From the NCBI GenBank assembly GCA_030272155.1, contig CP126203.1:3844001-3908000 (forward strand): DNA of 64,000 bases, written 5' to 3'. The position numbers and the translations under genes were made by a program. The notes beneath the pieces were generated by a model. That model searched no databases, was not told the origin of the DNA, and saw only the letters and a program-made list of their open reading frames with translations. This document shows positions 1-64,000 of the stretch, one piece after another. Numbering within the stretch: position 1 is the stretch's first letter; each line of letters opens with the position of its first letter. This stretch comes from Tetradesmus obliquus (lineage: Eukaryota > Chlorophyta > Chlorophyceae > Sphaeropleales > Scenedesmaceae).

Positions 1-3000
1 TGCCCTCGTCTGCCTCTTTTTCTGCCTCTGCTTTATGGAACCCTGCTTCACTTGCTGGACCCCCACTGCTGTCATGTTCAGGGCCAGCAGGGCAAGCAAC
101 TGCATCGTCAGAGCTGCTGGCAGCCTCTCCTTGCGCTGCAGCTCCCTGCTCTGCTCCTGCTGTTGCAGGTGGCCCTGCTGCAGCTGAGGCAATGCTGCCA
201 GCTGCTACTTGTGTCTCCTGTTGCTGCTGCTGCTGTTCCACAGGCAGCTGCTCTTCTTGCTGCTGCTGCTGCTGCACATGAGGCTGCTCCTGTACAGCTT
301 GCGCACCAGCTGGCAGCTGCTGCTCGTCTTCCTCTGCTTCTGGCTGCTGCACTGCGGATGTCACACCACCACCACCACCATCATCTCTACCAGCAGGAGC
401 AGCTGAGGCTTCAGCGCCATAGGCTGCAAGCTCCCCGCCCAGGAGATTCAACTCACTGCTGCTTGCCTGCTGTGCTGCTGCAAGCTCCTTCCTGCCTGCA
501 GCCTCATCTAGTTGCCTGACCAACCCTGGAGCAACAGCACTGCTGCTGCTCCTGTTGTCAGCTGCAGCAGCGCCTGCGGTGTCGGCCACTGGGCGCTGCT
601 GGTGGGGTGCAGTAGCAGCAGCAGGCCTCATGCTGCTGGCAGCTGGTGCGCCAAAGAAGCTTGGCGCCTGTGTCGCATCAAGCACAAATGCAGGCGCCAC
701 AGACTGCAGCAAGCCACTAGCAGGCGCTGCATCACCTGCTGTTACTGCTGCAGGTGCCACTGCAGGGTCAACCTCCTGGCTTGGCTGCTGCTGTTGCTCT
801 GGCGGTTGCTGCTGTTGCTGCTGGAGGCTCTGAAGAGCCATGCTGCCAGTGAAGTGTGCTGCTAGCTGTGCCTCCAGCTGAGCAATGCGTGCCTCGTATC
901 CAGACACATCTGAAGCCAGGGCTGAGCAGCGAGCGTCCAGGCACGCCACGAGCTCATCCTTGGCAGCCAGCGCAGCCTGCGATGCAGCAAGCAGCAGTGG
1001 TGAGGGCAAGTAATGAAAGAGCACGCATGGGCCAACCGCAATACAGCAATCAAGCAGGCAGGCGATCAAGAGCGGACAATGCACTGCTGGTAAAGCAACC
1101 TACTGTCCCTGCTACTGCTGTCTCTGCCCAAGCCATGTTGCCTATGAGACACATCTCTCACCTGCACAGGAGCCAGCACCAGCGCTTGCTGCGCCGCCAC
1201 TGCTGATGCCTACAACTCCCTTGCTAAACATGGCAGCAAACGCTCTAGCTGCACAGCTGACAGGAACCAGGCCGCAGCTTCAGCTTGCTGCACTGCTGCA
1301 ATGCCAGTCACAATATTGTTACTAACCCCTACAGCTCCTGCGGCCGCTGCTCCAGCCATGCTGCCCCAACAACAATACACGAAGACACACATCTCTCACC
1401 TGGACAGGAGCCAGCACCAGTGCCTGCTGCGCTGCCACTGCCGCCGCCTGCTCCTCGCCTGCCTGCTGCAGCTGCTCCAGCGCTGCCGCAACACTCGGCA
1501 GCGGCGCCGCCACACTGGCAGGCACAACAGGCGTCCCGCCGTGCCCATACGCCTTGCCAGGGGCTGCTGTAGAGGCACTGCTGCTCGGGCCAGCAGCAGC
1601 TGCTGCCGGCTCCCCTGCATGTGCTGCTGCTGCTGCTGCTGCTGCTGTCGATGCGGCGAGGCTGATGCTGCCTGCAACAGCAGCACCAGGCGCTTGGGAT
1701 GCCACCATCACAGAAGCACTGCCAGCAGCACTGCGCAGCCCAGTTACTGCTGCTGCCTCCTCCCCTAGCTCCTTTGCTGCCTGCTGTGCTAACAGCGCAG
1801 CAAGTTCTGCCCGGAGCCTTGCATTTTCAAGCGCCAGGTTGCTGCCTGGCCCTGAGCCTGCACCTACACCGGGAGTGTCACCAGCAGCACCTGCTGCTGC
1901 TTCTTGCCTGCCTGGCAGCCCCCAGGTGGATACCAGCATGCTTGCACCTGCTGCTGCTGCTGCTGCTGCAGCACTGCCGGCTCTGCTGCCCGCTGGACCC
2001 TGCACACTACTGCTGCTGCCAGCACCAGCTGCTATGCCAGATGATGATGCAGCCTTGCTGCTGCTGGTGCCTGCAGCTGCATCTCCTGCGCCTGCTGGCT
2101 GCTCTGCAGCAACTGCTGCTGCTGCCGCTGCTGCCTCCGCTGCTTGGTGGATGGCTGCTGGCAGGCGTGCTACATCTGCTGGAGTGACTGGCAGCAGGAA
2201 GGCATCTGAGGGCGGCACGCTGACCTGCATGGTGCAAGCCGACAGCAGAACAGGTCACCCTTAGCATGTGAGGACTATCGAAGGATAGCAGGCATAGACA
2301 GACGAGTGAGTGGGCCCTTCCATGCGCAAGCAGGTGGCTGCATACGCGGATGTTGGCGCTGCAATGCAGCGCTCACCGTGCAGTGTGGCGGCTCCTGCAG
2401 CAGCCCTGCTTGGGCCAGCAGCTCAAGTGGCAAGTGCCTCTCCAGCTGCCTCCTCACACCTTCCCTCTTGCTGGCCTCCTTGGCTGTGATGCGCCCGCAG
2501 TGCTCAGCCAGGCGTGCTGCTTGTCCTGCAAACATCTCCTGCCAGGCGGCGCGCCGCGCGCACTCGGCGAGAGCCAGGCGGTATGCAGCGGGCAGCCTGC
2601 AATGCATCACCAAAGGCGGCAGCAGCAGCAGCTTCGGCATGATATCATAGGGCGCGCGGCCAGGACCGGGCGGTATGCAGCAGGCAGCCTGCAAGGCGTT
2701 CAACCACGCAGCGCCAGACAGCCGCACCAAAAGCAGGTTTAGCAGACCACGACGACAGATGCCGGAGCCAGTATGCAACGCTGCATGATTGAAGTGCTAG
2801 AGCTCCTGAGGCAACACGAACATGATTTGAGACTGCACTGGAGTACAGCACAAACACTTGCTTGCGGTCTGATGCTTGCGCCAACAAGACAGAGCAACCT
2901 ACCTCGTGGCGGCCTGTAGCTCGTTGAATGCTGCTGCCTGCCGCGACAACACCTCTTGAAAAACAGCCAGCTTGTGCTTCATGTCGCGTATGCGGCTCTG

Positions 3001-6000
3001 CTGCGCAGCGATGCCCTGCAGCTGCCGCAGCACATCCCTTGTCATGCGGCCTTTCGCATCCCCGCAGCGTAGCAGAAACTCTGCTATGCTGCCATCTGCC
3101 TGCCGCACACGAGGCAGCAGCGCGTGCAGGTGGTTGTCATGCATGGTGTCGACTGCTGCGCAGGTGTCGTGCACGGCAGCACCGCTCAGGCTGGCACCTC
3201 CTGCAGAGCCGCCTAGCTGCGCCACTACGTCTTCGACAAGCTGCCGCACAGTCAGCAAGTCCTTAGACAACACCTGCAGCAGCAGGAATGTTGCAAAAGG
3301 CACAGAAGATAATGAGTGCCCTGATTGTGCTGCGCGCAGACGCTGCTTCAGCGACATGCATGCACCATTGCTGAAGAACCAACGCAAGCATCTCCAAGCA
3401 GGCCCCTGGGGGTTTGCAATGTCAGAAAAAGCAGAGAAGGCAGAGAGAGCTGTGCTACGCATGGCCAGTACGTCAGACCACAAGCTCCCACCTGCACGAT
3501 GCTGCCCTGCTCATCTATGAGCCCCTCAGCTTCGTTCAGCGCCAACCCCAGCGCGTCAAGGTCCACTGAGGGCGCTTGCAGGAAGAGCCGCTCCACCTCG
3601 CAGCGCAGCAGCTGGAACACAGCCTCCAGCTCAGACACCTGAAGACCAACAGCAGCAACACATGCACAATAACATTCAACTGCTTGAATCAGCATGCGTT
3701 TGAGCTGCTGTTATTTTAGAGGCACTTCATCCAAATGCGTTCAGGAAAAAACTGTGTAGATTGTCCCAACAGGCAGCAGCATGCCAGCCTGCAGACAGCA
3801 TGCGTGTTGCCAACCCTGCAGTCAGCAACTCACATGCGACGGTTGATGCGAACTTCTGAACTACAATGTCGACCCGCTGCGCACCTTCTGTGCAAAGTGG
3901 TCGTGGCTGCGGCTGCAGCTCTCCTGCCACTCCGCCAGCCGTGCCCTGTTCGGCTGCAAGTCAGCAAGCACGCGCCAGCTGGGGCCAACCAGCAGCTGCG
4001 GAAGCTCCACAGCCGCCATTGCTGCTGACAGGCTGGCAAACTGCGACAGCAGCTTGGTGTGGTGCCTGTGCTGCGCCACATACCTGCATAGTGGTGCGGA
4101 GCAGGGATGCTGAGTGCTGCTGTGTAACACCGACCCATGAATTGAAAAGCAGCACATGGTGCACAGAGCCACGCCAGCATCTACTGTACCCGCTGCTGCT
4201 GCATGGCAATATGCACATGGGTGCTGCCAAGCCCATGCACATGAATAATATGTGCAGCTGCTGCTGCTGCTGGTGTTGCCTGCTTAGTTGCCTGAGTAGA
4301 ATGCCACTTACTTGTCCACAAAGCTGGCATACATCGAGGCGATGTAGTTGTAATGTGACTCCACATTTGCGCGTGCTGCGTCTGCTGCCCGGGCCTGCAC
4401 CTCCTGCTCACTCATCAGCTGCCGGCACCTGTTGCGGCAGCACATGCAGGCACAACACAGTGCATTTGCGTTGTTGGAACCTTTGCGGTTGCACAGCAGA
4501 AAAGAACGAACAAAGTTGCTCAATCGGCGCACTAACCAACAGAGCCGACTGGAAAGCTGCAACAACAGTCGATGCCGCCATGGCCTGCACCTGCTGCTCA
4601 TCAGCTGCCGGCACCTGTCGCAGCACAGCGCAGTTGCAGTGTTGGCACATGTGGGTGCACAGCCCACGCAGGGCAAAGGGAGTCAATCGCAGACCAAGGT
4701 ACCAGCTCTGTGTTGCCGTGTAAGCAAAATCTGATCTCGTACACCTGTTGTAATGTCACTGCGGCACGCAACCTGTGCAGCCGCTGCCGGCTGGCCTCCT
4801 AGTATGCTTGCCTCTGCAAGCTGCTGTGTGACCCGCGCCCCAAGCGTCTAAAGTCTTGACACTGTGAACTTTAAAACCTGCACATGCAACCTACTATGCT
4901 GACTCACCTGTGCAGCCGCTGCTGGCTAGCCTCCCAGAATGCCCGCTCCTCTCCAAGCTGCTGCGTGAACTGCGCCTCATAGTCTGGCAGCACTCATGTG
5001 TACCGTGAACCCCAGATCCCTATGACAACTCACCTGTGCAGGCGCTGCTGGCTTGCCTCCCAATAAGCGCGTGCCTCGCCTAGCTGATGCCTGAAGTGTG
5101 CTGCATAGTCTGGCAGTGCTCTGATCAGCGGAAACATAGCCTCTACCCACCTGTGGAGCCGTTGCTGGCTTGCCTCCCAATAAGCTCGCGCCTCCCCCAG
5201 CTGCTGCGTGAACTGTGCCTCATAGTCTGGCAGTGCCCGTATCAGCGGGCTGTGTGCTGACTGCAGCGGGTGGCGCAGGCCCACTGAGGGCAGCCCAGGC
5301 ACTGCACACATCAAGGCAGCAGCAGCAGTGCAATGTGATGTTTGACGGCAACTTGCATAAGACAGCAAGCAGCTGTCGTTTTCAAAAACTAGCAGCTTGC
5401 CCACTGCCAGGCAGAATACGCAATCAACAACTGCAGTTTGTATGTAGGGGTTGTCTGGCATTTGAAGACAGACACTGCCCTTCAATATTGCATCTTCAAG
5501 TTCACCTGTGACCTCCAGCATTGGGAGCGGCTCCGCAGGGGGCGGTGCTGCTCCTGGGCGCAGGTATGCCTTGTGGTACAGGAACACTGGCTGGTCCTCC
5601 GCTGCTGCTGGGTCAGCCTGCACACAGAAGGTTGAAGATGTGAATCAGCTAGAAGAACATGATGGCAGTACTGCTAAACATGAGCATGAGCACTCCCGCA
5701 TCACACGAAAGTGCTGTATCAGCTGCCAAACAGGAGCGCCGGGCAGCTGTAAACACATGCATGCCATTAAAGGGCTGGCTGTGCTGCAACATAGACATCT
5801 GCTTGACATAACAACTTTAAGGAACTCAAAGGCCCCAAGGAATGCCACAAATATGACAAACAGGGTGAAATACCCAGCATGTTTGCTAACACAAAGTGCA
5901 GGAGCACTCACCACTGGCAGCTTGTATGCTGACAGGGGCTTAGCTGGATCCAGCCTTGCGCCATGGCACATCACAATTTGATCGGAAACTGCGATGCTGG

Positions 6001-6403
6001 TGAAGGCCACCAGCGCTTGCTGCACTGCATCCACCCTGCAAGTTTCAAGGAACACCACCAAGGAAAATGCGTGCATGAACAGACATATCAGATGGCAGCT
6101 TGATGCATCCATAGCTGAAAGACGGAATAAACATGTCCATTAAATGCGGTCCTGCAAGGTTGCTGGCTTGCTGGGCATGCGATACACGGGCATGTCTGAG
6201 TCAGTCTGAGCCAGTGCAACTTGTGAAGCCTAGCTTCCAAATCAAGGGCCGTCAAGTGTTTCTGACAGCTCATTAAATATAAATGCAAGCTCGCAAGAGC
6301 CTTCCCAGGCAAGCTTCATCACGAACCTTGTTGCTCCTTGAACGTCCAGCTGCAATGTCCTGCCATCGTGAGCCACCAGCACTAGCAATATGCTGGTGCT
6401 CAT
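1..6403 (-). CDS. ATG11: ATG11/FIP200-type autophagy scaffold (5' complete, 3' end off the left edge)
   Basis: Scaffold of the ATG1/ULK autophagy kinase complex in the cytosol. Inferred exons (complement): 6327-6403, 5912-6035, 5506-5617, 5151-5301, 4312-4428, 3885-4083, 3492-3638, 2903-3273, 2377-2596, 1400-2224, <1-976. All phases agree and give about 1,106 residues inside the window. The N-terminus is the ubiquitin-like segment of plant ATG11 (LLVLVAHDGRTLQLDV, then DPAKPLSAYKLP). The middle follows the family order: LPDYEAQF, YVAQHRHHTKLLSQFASL, LIDEQGSIVQ, then the ATG17-like block LPAAYRLALAECARR and REGVRRQLERHLPLELL. The C-terminal part seen here is Ala/Gln/Ser-rich with short coiled-coil stretches (LENARLRAELAALLAQQ; ARIAQLEAQLAAH). 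Family assignment rests on recalled motifs of Arabidopsis ATG11. The 151-nt fourth exon can also be read in frame through a duplicated copy down to 5038. The diagnostic ATG11 C-terminal domain would lie outside the window. Confidence 0.88.
1155..1215 (-). repeat. Copy of the 3' end of ATG11 exon 10 with its donor
   Basis: The segment encoding AVAAQQALVLAPVQ followed by GTGAGAG is repeated in the intron after exon 10. Four codon differences from the parent, all synonymous. A similar acceptor-side copy of exon 9 (LPAAYR) lies at about 2660-2700. Confidence 0.8.
4780..5150 (-). repeat. Three partial copies of ATG11 exon 4 in the following intron
   Basis: The 3' part of exon 4 with its splice donor is repeated at about 5038-5150, 4913-4990 and 4780-4850. 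The first copy is contiguous with exon 4 and remains open in frame, so retention would add a 39-residue repeat (PLIRALPDY... through QRLHR). The second copy keeps LPDYEAQFTQQLGE and a GT donor. The third is decayed and has a stop where the parent has Trp. Confidence 0.85.
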
Positions 6404-7032
6404 CTGGATGGCTACTGCAGCAAGCTCGCGCCCAGATACAGTTTGCGCTGCTTGCTAGCTGTACTGTGCTACCTCATGCTGAAATGATTTCGTTTCGTTG
6501 GGAAACCAACAAGATTGTCGAGGATCCAAAACAGATCCCTGTGCGCCTTGTACAAGCAACCTTGCCCAGACACGAGTTCCCCATGACCAGCAGGTTGAAC
6601 ACCACGGGTTCAGGGCACAAGTAGAGGGAATGGGCCCGTGAGCAGCACAGCTGCCCGTGAGCAGCACAGCTATCAGCAGCACAATTATCAGCAAGTGTGT
6701 GCTGCCAGATTCAAAGTGCCGGCGTTGGGCCTGACTGTGCACACATGAGGTCAACCGTTTCTTACACTCCAGCAGCTGGCTGCATGGTCACATGCGTGCC
6801 CTAGCTAGGTGCCGCTATAGCGGCTGGGCGCAAAGAGTACCATTGAGACTGGCCGGTATCACAACTGCAAACACTCAATGCAGTGGCCCTGCCGTCCCGG
6901 GCGCTGCAGCACATGTCACATTACGTGTAAACTGCAAGCTCTCCATCCACAATGGTCCTGGCACTGCTGCACAGTGCTGCCACGTACTGTTACTGCATCT
7001 TGCCCACTGCCCTAAACCTCATGCCGCATGCC
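6404..7032. other. Intergenic: ATG11 promoter side and RsmG 3' side
   Basis: No gene seen. It holds the sequence upstream of the ATG11 start and downstream of the RsmG stop; both genes read leftwards. On the minus strand a TGTAA, the usual green-algal polyadenylation signal, falls at 6762-6766, about 270 nt past the RsmG stop. Whether it is used is unknown. Confidence 0.4.
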
Positions 7033-9538
7033 TTAAAGTGGCTTCTTGCTTGGTGTGCCTGGTGCCCGAGGGTACTTTGCTGGCGTGCTGCCTGTCTTAG
7101 TCACCACCACTGCTGTGCGCTGCCCCTCTGGGGCCCATGACTCCACCAGTTCTACTGCCTGCAGCTTGCCTCCCAGCTTGGCAAGAGCGGGTTTTGCAGC
7201 TGCCACTTCTTCCTGAAGGGGCAGATAGAAGGGGGCAGAAGCGGCATAATGTCAAAGACGCATGACGAAAGCAGAACAGCATGCTTGCCTCCCAGCTTGA
7301 CAAGAGCGGGCGCGGCAGCTGCCACTTCCTCCTGCAAGACATGTATAAAGGACAGCAGCAGCGTGTCAAAGCGCATAGCAACGGAGCAAAGCTGCCTTCC
7401 CTTGCCTCCCACTAGTGCTACCACTGCTGTGCGCTGGCCCTCTGGCGCCCATGACTCCACCAGTTCTACTGCCTGCAGCTTGCCTCCCAGCTTGGCCAGG
7501 GCTGGCTTGGCAGCAGCCACTTCCTCCTGCAAGGACATGGGACAGCAGACAGCAGCAACGCATGGTCAAGCTGCAAACTGTGCTGACAGATCTGCATGCA
7601 CAGGAATACCTCTGACTTCCAGAGATTGAAAAAACCTGTGACCTGGCCATGTTCCCACAACACGTTTTGTATCACGCAAATCCTGCACACTGCATCATGT
7701 TGACGCCAGCTTAGGTCCTCTGCTTACAGGTAGAAGGCAAAACTATGCAACCTCTTATCCACAACAGTATCACATGCCGTCAGTGCTTATGCTGACTTGT
7801 GAACTATTGATCACGCCCCACCCTGCAACAGTCGTAAACCGTCACTAAGCATAGCGAACAGATAACAGTCTGCTTGCACGTGCTGCTGGCAGCGTATCTG
7901 GTTGTGTGCTCCCTTTGCCACCACCCACACAGCTCGCCAAGCTGGACCAGCAAAATGTTACGCTGCAACTGTGATGCTTACCTGTGTGTTCGCTCCCTTG
8001 GCAGCCACCCACAGCCCGCTACGAAGATGCAAAAGGCAGGCACAGCACATCATGGAGATGTAATCGTGCATAATTTGCACTACCTGGGGGTTTGCTCCCT
8101 TTGCCACCACCCACAGCCCACCAGACAATGCGCAAAGCAGGCACAGCACATATTTGAGGCGGAAGCGTGCATAATTTGCACTACCTGGGGGTTTGCTCCC
8201 TTTGCCACCACCCACAGCCCACCAGACAATGCGCAAAGCAGGCACAGCACATAATTGAGGCGGAAGCGTGCATAACTTGCACTACCTGGGGGTTTGCTCC
8301 CTTTGCCACCACCCACAGCCCACCAGACAATGCGCAAAGCAGGCACAGCACATAATTGAGGCGTAATCCAGCATAACTTGCACGCACCTGTGGGTTTGCT
8401 CCCTTGGCCGCCACCCACAGCCCCCCGGGCTTCACAAAAGGCAGGCACAGCATACTATCAAAAGGTGTACTAAAGAATATCTTGCAAACATTGCTCGCAC
8501 CTGAGGGTGCGCTCCCTTTGCCGCTACCCACAGCCCGCCGGGCCTTACAAAGGGCAGGCACAGCTCTGACAGCACCCGCAGCTCAGCGACAGCACGCGCG
8601 ACAGCCAGGTCATACGCCTGCAGGCATGTGGCACATGTGAAACAGCCGAGATTTGGTGTAATTGAGACTTTCTAGTTGCACCTGGTCTGACCAGCTGGTT
8701 GCTTGCATGCTTGATGCATACATGCATGATGGATTGTGGCAAGTATGTAATGGCCAATTGACTGGGAGGGTGCAGTGCTGAAGGCAGGCACAGCTCTGAC
8801 AGCACCAGCAGCTCAGCAACAGCACGCGCAACAGCCAGGTCGTAAGCCTGCACATGTAAAGCGGCCAAGCAAAAGACAAACAGGATGTGGAAACGGGTTG
8901 TTGCGCCAGGCGCGTTCATATGCTCGTATGTGCAAACCATGTGCAAATGACGGGTGTGTGGCAATCAAGTGCTTGCCAGCCAACAGCCATACCACGGTGG
9001 TAGAGGGCATATGGGCTGGTGAGCACCGAGAATGTGCAGTTAGCAACAACAGCACAGCCTGGCCTGTCCAGCTGGCTTCACGGAGTGTCACTTACGTCTC
9101 TCAGCTCAGCCTTCCTGCCTCCCTCCTCGGCCCTGGCCCACACCACCATAACATTGTCCAGCCCTGCACAGCCACGACAAAGGAAAGCAGCGGCAACAGC
9201 ACACAATGATCATAACATATCAATTGCAGCCAACCAGCATGCTGCCTACACCTTGGACCCATTGTCCAGCCCTGCACATGGCATAGCAAGCAAACAGCAA
9301 GCAGAGCCAGCACACATCAGTCAGTAAAGCATGCTTAGAGTATCATAAGAAGATGTGAGCACCATGCCAGCTGATACTTGTGTAATTTTGCAAGCTTATG
9401 TGTGAGCACACAGATGACAACTCCAACGTCTGCAATCATCAAGGCGTCTCTGCTGTTGTCACCCACCCAGCATGTCTGCGCTCGCCTGCAGGAAGTCGCA
9501 GCGCTTGCGCAGAGAGTCAAGCAGCGTCACCTGGTGGC

Positions 9539-9579
<41 letters not shown>

Positions 9580-11501
9580 TGGGGGCAGCAGCAGCATACT
9601 TGGCACTGTTCATTGACAGGCACGTATCTGCAACTTGCAACGGCATTGGCTGCAGCAGCAACAGCACGCATGGATACTGCCCATGTACAGAACACAGGAA
9701 CCCCGTAAAAGCCACACACTGCATTGCTGGATCTGCACCAGCCAACACTTGCTCCTGCGAATGGCACTATCACACTACGCGGCATATGCACCTGGTCACA
9801 TGTCATGTGCACACCACCAGCTTCATGCACCACCACACAATGCACGACACAGAGCAGCCTAACACCTTGCTCACCTTCCAGTGTGGCCGTGCTACTGCCA
9901 GCACCATACCAGGCAGACCAGCGCCAGTGCCCACATCAATCACCCGCAACTGCTGCTGCTGCTGCTGCTGCTGTGCTGGCGCAGGTTTCTCTGCACTGTC
10001 GTCATCTGCTGCCCTACGACCTGTGCGCCGCACCCTGCTGCTGCCACTGCTGCTGGTACTGCTGCTGCCGCTGTTGCTGCTGCCGCTGCTGATGCTATTG
10101 CCGACCTTGCCGCTGCTGCTGCTGCTGCTGCTGCTGCTGCAGTAGCTGTCGATCACTGGCAGCAGCGCCAGGCTGTCCTCAATGTGGCGCTGCCAGGCCT
10201 CGTCAGGATCACGGATAGCTGCAGACATGCGGCACATGATCAATACTGTTGGCTTGGTTGACAACTTAGAGGGTTGTGAGTTTGGAACAATGCTACATCT
10301 GTACAGACATACGACTGCAATAACAGCTGTAACAGTGATGTGCTGCTGCCAGGCCTCATTGAGATCACGGACAGCTGCAGGCGTGCAGCACAAACTGACA
10401 TATCAAGGGTACGTTGATCATCATCAACACATATCTGTCCTCCAGATGCAGTATGTATTGTGTGTGCTACCACACACAGTACATATCAAGCATGCCCTGC
10501 AGTACAGCTGCCGCTTCCATTGCTGCAGCTAACGGTGTGCCTCACATGTGAGCTTCATGCATTCATCGTGGGGCAGGCTTGCACACTGCGTCACTGCTGA
10601 TGTCCAAGTGACCTGACTTGCGCCCGGAGCTGTGAGTCTGGTTTTCATGAACAACGCGTGCCTCACCTGTGAGGTTCATGCTCTTGTTCACCTCCAGCAT
10701 GTGGGCCAGGTAGCGCTGCAGCTGCTGTACCTGCTGGGGAGAAAGCAACTCTGCAAACAGCGCTTGACCACTGCTGCTGCTGCTGCTGCTGGACGCAGGT
10801 GTATGATCAGTGCTGTTGCCGGCAGATAAAGACTGCTGCGGTTGAAGACTGCTGCTGTCTTCCTGCTGTTGCTCTGTTACAGCCTGCTGCTGCTGCTGCT
10901 GTTTTGCAGCAACTGCGCTTCTTTCTGCCTGGGCTTGTGCGCTCACTTCATACCAGGCAGGGCCGTTCGCTGCAGCATCCTCATGCGATTGCTGCTGTTC
11001 TGCTGGTCCTTTTGCTGCTGCTGCTGCAGATTGTCTTGGTTGCCCAGCGGTGGACGGCTTTGCTGCTTTGCCTGAGCGGCTAAAACGGCTGCGCACCTGC
11101 CGGGATGGCTGTGCAGTGCTTCTGCTACGTCTGCTGTCGCTACTGTCTGTTTTATCGCGTGATTCTATACTGCCACTGAGGTTGTCATCTGTACTGCTGC
11201 TGCTGCTGCTGCGGCTGCCGTGCGGTCTGACTTGCTTGGCAGGTGCGCCAGCAAAAGCGCTGCTGCTGGTGCTGCCATCCTCTGCCAGTGACGCGTGTGC
11301 TCTGCGCGCGCCTCTGATGCTGCTGGCTGTGAGCCCAGAAGGTGTTCTGCTGCTGTTGTTGCCGGCAAATGGCATGGATGGCAGCACTACGGGTGTGGTA
11401 CATGGTGCACACCTGGACCAAACAGCTGTGTGCTGCAGTGTGGCAGGCACATGGACTCTGCACCCGGTGCTTGGATATGTAGAGATTTGTGCAAGCGACA
11501 T
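7033..11501 (-). CDS. rsmG: RsmG/GidB 16S rRNA (guanine-N7)-methyltransferase, probably plastid
   Basis: SAM-dependent methylation of the 530-loop guanine of 16S rRNA. Inferred exons (complement): 10667-11501, 9875-10218, 9467-9530, 9096-9163, 8501-8617, 7033-7212; total 1,608 nt, 535 residues, all phases consistent. Family hallmarks in order: [19 protein letters not shown]...[11 protein letters not shown], the SAM loop [62 protein letters not shown], and the very typical tail [19 protein letters not shown] roughly 270-residue Ser/Gln/Ala-rich N-terminal extension absent from bacterial RsmG starts with an Arg/Ser/Ala-rich segment that could be a plastid transit peptide (inference). A Ser/Gly run interrupts the protein before the SAM loop. 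Start at 11501 is the first in-frame Met of the open exon. Confidence 0.93.
7285..7530 (-). repeat. Two upstream copies of the RsmG terminal exon
   Basis: Copies starting at an acceptor CAG at about 7530 and 7340 (coding sense) repeat [15 protein letters not shown]. The first covers 36 codons, through QRTAVV, and differs from the real exon at 10 codons, all synonymous. The second is shorter and carries replacements. Confidence 0.9.
7975..8450 (-). repeat. Five tandem copies of the 3' end of RsmG exon 5
   Basis: The segment for [13 protein letters not shown] plus its GT donor recurs with matching positions at 7989, 8091, 8192, 8293 and 8395, after the parent at about 8508. Period 101-113 bp. 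The three middle units are nearly identical ([15 protein letters not shown]) and the outer ones more diverged. All keep CAG|GT at the right-hand end of the coding sense. Confidence 0.92.
8783..8852 (-). repeat. Acceptor-side copy of RsmG exon 5
   Basis: Repeats [13 protein letters not shown]...LSELCLP with its CAG acceptor upstream of the real exon; five codon differences, four synonymous. Related small copies lie at about 9250-9277 (exon 4 start), 10340-10372 (exon 2 start, reading [10 protein letters not shown]) and 10530-10556 (exon 1 end). Confidence 0.85.
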
Positions 11502-12071
11502 GGTTGACTATCTTTAAATTCCAGCAACCAATGTTGCTGCTGCTGCTGCTGCTGCTGCTGGTTGACCTGCTGCGCTCTGTCGCGGCCCACGTGCAGCCTT
11601 GCAGTACAAACAAACTAAATTAAAGGCAGCAGAAACCTTCACGGCTGGCCAGGTTGAAAGTTCGCGGTCAAGTGCTGTGCATCGCTGTACAGTATGGCAG
11701 GTACGCAACGACAGCTCGGCGGGCCACGAGCTGTTCACCACTGTGCTTGCAGTTCTTTGACGCTAACGGAAACCATGCTAGAAAATTTTTAACTTTACTG
11801 TCAGCACAAAGTGCTTCACCAAACCCTAAGTAGTTATAACAGGCTTCATCGGTAGAACTGTGAGCGGCTGCTCACATTGTACGTGTTGCACTCCATTGGT
11901 GATGCATGAGATAGCAAGGCGATGCTATCGACAAGTGAATTTGGTGCAATCACCTGTCGCAGGAGGCAAGCAGCTGGCCATGATGATCTGGCAACACCGC
12001 AACAGCAGTGGCCAGCTGGCGCAAGGGCCTGACGCAGCCTGATCCTTTTCAGGGTAGAAGCAACTTGCTTG
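11502..12071. promoter_or_regulatory. Divergent intergenic region between RsmG and the AP2 gene
   Basis: About 570 bp between two start codons facing away from each other, so it presumably holds both promoters. It includes a (CTG)n tract at 11530-11560 and an A/T-rich patch near 11780-11800. I see no clear TATA box. Confidence 0.45.
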
Positions 12072-15045
12072 ATGAGCTCATTATATGAGCATGTGAGCTT
12101 CTTTGAGCAGGCTAACAAGTGGAGGGCAAACTTTAGCAACAAGGGCAAGTTCAGTCTGGGAGGCCTTGGCCCTCTGCTGAACACGCCGCTGCGGCTCACG
12201 GAGCTGGAGGCAGCCAAGGATGCAGCCAGGCGAGTCATCAGGAGTGAACCTACATCATTGACGAAAGCAGTTTTAGAAGGATTCCTGAAGCTGAGGTGTA
12301 AGGCAGCAGCAGTAGAGAAGCTGCTGCTGCAATGCTGTGGCTTGAAAGAGGGCCTCAAGGCGATTTCAAGCCTCATGCATGCCATAGCATGCGCAGTAAT
12401 AACAAGCAGTCATATTCTCCCTGGTTTGAGATCTGTATGTGTACACGATTATGCTGATGTAGAGGTTGGCAATGTTGATTGCTTGCTGGGTCATTACAGC
12501 AGATGCTGGGCCCTGTGTAAAAAGAAGATACGCACGTGTAGCACTGCACCGGCCGCATGCAAGACTGGCAGCAGGGTGCAAGCAAAGGGAATTGTTAAAG
12601 TGTTGTATCGAAAAACCATGCCTGTTGGTTGATCATTTGCCAACAACAACTGAAAGGCGGTGTTGCTGCTGCGCCATCTCTGCTGCTGCTGCTGCTGCCG
12701 CTGCTGCTGCTGCTGCTGCTGTGCTGGTTCTCGCAACATCAGGGCGTCAGAGCATTTGTTGCTCTGATGCCTGCAATTCCTTTACTTGGGCTGTATTCTA
12801 TTTTGCTCGCCTTCCTCTCCACGAACCCACATTACCCCCGCCCCCCCCCCCCCCCACCCCACCCCCCCACCCCACCCCACCCCACACACACACACCACCC
12901 ACGCACCCGAACCCCACACACCACCCCCTTTCTGTGGCCCCTGCGCCCCTGCCCCCGCCACTCCCACCCCTGCTTCCAAACCCCCTCTCCGGTTCCCCGC
13001 GCCCCCCCCCCCCCCCCCCCCCCCCGTTGGCCCCGGCCCGCCCCCTTCCCCCGCCCTTTCCATCCCGTAGACCTCGCCTAGCGACGCAGATGTTGCATGG
13101 TGTGACCATCATTTCTCTTTCACTTGAAGGCACGGGCTCAGCACTGCCATACTGGCTCATATCACTGTATACAGACATTGGTGTAATCAATCTCGCATGT
13201 GTCTGGTCCCTCTCTCCCATGTCGCATAGACCCTGGCCCTTGCACCTGTCACCAGGGTCATCTATGTTGCGGAGGGTGAGCATGCGCTGGGCAACAACCA
13301 GACGCTCACCGCTGAAGACAAGGCGGCACTGGCAGGCAAGAGCCTGGAGCAGGTGTGGCGGGAGATCAAGGCCACTGGTGGTGGTGCCTTCTCCAGGGGC
13401 AAGAGCCGCTTCAGAGGCGTGAACTTATATACAGCCAAAACCAAATGGCGAGCACGTGTAAGTTGTGCTGGAAAACAGTCAAGAGTCGGTGACTGGCTCA
13501 CGGAGCAGGAGGCCGCACGTGCCTATGATGCTGCTGCACGTCGCATCCACGGCAGGTGGGTGCAGGCTGCTGGCATGCCTGTGGCTATCACGTAATTAGC
13601 TGTGCTGTACCGTGTGGCAGTTTAGCTGTGATATCTGTGTGCATTCGCTGCTTTGTCTGATATGAGACCTTTGCATGTAGCATAGCCTGAGCAAGCTCAT
13701 GAGCCTTGCATTGCCTGTTGAAATTTTTATTCCAGCAGCAGCAGCAGCGGCAGCAGCAGCAGCACAGCTGTGCCTGCTCTGCTTCACCAACAACCATGAC
13801 CTCTGCTTGTGGTGTGGGCTAAACCCTAAACCCTGAGCAGCCACCTAGGTCCCTGCTGCTTGATGTGCGTACCTAATGCATCCTCAGTGGGTCTTAGGAA
13901 TTAAATTTATTTCTTTTCTTGCTCATGCAGCGCTGCCCTTCTAAACTTTCCTGACGAGGAGGACACACCAGAGGCAGCAGCAGCAGCAGAAAGGGTGGTG
14001 GCCAAGCTGCGTGCCCTAGGCTGGCGGCCGCCACAAGAGGGTGGCGCAGCACCAAACCATCAAGCTTTGCGGCCAGGAGCAGCAATTGGTGCGGCAGGTG
14101 CAGGTGCAGGGGCACCACGGCAGCATAGCAGCAATCGCAGCAGTGCAGGCGGCGGCGCAAGCAAGCGGCAGCGCAAGCAGCAGCAGGCAAGCGCTGCTGA
14201 AGCCACTGCGGCTGCTGCCTCTGCCGATCCAGCAGCAGAAGAGCAGCAGCAGCAGCAGCAGCAGGATGGCAGCAGCGATGCTGCTCACCCCAACAGCAGC
14301 AGCATTGGCTTTGACATCCCGGACTGGTGGCCGGATGGTGATGATTCAGACCCAGACTGGTACTCTGATGTCGATGACAGTGATGATGCGGACTGGGAAG
14401 AGTGGCAGGACACCCAGCAGCAGCAGCAGCAGGAGCCAGGCCTGAGACAGCAGCAGCAGCAGCAGCGCCCGAAGCAGCTGGTCAAAGTCGACTCGCTGTT
14501 CTTTGACCCCTGCAAGCACAGCAGCAGTGACCTGGCGCTAGCAGCTTCCCAGGCCATGCGGCTAGCAGAAGAGGTGGCTGGTGCATGCCAGGGAGTGGCT
14601 GATGCAGCAGCCTTGATCAACAGTAAGTGCAACAACTAACTATATGAGTATGTGCAATTTGATGTTTTTCATCACACTGCGCAATTGCACTGCCTGACAC
14701 AAGCAGCGTATGCCAATGGTCTGAGGGTGGGAAGCAGCTGAATGGCAGCAGTGATCTGGCACTGGCAGCTTTTCAGGCGATGCGGCTGGCAGGGGGGGTG
14801 GATGCTGCGCCAGGGAGTGGCTGATGCTGCAGCGCTGGTCAACAGTGAGTACAGCGACGCGTTTTTGTACATTTGTTCAAGCTACTGCATGCAACAGCTA
14901 CTGCATGCGGGGAAGTGGCTGATGCAGCAGCGCTCATCAACAGCAACGTGTTATTTGTACAATTGGTCAAGCTTCTGCGTGTGAGGTAATGGCTGATGTA
15001 GCAGTGCTTGTCAACTGTGGGTGCCGCTGCTGACCTGGCACGTCC

Positions 15046-15119
<74 letters not shown>

Positions 15120-15183
15120 TGCTTTTTGTCTAGGTGCTGACGGCTACGAGCTCGTGCGCAACTTCTGCCTCAGCCGCATGCCT

Positions 15184-15214
<31 letters not shown>

Positions 15215-15570
15215 CTGATGATGATCTGCAGTTCCTGGTGATTGACACAGCAGCAGCCATGCTCGGCCTCAACAGCAGCAGTCCCTTTTGCCGCAATGAC
15301 AGCAGCAGCCTGCAAGCAGCTGCTGCAGCTGCAGAGGGACTGGCAGCAGCACGTGCAGCAGCAGCAGCAGCAGCGGGAGGATCTGGTACCTCAGCAGCTG
15401 CAGAAGCAGCTGGCACAGCTGCTGCTGCTGCAGCAGCAGGTGGTGGTAGTCTGGCTGGCAGTGGCAGCGGCGGCAGCAGGAGTCCTGTTCGTGGCTGGCG
15501 GGGCAGGCAGGTGTGGATTCAGCGGCAGGAGCAGCAGATGGAGGCAGATAATGCAGCAGCAGCTGTCGCT

Positions 15571-15617
<47 letters not shown>

Positions 15618-18600
15618 TGGCCTGCAGGGAGCTGAGACAGCAGCTGCAGCTGAACCAGCAGCTGCACCTGCAGAAGCAGCAGCTGCACATGCAGAGACAG
15701 CAGCTGCAGCTGAACCAGCAGCACCAGGAACACCAACAGCGTCAGCAAGGCCTGCAAGTGAGCAGCAGCAGCCGGCGGAGGAGCAGCAGCAGCGGCAGGC
15801 TATAGAGGGTGTCACCACTGCAACAGACACAGCGGCAGTAGACCAGGCAGCAGCAGCCAGGGATGCTGCTGCAGCTGCTGCTGAAAGTTTAGCTGCGGGG
15901 CCTGAGCCAGACCAGGAGCAACAGCAGCAGCAGCAGGCACACGCTGTGGATGCTGACACAGCCCACCCCAGCTGCAGCGGCATGCCGCCACAGCCAGCTG
16001 CAGTAGGGCCTAGTAGCGGCAGTGCTACAGCAGCAGTTCCTGAAGGCACTTCTGCTGCTGTTGCAGACACTTCAAGCGAAGCTGCTGCTGCTGCTGCTGC
16101 TGCCACAGCATACCCCGCAGGCGAAGCTGCTGCAGCATTGCCAGATAGCTCTGCTGGTGCTCCTGCAGACCCCGCAGATGAAGCTGCTGCTGCTGCTGAT
16201 GCTGCCTGGGAGGCCCACCTGGCATCAGTCAGGCAGCGCTTCTTGGCAGACATGCAACAGCTTGAGCAGCAGCCACCAGAGGAGCAGCAGCACCAGCAGG
16301 CAGTGTGGGAGCAGGAGCAGCAGCAGTTTGAGCAGCGCCAGCGGCAGCAGCAGCAGCAGATGCAGCAGAGTCTGTTCACAATGGTGGAGGTGGGGCGCTA
16401 TGAAGTGATGTTCCTCAACCAGGCGGTGGCTAGCCGCGTGCTGGATGTGCTTCAGAGTTGGGGTAGTGGCGATGAGGAGGAGCACGAGCGTGCTGCAGCA
16501 GGTGAGTGATGGTGTTTGTATGGATAGCTTGTAGATCTTTGTGAGCTGGGGCCATGCTTCATGCATGTGGTGTGGCTGGCCGTAAGCTGGAAATGCGGCA
16601 GCAGCAGCAGGTGCAGCAGAGCTTGTTCAATATGGTGGAATGTCGGCCGCTATGAAGTGATGTCTCTGCATGAAGCTGTGGCTGGTGGCCTGCTGGACGT
16701 GCTGGACAGCTGGGGGAGCGGGGATGAGGAGGATCATGTTGCGGCAGGTAGGTGATGCAGAGAGTAGGATTGTGAGATCAAGGGGTGCAGGGATGTGTGG
16801 TTGAAATGTATGCATATTGTGTGGCTGGTCGCCTGCTGGACATGCTAGAAAGCTGGGGGAGCGGAGGTGAGGAGGAGCAGGAGCGTGCCACAGCAGGTGA
16901 GCCATTTAAAGTACGAAACAATGGATGGTTGAAGAGAAGGTTCAGGGTTGTGCAAGGGGTGTAGCAGGTCTCCTGCTGGAAACATGCACCTAGTGAAGGA
17001 GTGGGAAAGAGAGCATTATGCTTCAAGTAGCCCGTGCGTTGTATTGATTTTGCTATCTTGGCCAAGGCCTGTGCACTGTATCGCTGCTGCACACCTGCTT
17101 TGCCTGCTGCACTTGCCACACAGCAGGAGAGGATGCGGAGCAGCAGCAGCAGCAGCAGCAACTGTCTGCCTACGATGACGAGCTCACAGATGCAGAGCTT
17201 CACAGGCCTCCTGCAACAGCAGCAGCGGCAGCAGCAGCAGCCCGCCAGCTCACAGCCCTCTTCACCGCAGCAGGCATACCCCAGGGCGCCCCTTGCAGCA
17301 GCAGCAGCTACAAAGCAAAAGGCATCCGCCACTTCACCCGCCGCTGCATCAAGCGGGGCAGAAACCCTGCTGCCGCATGGGGCAAGCGAGTTGAGGCGCT
17401 CCACACTGCTGCGGCTGCTGCGAATGCAGCAGCCGAAGCAGCACCTGATGATGCAGCTGCGCAGATTGCAGCGCATCGGGGGCAGCGTGCATTTGAGCAA
17501 GCAGCATATGATGAGCTAGTGGATCAGCAGCTGATAGAAGATCAGGAGTGGCCAGCAATGGAGGACCTGTGCAGCAGCCAGGGGGAGTCAGCGCTGCTGA
17601 CAGCTGTGCTGGAGCTTCAGATGGTGGTGGCTTCCTGGCAGGAGCAGCAGCAGCAGCAGAAGGAGCAGGATGAGGAGGCAGCAAGACAGCAGCAGCAGCG
17701 GCAGGATGAGGAGGCAGCAAGGCAGCAGCAGCTGCAGCGGGATGCCGCTGCTGCTGCTAGTGCTGCTGCTGGTGCTGCTGGGTGCCAGGCCTCTGGTGCT
17801 GCTGTTGCTGGGGCTGGTGAGGTGGAAGGTTCAGCTAACGCAACAGCAGTAGCACCACCAGCAGCGGAAGCAGCAGGTGCTGAAGAGACAGGAGGTACAT
17901 CAGCAGCTGAAGGTGTGGCTCCAGCAGCAGCAGCAGCTGGTGCGACAGGAGGGGCAGCAGCAGCAGCAGAAGAAGAGGTCGTTCCTGCCAATGCTGCAGC
18001 TGGTGGTGCAAAGGATGTGGCACAGCAGCAGCAGCAGCAGCAGCAGGATGTGGAGATGGCGGATGCAGAGCCACCTGCTGCTCCTGCTATAGCTGCTGGA
18101 CCAGCCAGCATTGCTTCTGATGTGGCGCCAGCACAGGACCAGCAGGGAGCAACAGGCGGCAGCGCTGCTGCTGCTGCAGCTGCAGTTGATGATGGAGCTG
18201 AGGCGCAACAGCAGGGCAAAAAGAGCACAGCCGCTGCTGGCAGTGGCGCTGCTGCTGCTCCTGATTGTGGTGCGGCTGTTGGTGGTGGTGTGGCTGCTGA
18301 CCCTGCTGCTGCTGGTAGCGCAGGGCCTGACAGCAGCAGCGGCGAGCGGCAGCAAACAGCAGCAGGCACTGCAGGTGGTGCTACTAGCTCGCAGCAGCAG
18401 CGGCAGCCACAAGACCTGATTGCTGAGCTCGGACCTCCAATGGAGTACTTCTACGAAGATTTTGAGCAGATCCTGGAGCACTTCAGGCAGCAGCAGGCAG
18501 CAGGCATGCCAGATGCAGCAGCAAACCCTGATCTTGCTGCAGTATTTGCGGCAGCAGATTCAGATGCAGCAGCTATCATGGATGCTGCAAAAGAGGCCTA

Positions 18601-21345
18601 TAAAGCAGCAACACAGCAGGAGCTGCTGCAGAGGCAGCAGCGGCAGCTGGAGCAGCAGCAGCAGCGGCAGCAGGCCAGCTGGCGCATGCCTTACCAGAGC
18701 CTCAAGTCCTACTCAGATGCAGACACAGAGAGCGAGGAAGAAGGAGAAGCAGAGTGGGCAAGGAGGCGTCTCGCTGCTGCCGCTGAGCAGCATGCAGCTG
18801 CCGGCCGCAGCGCTGCTGCTGCTGCTGCCACTGCTGCTGCTGCCCGCTGCGCACAGCCGCTGGATTTCTTAGAGAGCATGGGCAATATGGGGGCAGATAT
18901 GGGTGATGCGGCTCCCACCATATGTGACTATGATGTGCTGAGGCCGTGGATTCTGGATGTTGTGAGAGCAAGGAAGCAGCGAGCGCTGCAGCAGGGGCTG
19001 CGCAAGGCTGACATCCCGCCTATCCAGCTGCAGTGGACAGGCGATGAGCTGGTGAGAGCAGGATCCTGCTGGCTTGGGTGCATTGTTTGTCCAGCTGAAA
19101 TGAAATGTTATTGTAATCTACCGCCTGCAAGCGTGATGGCGCTGCTCCTTGACATACCACCAATCCAGCTGCAGTGGACAGGCCATGGCAGGTTCTGCCA
19201 AAGGAAGCGCATACTGCTGATACTGTTGTTTTCACCACCGCCACCCCGTTGCTGCTGCCGCAGGCTGACACTATGGCAGCGCTGCAAACCGTGGTTGCAG
19301 AGGGGGAGGCGGACCACATACCAGTGCACCTGAGGGCCTACAGGATCGCCAAGCTCAATGAGCACTTCAAGTGAGCTGTTACAATGAGAGAGGATAGTTA
19401 CATGTGGGTCCTGGCACCACCTTGGATGGTATGAGCCACAACAGGTTGAACACAGGTCTGAGACCAGAAAAGGAGAGTGAGCACCGTAAAACACACTGCA
19501 CACCCTTGAGCACCAAATCTCTCATGTTATATCCAGAGACGTCTTACTGCGGTGCGCAACGGCACCCCACCTCACCGGCAGCTTGCTCTAAGTGCAAACC
19601 ACACCAACAATGGGCTGTGACACCAGTGCGTCATTGTTTTGTGCGTAACTTTAATCGTTGGGTGATCAGGAACGCATTCACCCATGTGCCTTGCCTGCCA
19701 CTTGTTGTGTAGCCGTACAGCCCTGGCAACCCATGCACTTGCCAGTCAACCGCCTGTTTCAGCATGTGCGTCACCTTTAGTGACGCCTGCTGTGTGCTTC
19801 TGTTGCACTGCACACTTGCCAACACCTCTGCCTTTTGATCACTGCAAATGCAGCCCTGGCAGCAGCATCCAGGAGGCACTGAGCCGCCTGCGGCCCCTAG
19901 AGGGCAACACCTGCCCAGTGGTGCTGGCAGTACCACCCAGCAGTCAGATTTGCAATCACCACTAAATCCACTGTTGACTGTGTTATGCTGTGCTTGTTTG
20001 GTGCTGCGGCTTCTTTGTGCAGCCCTGGCAGCAGCATCCAGGAGGCCCTGTCCCGCCTACGCCCCCTAGAGGGCAACACCTGCCCTGTAGTGCTGGCAGT
20101 ACCACCCCCAGACCCCCTCACCCCAGCCCATGCTGCAGCAGCAGCCGCCGCAGCAGCAGCATCCTCCCACATGCCAGCAGCAGCAGAGGAGTTTGATCCT
20201 GTGAACAGGCTTCCTCCGCAGGTGCTGGCGCTGCATGGGCACAGCAGCAGCGGGCAGCGGGCTGTGAGCCGCAGTGTGGCTGCAGTTGCCTGCAGGGCAG
20301 CAGAGGAGCAGATGGCAGTGGTAGACAGCTGGAGGCTTGCATCCGCAGGTAGGTTGTAAGTTTGAGCTGGTGTGGTGTTGTTTGATTGTTCCTTGGTATG
20401 TAATGCTGCGGAAGAGCAGGCGGCAGTGGTCGGCAGCTGGAGGCTGGCTTCTGCAGGTAGGTTGAAGCTTTGGTCTGTTATGTTCTAGCTTTGTGGAAGA
20501 GTACCTCATGCTGCAAGGAGCAGATGGCAGTAGTAGACGCCTGGAGGCTGGCCTCTGCAGGTGAGTTATCTTTCAACTGCTATGGTTGTGGTTCTGTATA
20601 TAAGTAATCATGCTGTTAATAGTTCTGCAGAGGAGCATGCGGCAGTGGTGGATAGCTGGAGGCTGAGTGGGTTGGGTTGGAGCACTGGGCTGGTATGTCT
20701 CTGTTTGGTCATGATTCGTGCTGTTATGAAGCATGGACAGGAGCAGGCTGCAGTGTTTGACAGCTGGCATCTGCAGGTGGGCTGAAGCTTGTGACAGCTG
20801 CAGATACTGGGACGACTTGTGCCTGCACTTGCATGTCCCTGGCCCAACAGCACCGCTCTGCTTGCAGGAACTTCAAAAAGGGTGCATAGACAGCTGAAAC
20901 CTCTGCACACAACCGTATGTTATGCTGACCTTGCACTGATCGGCCGCGGCTGCTGTTGCTTGTGCAGGTGCTGAGCCGCTGGTGCCGCTGCTGAAACCCC
21001 TCAGGCCAACAGAGGCTGCTGCACCCGGTGCCAGCTGGCCATTGCAGCAGCAGCAGCAGCAGCTGCTGCCAAGCGCACCAGCAGCAGCAGCAGAACCACT
21101 TGGCAGCATGGGCCCACCTCCTGCTCGTGCTGCTGCTGGCAGCCGGCTAGCTGCTGCACCTGCTGCTGCTGTGCCAGCTGCTGCTGCTGGCGTCCCAACT
21201 CCTGCAGCAGCAGATGCACCGGCTTCAGGTTCTCAAGCAGCTGCAGCAGCGGCAGCACCATCTCTCACACCAGAGGCAGCCGCCTCCCTGCAGGCAGCTG
21301 ATCAAGCAGTGTCAGACACACCAACCACAGCAGGGCCAACTTCAG

Positions 21346-21383
<38 letters not shown>

Positions 21384-23854
21384 CTCTTACCTCAAGCAGC
21401 GCCAGCAGCAGCAGCCTCCCTGCAGGCAGCTGGCTTCAGTTTTGGCACTGCTGGCAGTGGCGGCAGCAGCAGCGGTGGTAAGAAGGCAGGAGGACTCAAA
21501 ATAAAGAAGCGTCGCAAGTCAACAGGCAACAAGCCTTCTGCTGCTGCTGGCATAGCAGCAATAGGCATTGACATGGATGCAGCAGCTGACACGGCAGCAG
21601 CTGCAGAAGCTCCTGCTGCTGCAGAAGCTCCTGCTGCTGCAGAAGCTCCTGCTGCTGCAGCAGCAGCTGCTGATGGTGCTGATGGTGCTGGTGGTGATGG
21701 TGGTGATGGCACAACAGCAGCAGCAACAGTTGGACGTGCCTTTGCAGGGCCGATCCTGACCCCTGCGCCAAACACAGCTGCAGCAGCAGCACTCTTTGCT
21801 CCCACAGTCACCGGCTTTCCCAGCCACTATGCTGCAGGAGCCCGCAGTGTCAATTGGGCAATTCAAAATGCCCCGCAGCGCACAGGCATGGCTGCCGCAG
21901 CTGCTGCTGCAGATGCTGCAACAGCAGCTCTGGTGGAGCCTCAGCCTATGGAGGTTGACTGGGCATGTGAGGAGGACCTAGCAGGACAGCAGCGACTGTG
22001 GGGGCCTGCAGAGCAGCATGCAAGGGCACTCATTGAAGCAGAGAAGCAGCAAGCAAAGGCAGCAGCTGCTGCAGCAGGGCTGATCGCTGCTGCAGACCCT
22101 GCAGAGGGTGCTGAAGCAGTTGGTACAGGCGTTGGACCAGCAGCTGCTGCTGCTGTAGCAGCTGCAGCTGGCACTGTACCCGGCACCAGCAGCAGCAGCA
22201 GCAGCAGCAGCATTCCAGGGATGCTGCCAGGCAGACCTGGTATAGTGACAGGCTACGTCAAGGCAGACAGCTGCCCAGCTATCAGTGCAGCACGAGAAGC
22301 ACAGCTTGCAGCTCTAGGCCTCAGGGTGCCTCGGCCCCTGGCTATCCCACATGCCTACCAGCCTAGCTCAGCTGCTGCTGCTGGTGCTGCGGCAGCTGCT
22401 GCATCTGCAGCAGCTGCCTGGCCGCCTGGCACCAGCAGCAGCAGCTTCGCTCCTGCAGGATCAGCAGGAGACACTAACAGGGTGAGCTTTGGCAGGATCG
22501 ACCGCGCACAGCGTACCAAGGCGAAGCAGTATCAGGCAGTTGTGGATGCAGCTAATGCCCGCAGACAGGCAGAGGATCCTGCAGGATTTGCAGCAGCGCA
22601 GCAGATGGGGCATGGTGCCTTTGCAGATTCCTGCGAGCAGCAGGAGCAGGCACGAGCAGACGTTTGGAAGGCACTTGCAGCGCTGCCAGAAGCAGCGCCT
22701 GTTCCGGAGCATGCGCAGCGCCCTTGGGGGCTGTTCAAACCTCATCCAGACTTCGCAGATACAGACAGCGAGTTTGCGCGCAGCAGGGCACGTGCAGAAG
22801 CAAGACTGGCGCAAGAAGCAGCAGCAGCAGAGGATGCAGCACTGCGGTCAAACTTCCGCTTCTTTGGTCCTCCCTTCTTTGACCAAAAGGGCTGGGCTGA
22901 GCACAAGCGTTTGAATGATGCTGCTAATGAGCAGCTGGTAGCTGTCCTGCAGGGACAGCCTGGCAGTGATTTTAACCAAGCTACAGCAGCATGGCAAGAG
23001 GCTGAAGCAGCATGGGGCCGCATCAGGTTTACATCTGTCCTGCAAGACATCAGGGGCTTCCCTGCAGAGGAAGCAGCAGCAGCAGCTCAAGAGGCGGAAG
23101 ATTTAGCTGTAGCAGGGCGCTTCGACAACCTCAGCAGCGAGCAGACGCAGGCGCTGCTGCTGCAGATGCAGACTGAGCAGGCAGCAGCGCCGTACTTGCA
23201 GGAATACAACAGCATCATGCAAGCTGCTAATGAGGCGTTAACTGCTAACCGCCTCGGTCAAGCTGGAGGAGAGTGGCAGCGGGTGGTTGACCTGCTGGGC
23301 CAGGCAGATACTGCAAGGGCCAAGGCAGAAGCAGCAGCTGCAGCACGTGCGCACGAGCATGCAGCAGCAGTGGAAGCGACAAAGGCCGCAGCAGCTGCTG
23401 CTGTTGGCGCTGCACCGGCTTGGCCTCGCTTGCCTATGGTGAGGGGCCCTGATGGCAGCTGGGTGGTTGCAGCACCAGCTGCTGCTGCTCCTGCAGGGGA
23501 CGCAGCTGCTGATGATGATGGTGCTGTGGCTGGCAGCAGTGCTCAAGCTGCAGCTGCTGCTGCAGCTGTGCAGGTTTCACCAAGCGGGCAGGCTGGCAGT
23601 AGCAGCAGGACCAGCAACATGCCTGCAGCAGCACCAGCAGGCACCGTGCCAAGGTGGCTGGCAGATGCAGCAACAGCAGCAGCAAGCAATGTTGTTCCCG
23701 AAGGGCTTGCTTCAGCAGCAGCTGCTGCTGCTCTGGACAAGCCTGCTGCAGCAGTACCAGCTGCAGCAGCACCTGCAGGGAGCCGAGCTTCAGGCCACAT
23801 GCAGTCCATCGCAAGGCTGATGGCTATTGTGGGTGGGGCAGACAGTGCAGCTGG

Positions 23855-23896
<42 letters not shown>

Positions 23897-24131
23897 CAGT
23901 GGCGGCAGCGCCAATGAAGAGGCAGCAGCTGCCATGGGTGCAGCAGCAGCCACAAGTGCTGCTGCTGGTGCAGCAGGCGGCGCTGCTGGCGGTGCAAGGG
24001 TCTCGCAGGAGGCTGGAGAAGTGTGTGTTGTGCTGCAGGACAGGGGTGTGGCAGCACGGCTGCGTGCACTGCAGCAGCGCTGCAGAGCAGCGGCAGGCCA
24101 GGCAGATCAGGACATGGCAGATGCTGAGTGA
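12072..24131 (+). CDS. Very large AP2/ERF-domain protein rich in Ala and Gln
   Basis: Probable DNA-binding transcription factor. Inferred exons: 12072-12295, 13256-13555, 13931-14622, 15134-16501, 17127-19051, 19264-19370, 20023-20348, 20968-24131; 8,106 nt, 2,701 residues, phases consistent throughout. Exon 2 into 3 encodes a clear AP2 domain: SRFRGVNLYTAKTKWRARV, GDWLTEQEAARAYDAAARR, IHGSAALLNFPDEE. Exon 1 encodes a divergent AP2-like stretch (NKWRANFSNKGKFSLGG, then TELEAAKDAARRVI), so there may be two domains. The rest is long Ala/Gln tracts with islands of ordinary sequence (DWWPDGDDSDPDWYSDVDD; ADIPPIQLQWTGDEL; FRFFGPPFFDQKGWAEHKR) that I do not recognise. KKAGGLKIKKRRKSTGNK in exon 8 is a plausible nuclear signal. 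The AP2 call is firm; that all eight exons form one protein rests on phase agreement. Confidence 0.75.
12682..12721. repeat. CTG triplet run in AP2 intron 1
   Basis: Near-perfect CTG/CCG triplets of about 40 nt inside the first intron of the AP2 gene. Confidence 0.85.
12836..13065. repeat. Cytosine-only/C-A low-complexity tract in AP2 intron 1
   Basis: About 230 nt made almost wholly of C with some A, then C with G and T, including uninterrupted C runs of roughly 15 and 24 nt. Very different from the surrounding balanced composition. The minus strand is correspondingly G-rich. Apparent open frames here on either strand are compositional. Confidence 0.95.
13817..13836. repeat. Short plant-type telomere-like motif
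   Basis: Just over two units of CCCTAAA in AP2 intron 2. A similar degenerate pair occurs near 53143-53160. Too short to mark an old chromosome end. Confidence 0.6.
14735..15015 (+). repeat. Three decaying copies of the 3' end of AP2-gene exon 3
   Basis: Copies of the segment encoding SSDLALAASQAMRLA...GVADAAALIN plus donor lie at about 14740-14847, 14893-14942 and 14985-15018. The first two still read as GVADAAAL(V/I)N in one frame; the third is shorter. Each ends at or near the parental donor position. Confidence 0.85.
15048..15116. repeat. (CTG)23 run ending at a splice acceptor
   Basis: Uninterrupted CTG triplets in the intron, followed by a pyrimidine stretch and the TAG acceptor of exon 4 at 15133. 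Confidence 0.95.
16585..16900 (+). repeat. Two copies of the 3' end of AP2-gene exon 4
   Basis: The parent ends GRYEVMFLNQAVASRVLDVL, then QSWGSGDEEEHERAAAG, then the donor. Copies at about 16590-16746 and 16820-16896 keep GRYEVMSLHEAVAGGLLDVL and LLDMLESWGSGGEEEQERA respectively, each followed by a GT donor. Confidence 0.9.
19371..19625 (+). repeat. Dispersed repeat, copy 1
   Basis: About 240 bp in the AP2 intron after 19370, matching the reverse complement of about 30475-30710. The match covers ATGAGAGAGGA(C/T)AGTTACATG near the start and GGCACCCCACCTCACCG followed by CAAACCACACCAACA near the end. No coding capacity or terminal inverted repeats recognised; possibly a short non-autonomous element. 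Confidence 0.85.
19850..19945 (+). repeat. Acceptor-side copy of AP2-gene exon 7
   Basis: Repeats PGSSIQEALSRLRPLEGN and TCPVVLAVPP with its CAG acceptor 173 bp before the real exon. Six codon differences, all synonymous. Confidence 0.9.
20400..20780 (+). repeat. Copies of the 3' end of AP2-gene exon 7
   Basis: The end of exon 7 (AAEEQMAVVDSWRLASAG plus GTAGGT) recurs at about 20410-20458, 20516-20562, 20628-20672 and 20738-20776 with decreasing similarity; the first two still read VV(G/D)(S/A)WRLASAG followed by GT. Confidence 0.88.
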
Positions 24132-24195
24132 AGGAGGGGGCAGCAAGCGAGGTGCTGCCTGGTGCATGCCTGCTGCCTGTCGCCTGGCGCAGCAG

Positions 24196-24240
<45 letters not shown>

Positions 24241-25262
24241 TGCTGGCGGTGCAGTTGAACGGCGGAGTGTGACGGCCGTGGTGCTACAGGACAGGGGTGT
24301 GGCAGCAGGACTGCGTGCGCTGCAGCAACACTGCAGGGACGCGACTGACAAGGCAGATCAGGATATGGCAGATGTGGAGCGAGGAAGGAGGAGGCAGCAA
24401 GAGAGGTGCTGCCTGGTGCATGGCAGCAGCCTGCTGGCTGCCGCTAGCTGCCTGGTGCAGCAGCAGCAGGTGGTGCTGCCGGCGGCGCGATGGTTGCAGG
24501 AAAGGGGTGTGATGTGTGTTGTGCTGCAGGACAGGGGTGTGGCAGCACGGCTGCGCTGCAGAGCAGCAGCAGATACAGCAAATCAGGCAGATCAGCATGC
24601 GACAGGTGCACAGTAAAGAAGAAATATGCAGCAAGCGAGGTGCTGCCTGGTGCATGGCTGCAGCCTGCTGCCTGCCGGCTGGTGCAGCAGCAGCAGCAGC
24701 AGGTGCTGCTTCCGGCGGTGTGATCACAGGACAGGGTTTTTTTGGCACCACGGCGCTGTGCACTGCAGCAGCGGTGCAGGGGCAGTGATTCAGGCGAATC
24801 AGGCAGACCAGGGCTGGCAGATGCAGACTGAAGCCGGACAGCAATCGAGCTGCGGCCATGCAACAATTGCTTGCAGGACAGGAGGCACAGCACTTGAAGC
24901 TGTGCAAGCAGGGAAGCAGGATGTATATGAAGATCAGGAGATGAAAAGTAGGAGTGGTACATGAAAAGTAGGAGATGAAAAGTAGGAGTGGGCTCAGGCA
25001 GTGACAGGCGCTGCTTGCAGGATAGGGGTGTGGCAGCTTGGCTGTAAGCACTCCAGCAGCTCTTCAGGGAGGCAGCAGATCAGGCATGCCTGCCAGATCA
25101 GGATATGATAGATGCGGAGTGGCGTATGGGTTGATGCTGCAGATGGAGTGCCGTTAAGCGCATTGCTGCAAAATTTGTGCAACGTGCTTGTGCAGCTGTG
25201 CAAGCAGGGCAGCAGGATGTGCAAGGAGATTGGGAGATGTAAGCAGGGCAGCAGCACATGAC
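24132..25262 (+). repeat. Tandem copies of the 3' end of the AP2-gene last exon
   Basis: Units of roughly 200-250 bp repeat the C-terminal coding segment (VLQDRGVAARLRALQQ...) together with the region just past the stop (GGTGCTGCCTGGTGCATG). Recognisable starts near 24270, 24507, 24730 and 25010. Degeneration increases rightwards. They lie beyond the stop at 24131, so they are 3' untranslated or intergenic. Confidence 0.85.
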
Positions 25263-25374
25263 TCATGATGTGACTGCAAAGCAGGTCAGATGAACTGAGA
25301 CAGCACAGGGGGAGACCCTGTGTTGCCGGTCGTCAAGCTGCTTGGCTGCAAGCCTTGCATCGACAGCAGAAGAG

Positions 25375-25405
<31 letters not shown>

Positions 25406-28400
25406 GTGGGGCTGACATTGTGGATGCCTGGGCGTTGAGCAAGGGCGAGGCGTGCGCACCAGGCAGGACGTATGTGTTTCATGCGAGTTTTGTGTTGGGC
25501 AAGGTTGAAGAGATGACAGCTGTGCGCTGGTTTGAATCGTGACGGCAACAATGCTGTGCGGCAGACAGTGGTTTGGCGACAGCTGAGCTGCCACCTGCCT
25601 GCCATGTACATTATCGACGGCTGCTTGCTGTCTCTCACTCAGCAGAAGCCAGGTTCAAGACGTATAGGACAGCAGTTTTCCGATGAATTGTGTTTGCAGA
25701 ATGGTTTAGCCTTGAAGCCTTGACATGTCGATTAGTTTTCAAGGTGCGACTGCGGCAAGCGGCACACCACAGCACAGCACAGATGGTGCAGCTGCTGCAG
25801 CCTTTGAGCTCTGCGCATATTGTTGCAACTGCTTTCTCGGAGGCCAACTTACCTTGTGGGGCTTGCATGTCGGATGTGTATCGTTATGGGTTTATTGCCT
25901 CTCCTGCTGCTCAAAACCAGATGGCTTGTGAGCAGTGCAATGCAAGTCGTTGTATCGTGCTTTGAGTGGATTGTGCCATGTTTCGCAGCCTGTCAGGTTG
26001 CCTTGTGTCGTGCTCAGGATGTGGGTGGGCCATGTGTGTTTACAGATGCGCCTTTTGTTTGTGCTTCGAGTGGACTGTGCCTTGCATGCCTTTCAGGTTG
26101 CCTGGTGTTGTGCTCAGGATGTGGGTGGGCGCTTGTGTTGACAGATGCACCCTTTGCCTTAGGTTTTGCTTGCTAGCACAAGGCCAGCCGCCAATTGTGT
26201 ATGATTGCCTCAGGTGGATCTAGTGTGGCATGATGTCAGCTTGCCGTTTGTGTGGTGACATAACAGGTTGCCACGTGCTGTGTGCAGGGTGCGTGTTGCC
26301 TTCTGTGGCCCGTATGCAGAATAAACCAACGCAGGCTGGCGACGGCAGCGTTTCTTGAATCAGCATCACTATGTGCTTCATGCTAGTGCCTCATCCTTGT
26401 GTGCCTTTCAGGCTTTGCATGGAGCAGCCAATGCTCTTACTCAGTGTGCCCTTCAGGCTTACCCTGGAGCACTTGATGCTCTGTATGCCTTCGGCACTCC
26501 AGAAAATAACAGCATTTGGACGGTGTGTGTAATGGGCCTCCGGACATGTTGAAGGCATATCTTGCTGCCTTTGCTTTTGCCTTGCATGTCAATTGATGCC
26601 GGAGTGTGCATCGCTGCAAGTGACAGACTTGGTGCACATGTCAACACTATCATCATTGTCATGCCACTACATAAGTAGCAGTCACATCAGCTTAGTGGCT
26701 GAGTACACAGTGCTCTTTGATGCTCTGGACTTTGGCAGATTGACTTCTGGCCTCACTGTTAGGCCTGCCATGTGCATTTCTTGTCAGGTTCGACTTGCTT
26801 TGCTTGTTTGTGTGTTGCTCTAGTCTGTTTGAGAACAGCTCTGCTTGCTTCTTGTGGTCCCATCCATCTCTGCTATGCTGCTGGCAGCAGCAGCAGTTTG
26901 ATGAATTAGCTGTGTGCATGTTTCTTGCTAAAGCAGCTGCAGCTCGCCTGATGGGCACTTGGAACTGCAGGTCAGGGTTTGAATTGAAGGTTTCAGACCA
27001 ATTGCGTTTACTTTGCGTCTGTGCAGCTCTTTTGCATGCATGTCTACAAGTGTCTGCTGCAGTGCCGACGTTGCACTGTTGCTGAATAAGGGTCTTAGGC
27101 CCAGGCCTGGGCGCTGCTGTTGGACAACGACAAAGCCTCAGCTGCTTTTGTAACTGTGTGCCAAACTTCTCCATTGCTGTATATCGCTTTACAGTTGTGC
27201 TAGATCTCAGCATACTATGTGCAGTCCACCTTGTGGGATGCTTTGCACCTGCTGCCTGAGAGGCGTCAGACCTGCGTTCTCTGTCTGCCATGACAGCAGT
27301 AAACGCGGAGCACATCCGGTATTCACAAGCACACGGTCTGATTGTCACGCTCGTGTTCATCGCTTGCAAGCAGTCAGCATTGCTGGTTTGTAATCAGCAA
27401 GCCTGGTTCAGCAGCAGTCACTGCAAGCCTGGCGGCCTGGCTGAGCCAGCCATAGAGCAGCCACTGCAGTGCAGTGCAGTGCACTCACTGCAGTGGCTGG
27501 AAGGGCACACCCACATGTAAGGCCTGCCCAGTACAAGCGCATGGTCCGACTTCAGGTCTTCAAGCCATGAATGTCATGGTAGCCATGATGTGCAACTCCA
27601 AGGAGGGCTGATAAGAGCAGCACCAACCCCTTCACGCCACTATCCCCTCCAAGGCCGTTTGCAGGCTCGTGGGGGCGGCAGAGAACAATGATGTGATTGA
27701 GTGCTTAACCTGCATGACTTAATGCATTCAAAGCGTTCTCGCTGCACCGCGTCGGCTGAGCCAGGCTTGACTAATCGGACGACAAATCAAGAACCACAAC
27801 CTTAGAACACATCCGCAGGGCTGCCAACTACCACTACATGTAGCTCATCCGTGCTTGCACTCCTGTATACCTATGATATCGGCCATGCACTGTTATCTTC
27901 ACAAGGCTTCAATTCCCTCCAATTTTCCCCTCGCCCGCACCGCAGGTAACCTCTCTCCGCCAAGCTGTCCTGGAGCCCAATACAACATTACACACCAAAG
28001 GCCTCTCCATAACCCACCCTGCACTTTGCCCGGCCCGGGCTGTGGCGAAGCGACTGTGGCAGCACTGGCCCAAGAGCAGCATTACATTTGCAGCCCATCG
28101 CGTGCCTGCTTTGTGCAAGGTGAGAGTGGCGCTGTTTGTCGTCCCTGAGATTGTGTTGTGTCATCCATGATGGAAACAGCCCTATGTGGCAGCATATGGG
28201 TGTGTTGCTGCTGGCACAATACTCCCTGCTGCTGTGAAGGAAGCGTGGCACACCAGCCCCTCCTGAGCAGCAGCTTGTGTAGCACATGCCCATGGAACTG
28301 TGTCTGATTGCAGGGGCGAGACCTGTGCAGTCTATCTCAACTTACCAGCTGCTAATGCAGCTTGTAAGACAGTTGGATAAGCACTTGCAACAACACCAAG

Positions 28401-29556
28401 GCGTGGCATCAGCCCTTCCAAGGCGACCACACATATGCCCGGCCAGCACTGCTCCGTCTCCAGTGTGCTGTAGGCTATGTTTAGGTGTGTCGATGCTGCT
28501 CTGTGGAGTGCATGCTGGCTGCTCGTGGTGCCGTGAACGTCGCTATCGGCCCCGCGCCCCACAGGATTGGCTGAAAGAACAGGAGAAGGGCTGAAGCAAT
28601 GTGCTACCAGCTGTGCAGCAACAGTCCAAGTGCTTGCCTCAGAATACTTGTATTTGCTGAAGCGTACTTATGGTGGCTTTGAAGGTGTAGCAGCAGCCCC
28701 AGAGAGAGTGGGACCCGAGCAGGGGTCCCGGCTGCATGCAGCAACTGCGCAGTTACAACAGTACTGGACTAGGGTTTGTGGGGTTTACCGCAGGTGAGCA
28801 CAGCCTATGCATAAGCTTGAAAGCCTCATATTTATTGTGTTCAATTTCGTCTTGCGCGCCGCTGAAGCCAACAACCATTGTCGCGCTAATGTTGCGTTCG
28901 CCAGCTGTACGATTGCTGCTGTCAGGATACTGCAACATCAGCTAAAAAAAAAGCTTCGCTTAAATACTGTCAACGTTTAGTTTGGCTTTTAGGTGCCTCG
29001 TGGGCCTTGCAGCAGCTGCAAGTACCAGAGCCAGCTGACTCGAGACTTCACCTATAGTACTTCGCCTCGCCTTTGTTTCAGCATACCAACCACCACCCAA
29101 GGCAAGTTTTCGATGACTTATTGTTCTTAACTATCTTAAACTTGACATATAAGAGCAGCTGGCGAGTGATACGCGCAGCTGCACAGCTGCAGCGCTGGCA
29201 GCTTGCGGCACCCTGCCTGCTTACAACAGCTGTTGTAGTAGTAGTCTAACTAGCTCATGCCGCAGTCATCCTCACGTCTAAGGCGTTACCAGGCCACAGC
29301 GTGATGCATGTGCTACTCTAAACACACTCCTGTGTGTGCTACTGTACTTACCAAGTCAGCAGCCAGCGCAGCTACAGTCCCTCAATTGAGGACTTGCAAG
29401 TCCAAGTCACACAGCGTCTGAAGACACTCCACTGGGCTGCACTACCAGGCAGGGTGGTCTTGGTCATTCGTGTGGGCACTCGATGCCTTGTCACCTAATG
29501 TGGTTGTATGCTGCATGTGCAGGCGTGGTCAGGCAGCCGGCAGCAATTGCGCAAGC
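25263..29556. other. About 4.3 kb with no recognised gene
   Basis: Only short, unconvincing open frames. Noted inside it: an (AGC)n run at 25377-25401; a tandem duplication of about 110 bp at 25970-26160 (both halves contain GTGCTCAGGATGTGGGTGGGC); and a 14-bp perfect inverted repeat at 27458-27499. A minus-strand open frame at 26692-27369 lacks any recognisable domain. Confidence 0.6.
27458..27499. repeat. Perfect 14-bp inverted repeat with 14-nt loop
   Basis: Left arm CAGCCACTGCAGTG at 27458-27471, right arm CACTGCAGTGGCTG at 27486-27499. The loop is itself CAGTG repeats. Intergenic; function unknown. Confidence 0.9.
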
Positions 29557-29916
29557 ATGCCGGGCAGCAGTACCAGCAGGCCTGAGCCTGAGCTCCTGAT
29601 TGACCGCGAGGGTGACCTTGAGGTCAGCAATGTTCATGGCTCCAGCGCAGATGGCGGCAACTGGAAGGCCAAGTGGGAGAAGGCAGCTGGCCGCCGCCAG
29701 TGGCCCAGCAAATGCCAGATCTACAGCTGCGGCAACTCAGCACAACTCGGGGGCCATATGTATGTGAAGGGCCTCAGGCGCCAGTTCATCCTGCCCATCT
29801 GTCACGGGTGCAACAAAGACCCTAGGTTTCAATATGGAAAAGGCTGGGCGCACGTCAAGTTGAATGCGGCTCTGATGGAATGCCGCACCCACCCCAACAC
29901 ACGCGAGTACTACTAA
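29557..29916 (+). CDS. Small protein with a Cys/His zinc-ribbon-like core
   Basis: 119 residues if the Met at 29557 is used. The frame stays open upstream to a possible acceptor near 29520, so an upstream exon is possible. The core has W-K-x-K-W-E-K-A, then CQIYSCG, then GGHMYVKG, then ILPICHGCNKDP. This C-x4-C ... H ... C-x2-C-N arrangement occurs in small bacterial and algal proteins of unknown function and suggests one bound zinc (inference). It ends EYY. I do not recognise a named family. It stands alone in a gene-poor stretch, convergent with the F-box gene. Confidence 0.6.
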   Translation: MPGSSTSRPEPELLIDREGDLEVSNVHGSSADGGNWKAKWEKAAGRRQWPSKCQIYSCGNSAQLGGHMYVKGLRRQFILPICHGCNKDPRFQYGKGWAHVKLNAALMECRTHPNTREYY

Positions 29917-30771
29917 GTGTGCAGATGGACAGTACATTGGTACCACCACCTATCGGTGGCGTGGAGCAACAAACACATGCTGCTTGATACGCGTCACCAA
30001 CAATCCTGTGCGCGCCCCAAGTTAGTGTACATGGGGCGATAAGAGTGGCCATGGCGTGGGCACGTGTGGAAAGCACTGTTTTGCCAGATCGTTCAGCTGG
30101 TAGCACGGGAAGCGTTTGACAACTTTCTGGCCATGCGTTGCATGAACAGGTGGCCTGCTGCCACAGGCTGTCTTGCCAGTATCTGATGTGTACGCATCAG
30201 TGTGCGTGTGTATAGTTGTCATCAACGGGGCGGTGACAGGAGGCAGCACAGAAAGCTGTGGGCAATGCGCACACACTCTGCATCCATGCTGTCAGCCAAG
30301 CCGTGTACGGCTACGTAGCAATGACGTTATCGGCCCGGTGTTATGTTGTACTGGGAAACACACGTTGCCTGAGGTTCACTCAGCCAGCTATGTCTGCTCA
30401 TGCATTGGACCTTGCCTTAGAAGCTGCTGCCCGACTATCTGGCTACTGATCTGCGACACCATGCTATCTGTTGGTGTGGTTTGCAATTAGAGCAAGCTGT
30501 CGGTGAGGTGGGGTGCCGCTGAGCACCGGTGCGGTACCGCAGTAAGATGTTTCTGGATGAAACACGAGAGCTTGGCGTGCAAGAGTGTGCATCGTGTTCT
30601 ATGGTGTTCACTCTCTTTTCTCTGGTCTCAGACCATGTGTTCAACCCGTTGCGGCTCATATCATCAATATGGTGCCACATGTAACTGTCCTCTCTCATTA
30701 CCACAAGGCGCACCAGCAGTTGCCCTAAGTTCCGCATGATGCATGCTGTCAGCTGCTGTGTTTCACGCCAC
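29917..30771. other. Convergent intergenic region
   Basis: Between the stops of the small Cys/His gene and the F-box gene. Holds the second copy of the dispersed repeat (30475-30710) and otherwise nothing recognised. Confidence 0.55.
30475..30710 (-). repeat. Dispersed repeat, copy 2 (inverted relative to copy 1)
   Basis: Reverse complement of the sequence at 19371-19625, with scattered mismatches and small indels. Lies just beyond the 3' end of the F-box gene. Confidence 0.85.
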
Positions 30772-31105
30772 TCAGGCCTGCCAAACCACACTGTGCACTG
30801 CAGCCCTTGACCCAGGCACATCTCGCACCCTTGCTGCAGCAGCGGCTTCCCAGCGCCGGGCAAACCCAGCATCTGCAATGCCTTTGCAACCAACCACCTC
30901 CAGCACTGTAAGCTGCGGCAGCTGCTCAACTAGGCCCATCAATGCTGCTTCACCGCAAATGCCATCACATGCAATGAGCTGCAGCTCTTGCAGATGCCGC
31001 AGCCTGCCGACACCTGAGACAATGACGTCATTTGTCATCCCTCTGCACCTCTCGACCTTCAGGTGCCTCAACCGCCTGCCACTACCACTACCACTACCAC
31101 TACCA

Positions 31106-31136
<31 letters not shown>

Positions 31137-34100
31137 ATGTGCTGATTGGCTGCAGGCTGTCGCCCAGCCCCTGCAGCAGCACCATCAAATGACTGGCAGG
31201 AAGGCTCACATCAACTAGCTCCAGCTTCTGCAGCTGCTGCAGCCCCGCTGCCAACACGCTACAGCCCTGCAACCCCATGCTGCTACAGCCTGACAGCTGC
31301 AGCACTTGTAGCTGCTGTGCCGTGCTGGCTAGCACAGCAGCCACCTCATTGCCTAGTGGCCCCAGGCCGTCTAGCTGCAGCTGCTGTAGCTGCGGGCAGC
31401 TTTGCAGCAGCTTAGCCAAGTTGGCCACTGAGCAGCCGCCAGTGATACTAACATGTGCAAGCGGCGGCCAGCCGCTGCTGCTGCTGCTGCTGCTGCTGCC
31501 ATCACGAATCCCTTCTGCTGGCACAATATTGCTGGCAGGGCTGCTGCGGCTTTCCTGTTGCTCCTGCAGCAGCTGCTGCTGCTGCAGCTCATTGCTCAGC
31601 CTCAAGCCCTGCCCCAGGTTGTGATAATTACCTCCCATAAACCCTTCTGCATCTCCCAAAGAGGGTTCTGGCATGCCCCGCAGGTCAAACTCTGCATGCA
31701 GCTGAGTCAGCTGGGGGCAGCCACCTCCCAGCAGCAGCATCTCAGCGGGGCCCAGCTGTAGGCCTGTGTGCGCCAGCTGCAGCACTGACAGCTGTGGAAG
31801 GTGCGCTAGATGTGGCACGCATGCGGAGGTCAGGTGCCTGCACGCAGCAGCAGAACCGCAGCAGCGGCAGCATTCAGCAACAGAAGAGTGACTGTCTTTG
31901 CACATGAAGGGTTTGTGCGTTGCTCAAAGCAAAGGATGTGCATCATGTGACATTGCAGTTCATTGCTGCACAGGGCCCAATGATTTCTGCGCAAGCACAA
32001 GCTCAGGCTAGCAGTATGCTGTGTTGCTGATGAAGATCATCCATATGTTCCTTATGCTGCGCGCGCTCTCACCTGCTGCAGTGCAGGTCGACGTGTGTGA
32101 GGCTGGTCAGCGCAGTCAATGCTGCAATGTCAGCATCACAAACGTCAGCAAACACCAGCTGCAGCTCCTGCAGCCCACAGCCCTGCACACAACAGCAAAA
32201 GAGAACAATTTACCATTTTATGAGGTGAATCAGCAAAATCCACATTATGTTGGGGAGCAAGTGGAGGTGTGACTGTCAGAGCTGCATGCAACTGGAAGCA
32301 CATCACCACAAGCACAGCACCACATCTGCAGCACCGCATGTATTGCTAGAATGTTGAACATAAATTTTGCAAATACATCCCACTGTACATCACAAGAGTG
32401 TCTCACCTGTAGCAGCTGCAGCGCTGAACCCCAGCCCCTTGCAGGACTGATCGCAGCCAGGTGCAGCACAGCCAGCTGCCTTAACCCAGCCAGTGGGGCC
32501 AATGCACCCGCAAGTGGAGGCGTCACTGTCAGTGCTAGCTGGCTCAGCCGGTTCAGCTGTGCCAGGGGTGCAGTTGCAATGGCTGTGGTTGCTGTCAGCC
32601 GGAGGCTTTGGAGGCTGCTGAGCTTGCCCACAACTTCCACAAGAGAATCTGGCAAACGGCCGGCTCTGAGCTCAAGCCTGGTCAAGTGCTGCTGATGCTG
32701 CAGCTGCACTGTGCACGTGTTGTGCTTGTGCTGTAGCACATCTGATGGCGGTGGTGGTGATGGCCCTGCTGGAGCTTGTGTGTTGCTGGAGCTGCTGCGC
32801 CTGTTTGCTGCCACTGCCGCCACTGCTGCCAGTGCTGAGGTGATGTCCAGGCCAGGGGTGCGCCTGTCTGCTGGGCCCTCATAGCTCAAGCTACTCAGCT
32901 GAGGCAGCTGCAGCATGAAACATAATGCAGGCAGCCAAACGCACATACATATGTAAGATGGTGCATGGCACTACGTGTCCCTGCAGGCTGAGTTGCAATT
33001 ATTGCAACAGCTTGCCCATGACAGCCAGGCACATGTACTGGTGGAACACACCTAGCAGCTGTCGCTCGAAGTGCTTGCAACCTATACCAAGCGAGCTGTT
33101 TGATGCCACCAAGAGCTCTGGCCCTTGCGCACCTGCTGCAGCAGCCCTGGCAGCTGCTGCTCCAGAGCTTGGCTGGCAGCAGCAGCGCCTGCAGCAGCAC
33201 CCGCTGCGTTGATGATGCCAATGTGGCTCAGCAGAGGGAAGCTGCGCGGCACCTGCGGCACACAGTGCGACACAAAGGTGGTCAGACAGCGCAGCTGAGC
33301 AGCATTGCAGCGTAGTGAAGACATACGCACTTGCAAAGAGGTTTGTTCCAACTGCTGCAGTAAGGGGCTTCTGCATATGTGCATGCTTGTGGTTCAGCAC
33401 GGTGTGTTGAGTGAAGCAGCCGTGTTACTGTGCTGCCCAAACAGGCTGCCAAGCAGGCTGCGGTACGTTGTTAGCACCTTACATGCCACGCGCAGCAAGT
33501 GTCATCTGTGCATGCGTGTGTGCCAGCAAAGTGTCTGGGACAGTGCAGCCGTGTTACTGTTCTACAATCAACTTCAAAGCAGGCTGTGGTAGGGCGTTAG
33601 TGTCACCATACCTGATGTGCGGCAGCAAGCGTCATGTCGCAGGATGCATCCAGCACACAGGAGTGGGTGGCTGCGTTGACCAGCTGCCTGCACAGCCTGC
33701 AGGACAGTCACAAATAGTGCAACACCAAATGTTTGAGGAGCAGGGACAGCTGCCGCATCAGCAGAAGCAGCAGCGGCAGCACGGCTGGCAGCGCCAGCAC
33801 GGTTTCATACTGCAGCTGGCACGTCAAAACAAGCTCAAAGTCATGCCGTACAACAGTTCACCTGCTGGCCTGTCTCATGCACAGTGATCTGGTGTGTGTG
33901 TCTACTACTACTGTTACCAACTACCACAGCTGGCTGAGCTAGCACAATGCTACAATTGCTGCTTGGCTAACGCTCACCTGCTGGCCTGCCTCATGCGGTG
34001 CTTGTCCTGCAGGGACAGGAAGCGCGCCACGCCTCGCGCAAACAGGTCCTGAGGCAGCTGCAGCAGCAGCTGCGCACTGGCAGCATCACAGGCGGCCAAG

Positions 34101-34219
34101 CTGCAGCTGTTGGAGGCGCTGCTGCTGCACATGCTGCTGCTGGTACTGTTGTTGACTAATGCCGATGCAGGAGCATTGCCAACTTGACAGGCAGCCATGT
34201 GCACAACGCTTGCCACCAC
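30772..34219 (-). CDS. F-box/leucine-rich-repeat protein
   Basis: Likely substrate receptor of an SCF ubiquitin ligase. Inferred exons (complement): 33978-34219, 33612-33696, 33133-33354, 32407-32907, 32073-32182, 30772-31837; 2,226 nt, 741 residues, phases consistent. Exon 1 into 2 encodes an F-box-like motif (LPQDLFARGVARFL, SLQDKHRMRQASRRLCRQLV). Exons 3-6 carry leucine-rich repeats of the Cys-containing AMN1/GRR1 kind (LQVLQLSGCSSM; RHLKVERCRGMTND; LQELQLIACDGICGEAAL; LTVLEVVGCKGIADAGF) and plainer repeats (LSSLQSLRLTATTAIATAPL). Ser/Gly and Gln inserts interrupt the repeat region. Intron 2 holds a tandem duplication (about 33415-33605). A copy of the exon 1 end with its donor lies at 33855-33882. 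The target substrate cannot be told. Confidence 0.82.
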
Positions 34220-35012
34220 CTGCCGCTGCAGAAGAGTGGCTTTGCAGGAAAGCTTGCAGTATGCACCGCTACTTGTCTGTGTTCAAGCTGTCTGCGCGGT
34301 GAGATCCCTGCAGTGGTAGGGGAGCAAGTTGCGGATGAAGGCAGAACAGCAATGAGCGTTGTTCAACACCGCACATCAGAGATTGCATTGCCTTCGTCTC
34401 TCTCAGCCGCCCAATGCAGCCACATATAACATCATTTGGCAGATCAGGATAGTTTGATTGCCTTGCAGCAAGCACTGGTTGTGGAATAGTGGTCTCCACA
34501 CACTGCTCATTGAGCATCAGCCACACAGCGCACATGAGGAGCAGTTGCAAACAGTCCAGGTTGATGTCGCACCGTGCAAAGCCTGCAAGACCGTGTAAAA
34601 CCCAGCTGTAAAGCTTTTTTTGTGGCCACGGTATCAGCAAGCAGGCTGGACAATGCGACAGCAAGAAACCCTTGTGCAAGTGACGGACAGGCGATGTTGC
34701 GCAGACGTGAACGGCTGAATTCAATGCTGCCTGGTTATGTCACATACGCATAGTTATTTGTTCTTTGAACAGCACAGAGTTAGATGCAGGCAGCTGCACG
34801 CTACGTGTGTCAAATTGTCACAGCCAATGACACCACCTGATACAGTAGAAGTGGAGCTGCCACACGCATGCTTTCAATCCAAAAGTCTACAAAAGAAGCA
34901 ACTTGGAGCCTGACACCGTTTGAGAGCTGTTCAATAGCGCATAACTCGCCCACCAATTGATCTTGCCACAGGCGTAGCACATCTTCTGCCACTTGATCAA
35001 AATATAATCGCA
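34220..35012. promoter_or_regulatory. Divergent intergenic region between the F-box gene and TIM13
   Basis: About 790 bp between two outward-facing starts, so both promoters should lie here. No gene or clear TATA box seen. Confidence 0.45.
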
Positions 35013-36064
35013 ATGGATTACTCTGCTGGAGCGTCTCATGCAGGCGGCAAGCCAGACGAGGGCCGCGTGATGGAGGAGGTGAGCAGTGTGGCACTTCTTG
35101 CTGGCAGCTCAGCACACCAGGTGCAGCAGCAGTGTAATGGAGAGCGTATGTTGCGTGAGAGCAGCGCAAAATGATTCAACTGTTGATGTTTTGTCTTCAG
35201 GTGCAAGCAACACTCCGCATGCAGTACATCCAGGAGTTTTATCAGGTGGGCAGCAGCACCCAGCAGCAGCATGCATGCGTCCTGCACTGGCATTGCTGTG
35301 CAACTGCTGCAGTCCTGCCAGTAACCGGAGTATTCTACTTTGCATCAGTGAAGGATGTTTGCAGTGCTGCACGAGGTGTTGCTGCTGCATGAAGGTGCTG
35401 CAAACCAAGCTCTCCATGATTTCTGCAGCATGTTGCTCTATGTCTTGCAACATCGATGTCTGGTATTGGTGCAACCTGCACGTTTGTATCATACCATAAT
35501 GTTTGATGTCATTTTTGCTGGCTGTTCTTGCAGACCGTGCGGGACCACTGCTTCAAGCTGTGCATCTCCAGCCCCGGCAGCAGCCTCAGCAGCAGCGAGC
35601 AGAAGTGCCTCGGGCGCTGCATGGACAGATACCAGGACGTGAGCGGCGGCCAGCTGCATTGCGCATGAAACAGCAGCATGTTGAGTTTAGCATTGAGGCG
35701 ATGGGCAATTGCTGCACATATCAATCACCTCTGCATTTCCACGGGCAAGCGCGGGGGTGGCAGCAGCATCTGTGGCATGCACAGCAGCACCGACCATTCT
35801 TTCGGTTTTCTGCAGCAGGTTTTGTAGGCCAGGAACTCTCAGGGTTGTTTGCAGCTCCAGCACCTTGGGCGAGTCTGCTGCATAGCAGCATCTGTCGTGG
35901 CCCATGCAGGTTGCGTTGTCTCTCAACTGCTTTCTGCTGCTGATCTTCACACTGGTGCTGAATGTTTGCTGGGTGCTGTCTCCTGCCTGCTGCTGCTGCT
36001 GCCGCTGCTGCAGGCGACTGGTGTGGTGACCAAGGCAGTGCTAGGCATGCAGGGCATGCAGTGA
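35013..36064 (+). CDS. TIM13: Small TIM chaperone, TIM13 type
   Basis: Intermembrane-space chaperone that, with TIM8, escorts hydrophobic precursors to the TIM22/SAM machinery. Four exons: 35013-35078, 35201-35245, 35534-35638, 36014-36064; 88 residues, all joins in phase 0. The twin motif is intact: CFKLC, 14 residues, CLGRC. Flanking residues follow the TIM13 pattern of plants and animals: RVMEEVQ at the start of the helix, PGSSLSSSEQKC between the cysteines, MDRYQDATGVV after them. The length is usual for the family. The first exon starts at the upstream in-frame Met (35013), which gives an N-terminus of plant TIM13 length; a second Met lies at 35070. The short exons mean that no single open frame shows the gene. 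Confidence 0.93.
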
Positions 36065-37365
36065 CAACAGCAGCAGCAGCAGCAACAGCAGCGGCATGAA
36101 CTTTTAGAAGAAGTAGGGAACTGCCAGATCCAGTAGAGGAGCGCTGGTGAGCTACAGGGCACCACATTGAGCTGCAGGCTGTGCCTGGCGGTGCCTTGAT
36201 TATGCTTGAGTGGCAGCAGCGACCGAACAGCAGCAGCGAGCTGCCCACCCGCACAGCAGCTGCCTGCAGAGGCATTAGCAGCTTGCCTGCCGATGTAGCA
36301 TGTGTGCTGGATCAGCATTTTGCCCACCTGCAAAGCCGTGGCGAAGGTTTTGCAGCTGCACACCGTCTGCTACAACAGCAGCTGTGCTTCGCCAGGATGG
36401 CTTTGCACAGTGACTGGCAGCAGCAGCAGCGCTGGCATTTTGTCGTTTGTGAAGCTGCAAGTTGAAGCAGCAGTTGGAGCAGCACACTGGTGGCCAGTCG
36501 TGCAAGAGCCGGGCACCATTACGACACCCTAGCAGGTGCCTTCAAAAGCAGCAGGGTGTGCCTTTGTACACAGCAAGTTGTTGTTGTGCAGAAGACTGCA
36601 TCCTTGGGACACAGCAAAAGTATCTCTTAGGTTTTGCTTGTGTTGCATGGCAGTAGCAGCGTGCACTCAGGCCTGATGGCTGGACCACATTGCAATGCAC
36701 AGTGAAGATGCTTGAAGCCACGAAGCATCTTGCCTTTCAAGCCCGTGCTGCAGTGTCGCAAGGGGCAATGCAACCTTCTGTGTTAGGATGTGTGTGTTTC
36801 CGTCATCTGGGAGGTGTTGATGGTGCCGCTTGCTTGGGCTGGCATCTTCAAGTGTGCTGGTAATCGTTACCAGTTCTGGTGACCAGAACTGGTCACCGCC
36901 GGTGACGGTCACCTTGCTGCATCATGCGTGCGTTATGGTACTCACAGCACACCCGTGTGTTTCAATTATAGCTTCATTGTCTGGTTGAGGACTGCGATAC
37001 GCTCAGAAGCTCGTGTAACAGATTGTTTGTGTTGCACCGTGCAGTCAGCAAGTTTGCTTAGACTGTGGTGTACATGAGATCCATCAGATGCTCGGCATCA
37101 GGCTGCAGCAGGCAGCGCCCATCCTTTCATGCTGCTACAGCTACCAAAGCTCAGCTTTCAATGTCAGTGACCAACCCCATTTCAAAGCTGCTTTTCTGGA
37201 TGGCCGCCGAAACACACACTTACTTTACTGACTTCTTGTCAGTTGTATGGGGTCCAGGCTCAGGTCTTGACTCAAACCCTTGCAGCACAGATGTAGGCTT
37301 TGTAACCGGTGACCGCGGCCGTAATGCATTGAAGCACCTTCAGATAGCTGTTTGCGACAATCGTG
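36065..37365. other. Intergenic between TIM13 and the TrmH-type gene
   Basis: About 1.3 kb with no recognised gene. Contains the palindrome cluster at 36859-36913. Open frames at 36181-36465 and 37065-37400 have no recognisable domain. Confidence 0.5.
36859..36913. repeat. Overlapping palindrome cluster
   Basis: Four abutting or overlapping perfect inverted repeats: GGTAA/TTACC around TCG (36859-36871); ACCAGTTCTGGT/ACCAGAACTGGT around one G (36869-36893); GTCACCG/CGGTGAC around one C (36892-36906); GGTGAC/GTCACC around one G (36901-36913). Adjacent arms share bases. Confidence 0.95.
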
Positions 37366-37981
37366 ATGGAGCTGCCGCCGGAAAAACAGGAAGCCGTTAA
37401 CAACAAGATTGCGAATGCCCTGGCAAACCGAGTTGACCGCATCCTGCTCGTGCTCGAGTGCTGCGCCGATAACAAAAACTACCTGGCCTGCCTGCGCACT
37501 TGCGACATCCTAGGGGTGCAGAATGTCTGGATTATCGAGGCTCCACTGCCAGTCAGGGGTGGCAGCAAGCAGCAGCAGCAGCAGCAGCAACAGCAACAGC
37601 CGCAGCAGCAGCAGGGCCTGCAGCAGGACCAACAACAACAGCAGCAGCAGCAAAGCAGCAGCAAAACACTGGCCAATGGCAGCAGTAGTTCGGGCTTACA
37701 GCACAAAGGTCCTGACAAGCGGTTGACCGTAGAGCAGGTGAGGTGTTGAATCGTTCAGGCACACAGCGGACGACACGCAGAAGCAGGTTGCATATTTGGC
37801 CTCACTTCGAGACATCAAGCATCATCAGCAACAGGGCCTGTCATCTCACGTTTGATATCCTTCGGTAAACTGCTGGCACATCTACATGCAAACAAAATGT
37901 CGATGGAATGGCTGTGCTGCTGCTGCCGCAGGGAAAGAAGAAGGGCTGCATGTCACGCGATAGCACTCAGTGCTATGATTG

Positions 37982-38044
<63 letters not shown>

Positions 38045-39255
38045 CTGCTGCTGCAGGGGAAAAAGAAAGGCCGCATAGCACGTGCTAGCACCCAATGGCT
38101 GGACGTGCGTGTGTTCACCAGCACCGCAGCAGCAGTGTGGGAGCTGAAGGCTGGCGGCTGGGCCATCTGGGCTACAGACCTGAACCCTGGCGCGGTGTCA
38201 CTGCTAGACCCTAGCCTAGAGGTGGGTGGTCATGTTGGTCCACCTGCTTTACTCTTGAAGAGTGGTGTAGTAGGTGTAGTGCATCATGGTGTTCTTTTTT
38301 GCATCGATGTGCTGGCATGGCCTGGCCTGGCTTGGACAATAAAAGATGTCCGCTACTGCTTTAAGCAGCAGTGCGAGAGCTGAGGGCTGGCGGCTGGGCC
38401 ATTTGGGCCACAGACCTTAACCCTGGGGCGGTGTCACTGCTAGAACCTAGCTTACAGGTGCGGCAGGGACTTGCTGTTGATCAGCTGCTGGGCACAGGCT
38501 GACTGTGGGAGCCAGCAGAGCTAAACAGCTACCACTACATGCCCAGGAGACACAAAGTTGTGAAAGAGTGTCAATGGCACAGCTGTGCATGACCCTGCAA
38601 CAAGCCAGCCTGGTTTTGCGGAGGCAGCTGGCTGGTTGCTTAGGGCAACTGGACGCTGGAACATCACAAACTTGCTGTGGTCGGCAGCAACGTTTGTTCA
38701 CCCGCTGCTTGCGTGCTGTTTTGTTCCCATCAGTCTTGCGCAGGAGTTTCATGGTTTGGCAACCTTGGTAAGCTGCGTTGTGTTGAGTTGTGTGCATCTG
38801 CAGGTGCCGCAGCAGCTGGCCATAGTGATGGGCGTTTTGTGGCACAACTTTGCTTGACCAATACAGCTGGCGTGATTGTCTGCAGGCAACTGTCCTTTTG
38901 GTTGTTGCCACTAGGTGCCTGGGACATTACAAACTGCTGTCTCAGCAGCAGAGTGAATTCATCAACCTATGCAGATATTGCATGCTTCTGCAACCTCAAT
39001 GATTTGTGATGTGTTGGCCTGTTGTCCTGTGCAGGTGCAGCAGCAGCTGGCCATTGTAATGGGCAGGGTTTCCTGCGCTGTTGGTACCAGTCCTGTGCTG
39101 CACAACGTGAATGCAACCTTTTAGAACTGTTGTCTCATGTTGCTGCCTGTGCGTCTATATGCAGGTGCCGCAGCAGCTGGCCATCGTGATGGGCAGTGAG
39201 GCAGCAGGCGTCAGCCAGGAGATGAGGCAGGCGGCAGACAGGTGAGCCAAAAATT

Positions 39256-39307
<52 letters not shown>

Positions 39308-39384
39308 ATAACACAGGTATCAGCCAGGCGTTGCACGGGGCGGCAGATAGGTAAGAGGGCAACAGCCAGCAGCAGCACTGCAGA

Positions 39385-39440
<56 letters not shown>

Positions 39441-39892
39441 AGATGTACCAGATGATCCAGGCAGTTGGCTGCTGCTGCCAGGTCAGCTCTGAACATAACA
39501 GCTGTTACTTCTTGATTATGCTGCAAACCGCCTGGCTAAACGCTTTGAAAGTAGCACAATATGCTCACTCACCAACCCCATTCCACGTTCCTCCACCTGC
39601 ACTTTGCTGTTGCAGGTGCGTGTATCTTCCCATGTATGGTTTCACTGAGAGTCTCAACGTGTCAGTAGCTACCGCGCTGGTCCTACAAACCCTAATCGCC
39701 AGGCAGCCAGCTGTACGGGGCCAGCTGTTAGGAGAGGGCAGGGCGGCACAGCTGGAGGCCAAGTGGAGGGCTGCTGCTGCTCGGGCGCCTGAGTGCCAGG
39801 CGGGGGCGCTGCATGTTAAGCAGCAGCCGCAGGAACAGCAGCTGGACGAGCAGCTTGTGCATAGTGAAGGAGTGCAGGGGAACGGGAGCTAG
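37366..39892 (+). CDS. TrmH/SpoU-type (SPOUT) RNA 2'-O-ribose methyltransferase
   Basis: SAM-dependent ribose methylation of tRNA or rRNA. Exons: 37366-37737, 38057-38221, 39165-39241, 39616-39892; 296 residues, phases consistent. Domain signs in order: LLVLECCADNKNYLACLRTCDILGV (motif 1 with the N-x-x-x-x-x-R-T segment), a Gln-rich insert of about 50 residues, WELKAGGWAIWATDLNPGA, QLAIVMGSEAAGVSQEM (motif 2), and LPMYGFTESLNVSVATALVL (motif 3, which forms the knotted SAM site). This order and the N-x-S-V-A motif match TrmH. Bacterial TrmH modifies G18 of tRNA; the substrate here is not determined. The C-terminal tail is Ala/Gln-rich. The exon edges are duplicated several times (separate entry). 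Confidence 0.9.
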
Positions 39893-40100
39893 CAGCCACC
39901 AAGCAAGGAGATGATGCAGAAGTGTCTTCCCTGTACTAGCGGGGCCAGCTGCTAGGAGAGGGCAGGGCAGCACAGCTAGAGGCAAAGTGGAGGGCTGCTG
40001 CTGCTCGGGCGCCTGAGTGCCAGGCGGGGGCGCTGCATGTGAAGCAGCAGGCGCAGGCTCAGCAGCAGCAGTTGCAGGTGGAAGAGCAGCAAGTATAAAA
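37918..40100 (+). repeat. Exon-edge copies in and after the TrmH-type gene
   Basis: Copies found: exon 2 start at 37918-37962; exon 2 end at 38365-38460 (RAGGWAIWATDLNPGAVSLL plus GT donor); exon 3 start at about 38803-38835 and 39036-39060 (VPQQLAIVMG with acceptor); and the exon 4 tail at about 39935-40097, beyond the stop. That last copy repeats GQLLGEGRAAQLEAKW for 37 codons with five differences, all synonymous, then runs to its own TAA at 40095-40097. Confidence 0.88.
37982..38043. repeat. (CTG)20 run before a splice acceptor
   Basis: Uninterrupted CTG triplets ending 14 nt before exon 2 of the TrmH-type gene. Similar runs lie in the next intron at 39257-39303 (AGC) and 39388-39440 (CTG). 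Confidence 0.95.
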
Positions 40101-40739
40101 GTGCAGGCCTGCAAGGGAATAGCAGTTTGTCAGCAGTGTTCGGCAAGATTCTACGTTGAGGCTGCAGCCCCGGGCAGTACAGCCCAGCAAAGTATAGCCC
40201 GAGTAGCAGGTTGCTGCAGCAACAGCAGCGCAGTTTTTGGAAATCAGTTAAATACCATCAATGTGTTCCTCAACGGCGTATGCTCTTGACTGCAATGTGC
40301 CTGATCATTGAAGTGGCGCATGGTGGGGTGTGAGCAGTACAAGAGCAATACCCACCACTGCCCTCGGCGTGCTTGCGATGTGTGAGACACATTTCAACAC
40401 GGCTTTGGTGTTGGCGTAGGTTGGCGGTGTTGCAGAAGTCATGAGAGTCTCATATGATACAGATGCCCTGCTGCTGACAAGGGCTTTGGCAGCAGCAGAA
40501 CAGTGACAATGTGCCCAAGTGCGAGCCTTGAACAGAAGCACGGCTGCACCATGCTACTTATTTATGCATGCGAGTCGTATAAAGTCGCGGTCAAGTTTCC
40601 AAGACACGCACGCTCCGAGATCATCAGCCTGGGCCCTGCAATTTGTGCTTCGTCTTTCTACGTGCGCAGCAACTAGCAGAGTTCGTCCATCTTTGATCAG
40701 GCCCCCACGCAAGTAGTACCTTCATATACATTCGGACCA
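40101..40739. promoter_or_regulatory. CSN7 upstream region with TATA-like box
   Basis: TATAAAG at 40578-40584, about 156 nt before the CSN7 start codon, is a candidate TATA box. No other gene seen in this interval. Confidence 0.45.
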
Positions 40740-43700
40740 ATGGACACAGAAGCCAAGCTGCAGCAGTACCTGCTGCTGGGCAAGAGTGCAAAAGGCAGAA
40801 GCATGTGCGAGCTCATAACCAAAGCAACCGCGGAGCCGGGCCTATTCACTTTCGGAGAGCTGTTAGACCTCCCAAACGTACAAGAAGTAAGGGTGTCTGC
40901 TCGCAGCTAGGCATGCTGCTGCTGCATCCTGTGCTGTGTTTCTCACAGCTACTGCTGCTGTCTGTGTCCTGCAGCTACAAGCAGAGTTTGCGGCCTTCCG
41001 GGCGCTGCTAGAACTGTTCTGCTATGGCACATACCCGGAGTATCAGCGTGAGTGGCGATCTGCTGCACATGCTGAACAGCAATGCAGACGGTGCTGTGCT
41101 GTAGTTGCTGCAGTACTGCCTCGTGCACTTGTCCTGCAAGCTGTGCATGCACGCATGCAATGCCTTGTTACATGCATATTTGCACTGCTGCACACCATTG
41201 TACGTGTTTCTATGTCGCGCTTGCAGCATTGCGCCTACCCAACTCGTGAGCCATGCGTGCCGCAACAACAGATATGTGTAGGGTCGACATTGTACGCAGA
41301 CGCAACCTGTCCATATCTCCACAGATCCTGCTGCGGCTGCTTCCGCCACCCCCACTGCTGCTGCTGCTGCTGCTGCTGTTGTTTAATCCTGCAGAGCACA
41401 AGGCCAGCTTGCCGCCCCTCACGCAGCAACATGAGCTCAAGCTGAAGCAGCTGACAGTAGCATCGCTAGGGTCGCAGCAAAAGGTGGGGAGGGCGCCGCA
41501 GACTGCAGTTGCAGCAGCGGGAGCCGGGCAGCAGCATCAGTGCGTGCAACAATTGTGGTTTGGTGCTGGCTTGGAGTTTTCGGTTCTGCAGGTTGTCGAC
41601 TGGCAGGCATAGCAGAGGCAGCAGGGCGCGCAGCAGCGCAAGACACATGCAGCATTGTTGCAGGGGTACAGCAGCACTGTGAGCAGCATTGTTGCAGTGC
41701 TGTGGAGCGCTGCCGTGCCAAAGCAGCAGATGCAGCAAGCGTGCTACGCGGTGCACATGTGCATGCACGCGGCCACTTGGATCTCAAACACTCCTGTCTC
41801 ACCATTGGCTGCTGCTGCTGCCGCCGCTGCAGGTGCTGCCGTACGAGCTGCTGCAGGGCGCGCTGGCCGCACTTCCTTTGCTGGGCAAAACCGACGATGC
41901 AATGCTGAGTATTTCTGTGCTGCTGCTGCAGCGGCTGCGGTATGAGCTGCTGCAGGGCGCGCTAGCCGCACTTCTTTGCTAGGCAAAGCCTGTGATGTAA
42001 TACAACGCATTTGTTTGACTGCTGCTGCAGGTGCTGCCGTATGAGCTGCTGCAGGGCGCATTAGCCATAGGCACTGTGAGGGACCTGGAGGACTTCATCA
42101 TCAGCGACTGCTTCTACGCAGGTGCGTGGGGGTTTATTTCTGGTACAGCCTCATTATGGCCACACGCAAATGCAACTGTATTTGGGGGTTAGACATGCAA
42201 GCAGTCACTTACGCCTGTGATCAAGGCACCCTTGCTTAGCGGTTGTCAAACGGCCTGGCTGCAGGCAGCTGCAACAGCTGATCTTGGTTTCATCAATGCC
42301 AATGCGCATCTGGTGTTTGCATTGGCAAGCGCAGCTGTCCTAGTAATACTGCACATGAATGTCTGCTGTGCTGCAGGCCTGGACACGGGCAAGCTGGACC
42401 AGCGGCAGGGCTGCCTGCAGGTGCACGTCGTGGCAGCACCAAAAACAATGCACAATCGCACATGTACATGCATTCTGTCTGCTGTGCTGCAGGGCTGGTG
42501 ACGGGCAAGCTGGACCAGCGGCAGGGCTGCCTGCAGGTGCACGACATAGCCAGCACATATGTCTGCATTGACACAACACAATGGTCCATGCTGTTTGCTG
42601 TGCTGCAGGGCTGGTAACGGGCAAGCTGGACCAGCGGCAGGGCTGCCTGCAGGTGCACGACGTGCCAGCACATGCATTTGAGTCAAATCAAAAGTCAAAG
42701 TAACACAGTTGTACAATCTTTGCTGTGCTGCAGGGCTGGTAACGGGCAAGCTGGACCAGCGGCAGGGCTGCCTGCAGGTGCATGATGTGGCCAGCAGGGA
42801 CGTGCGCCCGGCTGAGGCGCGGGGGCTGGCTGACGCACTCAGCAACTGGTGCGTGCATAGCAGTGCGGTCAATGCGCAGCGAACACACTTGGCTGTTGCT
42901 GTGGCGTGTACATGCACTTGTGGTTTGCTTGACTGTAGTTGACTGAGGTGTTGTAGGAATGCTGGCTGCAATTGTGGCAAGATCTTTATTTCCAATTCTG
43001 GGCTGAGTGTGGCAAGCTAGCGCCAGTGCTGTGCAACCAGGTGCTGTAGGCACCTGCTGGGTACTGTCGGGGATGGCTGGCTGCCGCTGTGACGCAGCTA
43101 GGTGCTTGCCCCTGAAAGAATACCCAAAACATGCGGCTAGCTTGTGCTGGTGCTGACAGGTGTGTTTAGGCGCTCCTCTTGTGCTGGTGCTGACAGGTGT
43201 GTTTAGGCGCTCCTCTTCCTGCTGCTGCTGCTGCTGCAGGCTGGCCACTGCTCAGGTGCTGCTGGGCAGGCTTGAGTCAGAGGCTACAAATGCGTCCGCT
43301 GCTGCTGCTGCCGCTGCCAGCCGGCGGCGTGAGCTGGAGAGCAGGCAGGAGGAGCTCAAGAAGAACCTCAAGGTGTTGTCCTGATATTATGTATCATACT
43401 GATCAAGGATTTGCAGATGACAATGATAATATTAACATTAACTACTATCATCGATTACAATATTCGGTAACACCGATATAATGATGATATGAATGACGAT
43501 AGTGAGTGAACCTCAAGAAGGTCATGCGCAGCCCAGAGAGATCCCTGCTCTGTGTCACGTGCCGTTGATTGTCAAATTCTACATCCTTTCAAAAGCTGCG
43601 GCTGCTGCTGCTGGTGCTGCTGCTGCTGCTGCTGTTTCACAGGTTGAGCTGGAGCGCTCCGGTGATGCCGGCATGCTGCTTGACGATGCTGGCGGCTATG

Positions 43701-43786
43701 ACGTGATGGATGATGACCGCATCATGATGGGAGGGACCTCGGGCGGCCCTGGGCCAGCTAGCTTGATGAACAGGTCGAAGAGGTGA
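40740..43786 (+). CDS. CSN7: COP9 signalosome subunit 7 (PCI-domain protein)
   Basis: Subunit of the CSN complex that removes NEDD8 from cullins, in cytosol and nucleus. Exons: 40740-40886, 40975-41047, 41227-41245, 41408-41483, 42031-42121, 42734-42848, 43240-43372, 43643-43786; 798 nt, 265 residues, phases consistent, close to the human and plant lengths. Family landmarks in order: EPGLFTFGELLDLPNVQ, FCYGTYPEYQ, RLPNSLPPL, ELKLKQLTVASLGSQQKVLP, RDLEDFIISDCFYAGLVTGK, LDQRQGCLQVHDVASRDVRP and ADALSNWL, which follow the PCI core of CSN7 closely. A charged helix (RRRELESRQEELKKNLK) precedes an acidic, Gly-rich tail ending NRSKR. The 19-nt third exon is very small but needed to join RLPN to LPPL. 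Its neighbours do not belong to the complex. Confidence 0.93.
41830..42652 (+). repeat. Acceptor-side copies of CSN7 exons 5 and 6
   Basis: Exon 5 start (VLPYELLQGALA) is copied at about 41832-41875 and 41925-41990. Exon 6 start (GLVTGKLDQRQGCLQ) is copied three times at 42377, 42493 and 42609, before the real exon at 42734 (spacing 116, 116, 125 bp). Each exon 6 copy is 44 nt between a CTGCAG acceptor and a CAG|GTGCA donor-like site. Confidence 0.93.
43147..43220 (+). repeat. Tandem 37-bp direct repeat before CSN7 exon 7
   Basis: Two adjacent copies of a unit containing TGTGTTTAGGCGCTCCTCTT just before the pyrimidine-rich acceptor of exon 7. Confidence 0.85.
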
Positions 43787-43839
43787 GGCGGCTGCTGTTT
43801 TTTTGCTTGTGTGTCATTAGTATTGTCATAACGTGTTGG

Positions 43840-44090
43840 TTGGTGGTTATGACGTGATGGATGACGACCGCATCATGATGGGAGGCACTTCAGGCGGCCC
43901 TGGCCCTGCTAGCTTGATGAACCGGTCCAAGAGGTGAGGCGCGGCTGTTGCTGCGGTTGCTGTTGTGTCAATGATATTGTCATAAGCTTGTTGGACGGTG
44001 GTTGCCTGGGGGTGATGAGCTGATGATGGGGGGGGGGGGGCATCAGGCGGGCCTGGCCCAGCAAGCCCGATGAACATGTGAAAGAGATGA
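43840..44090 (+). repeat. Two downstream copies of the CSN7 terminal exon
   Basis: The copy at about 43846-43938 reads GGYDVMDDDRIMMGGTSGGP, then GPASLMNRSKR and stop: exactly the parental protein, with 10 synonymous codon differences and no replacement. A third, decayed copy lies at about 44000-44085 and contains a run of G. Confidence 0.93.
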
Positions 44091-47000
44091 GAACAGGCTG
44101 CATGTTGTTGTTTGTTTACCCACATGTTGTGTACAGCAGCAATGGCAAGGAAGCGGATGGCAGGCTGTGGAAGCCCGCTTGCCTGCGTGCATTGCTGTGT
44201 GTTCTTTCAGCTGTACACTGTGCAGTATTTCACCGAGCATTATGCATATGGCGGTCGTTGTATGCTGGGCAGCGCTGCAAACAAAAGCATTGCTCAGTCT
44301 GAATGAATACTTTGGTTGCATTATGCGTACCTTCTCAGCGGCGGCTGCGTTCCTGTGACAGCTTTCGTCCTGCCCTGCCGCACTGTCCGTGTGTGCTGTT
44401 CTGTGGCGACAGCAGGCGCAGGTAGACCCGCAGCAGCCGTGACAGGCAGCGGCAGCAGCAGCAGCAGCAGGCGCAGGTAGACCTGCAGCAGCCGCGACAG
44501 GCAGCGCAGCAGCAGCAGCAGGCGCAGGTTGACCCGCAGCAGCCTTGACAGGCAGCGCCGCGGTGCACATGCACCCCGCAGCAATGCGGAAGCTTCGTAG
44601 CAGCCACGACCAAGGCCCAGCTGTGTGATGCTGTCATTGCAGCAGCAGACAGCAGGGTGCAGTTGCCTCCCCTCTTGCAGGGACCTAAAGTAGCCGCAAA
44701 CACTCATGTTGCGTGCCGCGGTGAGATGCTGTCCTATGCAGGCACATGCAGCAGCATAAGCAGCAGGCGAACGGCCTAGCAGCAGCAGCAGCGGGTTGAG
44801 GCTGGGGCAGCTGGTCAAGATAGGCCACCTGCAGCATCTCTGCAGCGCCCACCGTCCGCGCCAGTGGTGTGTGGGGTGCATGTCGCCTTGTGTATGGCTG
44901 TACTGATGACACATTTGCTGTGCTGTGACATGATGAGGTGTGAGCTCAGGCTGGAGCACAGCTGTGCAGATGCCAACAGCAGCCGGAAGCCCAGCCAAAG
45001 GCAGTGTTCATTAGCAAGCGCGTGATTTGCTGGCGTTGGGATGACGGCGGCAGTAGCAGCAGCATGCAGCTGTCGATAGCGGGGCCCTGACAACTGCAGT
45101 CACTGTCAGAGTGATTTGCGGTCACCGCATGCCACCTGCAAGGGGGATTGTGGTTGCTGATTTCAGACTGTGTGTTTTTCATGTTGCATCGTCAGACAAC
45201 ATTTAATTATTGAGCAACATTGAGCACATTTGAGCAAAGCTTGGCTTGTGGGCCCTCATGTAACCACCCGTTTGCAAGTAGTGTCTGTCAAGCAAAGCTA
45301 GTGAGATATCTATGCAGGAGGTGAGTTGCATGCATGTGCGGTCCGCTGTTTGTGCGAGCTGCAAGCGCAATGTTTGAAGGGAAACAGTTTAGAATGCCAC
45401 CCGGCGTGCGGCAGCCACCTGTGCCCTGTACCCTGGTACTAAACCAGACCTGCATGCACGTTGCAACTCATAACATCAATCACAAGGGACAATGAAACGC
45501 TTGCATCTGCACTCAAAAGCAGGATGCACATGCTGCACTGCGCACTGCATACTCAACAAAAAAAGGCACAACAGGACTGCAGCAGCACACGCACAGCGCA
45601 CGTGCTGTGATAGGCAGCTCTGGATTCCAGAGCTGTGCTGAGCCCTAACATAGTACTGCTAGCTGGTAGCTGCGCACAGCCCGGCTGAGGCTCAGCAAAT
45701 ACAAGCGGTGCTCAGCAGCAGTAGCACACACCCAAACAGCAGCAGCACACATGCTCCACCGGCAGCACTGCTGGCAGCTCTGCATGCCCATCCCACCGCT
45801 GCGCACTGCCAGCACCTGCATGCACAGCTCAGCAGCAGCCGCAAACACCCACACAGCAGCCTGAAGCATATCTGCGATGATAACAAAGCATGTTCACGTG
45901 TGTACAGCTAGCTAGCTCCGAGCTGAACAGGCTGTTCACAATAGACCGACACATTCACAAGATACTTGCATTGCACAGCACACAGTCACCAGCACCATCA
46001 CGGCAGTGCCAGCACCACTGCCCTCTGCACAGCCAGTGGCACATGTCACACAGAATGCCGCCAACTGCCAGATCTGAGACCACAGGCGGCCTGCAGCACA
46101 GCACACTGCACAGCCAGTGGCCTATGTCATTTAGAAGGCCACACATGTACGAGCAAGTCAGAACACACCTCTCGTGGACCATGATTGGATCGGCACATGG
46201 AGACATGCATCAGCAGCACAGTACAGAAAAGCAACAAGGGCAAACATACTGCAGTGGGACGCGACAGGCACCAAGTACCACTAAAGGAACTGTACAGGAA
46301 CCAAGCTGATCAAAGCAGCATCGCAACGGCGGTGCCGCATGCATCGACAGAGCGCCGACAAACGTATGGGCGCCCAGCGCTGCAATCGTGCAGTCTCTAG
46401 CACTTTGTAGTTCTCAGGGAACAATGCACAGTGATCTACGTACGCATCCTGTACTGCACGCTGGTGCGCCAGGTGCCCAGAAGGACTAAACCACAAAGAT
46501 GCCGAAGCGCACAAAACAGCCGTCAGCTGTCATGTATGCATAGAGCAACCCAAGAGGGCAAATGTTGGACTCACTAGATGCAGAAACTCGCCCGCACAGT
46601 TGGCAGCAGCATTCAAGCCAAAACTAACTACAAGGATGCCCTGCCAGGCAACTATACAACGCTGCACATACGTGCCGCCGCGAACTCAGAGCAACTGCAC
46701 GCATGCGCAGCACAACTGGGCACCAATTGCTACCACAGGCTGGTTACTGATGGCCACAACAGACTGTGCACTGACAGGTACAGCACAATGCATTGTGCAC
46801 TGATCGCTACGACAGACTGTGCACTGATCGCTACAACAGACTGTGCACTGATCGCTGCAACAGACTGTGCACTGATCGCTGCAACAGACTGTGCACTGAT
46901 CGCTGCAACAGACTGTGCAGTGGTGCTCCAAGCTTCACATCATGCAGCCATCAAATAAAAACTGCCACATCATAATGGCGGTCTGCAACATGCTGCCAAC

Positions 47001-47493
47001 GCGCACCCCCTTTTGCTGTATGCAGCAAAATACTTACCACAGGAATCCATACACCAGCAAACTTTGATGACACTGCGATGACTCCACGAAAGCATATCAC
47101 GAGCTGGATGCAAGCCTGACCCCTGCTGCACACAAAAACTGGCCGGCATGGCTGCAGCACAGCTATCAAGTGCATGTTGTCAAGTGCAGCACTAACACTT
47201 GACGCACCTCACATACAGTCTTACTGTCAGAAACCGTTGCTGTTCTCACCGCTGAGTGGTCGCACAGCAGTGCCAGCGCAGTCACAAAGGCAGCATCCAC
47301 GCCAGGCCCAAGCGACCATGCCTGAAACCCAGACCCTGAGGCTGTCTATGTAACCGCCGGTTGTTGCAGCAGGCTGTCAGCCAGCATGCAGCTCTGATAC
47401 ACATCACAGCAGTCTGAGAAAGGGCAGCGCTGCTCTTGCTGTAGGACAGGATCCACAAAATGGCCAGCGTGCTGTCAGAACAAGTTGCTGCTT
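44091..47493. other. 3.4 kb convergent intergenic region between CSN7 and the LOR gene
   Basis: No gene recognised. Contains three near-identical units of about 55 bp at 44400-44560 (GCGCAGGTAGACC...CAGCAGCCG), a duplication of about 95 bp at 46020-46130, a minisatellite at 46790-46920, and a copy of the LOR last exon at 47246-47310. A 225-codon minus-strand frame at 44321-44998 is low-complexity and unconvincing. Confidence 0.55.
46790..46922. repeat. 24-bp minisatellite, about five units
   Basis: Tandem units of the form ACAGACTGTGCACTGATCGC plus four variable bases, nearly perfect. A diverged unit precedes it near 46760. Confidence 0.92.
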
Positions 47494-49960
47494 TCACTGC
47501 TGGAACTGGTCGCACAGCAGCGCCAGTGCAGTCACAAAGGCAGCATCCACGCCAGGCTCGATGGTCAGGTAGTACTTCTGCGCGTGACTCAGCATGCTCC
47601 TGCAGCCCAGCAGCAGGGGCAGCAGCATCGTTGACAGTCTAAATAGTCTCGACAGCTATGACAGCCACCGCCATTGAGGCAGCATCGACAGCAGCAGCTA
47701 AGAGGCTCTTTTGAAGCACCTGTCACTTGAACAGAAAAACGGCCAATCAACAGCAGCAGCAGTTTCCTCTGGTCACATAAGAAACGTGACTTCACAGTCA
47801 GCGTTGCGCTTGCTCACATGAGCAATGCGTTGGCTGTTGCCAGCTGGCTGTCCCGGCCGGGGTTTATCACGACAACATACAGACGGCTCATCAGCAGCAG
47901 CAGCAGCACCAGCAGCAGCAACAGCAGCTAGGATCGCTCACATGAGGAAAGCATTTGCTGTCGCCAGCTGGCTGTCCCGCGCTGCGCTCGCAATGGGCAG
48001 TTCCCCGCCACCAGGAAGGCACCTAAAGATGGTGAAGCACTTGCAGCGCAAGTTGCCCTGCGGCAACAGCAGCAGCAGCAGCAGCATAAGCAGCAGCAGC
48101 ATCATAAGGTTCATGTGCAGCAACGGCAGTGTGAGGAGGCGTTTGTACAACGCGTAAGGATGCAAATGCAGGGGGCCAGCCACAAACGCACAGCAGGCAT
48201 GTCTGATCCACTGACTCTGCATCATACAACCACACCGAATTGAGCTGATTTTTGCTGTGCATGTAGTTGCAGGTGTATTCTTGTACCTTGACGACAACGT
48301 CTTATGCCTTGCTGCTTCTGATGAGAAACGCCCGCACATTCGGCCCCGCACCCGCCGCCTGCGTCTGCACTTTCGCCAGCCTGCCTCCCTCACTGACTGG
48401 CATGCTCAGCAGGCCGATGCCATGAGGGCTGATGAGCTTGCGCTCCATGTCAAAGCCCTACACCCGCTGTTATAGACAGCTGAAGCGCAGCCAAACGGCA
48501 ACCAAAGCCATGCAGACATGTGTTTTTTACACGGACACGTACCTTGATCACAAAGTCCGGCGCCTTGCTGGTCCTGCTCAGAAAGACTTGCACGCCCGGC
48601 CCCTCGCCACCCGCCTGTGGCTGCACTTTCGCCAGCCGCCCTCCCTCACTGACTGGCTGACTCAGCAGCCAGCTCCCGTGAGGGCTGATCAGCTTGCGCT
48701 CTATCCTGAGGACTGGCATGTTGCTGGCTGCATTAAGCAGCAGTAGCTTTGTAGGAGTTGAGAAGGGAGGCGGCGCGAGTGCAAAGTGGGGCCGGCTGTA
48801 TGCGTCCACGATGGTGGCGCTGTGCTGATCAGCAAGCCCAGAGTGCTCCTGCAAGGCGGGAAGTGTTAGAAACCACTGTTGGCAAATACATTCAGGCGGC
48901 AGCTGTAGGCGAGCCACGATGGTGCAGTGCACGATGGTGACACTGTGCTGGGCAGCAAGCCCGGCCTGTTCCTGCAAGGCAGCGGAAGAGCACCATCTTC
49001 CCTAATATACTAGGCGTAGCACGTGCAGGTGGCTGCTGTAGGCGTCCACGATGGTTGCGCTGTGCTGATCTGCAAGCCCGGCCTGTTCCTGCAAGGCGGC
49101 AAACAGACAGGAAGGCAGCTTGAAGCGATGTGCACTGGCAGGCTGTTGGCTGCGTTGAGCAGCAGGAGCTTGGTAGGTGTGGAGAAGGGAGGGGGTGCGA
49201 GTGCAAAGTGGGGCCGGCTGTAGGCGTCTACGATGGTGGCGCTGTGCTTATCAGCAAGCCCGGCGTGCTCCTGCGGGGTGACAATGAGCACACAAAACCG
49301 TGGGTTACTGGGCGAAACACAAACAGGTTGCAGTGTCCAGGATGATGGTGCTGTGCTGCTCAGCAAGCTCAGCGTGCTCCTGCAGGGTGTTAAGAGACCT
49401 AAAATCTTTGATTCAAGGGGTGACACATGAGCAGACAGCAGCTGCAGGTGACGCTGTGCTGACTGGCTAGCCTGGTGTGCTGTTGCACCAACTTAGCAAA
49501 CTTGTTGACAATTGTAGGGTTGGTCCGCTGGGGCAGGACTGCAGCCTGCTCCGTGAGATTTTTACCAGATAATCAATTATCCGGTGGGATAAACGCAGCC
49601 TGGCGTCTGTAGGGAACAATTGTTGGTTTGGTCCGCTGGCGCAGGACTACAGCCTGCCTGCAGCCCGCCCGCATGTGACCGTCATGATGCAACACACTGC
49701 ATACACACACATCAGGGCTGCAGCACGCTATGCAGCCAGCCACCTGCATCACCAGGGTGATCCTCTGGGGCAGGAATGCAGCCTGCCTGTAGCTTCATGC
49801 AATACGCAGATCATGCAGCAACTATTGCTGCGGCTATGTGCAGTGCAGCCAGTCACCTGCATCACCGGCATCGCTCTTTGGGGCAGGACGACAGCCTGCC
49901 TGCAGAACTCATCCGACAACACTCAGGGCTACTTCCAAGGTGCATCTATCATTGCTGCTG
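47246..49960 (-). repeat. Exon-edge copies throughout the LOR gene
   Basis: Exon 3 start (EHAGLAD-HSATIVDAY... through LLLLNAAN) at about 49130-49271, with shorter pieces at 48900-48975, 49020-49090 and 49330-49390. Exon 3 end (LISPHG...SEGGRLAKVQ plus donor) at 48290-48460. Exon 2 end (CTGGGGCAGGA... around its donor) four times between 49500 and 49900. Exon 4 end at 47815-47845. Exon 5 (PGVDAAFVTALALLCD) at 47246-47310, past the stop. Confidence 0.88.
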
Positions 49961-50906
49961 TGTGCTATTGAGCCAGTCACCTGCATCACTAGGGTGGTCC
50001 TCTGGGGCAGGCAGAAGTGCGCGCCCACCACTGCAAGGGGCAGGAAGAAATCACACACAGCAGCATCAGCATCAGCATCAGCAGCATCAGCAGCAGCGGC
50101 AGCAGCACAGCAGAAAGCAAGCGTCGCCTCCTTTACTCTATGAGGGTTTGCTGGCACCCATGCACAAGTGATGGGGTTGCAGTGTTTGGTCGAATGGTGA
50201 GGTCTGTGGTCAGCAGTTGCGGCAGCTGCCGCTGTGCTGCTGCTGTATGTCAATTGCAGCTTGCTGCAGTATGCTGTGCTGCAGTTGCTGCAGTGCTGGA
50301 TGCTCGGGCTGCATCAGCTGATGCAGTATTCCATGTGACATAATTGTGCTGTTCCACTTGCCCGAAGGGTTATGGCTGTGTCCAGCTGATACGTTGTCTT
50401 TCTAGATTTTGTGTGTATTGCTGATTCGTCTGCTGCAACAACGCACATGCACACAAAGCCACCTAGGCGGCGCCCCACACTGCTCACTCACCTACCACCG
50501 GGTTGCAGCTTCCAATTGGGGCACTGAGCCAGGCCTGCTGATTGACCAAGGCAACTGCCTGCTGCTGTGCCATGTACTGCTGCTGCTGCTGACTGTGGTT
50601 GTGGCGGTGCTGCTGGTTGTGGCCTGCAGCAATGACCTGGCTAGCCTGGTAGCGGGCAGTCGCAGCAGTTGCAAATCCAGTTGCAGCTGGCTGTGAGACC
50701 TGACCGCCGAGAGGCAGCTGCACAGCCGTGCCCAACACTGCCGTCTGCTGCTGCTTGAAATAGTTTGAAGTCAGAGACGCAGGCACGAAACCCCAGCCCT
50801 GCACTCCTGCAGCTGCAGGGGAGGGCGTAAATCCCAGTGGTTTGAGCTGAGGGTACGCCGAGGAGGATGTCGAGCGCGAGTCGCCCATGCTGCTGGTTAC
50901 AGGCAC
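47494..50906 (-). CDS. LURP-one-related (LOR, tubby-like fold) protein
   Basis: Exons (complement): 50492-50906, 49981-50030, 48543-48848, 47942-48057, 47494-47599; 330 residues, phases consistent. After a Gln/Ala-rich N-terminus of about 140 residues the fold follows plant LOR proteins strand by strand: VVGAHFCLPQRTTLVMQ, HSATIVDAYSRPHFALAPPP, KLLLLNAASNMPVLRIERKL, SPHGSWLLSQPV, KAPDFVIKGNLRCKCFTIF, PIASAARDS, and the final hydrophobic helix YYLTIEPGVDAAFVTALALL with CDQ near the end. The family binds membranes or phosphoinositides by analogy with tubby and is linked to defence in plants; its role in algae is unknown. Met at 50888 is an alternative start. Exons 2-5 are all accompanied by copies. 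Confidence 0.85.
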
Positions 50907-51855
50907 GTTTGCAGTGTGCTATAATGCCAATTGTTGCGTGTACCGGATCGGTGCATCGCTCGTTGTTTCCAACGCCCAAAGCCTCTTGCGGAACAGGAGA
51001 TATCTTCAACAGTGAGGTCCGAAAAAAGTTATTCTTATGCAAAACAAAGTATTTATACTCAGGTGATCGGATCGGTCATGCCAGCAGCTCGCAGAGGCGG
51101 GCTAGGAGGTTGTCATGTGGAAGGCCAAAGCTGAAGGTCATGCGCAGGACGGTGTAAGGTCAGTATATAGACGGGGCGAGGGCCGTAAGGAGTTAAACTG
51201 AAACATCGCACTAGCTGGGTGATGTGAGAATGACATGATCGCTTCCAGGTTGCCGCCAGCAATCACGAACGACCCTACCACGGAAAGCCAGTGCTGGAGC
51301 TCCAGCAGGAGCACGCGAGTACTCCACTAGTGAAGGTACGTTCAAAACAACCTAGGCTATTGCTTGAGTTAAACGCAAGCGCGTTGAAAGAGGAGGTCCG
51401 GCAAGTACCTTCAGATGCAGCAAATGCTGATGAGAACTGCTGCACCTTGAGCTCAAGTTACGTACCTCCAAACTGTGGCTGTCCTGCACCAACTGCCATT
51501 GCAAGCAAAACGGCTGAGCGTTGTTGCTGTGGTACTCCCTGAACATGGGCTGATATACCTCAACATCGTCTCAAAGCTCAGCAACCCGGTTGAACCCAGC
51601 TAGAAGCTTGCTGTTGCTGAACTCTTAAAACGATGCCGTGAGCACTTGACCACGCGTCAAGTAGGAGGGCCAACGCAGGCTGCAGCACAGCGCAACCGCC
51701 TGCTGTGCAGTGCACAACATACCTCAAAAGTGACCGCGCTACCCTTGCTACTGCTGTACACATGTGTGTTCAAAGCCATACCATCAATCAAGCTGTGGCA
51801 TTGCACACCATCTCAGAGCAGCGCTGCTGCCAAACGTTGACCTCTTCAGTCCGCT
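50907..51855 (-). promoter_or_regulatory. LOR upstream region with TATA-like box
   Basis: On the minus strand TATAAA sits at 51052-51057, about 146 nt before the LOR start, in the only A/T-rich patch nearby. The rest of the interval is the 3' side of the glycosyltransferase gene and shows nothing else. Confidence 0.5.
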
Positions 51856-54415
51856 TCATTCAATGCGCCGCCGCGTGGCTTGCGGCCTCAAGCCTACCCG
51901 CTGCCTGATCACATCCATTGCTGCATCAGCCATCGTTCCATTCTCATCCTCAGGCGCAATCCAATGCCGCAGCTTGAACATGCCCTGCCGCACAACCGCC
52001 TGCCGCGGCGGCACGTGAATGCTGATCGCGTCAGGGTTCAGCAGCGCTGCCGAAACGCTAAACATCGAGTTGCTCATCACCAAAATATCTGCGGTCGCCA
52101 TCATCTGCCAGGTCCACAGGAGATCTTTTCCGGGCAGCATGACTGCATTGGGGATGCCGCGCTTCAGGGTGTGAAGCTCCTCCACCATCTCGGGGGTCCT
52201 GGGAGTTTCAGTGTGAACTTCCACCGTGTACTGGCAGCCAGCAGCCTCCAGCACCTGGGAGCAAGGACAGCATACATTTCATGGACAGATTTTGCCAGCA
52301 GTCATGGCAGCAATCAACGGATGGTGGGTTTCACTTGATGTGTTGTAATCCTACAACAAGGGGAACAAGATCTTGCCGGCTGCTCATTGCAACAACTGTG
52401 GTACTTGCAGCCAGCAACCTTCAGCACTGAGGCAAAGCATGGAATCAGGCACGGCACATTCCATTGTCAGGCACGGCAGATCCAATGTCAGCGCTGGTCA
52501 GCAGCATACACATCAAGGCAAGCGTGATGTACTACTGTTGCTGCTGCTGCTCCCACCTGTATCGCAGCAAAGCTGCTGTTACATCAGCCATTGTTTTGAA
52601 CGTACCTCAGTAACGGCCCGTGCGAGGTTTATATAGTATTGTGTGGACAGGATGCGCTCGCTCCAGCCGTCAGTGACGACATCGCCTCGCCTGATGTGGA
52701 TGGCGAAGCGCAGCGCATCCAGCATCCACGGCTTGCTGTGCACGCCTGCACTGCTGCTGCTGCCGCTGCCGCTGCTGCTGCTGCTGCGGCAGGTCAGTGG
52801 TGGCTGCAAGCATGAGACCAGTGCAGGTGCATTACAGGCAGCAGGGGTGGCAGGCAGATGGGCATGTCGTCCGCTCTTACCGCCTGGCACGTTGCTAATG
52901 AGCAACTGCAGAACCTTGAAATTCTAATGGATTTGAACTCCGGAGACCGGATCCAGTCTCAGCTGCTGCAGCAAATAGAGCACTGCCACCAAGCACATGA
53001 ACGATCCCTGAAAACTACAATTCAACCCCGCTCCATAACCCCAAGTCTCACCAGTGGCTCGCTGGGCCGCAGCTGTGGCAGTGCATAGAACAGGTCAGGG
53101 TAGGTGGTGGTCAGGCTGTTCACACCTTGAGCCAGTTACTGCAAACCCTAAACCCTTAAACCTTAGCCAAGAGCCCTGCTCTCACCAGTGGCTCGCTCGG
53201 CCGCAGCTGAGGCAGTGCATAAAACAGGTCCGGGTAGGTGGTGGTGAGGCTGTTGACGTGCTCCGCAAGGAACAGTGTGGGCTGCTGCTGCTGCACCGCA
53301 TCGCCCAGCTCGCCCAGGAACTTCTCCCACTTGAAGGACTCTACACATTTGCAGCAGCAGCACAGTAAGATGGATGGCAACATGGGCATGAATCTGCTTG
53401 TTATTGAGTGTTGGTGGCGAGAACAGCAGTGACAAAAACACGACAGTGGTAGCACAGCAGGTTACACAAAAGGTGAGTTTCAGGATATTGGCCTGCATTG
53501 CCCAGCTCGCCCAGAACTCCCATTTGAAGGACTCTGCAGTTACAGTTGGAAGTAGGAAAACCTTGGTCAGCGGTCATCACGGAATGCAGCAAGCTTAGGA
53601 GATTTGAGCCCTGCTGCACCTGCTCACCTGCTGGAACCAGCTGCTGCTCCCTGCCTGTCACAGCCGCTTCCTCACTTGCAGAGTGCAGCTCAATCAACTG
53701 CCTACGCCAGGTGCCGCAAACATCCTGCTGCACTTTCTCACCTGCACGCACCAGCTGCTGCTCCCATCCCAACACAGCTGCCTCCTCGATGGTTGATGCC
53801 AGCTCAATCATAGATCTGCGCTACATGCTGCAAACATCTTGCTGCAGAAACCCTGCTGCAGTGTCTCCCCTGCTCGCACCAGCTGCTGCTCCCAGCCCTC
53901 AACAGCGGCTTTCTCAAATGGTGGAGGGCAGCTTGATCTCCTGCTCACGCTACCTGCAGTCAACACCTTGCCGCCAAAACCCTGCGGCACTGCTGCGCTT
54001 GCTCACCTGCGCGCACCAGCTGCTGCTCCCAGCCCGACACTGCTTCCTCCTCAATAATGGATGGTAGCTCAATCATCTGCCCACGCCAAAATGCCACAAA
54101 CACCCTGCTGCATAAACACTGCTTTATTGCTGCACCCACCCACCTGCGCGCAACAGCTGCTGCTCCCAGCCCTTCACAGTTGACTACTCAATCGTGGAGG
54201 GCAGCTCAATCCCCTGCTCACACCAAATGCTGCAAACACCCTGCTGCCCAAACACTGCTGCACTGCTGCACTCTCTCACCTGCACGCACCAGCTGCTGCT
54301 CCCAGCCCTCCACAGTTGATTCTGCAATTGTGGAGGGCAGGTCAATCATCTGCCGCGCCCGTGACAGCAGCCGTGCATCGTCGCTGTCACCACTGAAGTC
54401 ACAGGAGGAGGACCT

Positions 54416-54458
<43 letters not shown>

Positions 54459-55090
54459 TTGCAGGACCCATCTGAAATTGTCGCCAGAGGTGTGAGTACT
54501 GCCACCTGGTTGTGAATAACATGCTATCGCAGTGTTGCTGCATCAAAGCCATTACGTCATTGAATGGTTGCAGCTCTCTGGCAAACCTCCTGCTGCTGCT
54601 TGCTAAGCTGGTGTGCACCGTGATACCAGCAGCTGCACCAGCGTGCCTGTATACATCGCCGCCACGAGGCATTGATGCAACTCTGCTGCTGCTACTGCTG
54701 TCGCTGCTTCTGCCAGCAATGCTGCATCTACCAAGGAGGACTGTGCATGCGTACACACACTGTGCAATGACGGCCGCATTCATCTCTTGCTTGCCAGCTG
54801 CCCACCTGTAGTGCATGTGGCCGCCGATATGTCCGACACAGCCCAGCGCCCGAAACAAGTGTCCCATGCCTGTTATGTTCGCCAGCGCGTACACTGCAAT
54901 CATGCGAACCACTTGGCTCCCGATGCCATCCTTGACCCTGTGTCCATATGTTACTGCTATGTTATCTAACGCCCAAGGGTCGTCAAAGTAGGGGCTGGAT
55001 GGCCAGTTGTATTTTGAGCGAAGCGCTGCATTGCCCCAGGTGCGGCTTTCCAGGCGCTGCTGTGCTGAGAGGGACAGCACATGGCGCGCA

Positions 55091-55125
<35 letters not shown>

Positions 55126-55584
55126 CTTGCCTGTCCAAAAGCCTCGCAGCTGCCGGTTGCTGCTACTGCTGCTGCTGCTGCCGTCTGCTGCAATTGCTGT
55201 CTGCAATAATAGGCAGCGTAGCAGGCGACACTGTTCAGCAGCATATTGACAATGTCACTGCAGGGGAACCTGTTGCAGGCATGGCAGCAAGTTTGCGTCT
55301 GGGCATTCCTGGCCGGAGTGCTCACTGCTTTTGCAATGCATCAACACAAGTTTTGACCGACAGGCAAGGTGTGTTGCATGTTGAAAATATATATGAATGG
55401 AAATGCAGACACAGAGCTTGTGTGGAAGCAGCTGCATGCTCATCAGCACCAGCCCCACCTTCCATGCTGCTGCTGTGTGTGCCGCTGATGCTGCTAGTAG
55501 CAGCAGCAGCAGTGCTGGCAGGCCGCTGCTGGCTGGAAGCCTGGGAACCAGCGACATGTTGCTCCAGGGAACGGTCAGCAGCAT
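51856..55584 (-). CDS. Fucosyltransferase-like glycosyltransferase, probably type II membrane protein
   Basis: Exons (complement): 55459-55584, 54806-55200, 54280-54392, 53186-53340, 52606-52803, 51856-52254; 1,386 nt, 461 residues, phases consistent. Exon 1 encodes a short N-terminus and a hydrophobic stretch (GLPALLLLLLAASAAHTAAAW) suited to a signal anchor. GIGSQVVRMIAVYALANITG in exon 2 resembles the G-x-G-N-Q segment of fucosyltransferases. FAIHIRRGDVV in exon 5 is the H-x-R-R-G-D donor-binding motif. The last exon ends with a TADILVMSNSMFSVSAALLN segment like the C-terminal conserved region of GT11-type enzymes. The exact CAZy family is not certain. Golgi location is inferred from the anchor. 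Confidence 0.75.
52385..54215 (-). repeat. Exon-edge copies in the glycosyltransferase gene
   Basis: The 3' part of exon 3 (RQMIDLPSTIAE...EGWEQQLVRAG plus donor) is repeated five more times, with matching sites near 54150, 54016, 53878, 53751 and 53637 (period about 115-140 bp); these copies carry replacements and one or two stops. The 3' part of exon 4 (NSLTTTYPDLFYALPQLRPS) is copied at 53048-53130 with six differences, all synonymous. Exon 4 start is copied near 53500-53535 and exon 6 start at 52385-52425. Confidence 0.9.
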
Positions 55585-55879
55585 GCACCGGAGCCCCGTC
55601 GCTCGAAATACAGCAGGGCAGTACTACAGCAGCTATGCCATCCCGGTTGCTGGAGCACACGCAAGATACTGTGCTTTGATTTACAGTTGTTGTGACGGTT
55701 CTCAAAAACTATTGCGATAGCGACCTCGAGACCCTTGCTGCATGAGCTCACACCCGCGCTTGCGCGCGCTTTGCTGCTAACCGAAGGGGAACAACTGGGG
55801 AAACTTTCAAAACCACCGTCAGTTTCGTAATTGATTCGATTGTAAAATTAGTAGAACTATGTATATGAGCAGCTGCAGT

Positions 55880-56753
55880 TGGGTTACCCTTCCCTCAGGG
55901 ATGAAGCGACAGTACCCAGGGTCCTTTGAAAGGTCGTCATGTGTGCACTGCACGATCTGAATGCGACTGCTGCTACGCTGACAATAGCTGATAAGCCCAG
56001 CGTCTGATGAAAACATGGTGCGGATGTGTTGCTGCGTATGCACTGCTGCTGTGCTGCTGCTGGTTGTCCTGCCGCACCCAGTTCTGCTTCCTGCAGAGAA
56101 GCAGGCCTGCTGTGCAGCTGCAGCAAATATACTGGCCCTTCATGTTGGTTGCATTATCTTCTCACAAAATGATACAACTTGTTAAAGTTGCATCAGCTAT
56201 TAACTCGGCAAAGCGGGGCTCAGCAACCCCATCAATCACAACAAGCTTAAGCTGGCTGTGCCGTGCCAGGTCAGTGACCGTCACCCTGGGAGGTAGTGCC
56301 AAATGGTACCAGGTGCTGCTGCCCTGGGTAGTGCCAAAAACGGTTACATATGAAAAACAAGTACTGATACCATGCATAGTTGTGTAAGTGTGCATTTGGT
56401 TGCCAACGGCAGAACCTCGCGTTGATTCCCTGTCACCTGGGTTTGGTGCGTATCTCATGAGCAGGACAAACCTGTGCAGCACGCAACCTAGAATAGCCAA
56501 TGAAGGGCTGCAGCACTGAGTGAATTGACAGGTTCGGGTTGTGGGTGCAGGCTGTCTCACGCATCGCGAACTGCTCGGTCATTGCACTCGTGTTTACTCT
56601 GCTTTCATCAGAACGTAGTAGTACGTTAGCGATGCAGGGTTTCGATCCAGTCTCTGGGTCATGCACTTGCTGTGTCTGCTGAAGTGACCTGCTGCTCTGT
56701 TGGGTGAGTGGGTGCTGTAGCCAAAGCTCAACATCCAGGAGGCTCGTGTGCAC
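55880..56753 (-). CDS. Unidentified minus-strand exons
   Basis: Three ordered segments look protein-coding but are not recognised: about 56484-56680 (TEQFAMRETACTHNPNLS, then QPFIGYSR and a GT donor); an exon from an acceptor near 56290 (VTVTDLARHSQLKLVVIDGV, then AEPRFAELIADATLT), in phase with the first; and about 55890-56010 (SSRIQIVQCTHDDLSKDPGY, then CRFIPEGR and GT). They lie between the glycosyltransferase start and the VIP1 start. They could be a separate small gene or 5' exons of a longer form of the glycosyltransferase. Ends are approximate. Confidence 0.4.
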
Positions 56754-57189
56754 TCTATGAGTCTAAAACACATTTATTACGAGACATCAGACTCTCATGT
56801 ACGTCTGCAGGTGCCTGACTGACACGAGCCTGCCCAGGCTTTGTCCTGCAGGTATTCCTGCTGTGTTTGCGAAGTTGCCCCATGCATGCTCTTCTCCAAC
56901 TCAACCAGCCAAGCAGTTCAAACCCTATTGTCTCATGGCTGCCTTGTGCTGTACGCAGAACTGCAGTCATCAGGCCTCAAACAACCGCGCTGAGATTGCA
57001 GCACTGCAGCCCAGAACTCTGCAGCTGCTGCCAGTCAGCACGCTCCTCACTACAGTGTTCCTGCAAGCATCAGCAGCAAAAGCAGCAGCATACTGAGAGC
57101 AGTGAAGCATCAGGTGCAGCCACAACAGCAGGCCCCACCAGCTCTCAGAACCCACAGCAGCAGCTGGTGCCATCAACAGCTCCTGCATA

Positions 57190-60100
57190 ATGTCCAAGAT
57201 GGGGCAATTCTTTCAGCAGGTGCTGCACCTACGCAAGTCCAGTACTAGCAGCAACGACAAGGAGCAGCCGCGAACAGCATCAGGAACATCTGCAACTTCG
57301 CCCAGCAGCAGTACCACTGCTGCTGCCGATGAGCAGCAGCAGCAGCAACAGCAGCCACGCCCTGGCAGCAGCAGCAACAGCAGCAACACGGAAAATGCAG
57401 AAATCAGCAGCCAGCAGCAGACAGATGCCTCTGCTGGCAGTGCAGGCAGCTGCAGGCAAGCACAAGATGCTGGCCCGTTGTTCCTTGATGTGCAGCATGA
57501 GGCAAATGGCACAACAACAACTGTAGCAAAGGAGCAGCAGCAGAGGGAGGCGCTTGCAGAGAGCCGGTCCGCCCCGTTGCCGGCAGTCCCATCAACAGCC
57601 AAGGCAGGCATGCTAGCTCCTGCAGCAGCAGCAGCAACAGCAGAAGCAGCAGCAGCAGAAGGAGCGGCAGCAGCGCCGGCCAGTGCTGGCAGCGGTGGCA
57701 GCAGCAGCGGCGGCAAGTCTCCTGGCCCCGCAGCAGCAGCAGCAGCAGCAGCAGTGACGCCCAAGGCGGCTGGCGGCAGCGGCAGCAGTGTCACATTCAG
57801 CCCCAGCTCCCGCTCTGTGTCAGCGGGGCGGGCAGCAGGCCTGTCGAGGCGCAGCATGGGGGCACTGTCACTCACACACAGCCTTGCAAATGACAGCTTT
57901 AAGGTGGGTATGTGGATGCGGGTTGCGGGCAATAGGGTTGATGCCAGCAGAGCAAGCCAATGCGAGATCGTGTCGCATGCTGATGCCTTCAGTTCACCTA
58001 AAGTTCACATATAACATGTTACATTGTCATATGACATGTTATTCTTGCAGGTGCGCGTGGGCATCTGTGCCATGGACAAGAAAGCTAAGAGCAAGCCGAT
58101 GCGCGAGATCGTGTCGCGCCTGGAGGCCAGTGGCGAGTTTGAGATCGTGGGCTTTGGGGACGAGCTCATTTTGGGAGCGCCGATTACGGAGTGGCCGCGC
58201 GTCGACTGCCTCATGTCATGGTACAGGTGAGCCAACAAAGTGCGCCTGTGGGTGGTGTTGGCATGCTGTGCTCTGCACGGTCTGTTTGTTCATACAGCAA
58301 GCAGCATCCTACAGCATCCTACAGCATAACCACGGCACAAGTGTGCAGCACGTTCACAGCAAGCTTGCTTAAGCATCTTGCAGTAACGTTTGCTCACCCT
58401 AGGTTTGGCTCTGCTCACGTTGCCTCCCTGCAGTGACGGCTTCCCCCTGACCAAGGCGCAGGCGTATGCAGACGCCACCCGGCCCTTCCTCATCAACGAC
58501 CTACACATGCAGGTGAGTGCACCGTATGGCTGCATGGCGGAATGATATCTGGGTGACAGCAATCTCTGCTAGATGTGCAGGGCGGGCTTCTGCCTGTAGC
58601 TTTGCCTGGAGGCGCATGCAAAGCGCCCCTGCGCGGTAGTGTTGCAATGCAGTAAGAGCTGGTCAGTAATGCTTGGTGTTGTATCAATACATCAAGGTCA
58701 GTCAACTCAGTAGTATTATGTTTTAGCAAAACATTGTTACAGCATGTTATGTGCGTTACTGGTTACGCTGCAATGCCAAAATAAGGTGTACTGCCTCCCG
58801 CAACAGCACAGCATTGCAGTGCCTGCGCCATACATATCTTAAGAGCACGTACAACATACTAACATTCTCACAACGTGTCATAACATGCACTGCAGGACGC
58901 GCTGCAAGACAGGCGTGAGGTGTACCGCCTGCTGCAGGAGCATGGCATTGCGGTGCCTTCACACATCGTGGTGGACAGGGACGGCTTGGAGCCTGGCGCA
59001 GACCCTCCTGGCTTCATCGAGGAGGTGAGTTATGTTTGATACCATGCGCATGTGCCCTCCCACATTGTGGTGGACAGGGACGGCCTGGAGCCTGGCGCAG
59101 ACCCTCCAGGGTTCATCGAGGAGGTGGCGTATGTTTGGCCATGCCCAAGTATTTTCCGCTGGTAGGTGTTTGCGTGATGGCAGGGGTGTGTGCGGCTGCT
59201 TTGACACACAACCCGCCACACATTCTGTGCCCTCTGGGATGTTGTCTTCAATCACTGATATTCTATCTGCCCACAATCATCTGCTCGCAGGAGGACTATG
59301 TTGAGCTGGGCGTGCACGCATCCCAACGGCGCTGTTAGACAGATGCTAGTCCTCAAAGACCTCCCAAACTGCTGCCCCTAAGCTCGCACCGCTTGCAGGA
59401 GGACTGTGTTGGGTGGGCGGCATGTGCATTGATAAGCAATCAAGGCACAAGCTGTCATCTAACCAACCCGTGGCTGCTGATGAACATTTAAAACTGATTA
59501 CAGGAGGACTATGTGGAGCTGGGTGGTGTGCGCATCGACAAGCCGTTTGTTGAGAAGCCGGCCAGCGGCGAGGACCACAACATACACATCTACTACCCGC
59601 ACAGCATGGTGAGGCACTGGGGTGTTGAGTTGAGATTGCCACATCGCACTGTCTGGTGCCTGACGTGGCGTCCTGCTTCACGTAACGCCATGCTACTCTG
59701 CCCTTGTGAGCAGCAGCAATCGTCGTCGTGCATGTCCAATGATAATGATAATAGTCTTCTTGTAAGCCATACCTTATCGGCATGTCTATGTTGCCAGGTA
59801 CAGGCCACCTGCCGTGCAGCCCTTTCAGCGCATGCATTGCCTCGTCACCCCACATGAAACATTATCAGCAATGTACTCGCATGGCAGTACTAAATTCCAG
59901 CTCGTCCGTGTGGTGTTGCTGTCCTGTGGCAAGCACTACACACAGCTTGCTACATCTGATCTTCGTGATTTGACATTGGCACCGTGTTGCTGTGCTGCAG
60001 GGTGGCGGCGTGAAGCGGCTGTTCCGCAAGGTGGACAACAAGAGCAGCTGCTATGACCCGCACCACCCTGGCACAGTGCGCAGGTAAGTGATCATCTGCT

Positions 60101-60489
60101 GCGCACACATGCACCTAGTAGTTCAGAGCTGCGGCTGCTTCTGCTCCTATTATCTGTGGCCGGCGCATGCGATGCTCCCTGCTAACGCGCAACACATCCA
60201 CATGAACATGTAGCACAGCTGTGAGGTAGGCACCAACCAGGTCGGAACTGGTGCTCTGCGTTTGTTGCTGCAGGGACGGCAGCTTCATCTACGAGGAGTT
60301 TCTGGCCACTGGCGGCACTGACGTCAAGGTAGGCACGCACGATCCTGTACTGATGTTTGACAGCAGAGATCCCCATGATCACCAAAGTTTGATCTGATCA
60401 GTGTACTTCCCCACCGTTCCGATTCTCACCCTTCATCTTCCTTGTCCCGCTCTCCAGTCTGTGCCTTACGCTGCTGCTGCTGCTGCTGC

Positions 60490-60542
<53 letters not shown>

Positions 60543-63500
60543 CCAGGTATACACCGTAGGGCCCCGTTACGCTCATGCGGAGGCGCGCAAGTCGCCCGTG
60601 GTGGACGGCCGCGTGCTGCGGACAGCAGACGGCAAGGAGATGCGCTTCCCTGTGCTGCTGAGCCCTGCAGAGAAGGAGATCAGCCGCACAGTATGCCTGG
60701 CGTTTGGACAGAAGGTGGGCCTGCAATGAGTACGGTTGTGTTGTTTGTTGTGCACACAGGCAGTGGCTGTTGGGGCCCTCTGCACAGCACGGCATGTGCA
60801 TGCGCTGCTATCTCAGTATGTATGTCTTTGCATCTCATTGCTCAGCAGCATCGCCCAGCTATAAGTCCAAAGTTGTAACTGATGCCAGTTTCATCAACTG
60901 CACATGCGCCGCAGGTGTGCGGCTTTGACCTGCTGCGCAGCGAGAAGGGGCGCAGCTACGTGTGCGACGTCAACGGCTGGAGCTTCGTCAAGAACAGCCG
61001 CAAGTATTACGACGACGCGGCAGGTGAGCACAGCGGTCGTTTGGTGCAGATTTGTTTGCTGTCTCACTTGGACGTGTGGGCTGCTTGCTGCCTTGGGTTG
61101 CTGCACGTGATAAGTGCTGCCCGATCCCTGATGTTTCTGCTGAGAGACGCGCTCACACGGTCATGCATCATGCGTCATGGGTAGCACCATCCTCACCCAC
61201 CCCAGCTTGCTGCACTGACTGCGATTCTGCCGCACCGCTGCTGTTTTCTTTCCTTTTTGTCAACAAACAGGCATCATGCGCAGCACAATATTGGCTGCCC
61301 TAGCACCCCACAGACTGGCCCTGGCACCCCCCTCAGGCAGTCCCCTCTTATTCGGGCTGGGCCTGTCATGCCAATGCTGCTTAGAACATGAACCGCATGA
61401 AACTCGTTTGTTTGTACTTCCAATCTGACCGTGTGTTTGTTGCTGCCTCTTTTTCTGTGGTCTGTCTGCAAACAGGTATTATGCGCAGCACCATCCTTGC
61501 AGCCCTAGCACCCCACAGGCTGGCTCTGGCACCCCCCTCAGGCAGCCCCCTCTCATTCGGCCTGGGCCTGTCGCCAGCACAGCAGAGCGCAGCAGCAGCA
61601 GCAGCGGCGGCAGCAGGGTACGATGACGTGGCAGTGGCTGCTGCTGCTGCCGGGTATGACGAGGAGTCCCTGGGCATGATGCGCAAGACGGCGTCACTGC
61701 AGGTGCGTTATATTGCTATGTTACATTATCTGCTCACTTGCCACAATCTATGTAATGTCAAATAGTCACCGTTGGTCTGCCTTTGTGAAGCTGCTGCAGC
61801 TGCTGTGGACCAATGCTCACAACTGTGTGTGTCAATCACAGAGAAAGCAGTTGTGCATGCCATACAAGCCAAAGCTGCGCTCACTGCTACCACCTTCCCA
61901 CAACCCTAAACGGCCAACAACCGTGCCACTTAGCAGGAGCTGAGCAGCCTCATGGCTCAGCTATCTGGCGTTGATCTGCTAGAAGCCACGCGCACTGCTG
62001 CTGCTGATGCTAAATCCAACCACCAACATCATCTCACAAGTCCCACTGCCTTGGCTAAACCCTGCAGGAGCTGAGCAGCCTTTTGGCTGAGCTATCCGGC
62101 GTTGATCTGCTGGAGGCCACACACACTGATGAGCGCTCCAGCCTGCCATGTCACATATACTACCTGAACTCTTTTTCACAGCTAAATCATGTTGTTTACT
62201 GCTGAACCCTGCAGGAGTTGAGCAGCCTCATGGCTGAGCTATCCGGCGTTGATCTGCTAGAAGCCACGCGCACTGCTGCCACCGCACAACCTGCTGTAGT
62301 TACTTGTACTGTTTGTTGAACCCGTTATTCTACTGCTACACCCTGCAGGAGCTGTCCAGCCTCATGGCTGAGCTGTCAGGGGTGGATCTGCTAGAAGCCA
62401 CCCGCACTGATGAGCGCTCAACTCGAGAGGAGCTGCGCTGCGTGCTTGCTGTTGTGAGGCACGGTGACAGGACGCCCAAGCAGAAGCTCAAGGTGAGGAA
62501 AGCAGAAAGAATCTTGGGGCTGCTAGCTACATGAGTGCATGCTTGTTTGTGTGATGCACAATTTTGTGTGCTTCACAAGTCAGGAGCTGCGCTGCGTGCT
62601 TGCTGTTGTGAGGCACGGTGACAGGACGCCCAAGCAGCAGCTCAAGGTGAGGAAAGCAGCAAACTTATTTGGGCTGCTAGCTACATCATTGCATGCTTGT
62701 TTGTGTGCTTCACGAGTCAGGAACCGCGCTGCGTCCTGGCAGTGGTGAGGCACGGCGACAGGACACCCAAGCAGAAGCTCAAGGTGAGCTCATGGCAGCC
62801 GATTCAGTGCGATATATGCACGCATAGTGTAAAGTTACGGCACAAAATGTGTACATCTACACAATGTCGCTGCTTGACGCACCTGTGTTGCTCAATGCTG
62901 CGGCTGCATCGTCCAACTGCAGGTGCGTGTGCAACGGCCCGCTGCGCTGTTTGCCAAGACTCCAAAGGGAAAGCAGGCCAGGCGCAAGAGCCTCTATGCT
63001 GTTGTTGTCTGTCTTGCAGCAACAAAGATCTGTGACATCCAGTTATCACAGAGGATTGACACAGGATTTACAGAAACTATGTACAGATTCTCGTATGACA
63101 AGTCCGATGATTCTCATTTCAAGTCACCAATTGCTTGATGTATGTCTTTGCAGGTGCGCGTGCGACAGCCTGCGCTGCTGGCCCTGTTTGCGAAGCACGC
63201 CGACCCTAAGGGCAAGCAGGCCAAGCTGAAGAGCCCCGCACAGCTGCAGGAGCTGCTGGACATATGCAGGAGCACGCTGGCGGTGCGTTGTGTGGCAGGG
63301 GCGAGTGCCATACGTGGAGACACTGTGCAGCATATTGCCGGTCAGCTGGTGTATGCAAGCATCAAACATGGGTGTGCTAGGTAGCTGTCTTGCGAGAGTC
63401 AAAAAGTGGCCTGCCTGAGGAGGCCGGGCATGCAAGGATCACTCACCCGAGCATCTTGCTGAAACATGTGGCTTCATCAGACTGTTTTAGGCTTTGTTTG

Positions 63501-63633
63501 ATGTATTTTGTTCTGTATTGTTGTCCCGCAGGAGCTGAGTCACCCCCCGCCGCCTGGCTTGTCTGAGGAGGAGGCTGAGGATCGCGAGGAGAAGCGCGAG
63601 AAGCTGCACATCGTGAAGACGGTGCTGGAGCAG
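57190..63633 (+). CDS. VIP1: VIP1/PPIP5K diphosphoinositol-pentakisphosphate kinase (3' end off the right edge)
   Basis: Makes inositol pyrophosphates (1-kinase on InsP6/5-InsP7); a regulator of nutrient and TOR signalling in algae. Exons: 57190-57903, 58051-58226, 58434-58512, 58896-59024, 59504-59608, 60001-60083, 60274-60328, 60547-60714, 60915-61023, 61476-61702, 62349-62492, 63154-63282, 63532-63633, continuing. All phases agree. After a 238-residue Ser/Ala/Gln-rich N-terminus come [17 protein letters not shown], the ATP-grasp kinase core ([73 protein letters not shown]) and the start of the histidine-phosphatase-like domain ([17 protein letters not shown]). All expected kinase motifs are present. 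Most of the phosphatase domain lies outside. Divergent from the minus-strand exons to its left. Confidence 0.95.
59053..59440 (+). repeat. Copies of VIP1 exon 4 end and exon 5 start
   Basis: 59053-59124 repeats the last 24 codons of exon 4 ([20 protein letters not shown], then FIEE) with six differences, all synonymous, followed by GT. 59289-59335 and about 59397-59440 repeat the exon 5 start (EDYVELG) behind CAG acceptors, before the real exon at 59504. Confidence 0.93.
60470..60540. repeat. CTG triplet run at the acceptor of VIP1 exon 8
   Basis: About 70 nt of CTG with one CCG interruption, ending six bases before the CCAG acceptor at 60546. Confidence 0.95.
61271..61375 (+). repeat. Acceptor-side copy of VIP1 exon 10
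   Basis: Repeats [20 protein letters not shown], then PPSGSPL-FGLGLS, with an ACAG acceptor 205 bp before the real exon. Twelve codon differences in 33 codons: eleven synonymous, one Ser/Leu. Confidence 0.95.
61937..62290 (+). repeat. Three acceptor-side copies of VIP1 exon 11
   Basis: Copies begin at 61937, 62068 and 62215, ahead of the real exon at 62349 (spacing 131, 147, 134 bp). Each keeps CAG|GAG and reads [20 protein letters not shown] or a close variant. The copy at 62215 differs at seven of 20 codons, all synonymous. The three copies resemble one another more than the real exon. Confidence 0.95.
62584..62783 (+). repeat. Two 63-nt copies of the VIP1 RHG-motif segment, possible cassette exons
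   Basis: 62584-62646 and 62721-62783 each lie between a TCAG acceptor and a GTGAG donor, are exactly 21 codons in phase 0, and encode E(L/P)[16 protein letters not shown](Q/K)LK, the phosphatase signature already present at the end of exon 11. Either could be spliced in without breaking the frame. A decayed copy of the next exon start follows at about 62925-63005, and a copy of exon 13's end at 63735-63772. Confidence 0.85.
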
Positions 63634-64000
63634 GTGCGGGCGTATATTAGTATAGTGATAGTGGAAAAGGCAGTAGAACTAGTATAATAGTGAAACTCCA
63701 CCCCTCGCTTTGAACAGCAGCACTGTCAAAGGGGCCAGCCGCACATCGTAAAGACTGTGCTGGAGCAGGTGCGGCGCTGTGGTTCTGTCAAAGAAGTGGG
63801 CATTTCAGAGCCCCTACATCCAGACAAGCAATTGCCAATGTTCACAGATGTTGACTGCTTGACGACTGCCTGTTGACTGCCTGGCGTCCACCCACGCACC
63901 TTAACCGTTTCATTTGAGGGGGGGTGCCCTTGACCGCATTATGTGCTGCTATCTGTTTTGCACTTCTGACTGGTTCACAGTGTTGATGTGTACTAACAAT

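Follow-up and report, generated by a model that had tools for sequence, protein, structure and literature searches.

Mutually exclusive tandem exons are similar exons that lie side by side and carry silent differences, and in both respects the exon copies described here resemble them. A second parallel is provided by pseudo-exons and decaying exon duplicates, which the whole set of copies fits, with a pN/pS of about 0.5 and some stops and frameshifts. Tandem genomic (internal gene) duplication, as presented in connection with intron gain in the available part of PMC4974935, likewise involves short, local, same-strand duplications within a gene that splicing tolerates. Lastly, the allodiploid hybrid alga Auxenochlorella UTEX 250, introduced in the accessible portion of PMC12636532, holds two coding lineages in one nucleus, a situation that could supply diverged exons. 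That portion also reports a Tetradesmus obliquus strain to be diploid with extensive heterozygosity.

We analyzed a window of 64,000 nt of T. obliquus (CP126203.1, positions 3,844,001-3,908,000, assembly GCA_030272155.1) that was picked because it looked odd. Many exons are accompanied, in the adjoining intron, by broken copies of one end, in the same orientation as the exon itself (Table 1). In the homology-identified genes, copies located upstream of the parent correspond to the 5' part of the exon and those located downstream to its 3' part, the exceptions being two short mid-exon copies, of VIP1 exons 2 and 4. Self-matches are nearly all plus/plus and mostly at most a few hundred bases apart, in random loci likewise, and local duplication is not restricted to exons, phase-flat arrays being present in the window and in random loci. 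In pairs with low S, the flanking intron sequences can be aligned as well (21 copies, median z 3.5), indicating that the duplicated unit runs past the exon edge; for VIP1 exon 4, this unit measures ~99 bp and includes a matching 27-base intron head with a TGA. Copies were found at 10 of the 20 tested exons (two genes). Those with a low p are all partial exons comprising one exon end each, and multi-copy arrays show graded decay.

Table 1. Parent exons and their copies in the window (N, replacement differences; S, silent differences; p for too few replacements, matched on silent or on total changes)
Feature	Position	Strand	N:S	Remarks
ATG11 (PF04108) exon, parent	5150..5302	-		as in OEZ86_009334
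ATG11 exon, two 3'-part copies	4907..5131	-	N4:S9 and N2:S8	
RsmG terminal exon, parent	7033..7212	-		preceding exon matches GidB family; peptide taken by us to be the RsmG C-terminus
RsmG terminal exon, second 5'-part copy	7283..7331	-	N2:S2	
RsmG terminal exon, 5'-part copy	7420..7526	-	N0:S9	p 1.6e-5 (silent-matched) or 1.5e-4 (total-matched)
RsmG penultimate exon, array of six 3'-part copies	7904..8451	-	nearest N2:S7; three alike N7:S4	
RsmG penultimate exon, parent	8501..8617	-		GidB family match
RsmG penultimate exon, 5'-part copy	8783..8847	-	N1:S4	
TrmH/SpoU-type exon, parent	39623..39841	+		as in OEZ85_000808
TrmH tail, 3'-part copy	39940..40065	+	N2:S5	
CSN7 terminal exon with stop, parent	43643..43786	+		csn7 of Scenedesmus sp. 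PABB004; gene at about 40.8-44.1 kb, in agreement with the first-pass label
CSN7, 3'-part copy with stop	43841..43937	+	N0:S10	3' of parent stop; p 1.2e-6 (silent-matched) or 1.1e-5 (total-matched)
CSN7, third copy	44033..44090	+	N4:S6	in-frame stop
Glycosyltransferase-type exon, 3'-part copy	53052..53123	-	N0:S6	
Glycosyltransferase-type exon, parent	53186..53335	-		family name from the first-pass annotation
VIP1 exon 4, parent	58896..59024	+		VIP1 of Scenedesmus sp. NREL 46B-D3
VIP1 exon 4, 3'-part copy	59052..59123	+	N0:S6	directly adjoining
VIP1 exon 10, 5'-part copy	61270..61367	+	N1:S10	parent 61475-61702
VIP1 exon 11, three 5'-part copies	61937..62290	+		parent 62349-62492; own acceptor each
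VIP1 exon 11, two 3'-part (RHG) copies	62582..62783	+	N1:S0 and N1:S7	the latter at 62719

The first-pass annotation of this window had counted 72 synonymous to 2 replacement differences in ten clean copy/parent pairs, and had proposed that the copies are translated in some transcripts, that they derive from a diverged coding allele or paralogue, or that silent sites change much faster in coding exons than in the copies. Eight of the ten pairs were found and roughly agree on realignment, the counts being the same or nearly so for CSN7, the RsmG terminal exon, VIP1 exons 10 and 4, the RHG segment and the glycosyltransferase (Table 1), and mismatch phase, which requires no gene model, supports single pairs (7106/7420, [0,9,0]; 53046/53180, [6,0,0]). 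The TrmH tail, given as 5:0, keeps its five silent differences and gains two replacements, both near the end of the match, while the VIP1 exon 11 copy at 62215, given as 7:0, displays S7 and three replacements, all in the last four codons where the copy runs out. No pair corresponding to the "AP2 exon 7" and "ATG11 exon 10" of that annotation was identified. Other copies do carry replacements and stops, as it had stated, for example in the RsmG array and the third CSN7 copy. However, the ratio vanishes in an unbiased set of 57 non-redundant coding-like pairs (294 kb) whose frames were assigned solely from codon usage; this set totals N465.5:S345.5, matches the expectation for one free side (0.574 vs 0.58) and rules out silent-only divergence as a rule. 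Outside the window, the pooled pN/pS is 0.50 (37 pairs, leaving out one paralogous pair of locus L015, with which it is 0.55), the value to be expected for an unconstrained copy of a constrained parent; within the window, it is 0.34 (19 pairs). Among 115 pairs with at least 4 mismatches from 18 random 10-kb loci (the satellite loci L019 and L020 being left out), 7 are phase-biased (p<0.05), which is chance level; the window has 13 of 64 with the same cut, which makes it an outlier. The caveat that the cleaner pairs had been chosen thus accounts for much of the effect, and the earlier claim is partly confirmed: clean pairs are real, but a near absence of replacements is not general. As a whole, the abundant intronic exon fragments resemble duplicates that are dead and decay without constraint.

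Because the codon-usage filter admitted wrong frames and overlooked clean pairs (that at 61258, for instance), a second set was built on homology. Removal of 24 low-complexity or very short matches (N29:S1) brought its tally from N152:S201 to N123:S200. The 53 non-identical copies of homology-identified genes sum to N106:S189, where free copies should have 184-197 N. The observed/expected N is 0.54 (bootstrap over exons 0.41-0.70) when the expectation is matched on silent changes, and 0.58 (0.45-0.72) when matched on total changes. If we suppose that all copies are dead and have been neutral since the duplication of a neighbouring exon, the silent-only list would result from hand-picking in an odd window. 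Such an explanation agrees with the unbiased set, the pN/pS outside the window and the lack of phase-biased excess in random loci, but it is made somewhat unlikely by the homology set, in which both bootstrap upper limits stay below 0.75 and 12 copies (silent-matched, a harsh choice for free copies) or 9 (total-matched, which gives fewer low-p copies) are too silent at p<0.01, about 0.5 being expected. Without the eight pairs of the first-pass annotation, the deficit persists (N99 observed vs 143 total-matched or 150 silent-matched), though only three of the nine total-matched copies at p<0.01 fall outside its list. The silent-only excess is weak outside the window, where 16 copies give N36:S35 vs 44-46 N expected. 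The VIP1 paralogue gene gives N15:S13 for 10 copies.

Flank similarity drops with rising silent divergence (rho -0.55, p 2e-4, 41 copies) under a softer scoring, strict scoring returning mostly no signal. Silent divergence therefore tracks the decay of the adjoining intron, and the silent-only copies are old. No drift of codon choice was detected in the copies, the 12 silent-only ones being no worse than their parents (Wilcoxon p 0.13). Amino acids kept while silent sites and introns decay are what would be seen if these copies served in minor transcripts as shortened alternative exons, translated and kept by purifying selection, with splicing at a novel site where the copy is truncated. A second splice site in phase is indeed present in 6 of the 8 testable silent-only copies, and the open stretch ahead of the glycosyltransferase copy 53052, the ATG11 copy 4907 and the CSN7 copy 43841 holds one AG, in phase. 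However, in this weak test, which set aside four silent-only and two other copies, 12 of the 20 other copies possess such a site too. Moreover, the copies are partial, so that the protein would lose the other part of the exon, the VIP1 exon 4 copy is preceded by a TGA and lacks an AG on that side, a silent-only copy outside the window (locus L016) is frameshifted by a 1-base deletion, and two predicted proteins, OEZ86_009334 and OEZ85_000808, correspond to the parent exons, all of which makes translation rather unlikely. Selection acting indirectly, by gene conversion or by the contraction of arrays, was rejected by argument, as it would wipe out the silent differences too.

Silent sites of working exons that change several times faster than neutral DNA, the differences accumulating on the parent, would yield silent-only pairs with no constraint on the copy, and the three upstream VIP1 exon 11 copies are more alike one another than the parent. 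This third proposal is weakened by the introns beside silent-only pairs, which have decayed too, and by the RHG copy (88% identical to the C2 paralogue over 60 of 70 bases, and 89% to the parent over 70). With this paralogue as an outgroup, in an alignment read by eye, its differences split into four on the parent and four on the copy, the latter being three silent and one replacement. A roughly six-fold rate would be required by our own estimate and no excess is seen outside the window, which leaves the proposal very unlikely. The VIP1 paralogue is too diverged to serve as an outgroup for exons 4 and 10. Finally, an assembly artefact stitching pieces of a second haplotype into one sequence might be suggested by the strain diploidy reported in the available part of PMC12636532 and by the 208 Mb draft of strain DOE0152z, but it is scarcely credible, and collapsed haplotypes were rejected, in view of the first 20 loci being free of undetermined bases (N), the arrays of several copies with graded decay, the near-identical OEZ85 protein, and OEZ85 and OEZ86 records that look too similar for a pS of 0.3.

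The reading we tentatively prefer combines dead tandem duplications across one splice site with a minority of copies whose silent differences would have arisen while both sequences coded. Short tandem duplications would arise frequently at a local scale and leave the copies as by-products. One that spans a single splice site would spare the gene, the full exon surviving and the extra piece landing in the intron or behind the stop; a copy lying upstream should therefore be a 5' end that carries an acceptor, and one lying downstream a 3' end that carries a donor. In the parent only silent changes would pass the filter, whereas the copy would be free to decay, and this by itself would give a pN/pS near 0.5. 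Some old copies, a minority, have kept their amino acids despite the decay of the neighbouring neutral DNA, and their silent differences most likely predate the death of the copy, having arisen in at least two coding lineages (diverged alleles or hybrid parents). Unequal exchange might then have juxtaposed these lineages, or exchange might have overwritten the parent exon while the piece in the intron stayed in place.

As for the donor, the genome matches the T. obliquus record OEZ86, of which OEZ85 is a relative. A diverged coding allele or paralogue, as proposed earlier, is favoured for this residue of copies, but five exons searched against the genome returned local matches only, with no paralogue donor, and the VIP1 C2 paralogue is not closer to the copy than the parent is. 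The TrmH proteins of OEZ85 and OEZ86 differ by one substitution and the length of a Q-run in 295 residues, and another protein by roughly 2% (by eye), whereas silent-only pairs have a pS of roughly 0.3-0.45; in TrmH, the one gene examined, OEZ85 thus appears too close to have been the donor. Wherever the TrmHb copy shows a replacement (four sites), the OEZ85 protein agrees with the parent. Several silent sites exhibit three different bases in three copies, for which two lineages are insufficient. A pS gap between young and old pairs was dropped as proof of allelic origin, the homology set showing a range. It is conceivable, albeit unlikely in so specific a form, that the introns preserve, as fossils, remnants of coding lineages that had diverged deeply, whether in ancient hybrid parents or in a once extremely diverse population. 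Each silent-only copy would then be part of another allele, preserved next to an exon since replaced by exchange, and one haploid assembly would record lost diversity.

Should the diverged-lineage origin hold, intronic exon fragments would allow earlier hybridisation or the divergence of alleles to be dated from a single genome; should the copies be translated, gene models of such algae would miss short alternative exons. Either way, abundant intronic exon fragments can mislead gene prediction as well as pseudogene and dN/dS screens. Compared with mutually exclusive tandem exons, the copies are partial, devoid of the opposite homologous splice site and in some cases broken. In contrast to the intron gain by tandem duplication treated in the available part of PMC4974935, they lie within existing introns or the 3' UTR, create no new exon and contain one parental splice site each. 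Whereas two lineages are present in Auxenochlorella UTEX 250, according to the accessible portion of PMC12636532, the diverged second lineage of T. obliquus is putative. Unlike pseudo-exons and decaying exon duplicates, a minority of the copies are old and yet have kept their amino acids.

When the window is compared with itself, 82 local repeat pairs emerge, almost all same-strand and closely spaced. Twenty further 10-kb stretches, sampled at preset positions from each of the 17 contigs, hold between 0 and 19 pairs apiece, and local tandem duplication is therefore genome-wide; in many arrays the mismatches are flat with respect to codon phase. Twenty exons (VIP1 exons 2-13 and eight ATG11 exons, placed via the predicted protein of a relative or of the same assembly) were tested for copies, i.e. 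partial same-strand duplicates of one end of a full working exon, the parent, and 10 possess at least one. Upstream copies nearly always start with the parent's first bases, acceptor included, and downstream copies nearly always end with its last bases, donor included, except for two short mid-exon matches in VIP1 exons 2 and 4. Random duplication, tolerated only where one whole exon survives, would leave 5' ends upstream and 3' ends downstream.

Features observed in the window and in other loci (L); C denotes contigs, N replacement and S silent changes between copy and parent
Locus	Position	Strand	Feature
L021	2627-2959		Young array, unit ~137 bases, identical copies across a GTPase-type exon; example of fresh duplication
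L020	1-10000 (C17:1000001-1010000)		Tandem array, period 4,282 bases, 100% identity
L019	1-3959 and 4086-6042		Satellite, period ~279 bases, and second array, unit ~350 bases
L038	C2:5808001-5817000	minus	Second VIP1 gene; several exons with arrays and one-splice-site copies of the same kind; N:S of copies close to free-copy value
L008	5515-5585		Copy of glutamate-cysteine ligase C-terminus with a stop codon, behind the parent's stop; N2:S1
Window	37366-44090		TrmH-type gene adjoining CSN7 gene

The first-pass annotation had proposed that copies differ from their parents almost solely at synonymous sites. A count with frames assigned by codon usage alone, ignoring cleanness, was run over 294 kb, made up of the window plus 23 loci, four of them picked for kinase matches and none for copies. 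It reduced 229 pairs to 74 coding-like ones, and to 57 once overlaps were removed. As a general statement the proposal fails, since these 57 pairs carry N465.5:S345.5, a replacement fraction of 0.574 versus 0.58 for a free copy and a constrained parent. The pN/pS ratio is 0.34 in the window (19 pairs) and 0.50 outside it (37 pairs, without one paralogous pair; 0.55 when included). Individual silent-biased pairs are real: single pairs are confirmed by mismatch phase, the strongest survive testing, and the annotation had honestly stated its choice of cleaner pairs.

A second count, also ignoring cleanness, was made in exons of genes recognised by homology or Pfam, and yields N123:S200 for 60 copies of 29 exons (N106:S189 for the 53 non-identical ones). 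The free-copy expectation is 197 N when matched on silent changes (observed/expected 0.54, range 0.41-0.70 when exons are bootstrapped; p<0.05 for 15 of 53 copies, p<0.01 for 12) and 184 N when matched on total changes (0.58, bootstrap 0.45-0.72; 14 and 9 copies, respectively). This effect size is likely overstated, because the exons of other loci and some window exons were included on account of a pair seen there, and the window itself was selected as odd-looking. Without eight of the annotation's pairs, N is 99 versus 143-150 expected, with three copies at p<0.01; loci other than the window give N36:S35 versus 44-46 N expected. In the C2 VIP1 gene, a second gene brought in to serve as outgroup, 10 copies total N15:S13. 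Overall, the copies behave as dead, freely decaying fragments, a description that does not cover about ten old, amino-acid-keeping copies.

The age of these silent-only copies was approached through the adjoining intron, compared with splice bases skipped for 41 copies of at least 15 codons. Flank similarity drops as silent divergence rises (rho -0.55, p 2e-4) and falls more weakly with replacements (rho -0.28, p 0.07), the median flank z being 3.5 for low-S copies (n=21) versus 0.4 for high-S copies (n=20). Silent divergence is thus clock-like, which makes the silent-only copies old; a handful of them (CSN7, VIP1 exon 4, 62215, RsmG) retain a flank alignable at 59-67% identity.

Regarding the source of the silent differences, origin from a diverged lineage is the best of several weak readings. 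For the exons searched, the genome offered no better home for the copies. With the C2 paralogue as outgroup, the eight differences of the VIP1 RHG segment divide by eye into four on the parent and four on the copy, the latter three silent and one replacement. The window (C13:3844001-3908000) belongs to a genome of 104.66 Mb in 17 contigs. The T. obliquus protein OEZ86_009334 maps near-identically onto the window, the assembly is very probably that of OEZ86, and we infer that the OEZ85 record is the sister haplotype of OEZ86. OEZ85 TrmH departs from that of the assembly in a Q run and a single substitution, and has the parent's residues at all four replacement sites of the TrmHb copy; another protein differs by roughly 2% between OEZ85 and OEZ86 (by eye). 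Given this closeness, the two records do not suggest a silent divergence of 0.3-0.45. A phased diploid genome is attributed to T. obliquus UTEX 3031 (Biondi et al. 2024, as cited in passages of PMC12636532, PMC12899622, PMC12301720 and PMC11314372), a subclone of DOE0152Z according to a passage of PMC7955037; the draft genome of DOE0152z measures 208 Mb versus ~109 Mb for UTEX 393 (PMC5552973).

Translation of the copies is another possible reading. A second in-phase splice site occurs in 6/8 testable silent-only versus 12/20 testable other copies, numbers too small to show enrichment or to argue against translation. The lone AG of the open stretch is in phase in the silent-only copies 53052, 4907 and 43841, the last of which lies behind the parent's stop, with the AG 21 bases ahead giving a possible in-phase alternative end. 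The 59052 copy is separated from its parent by 27 bases that contain an in-frame TGA and are devoid of a usable AG, the 7105 copy of L016 carries a 1-base deletion, and the predicted proteins OEZ86_009334 and OEZ85_000808 match the parent exons.

In Scenedesmus sp. PABB004, a single protein model named csn7 spans both the TrmH-type and CSN7 parts. Two genes have probably been fused in this model, and its joint extent indicates that the TrmH-CSN7 order is conserved.
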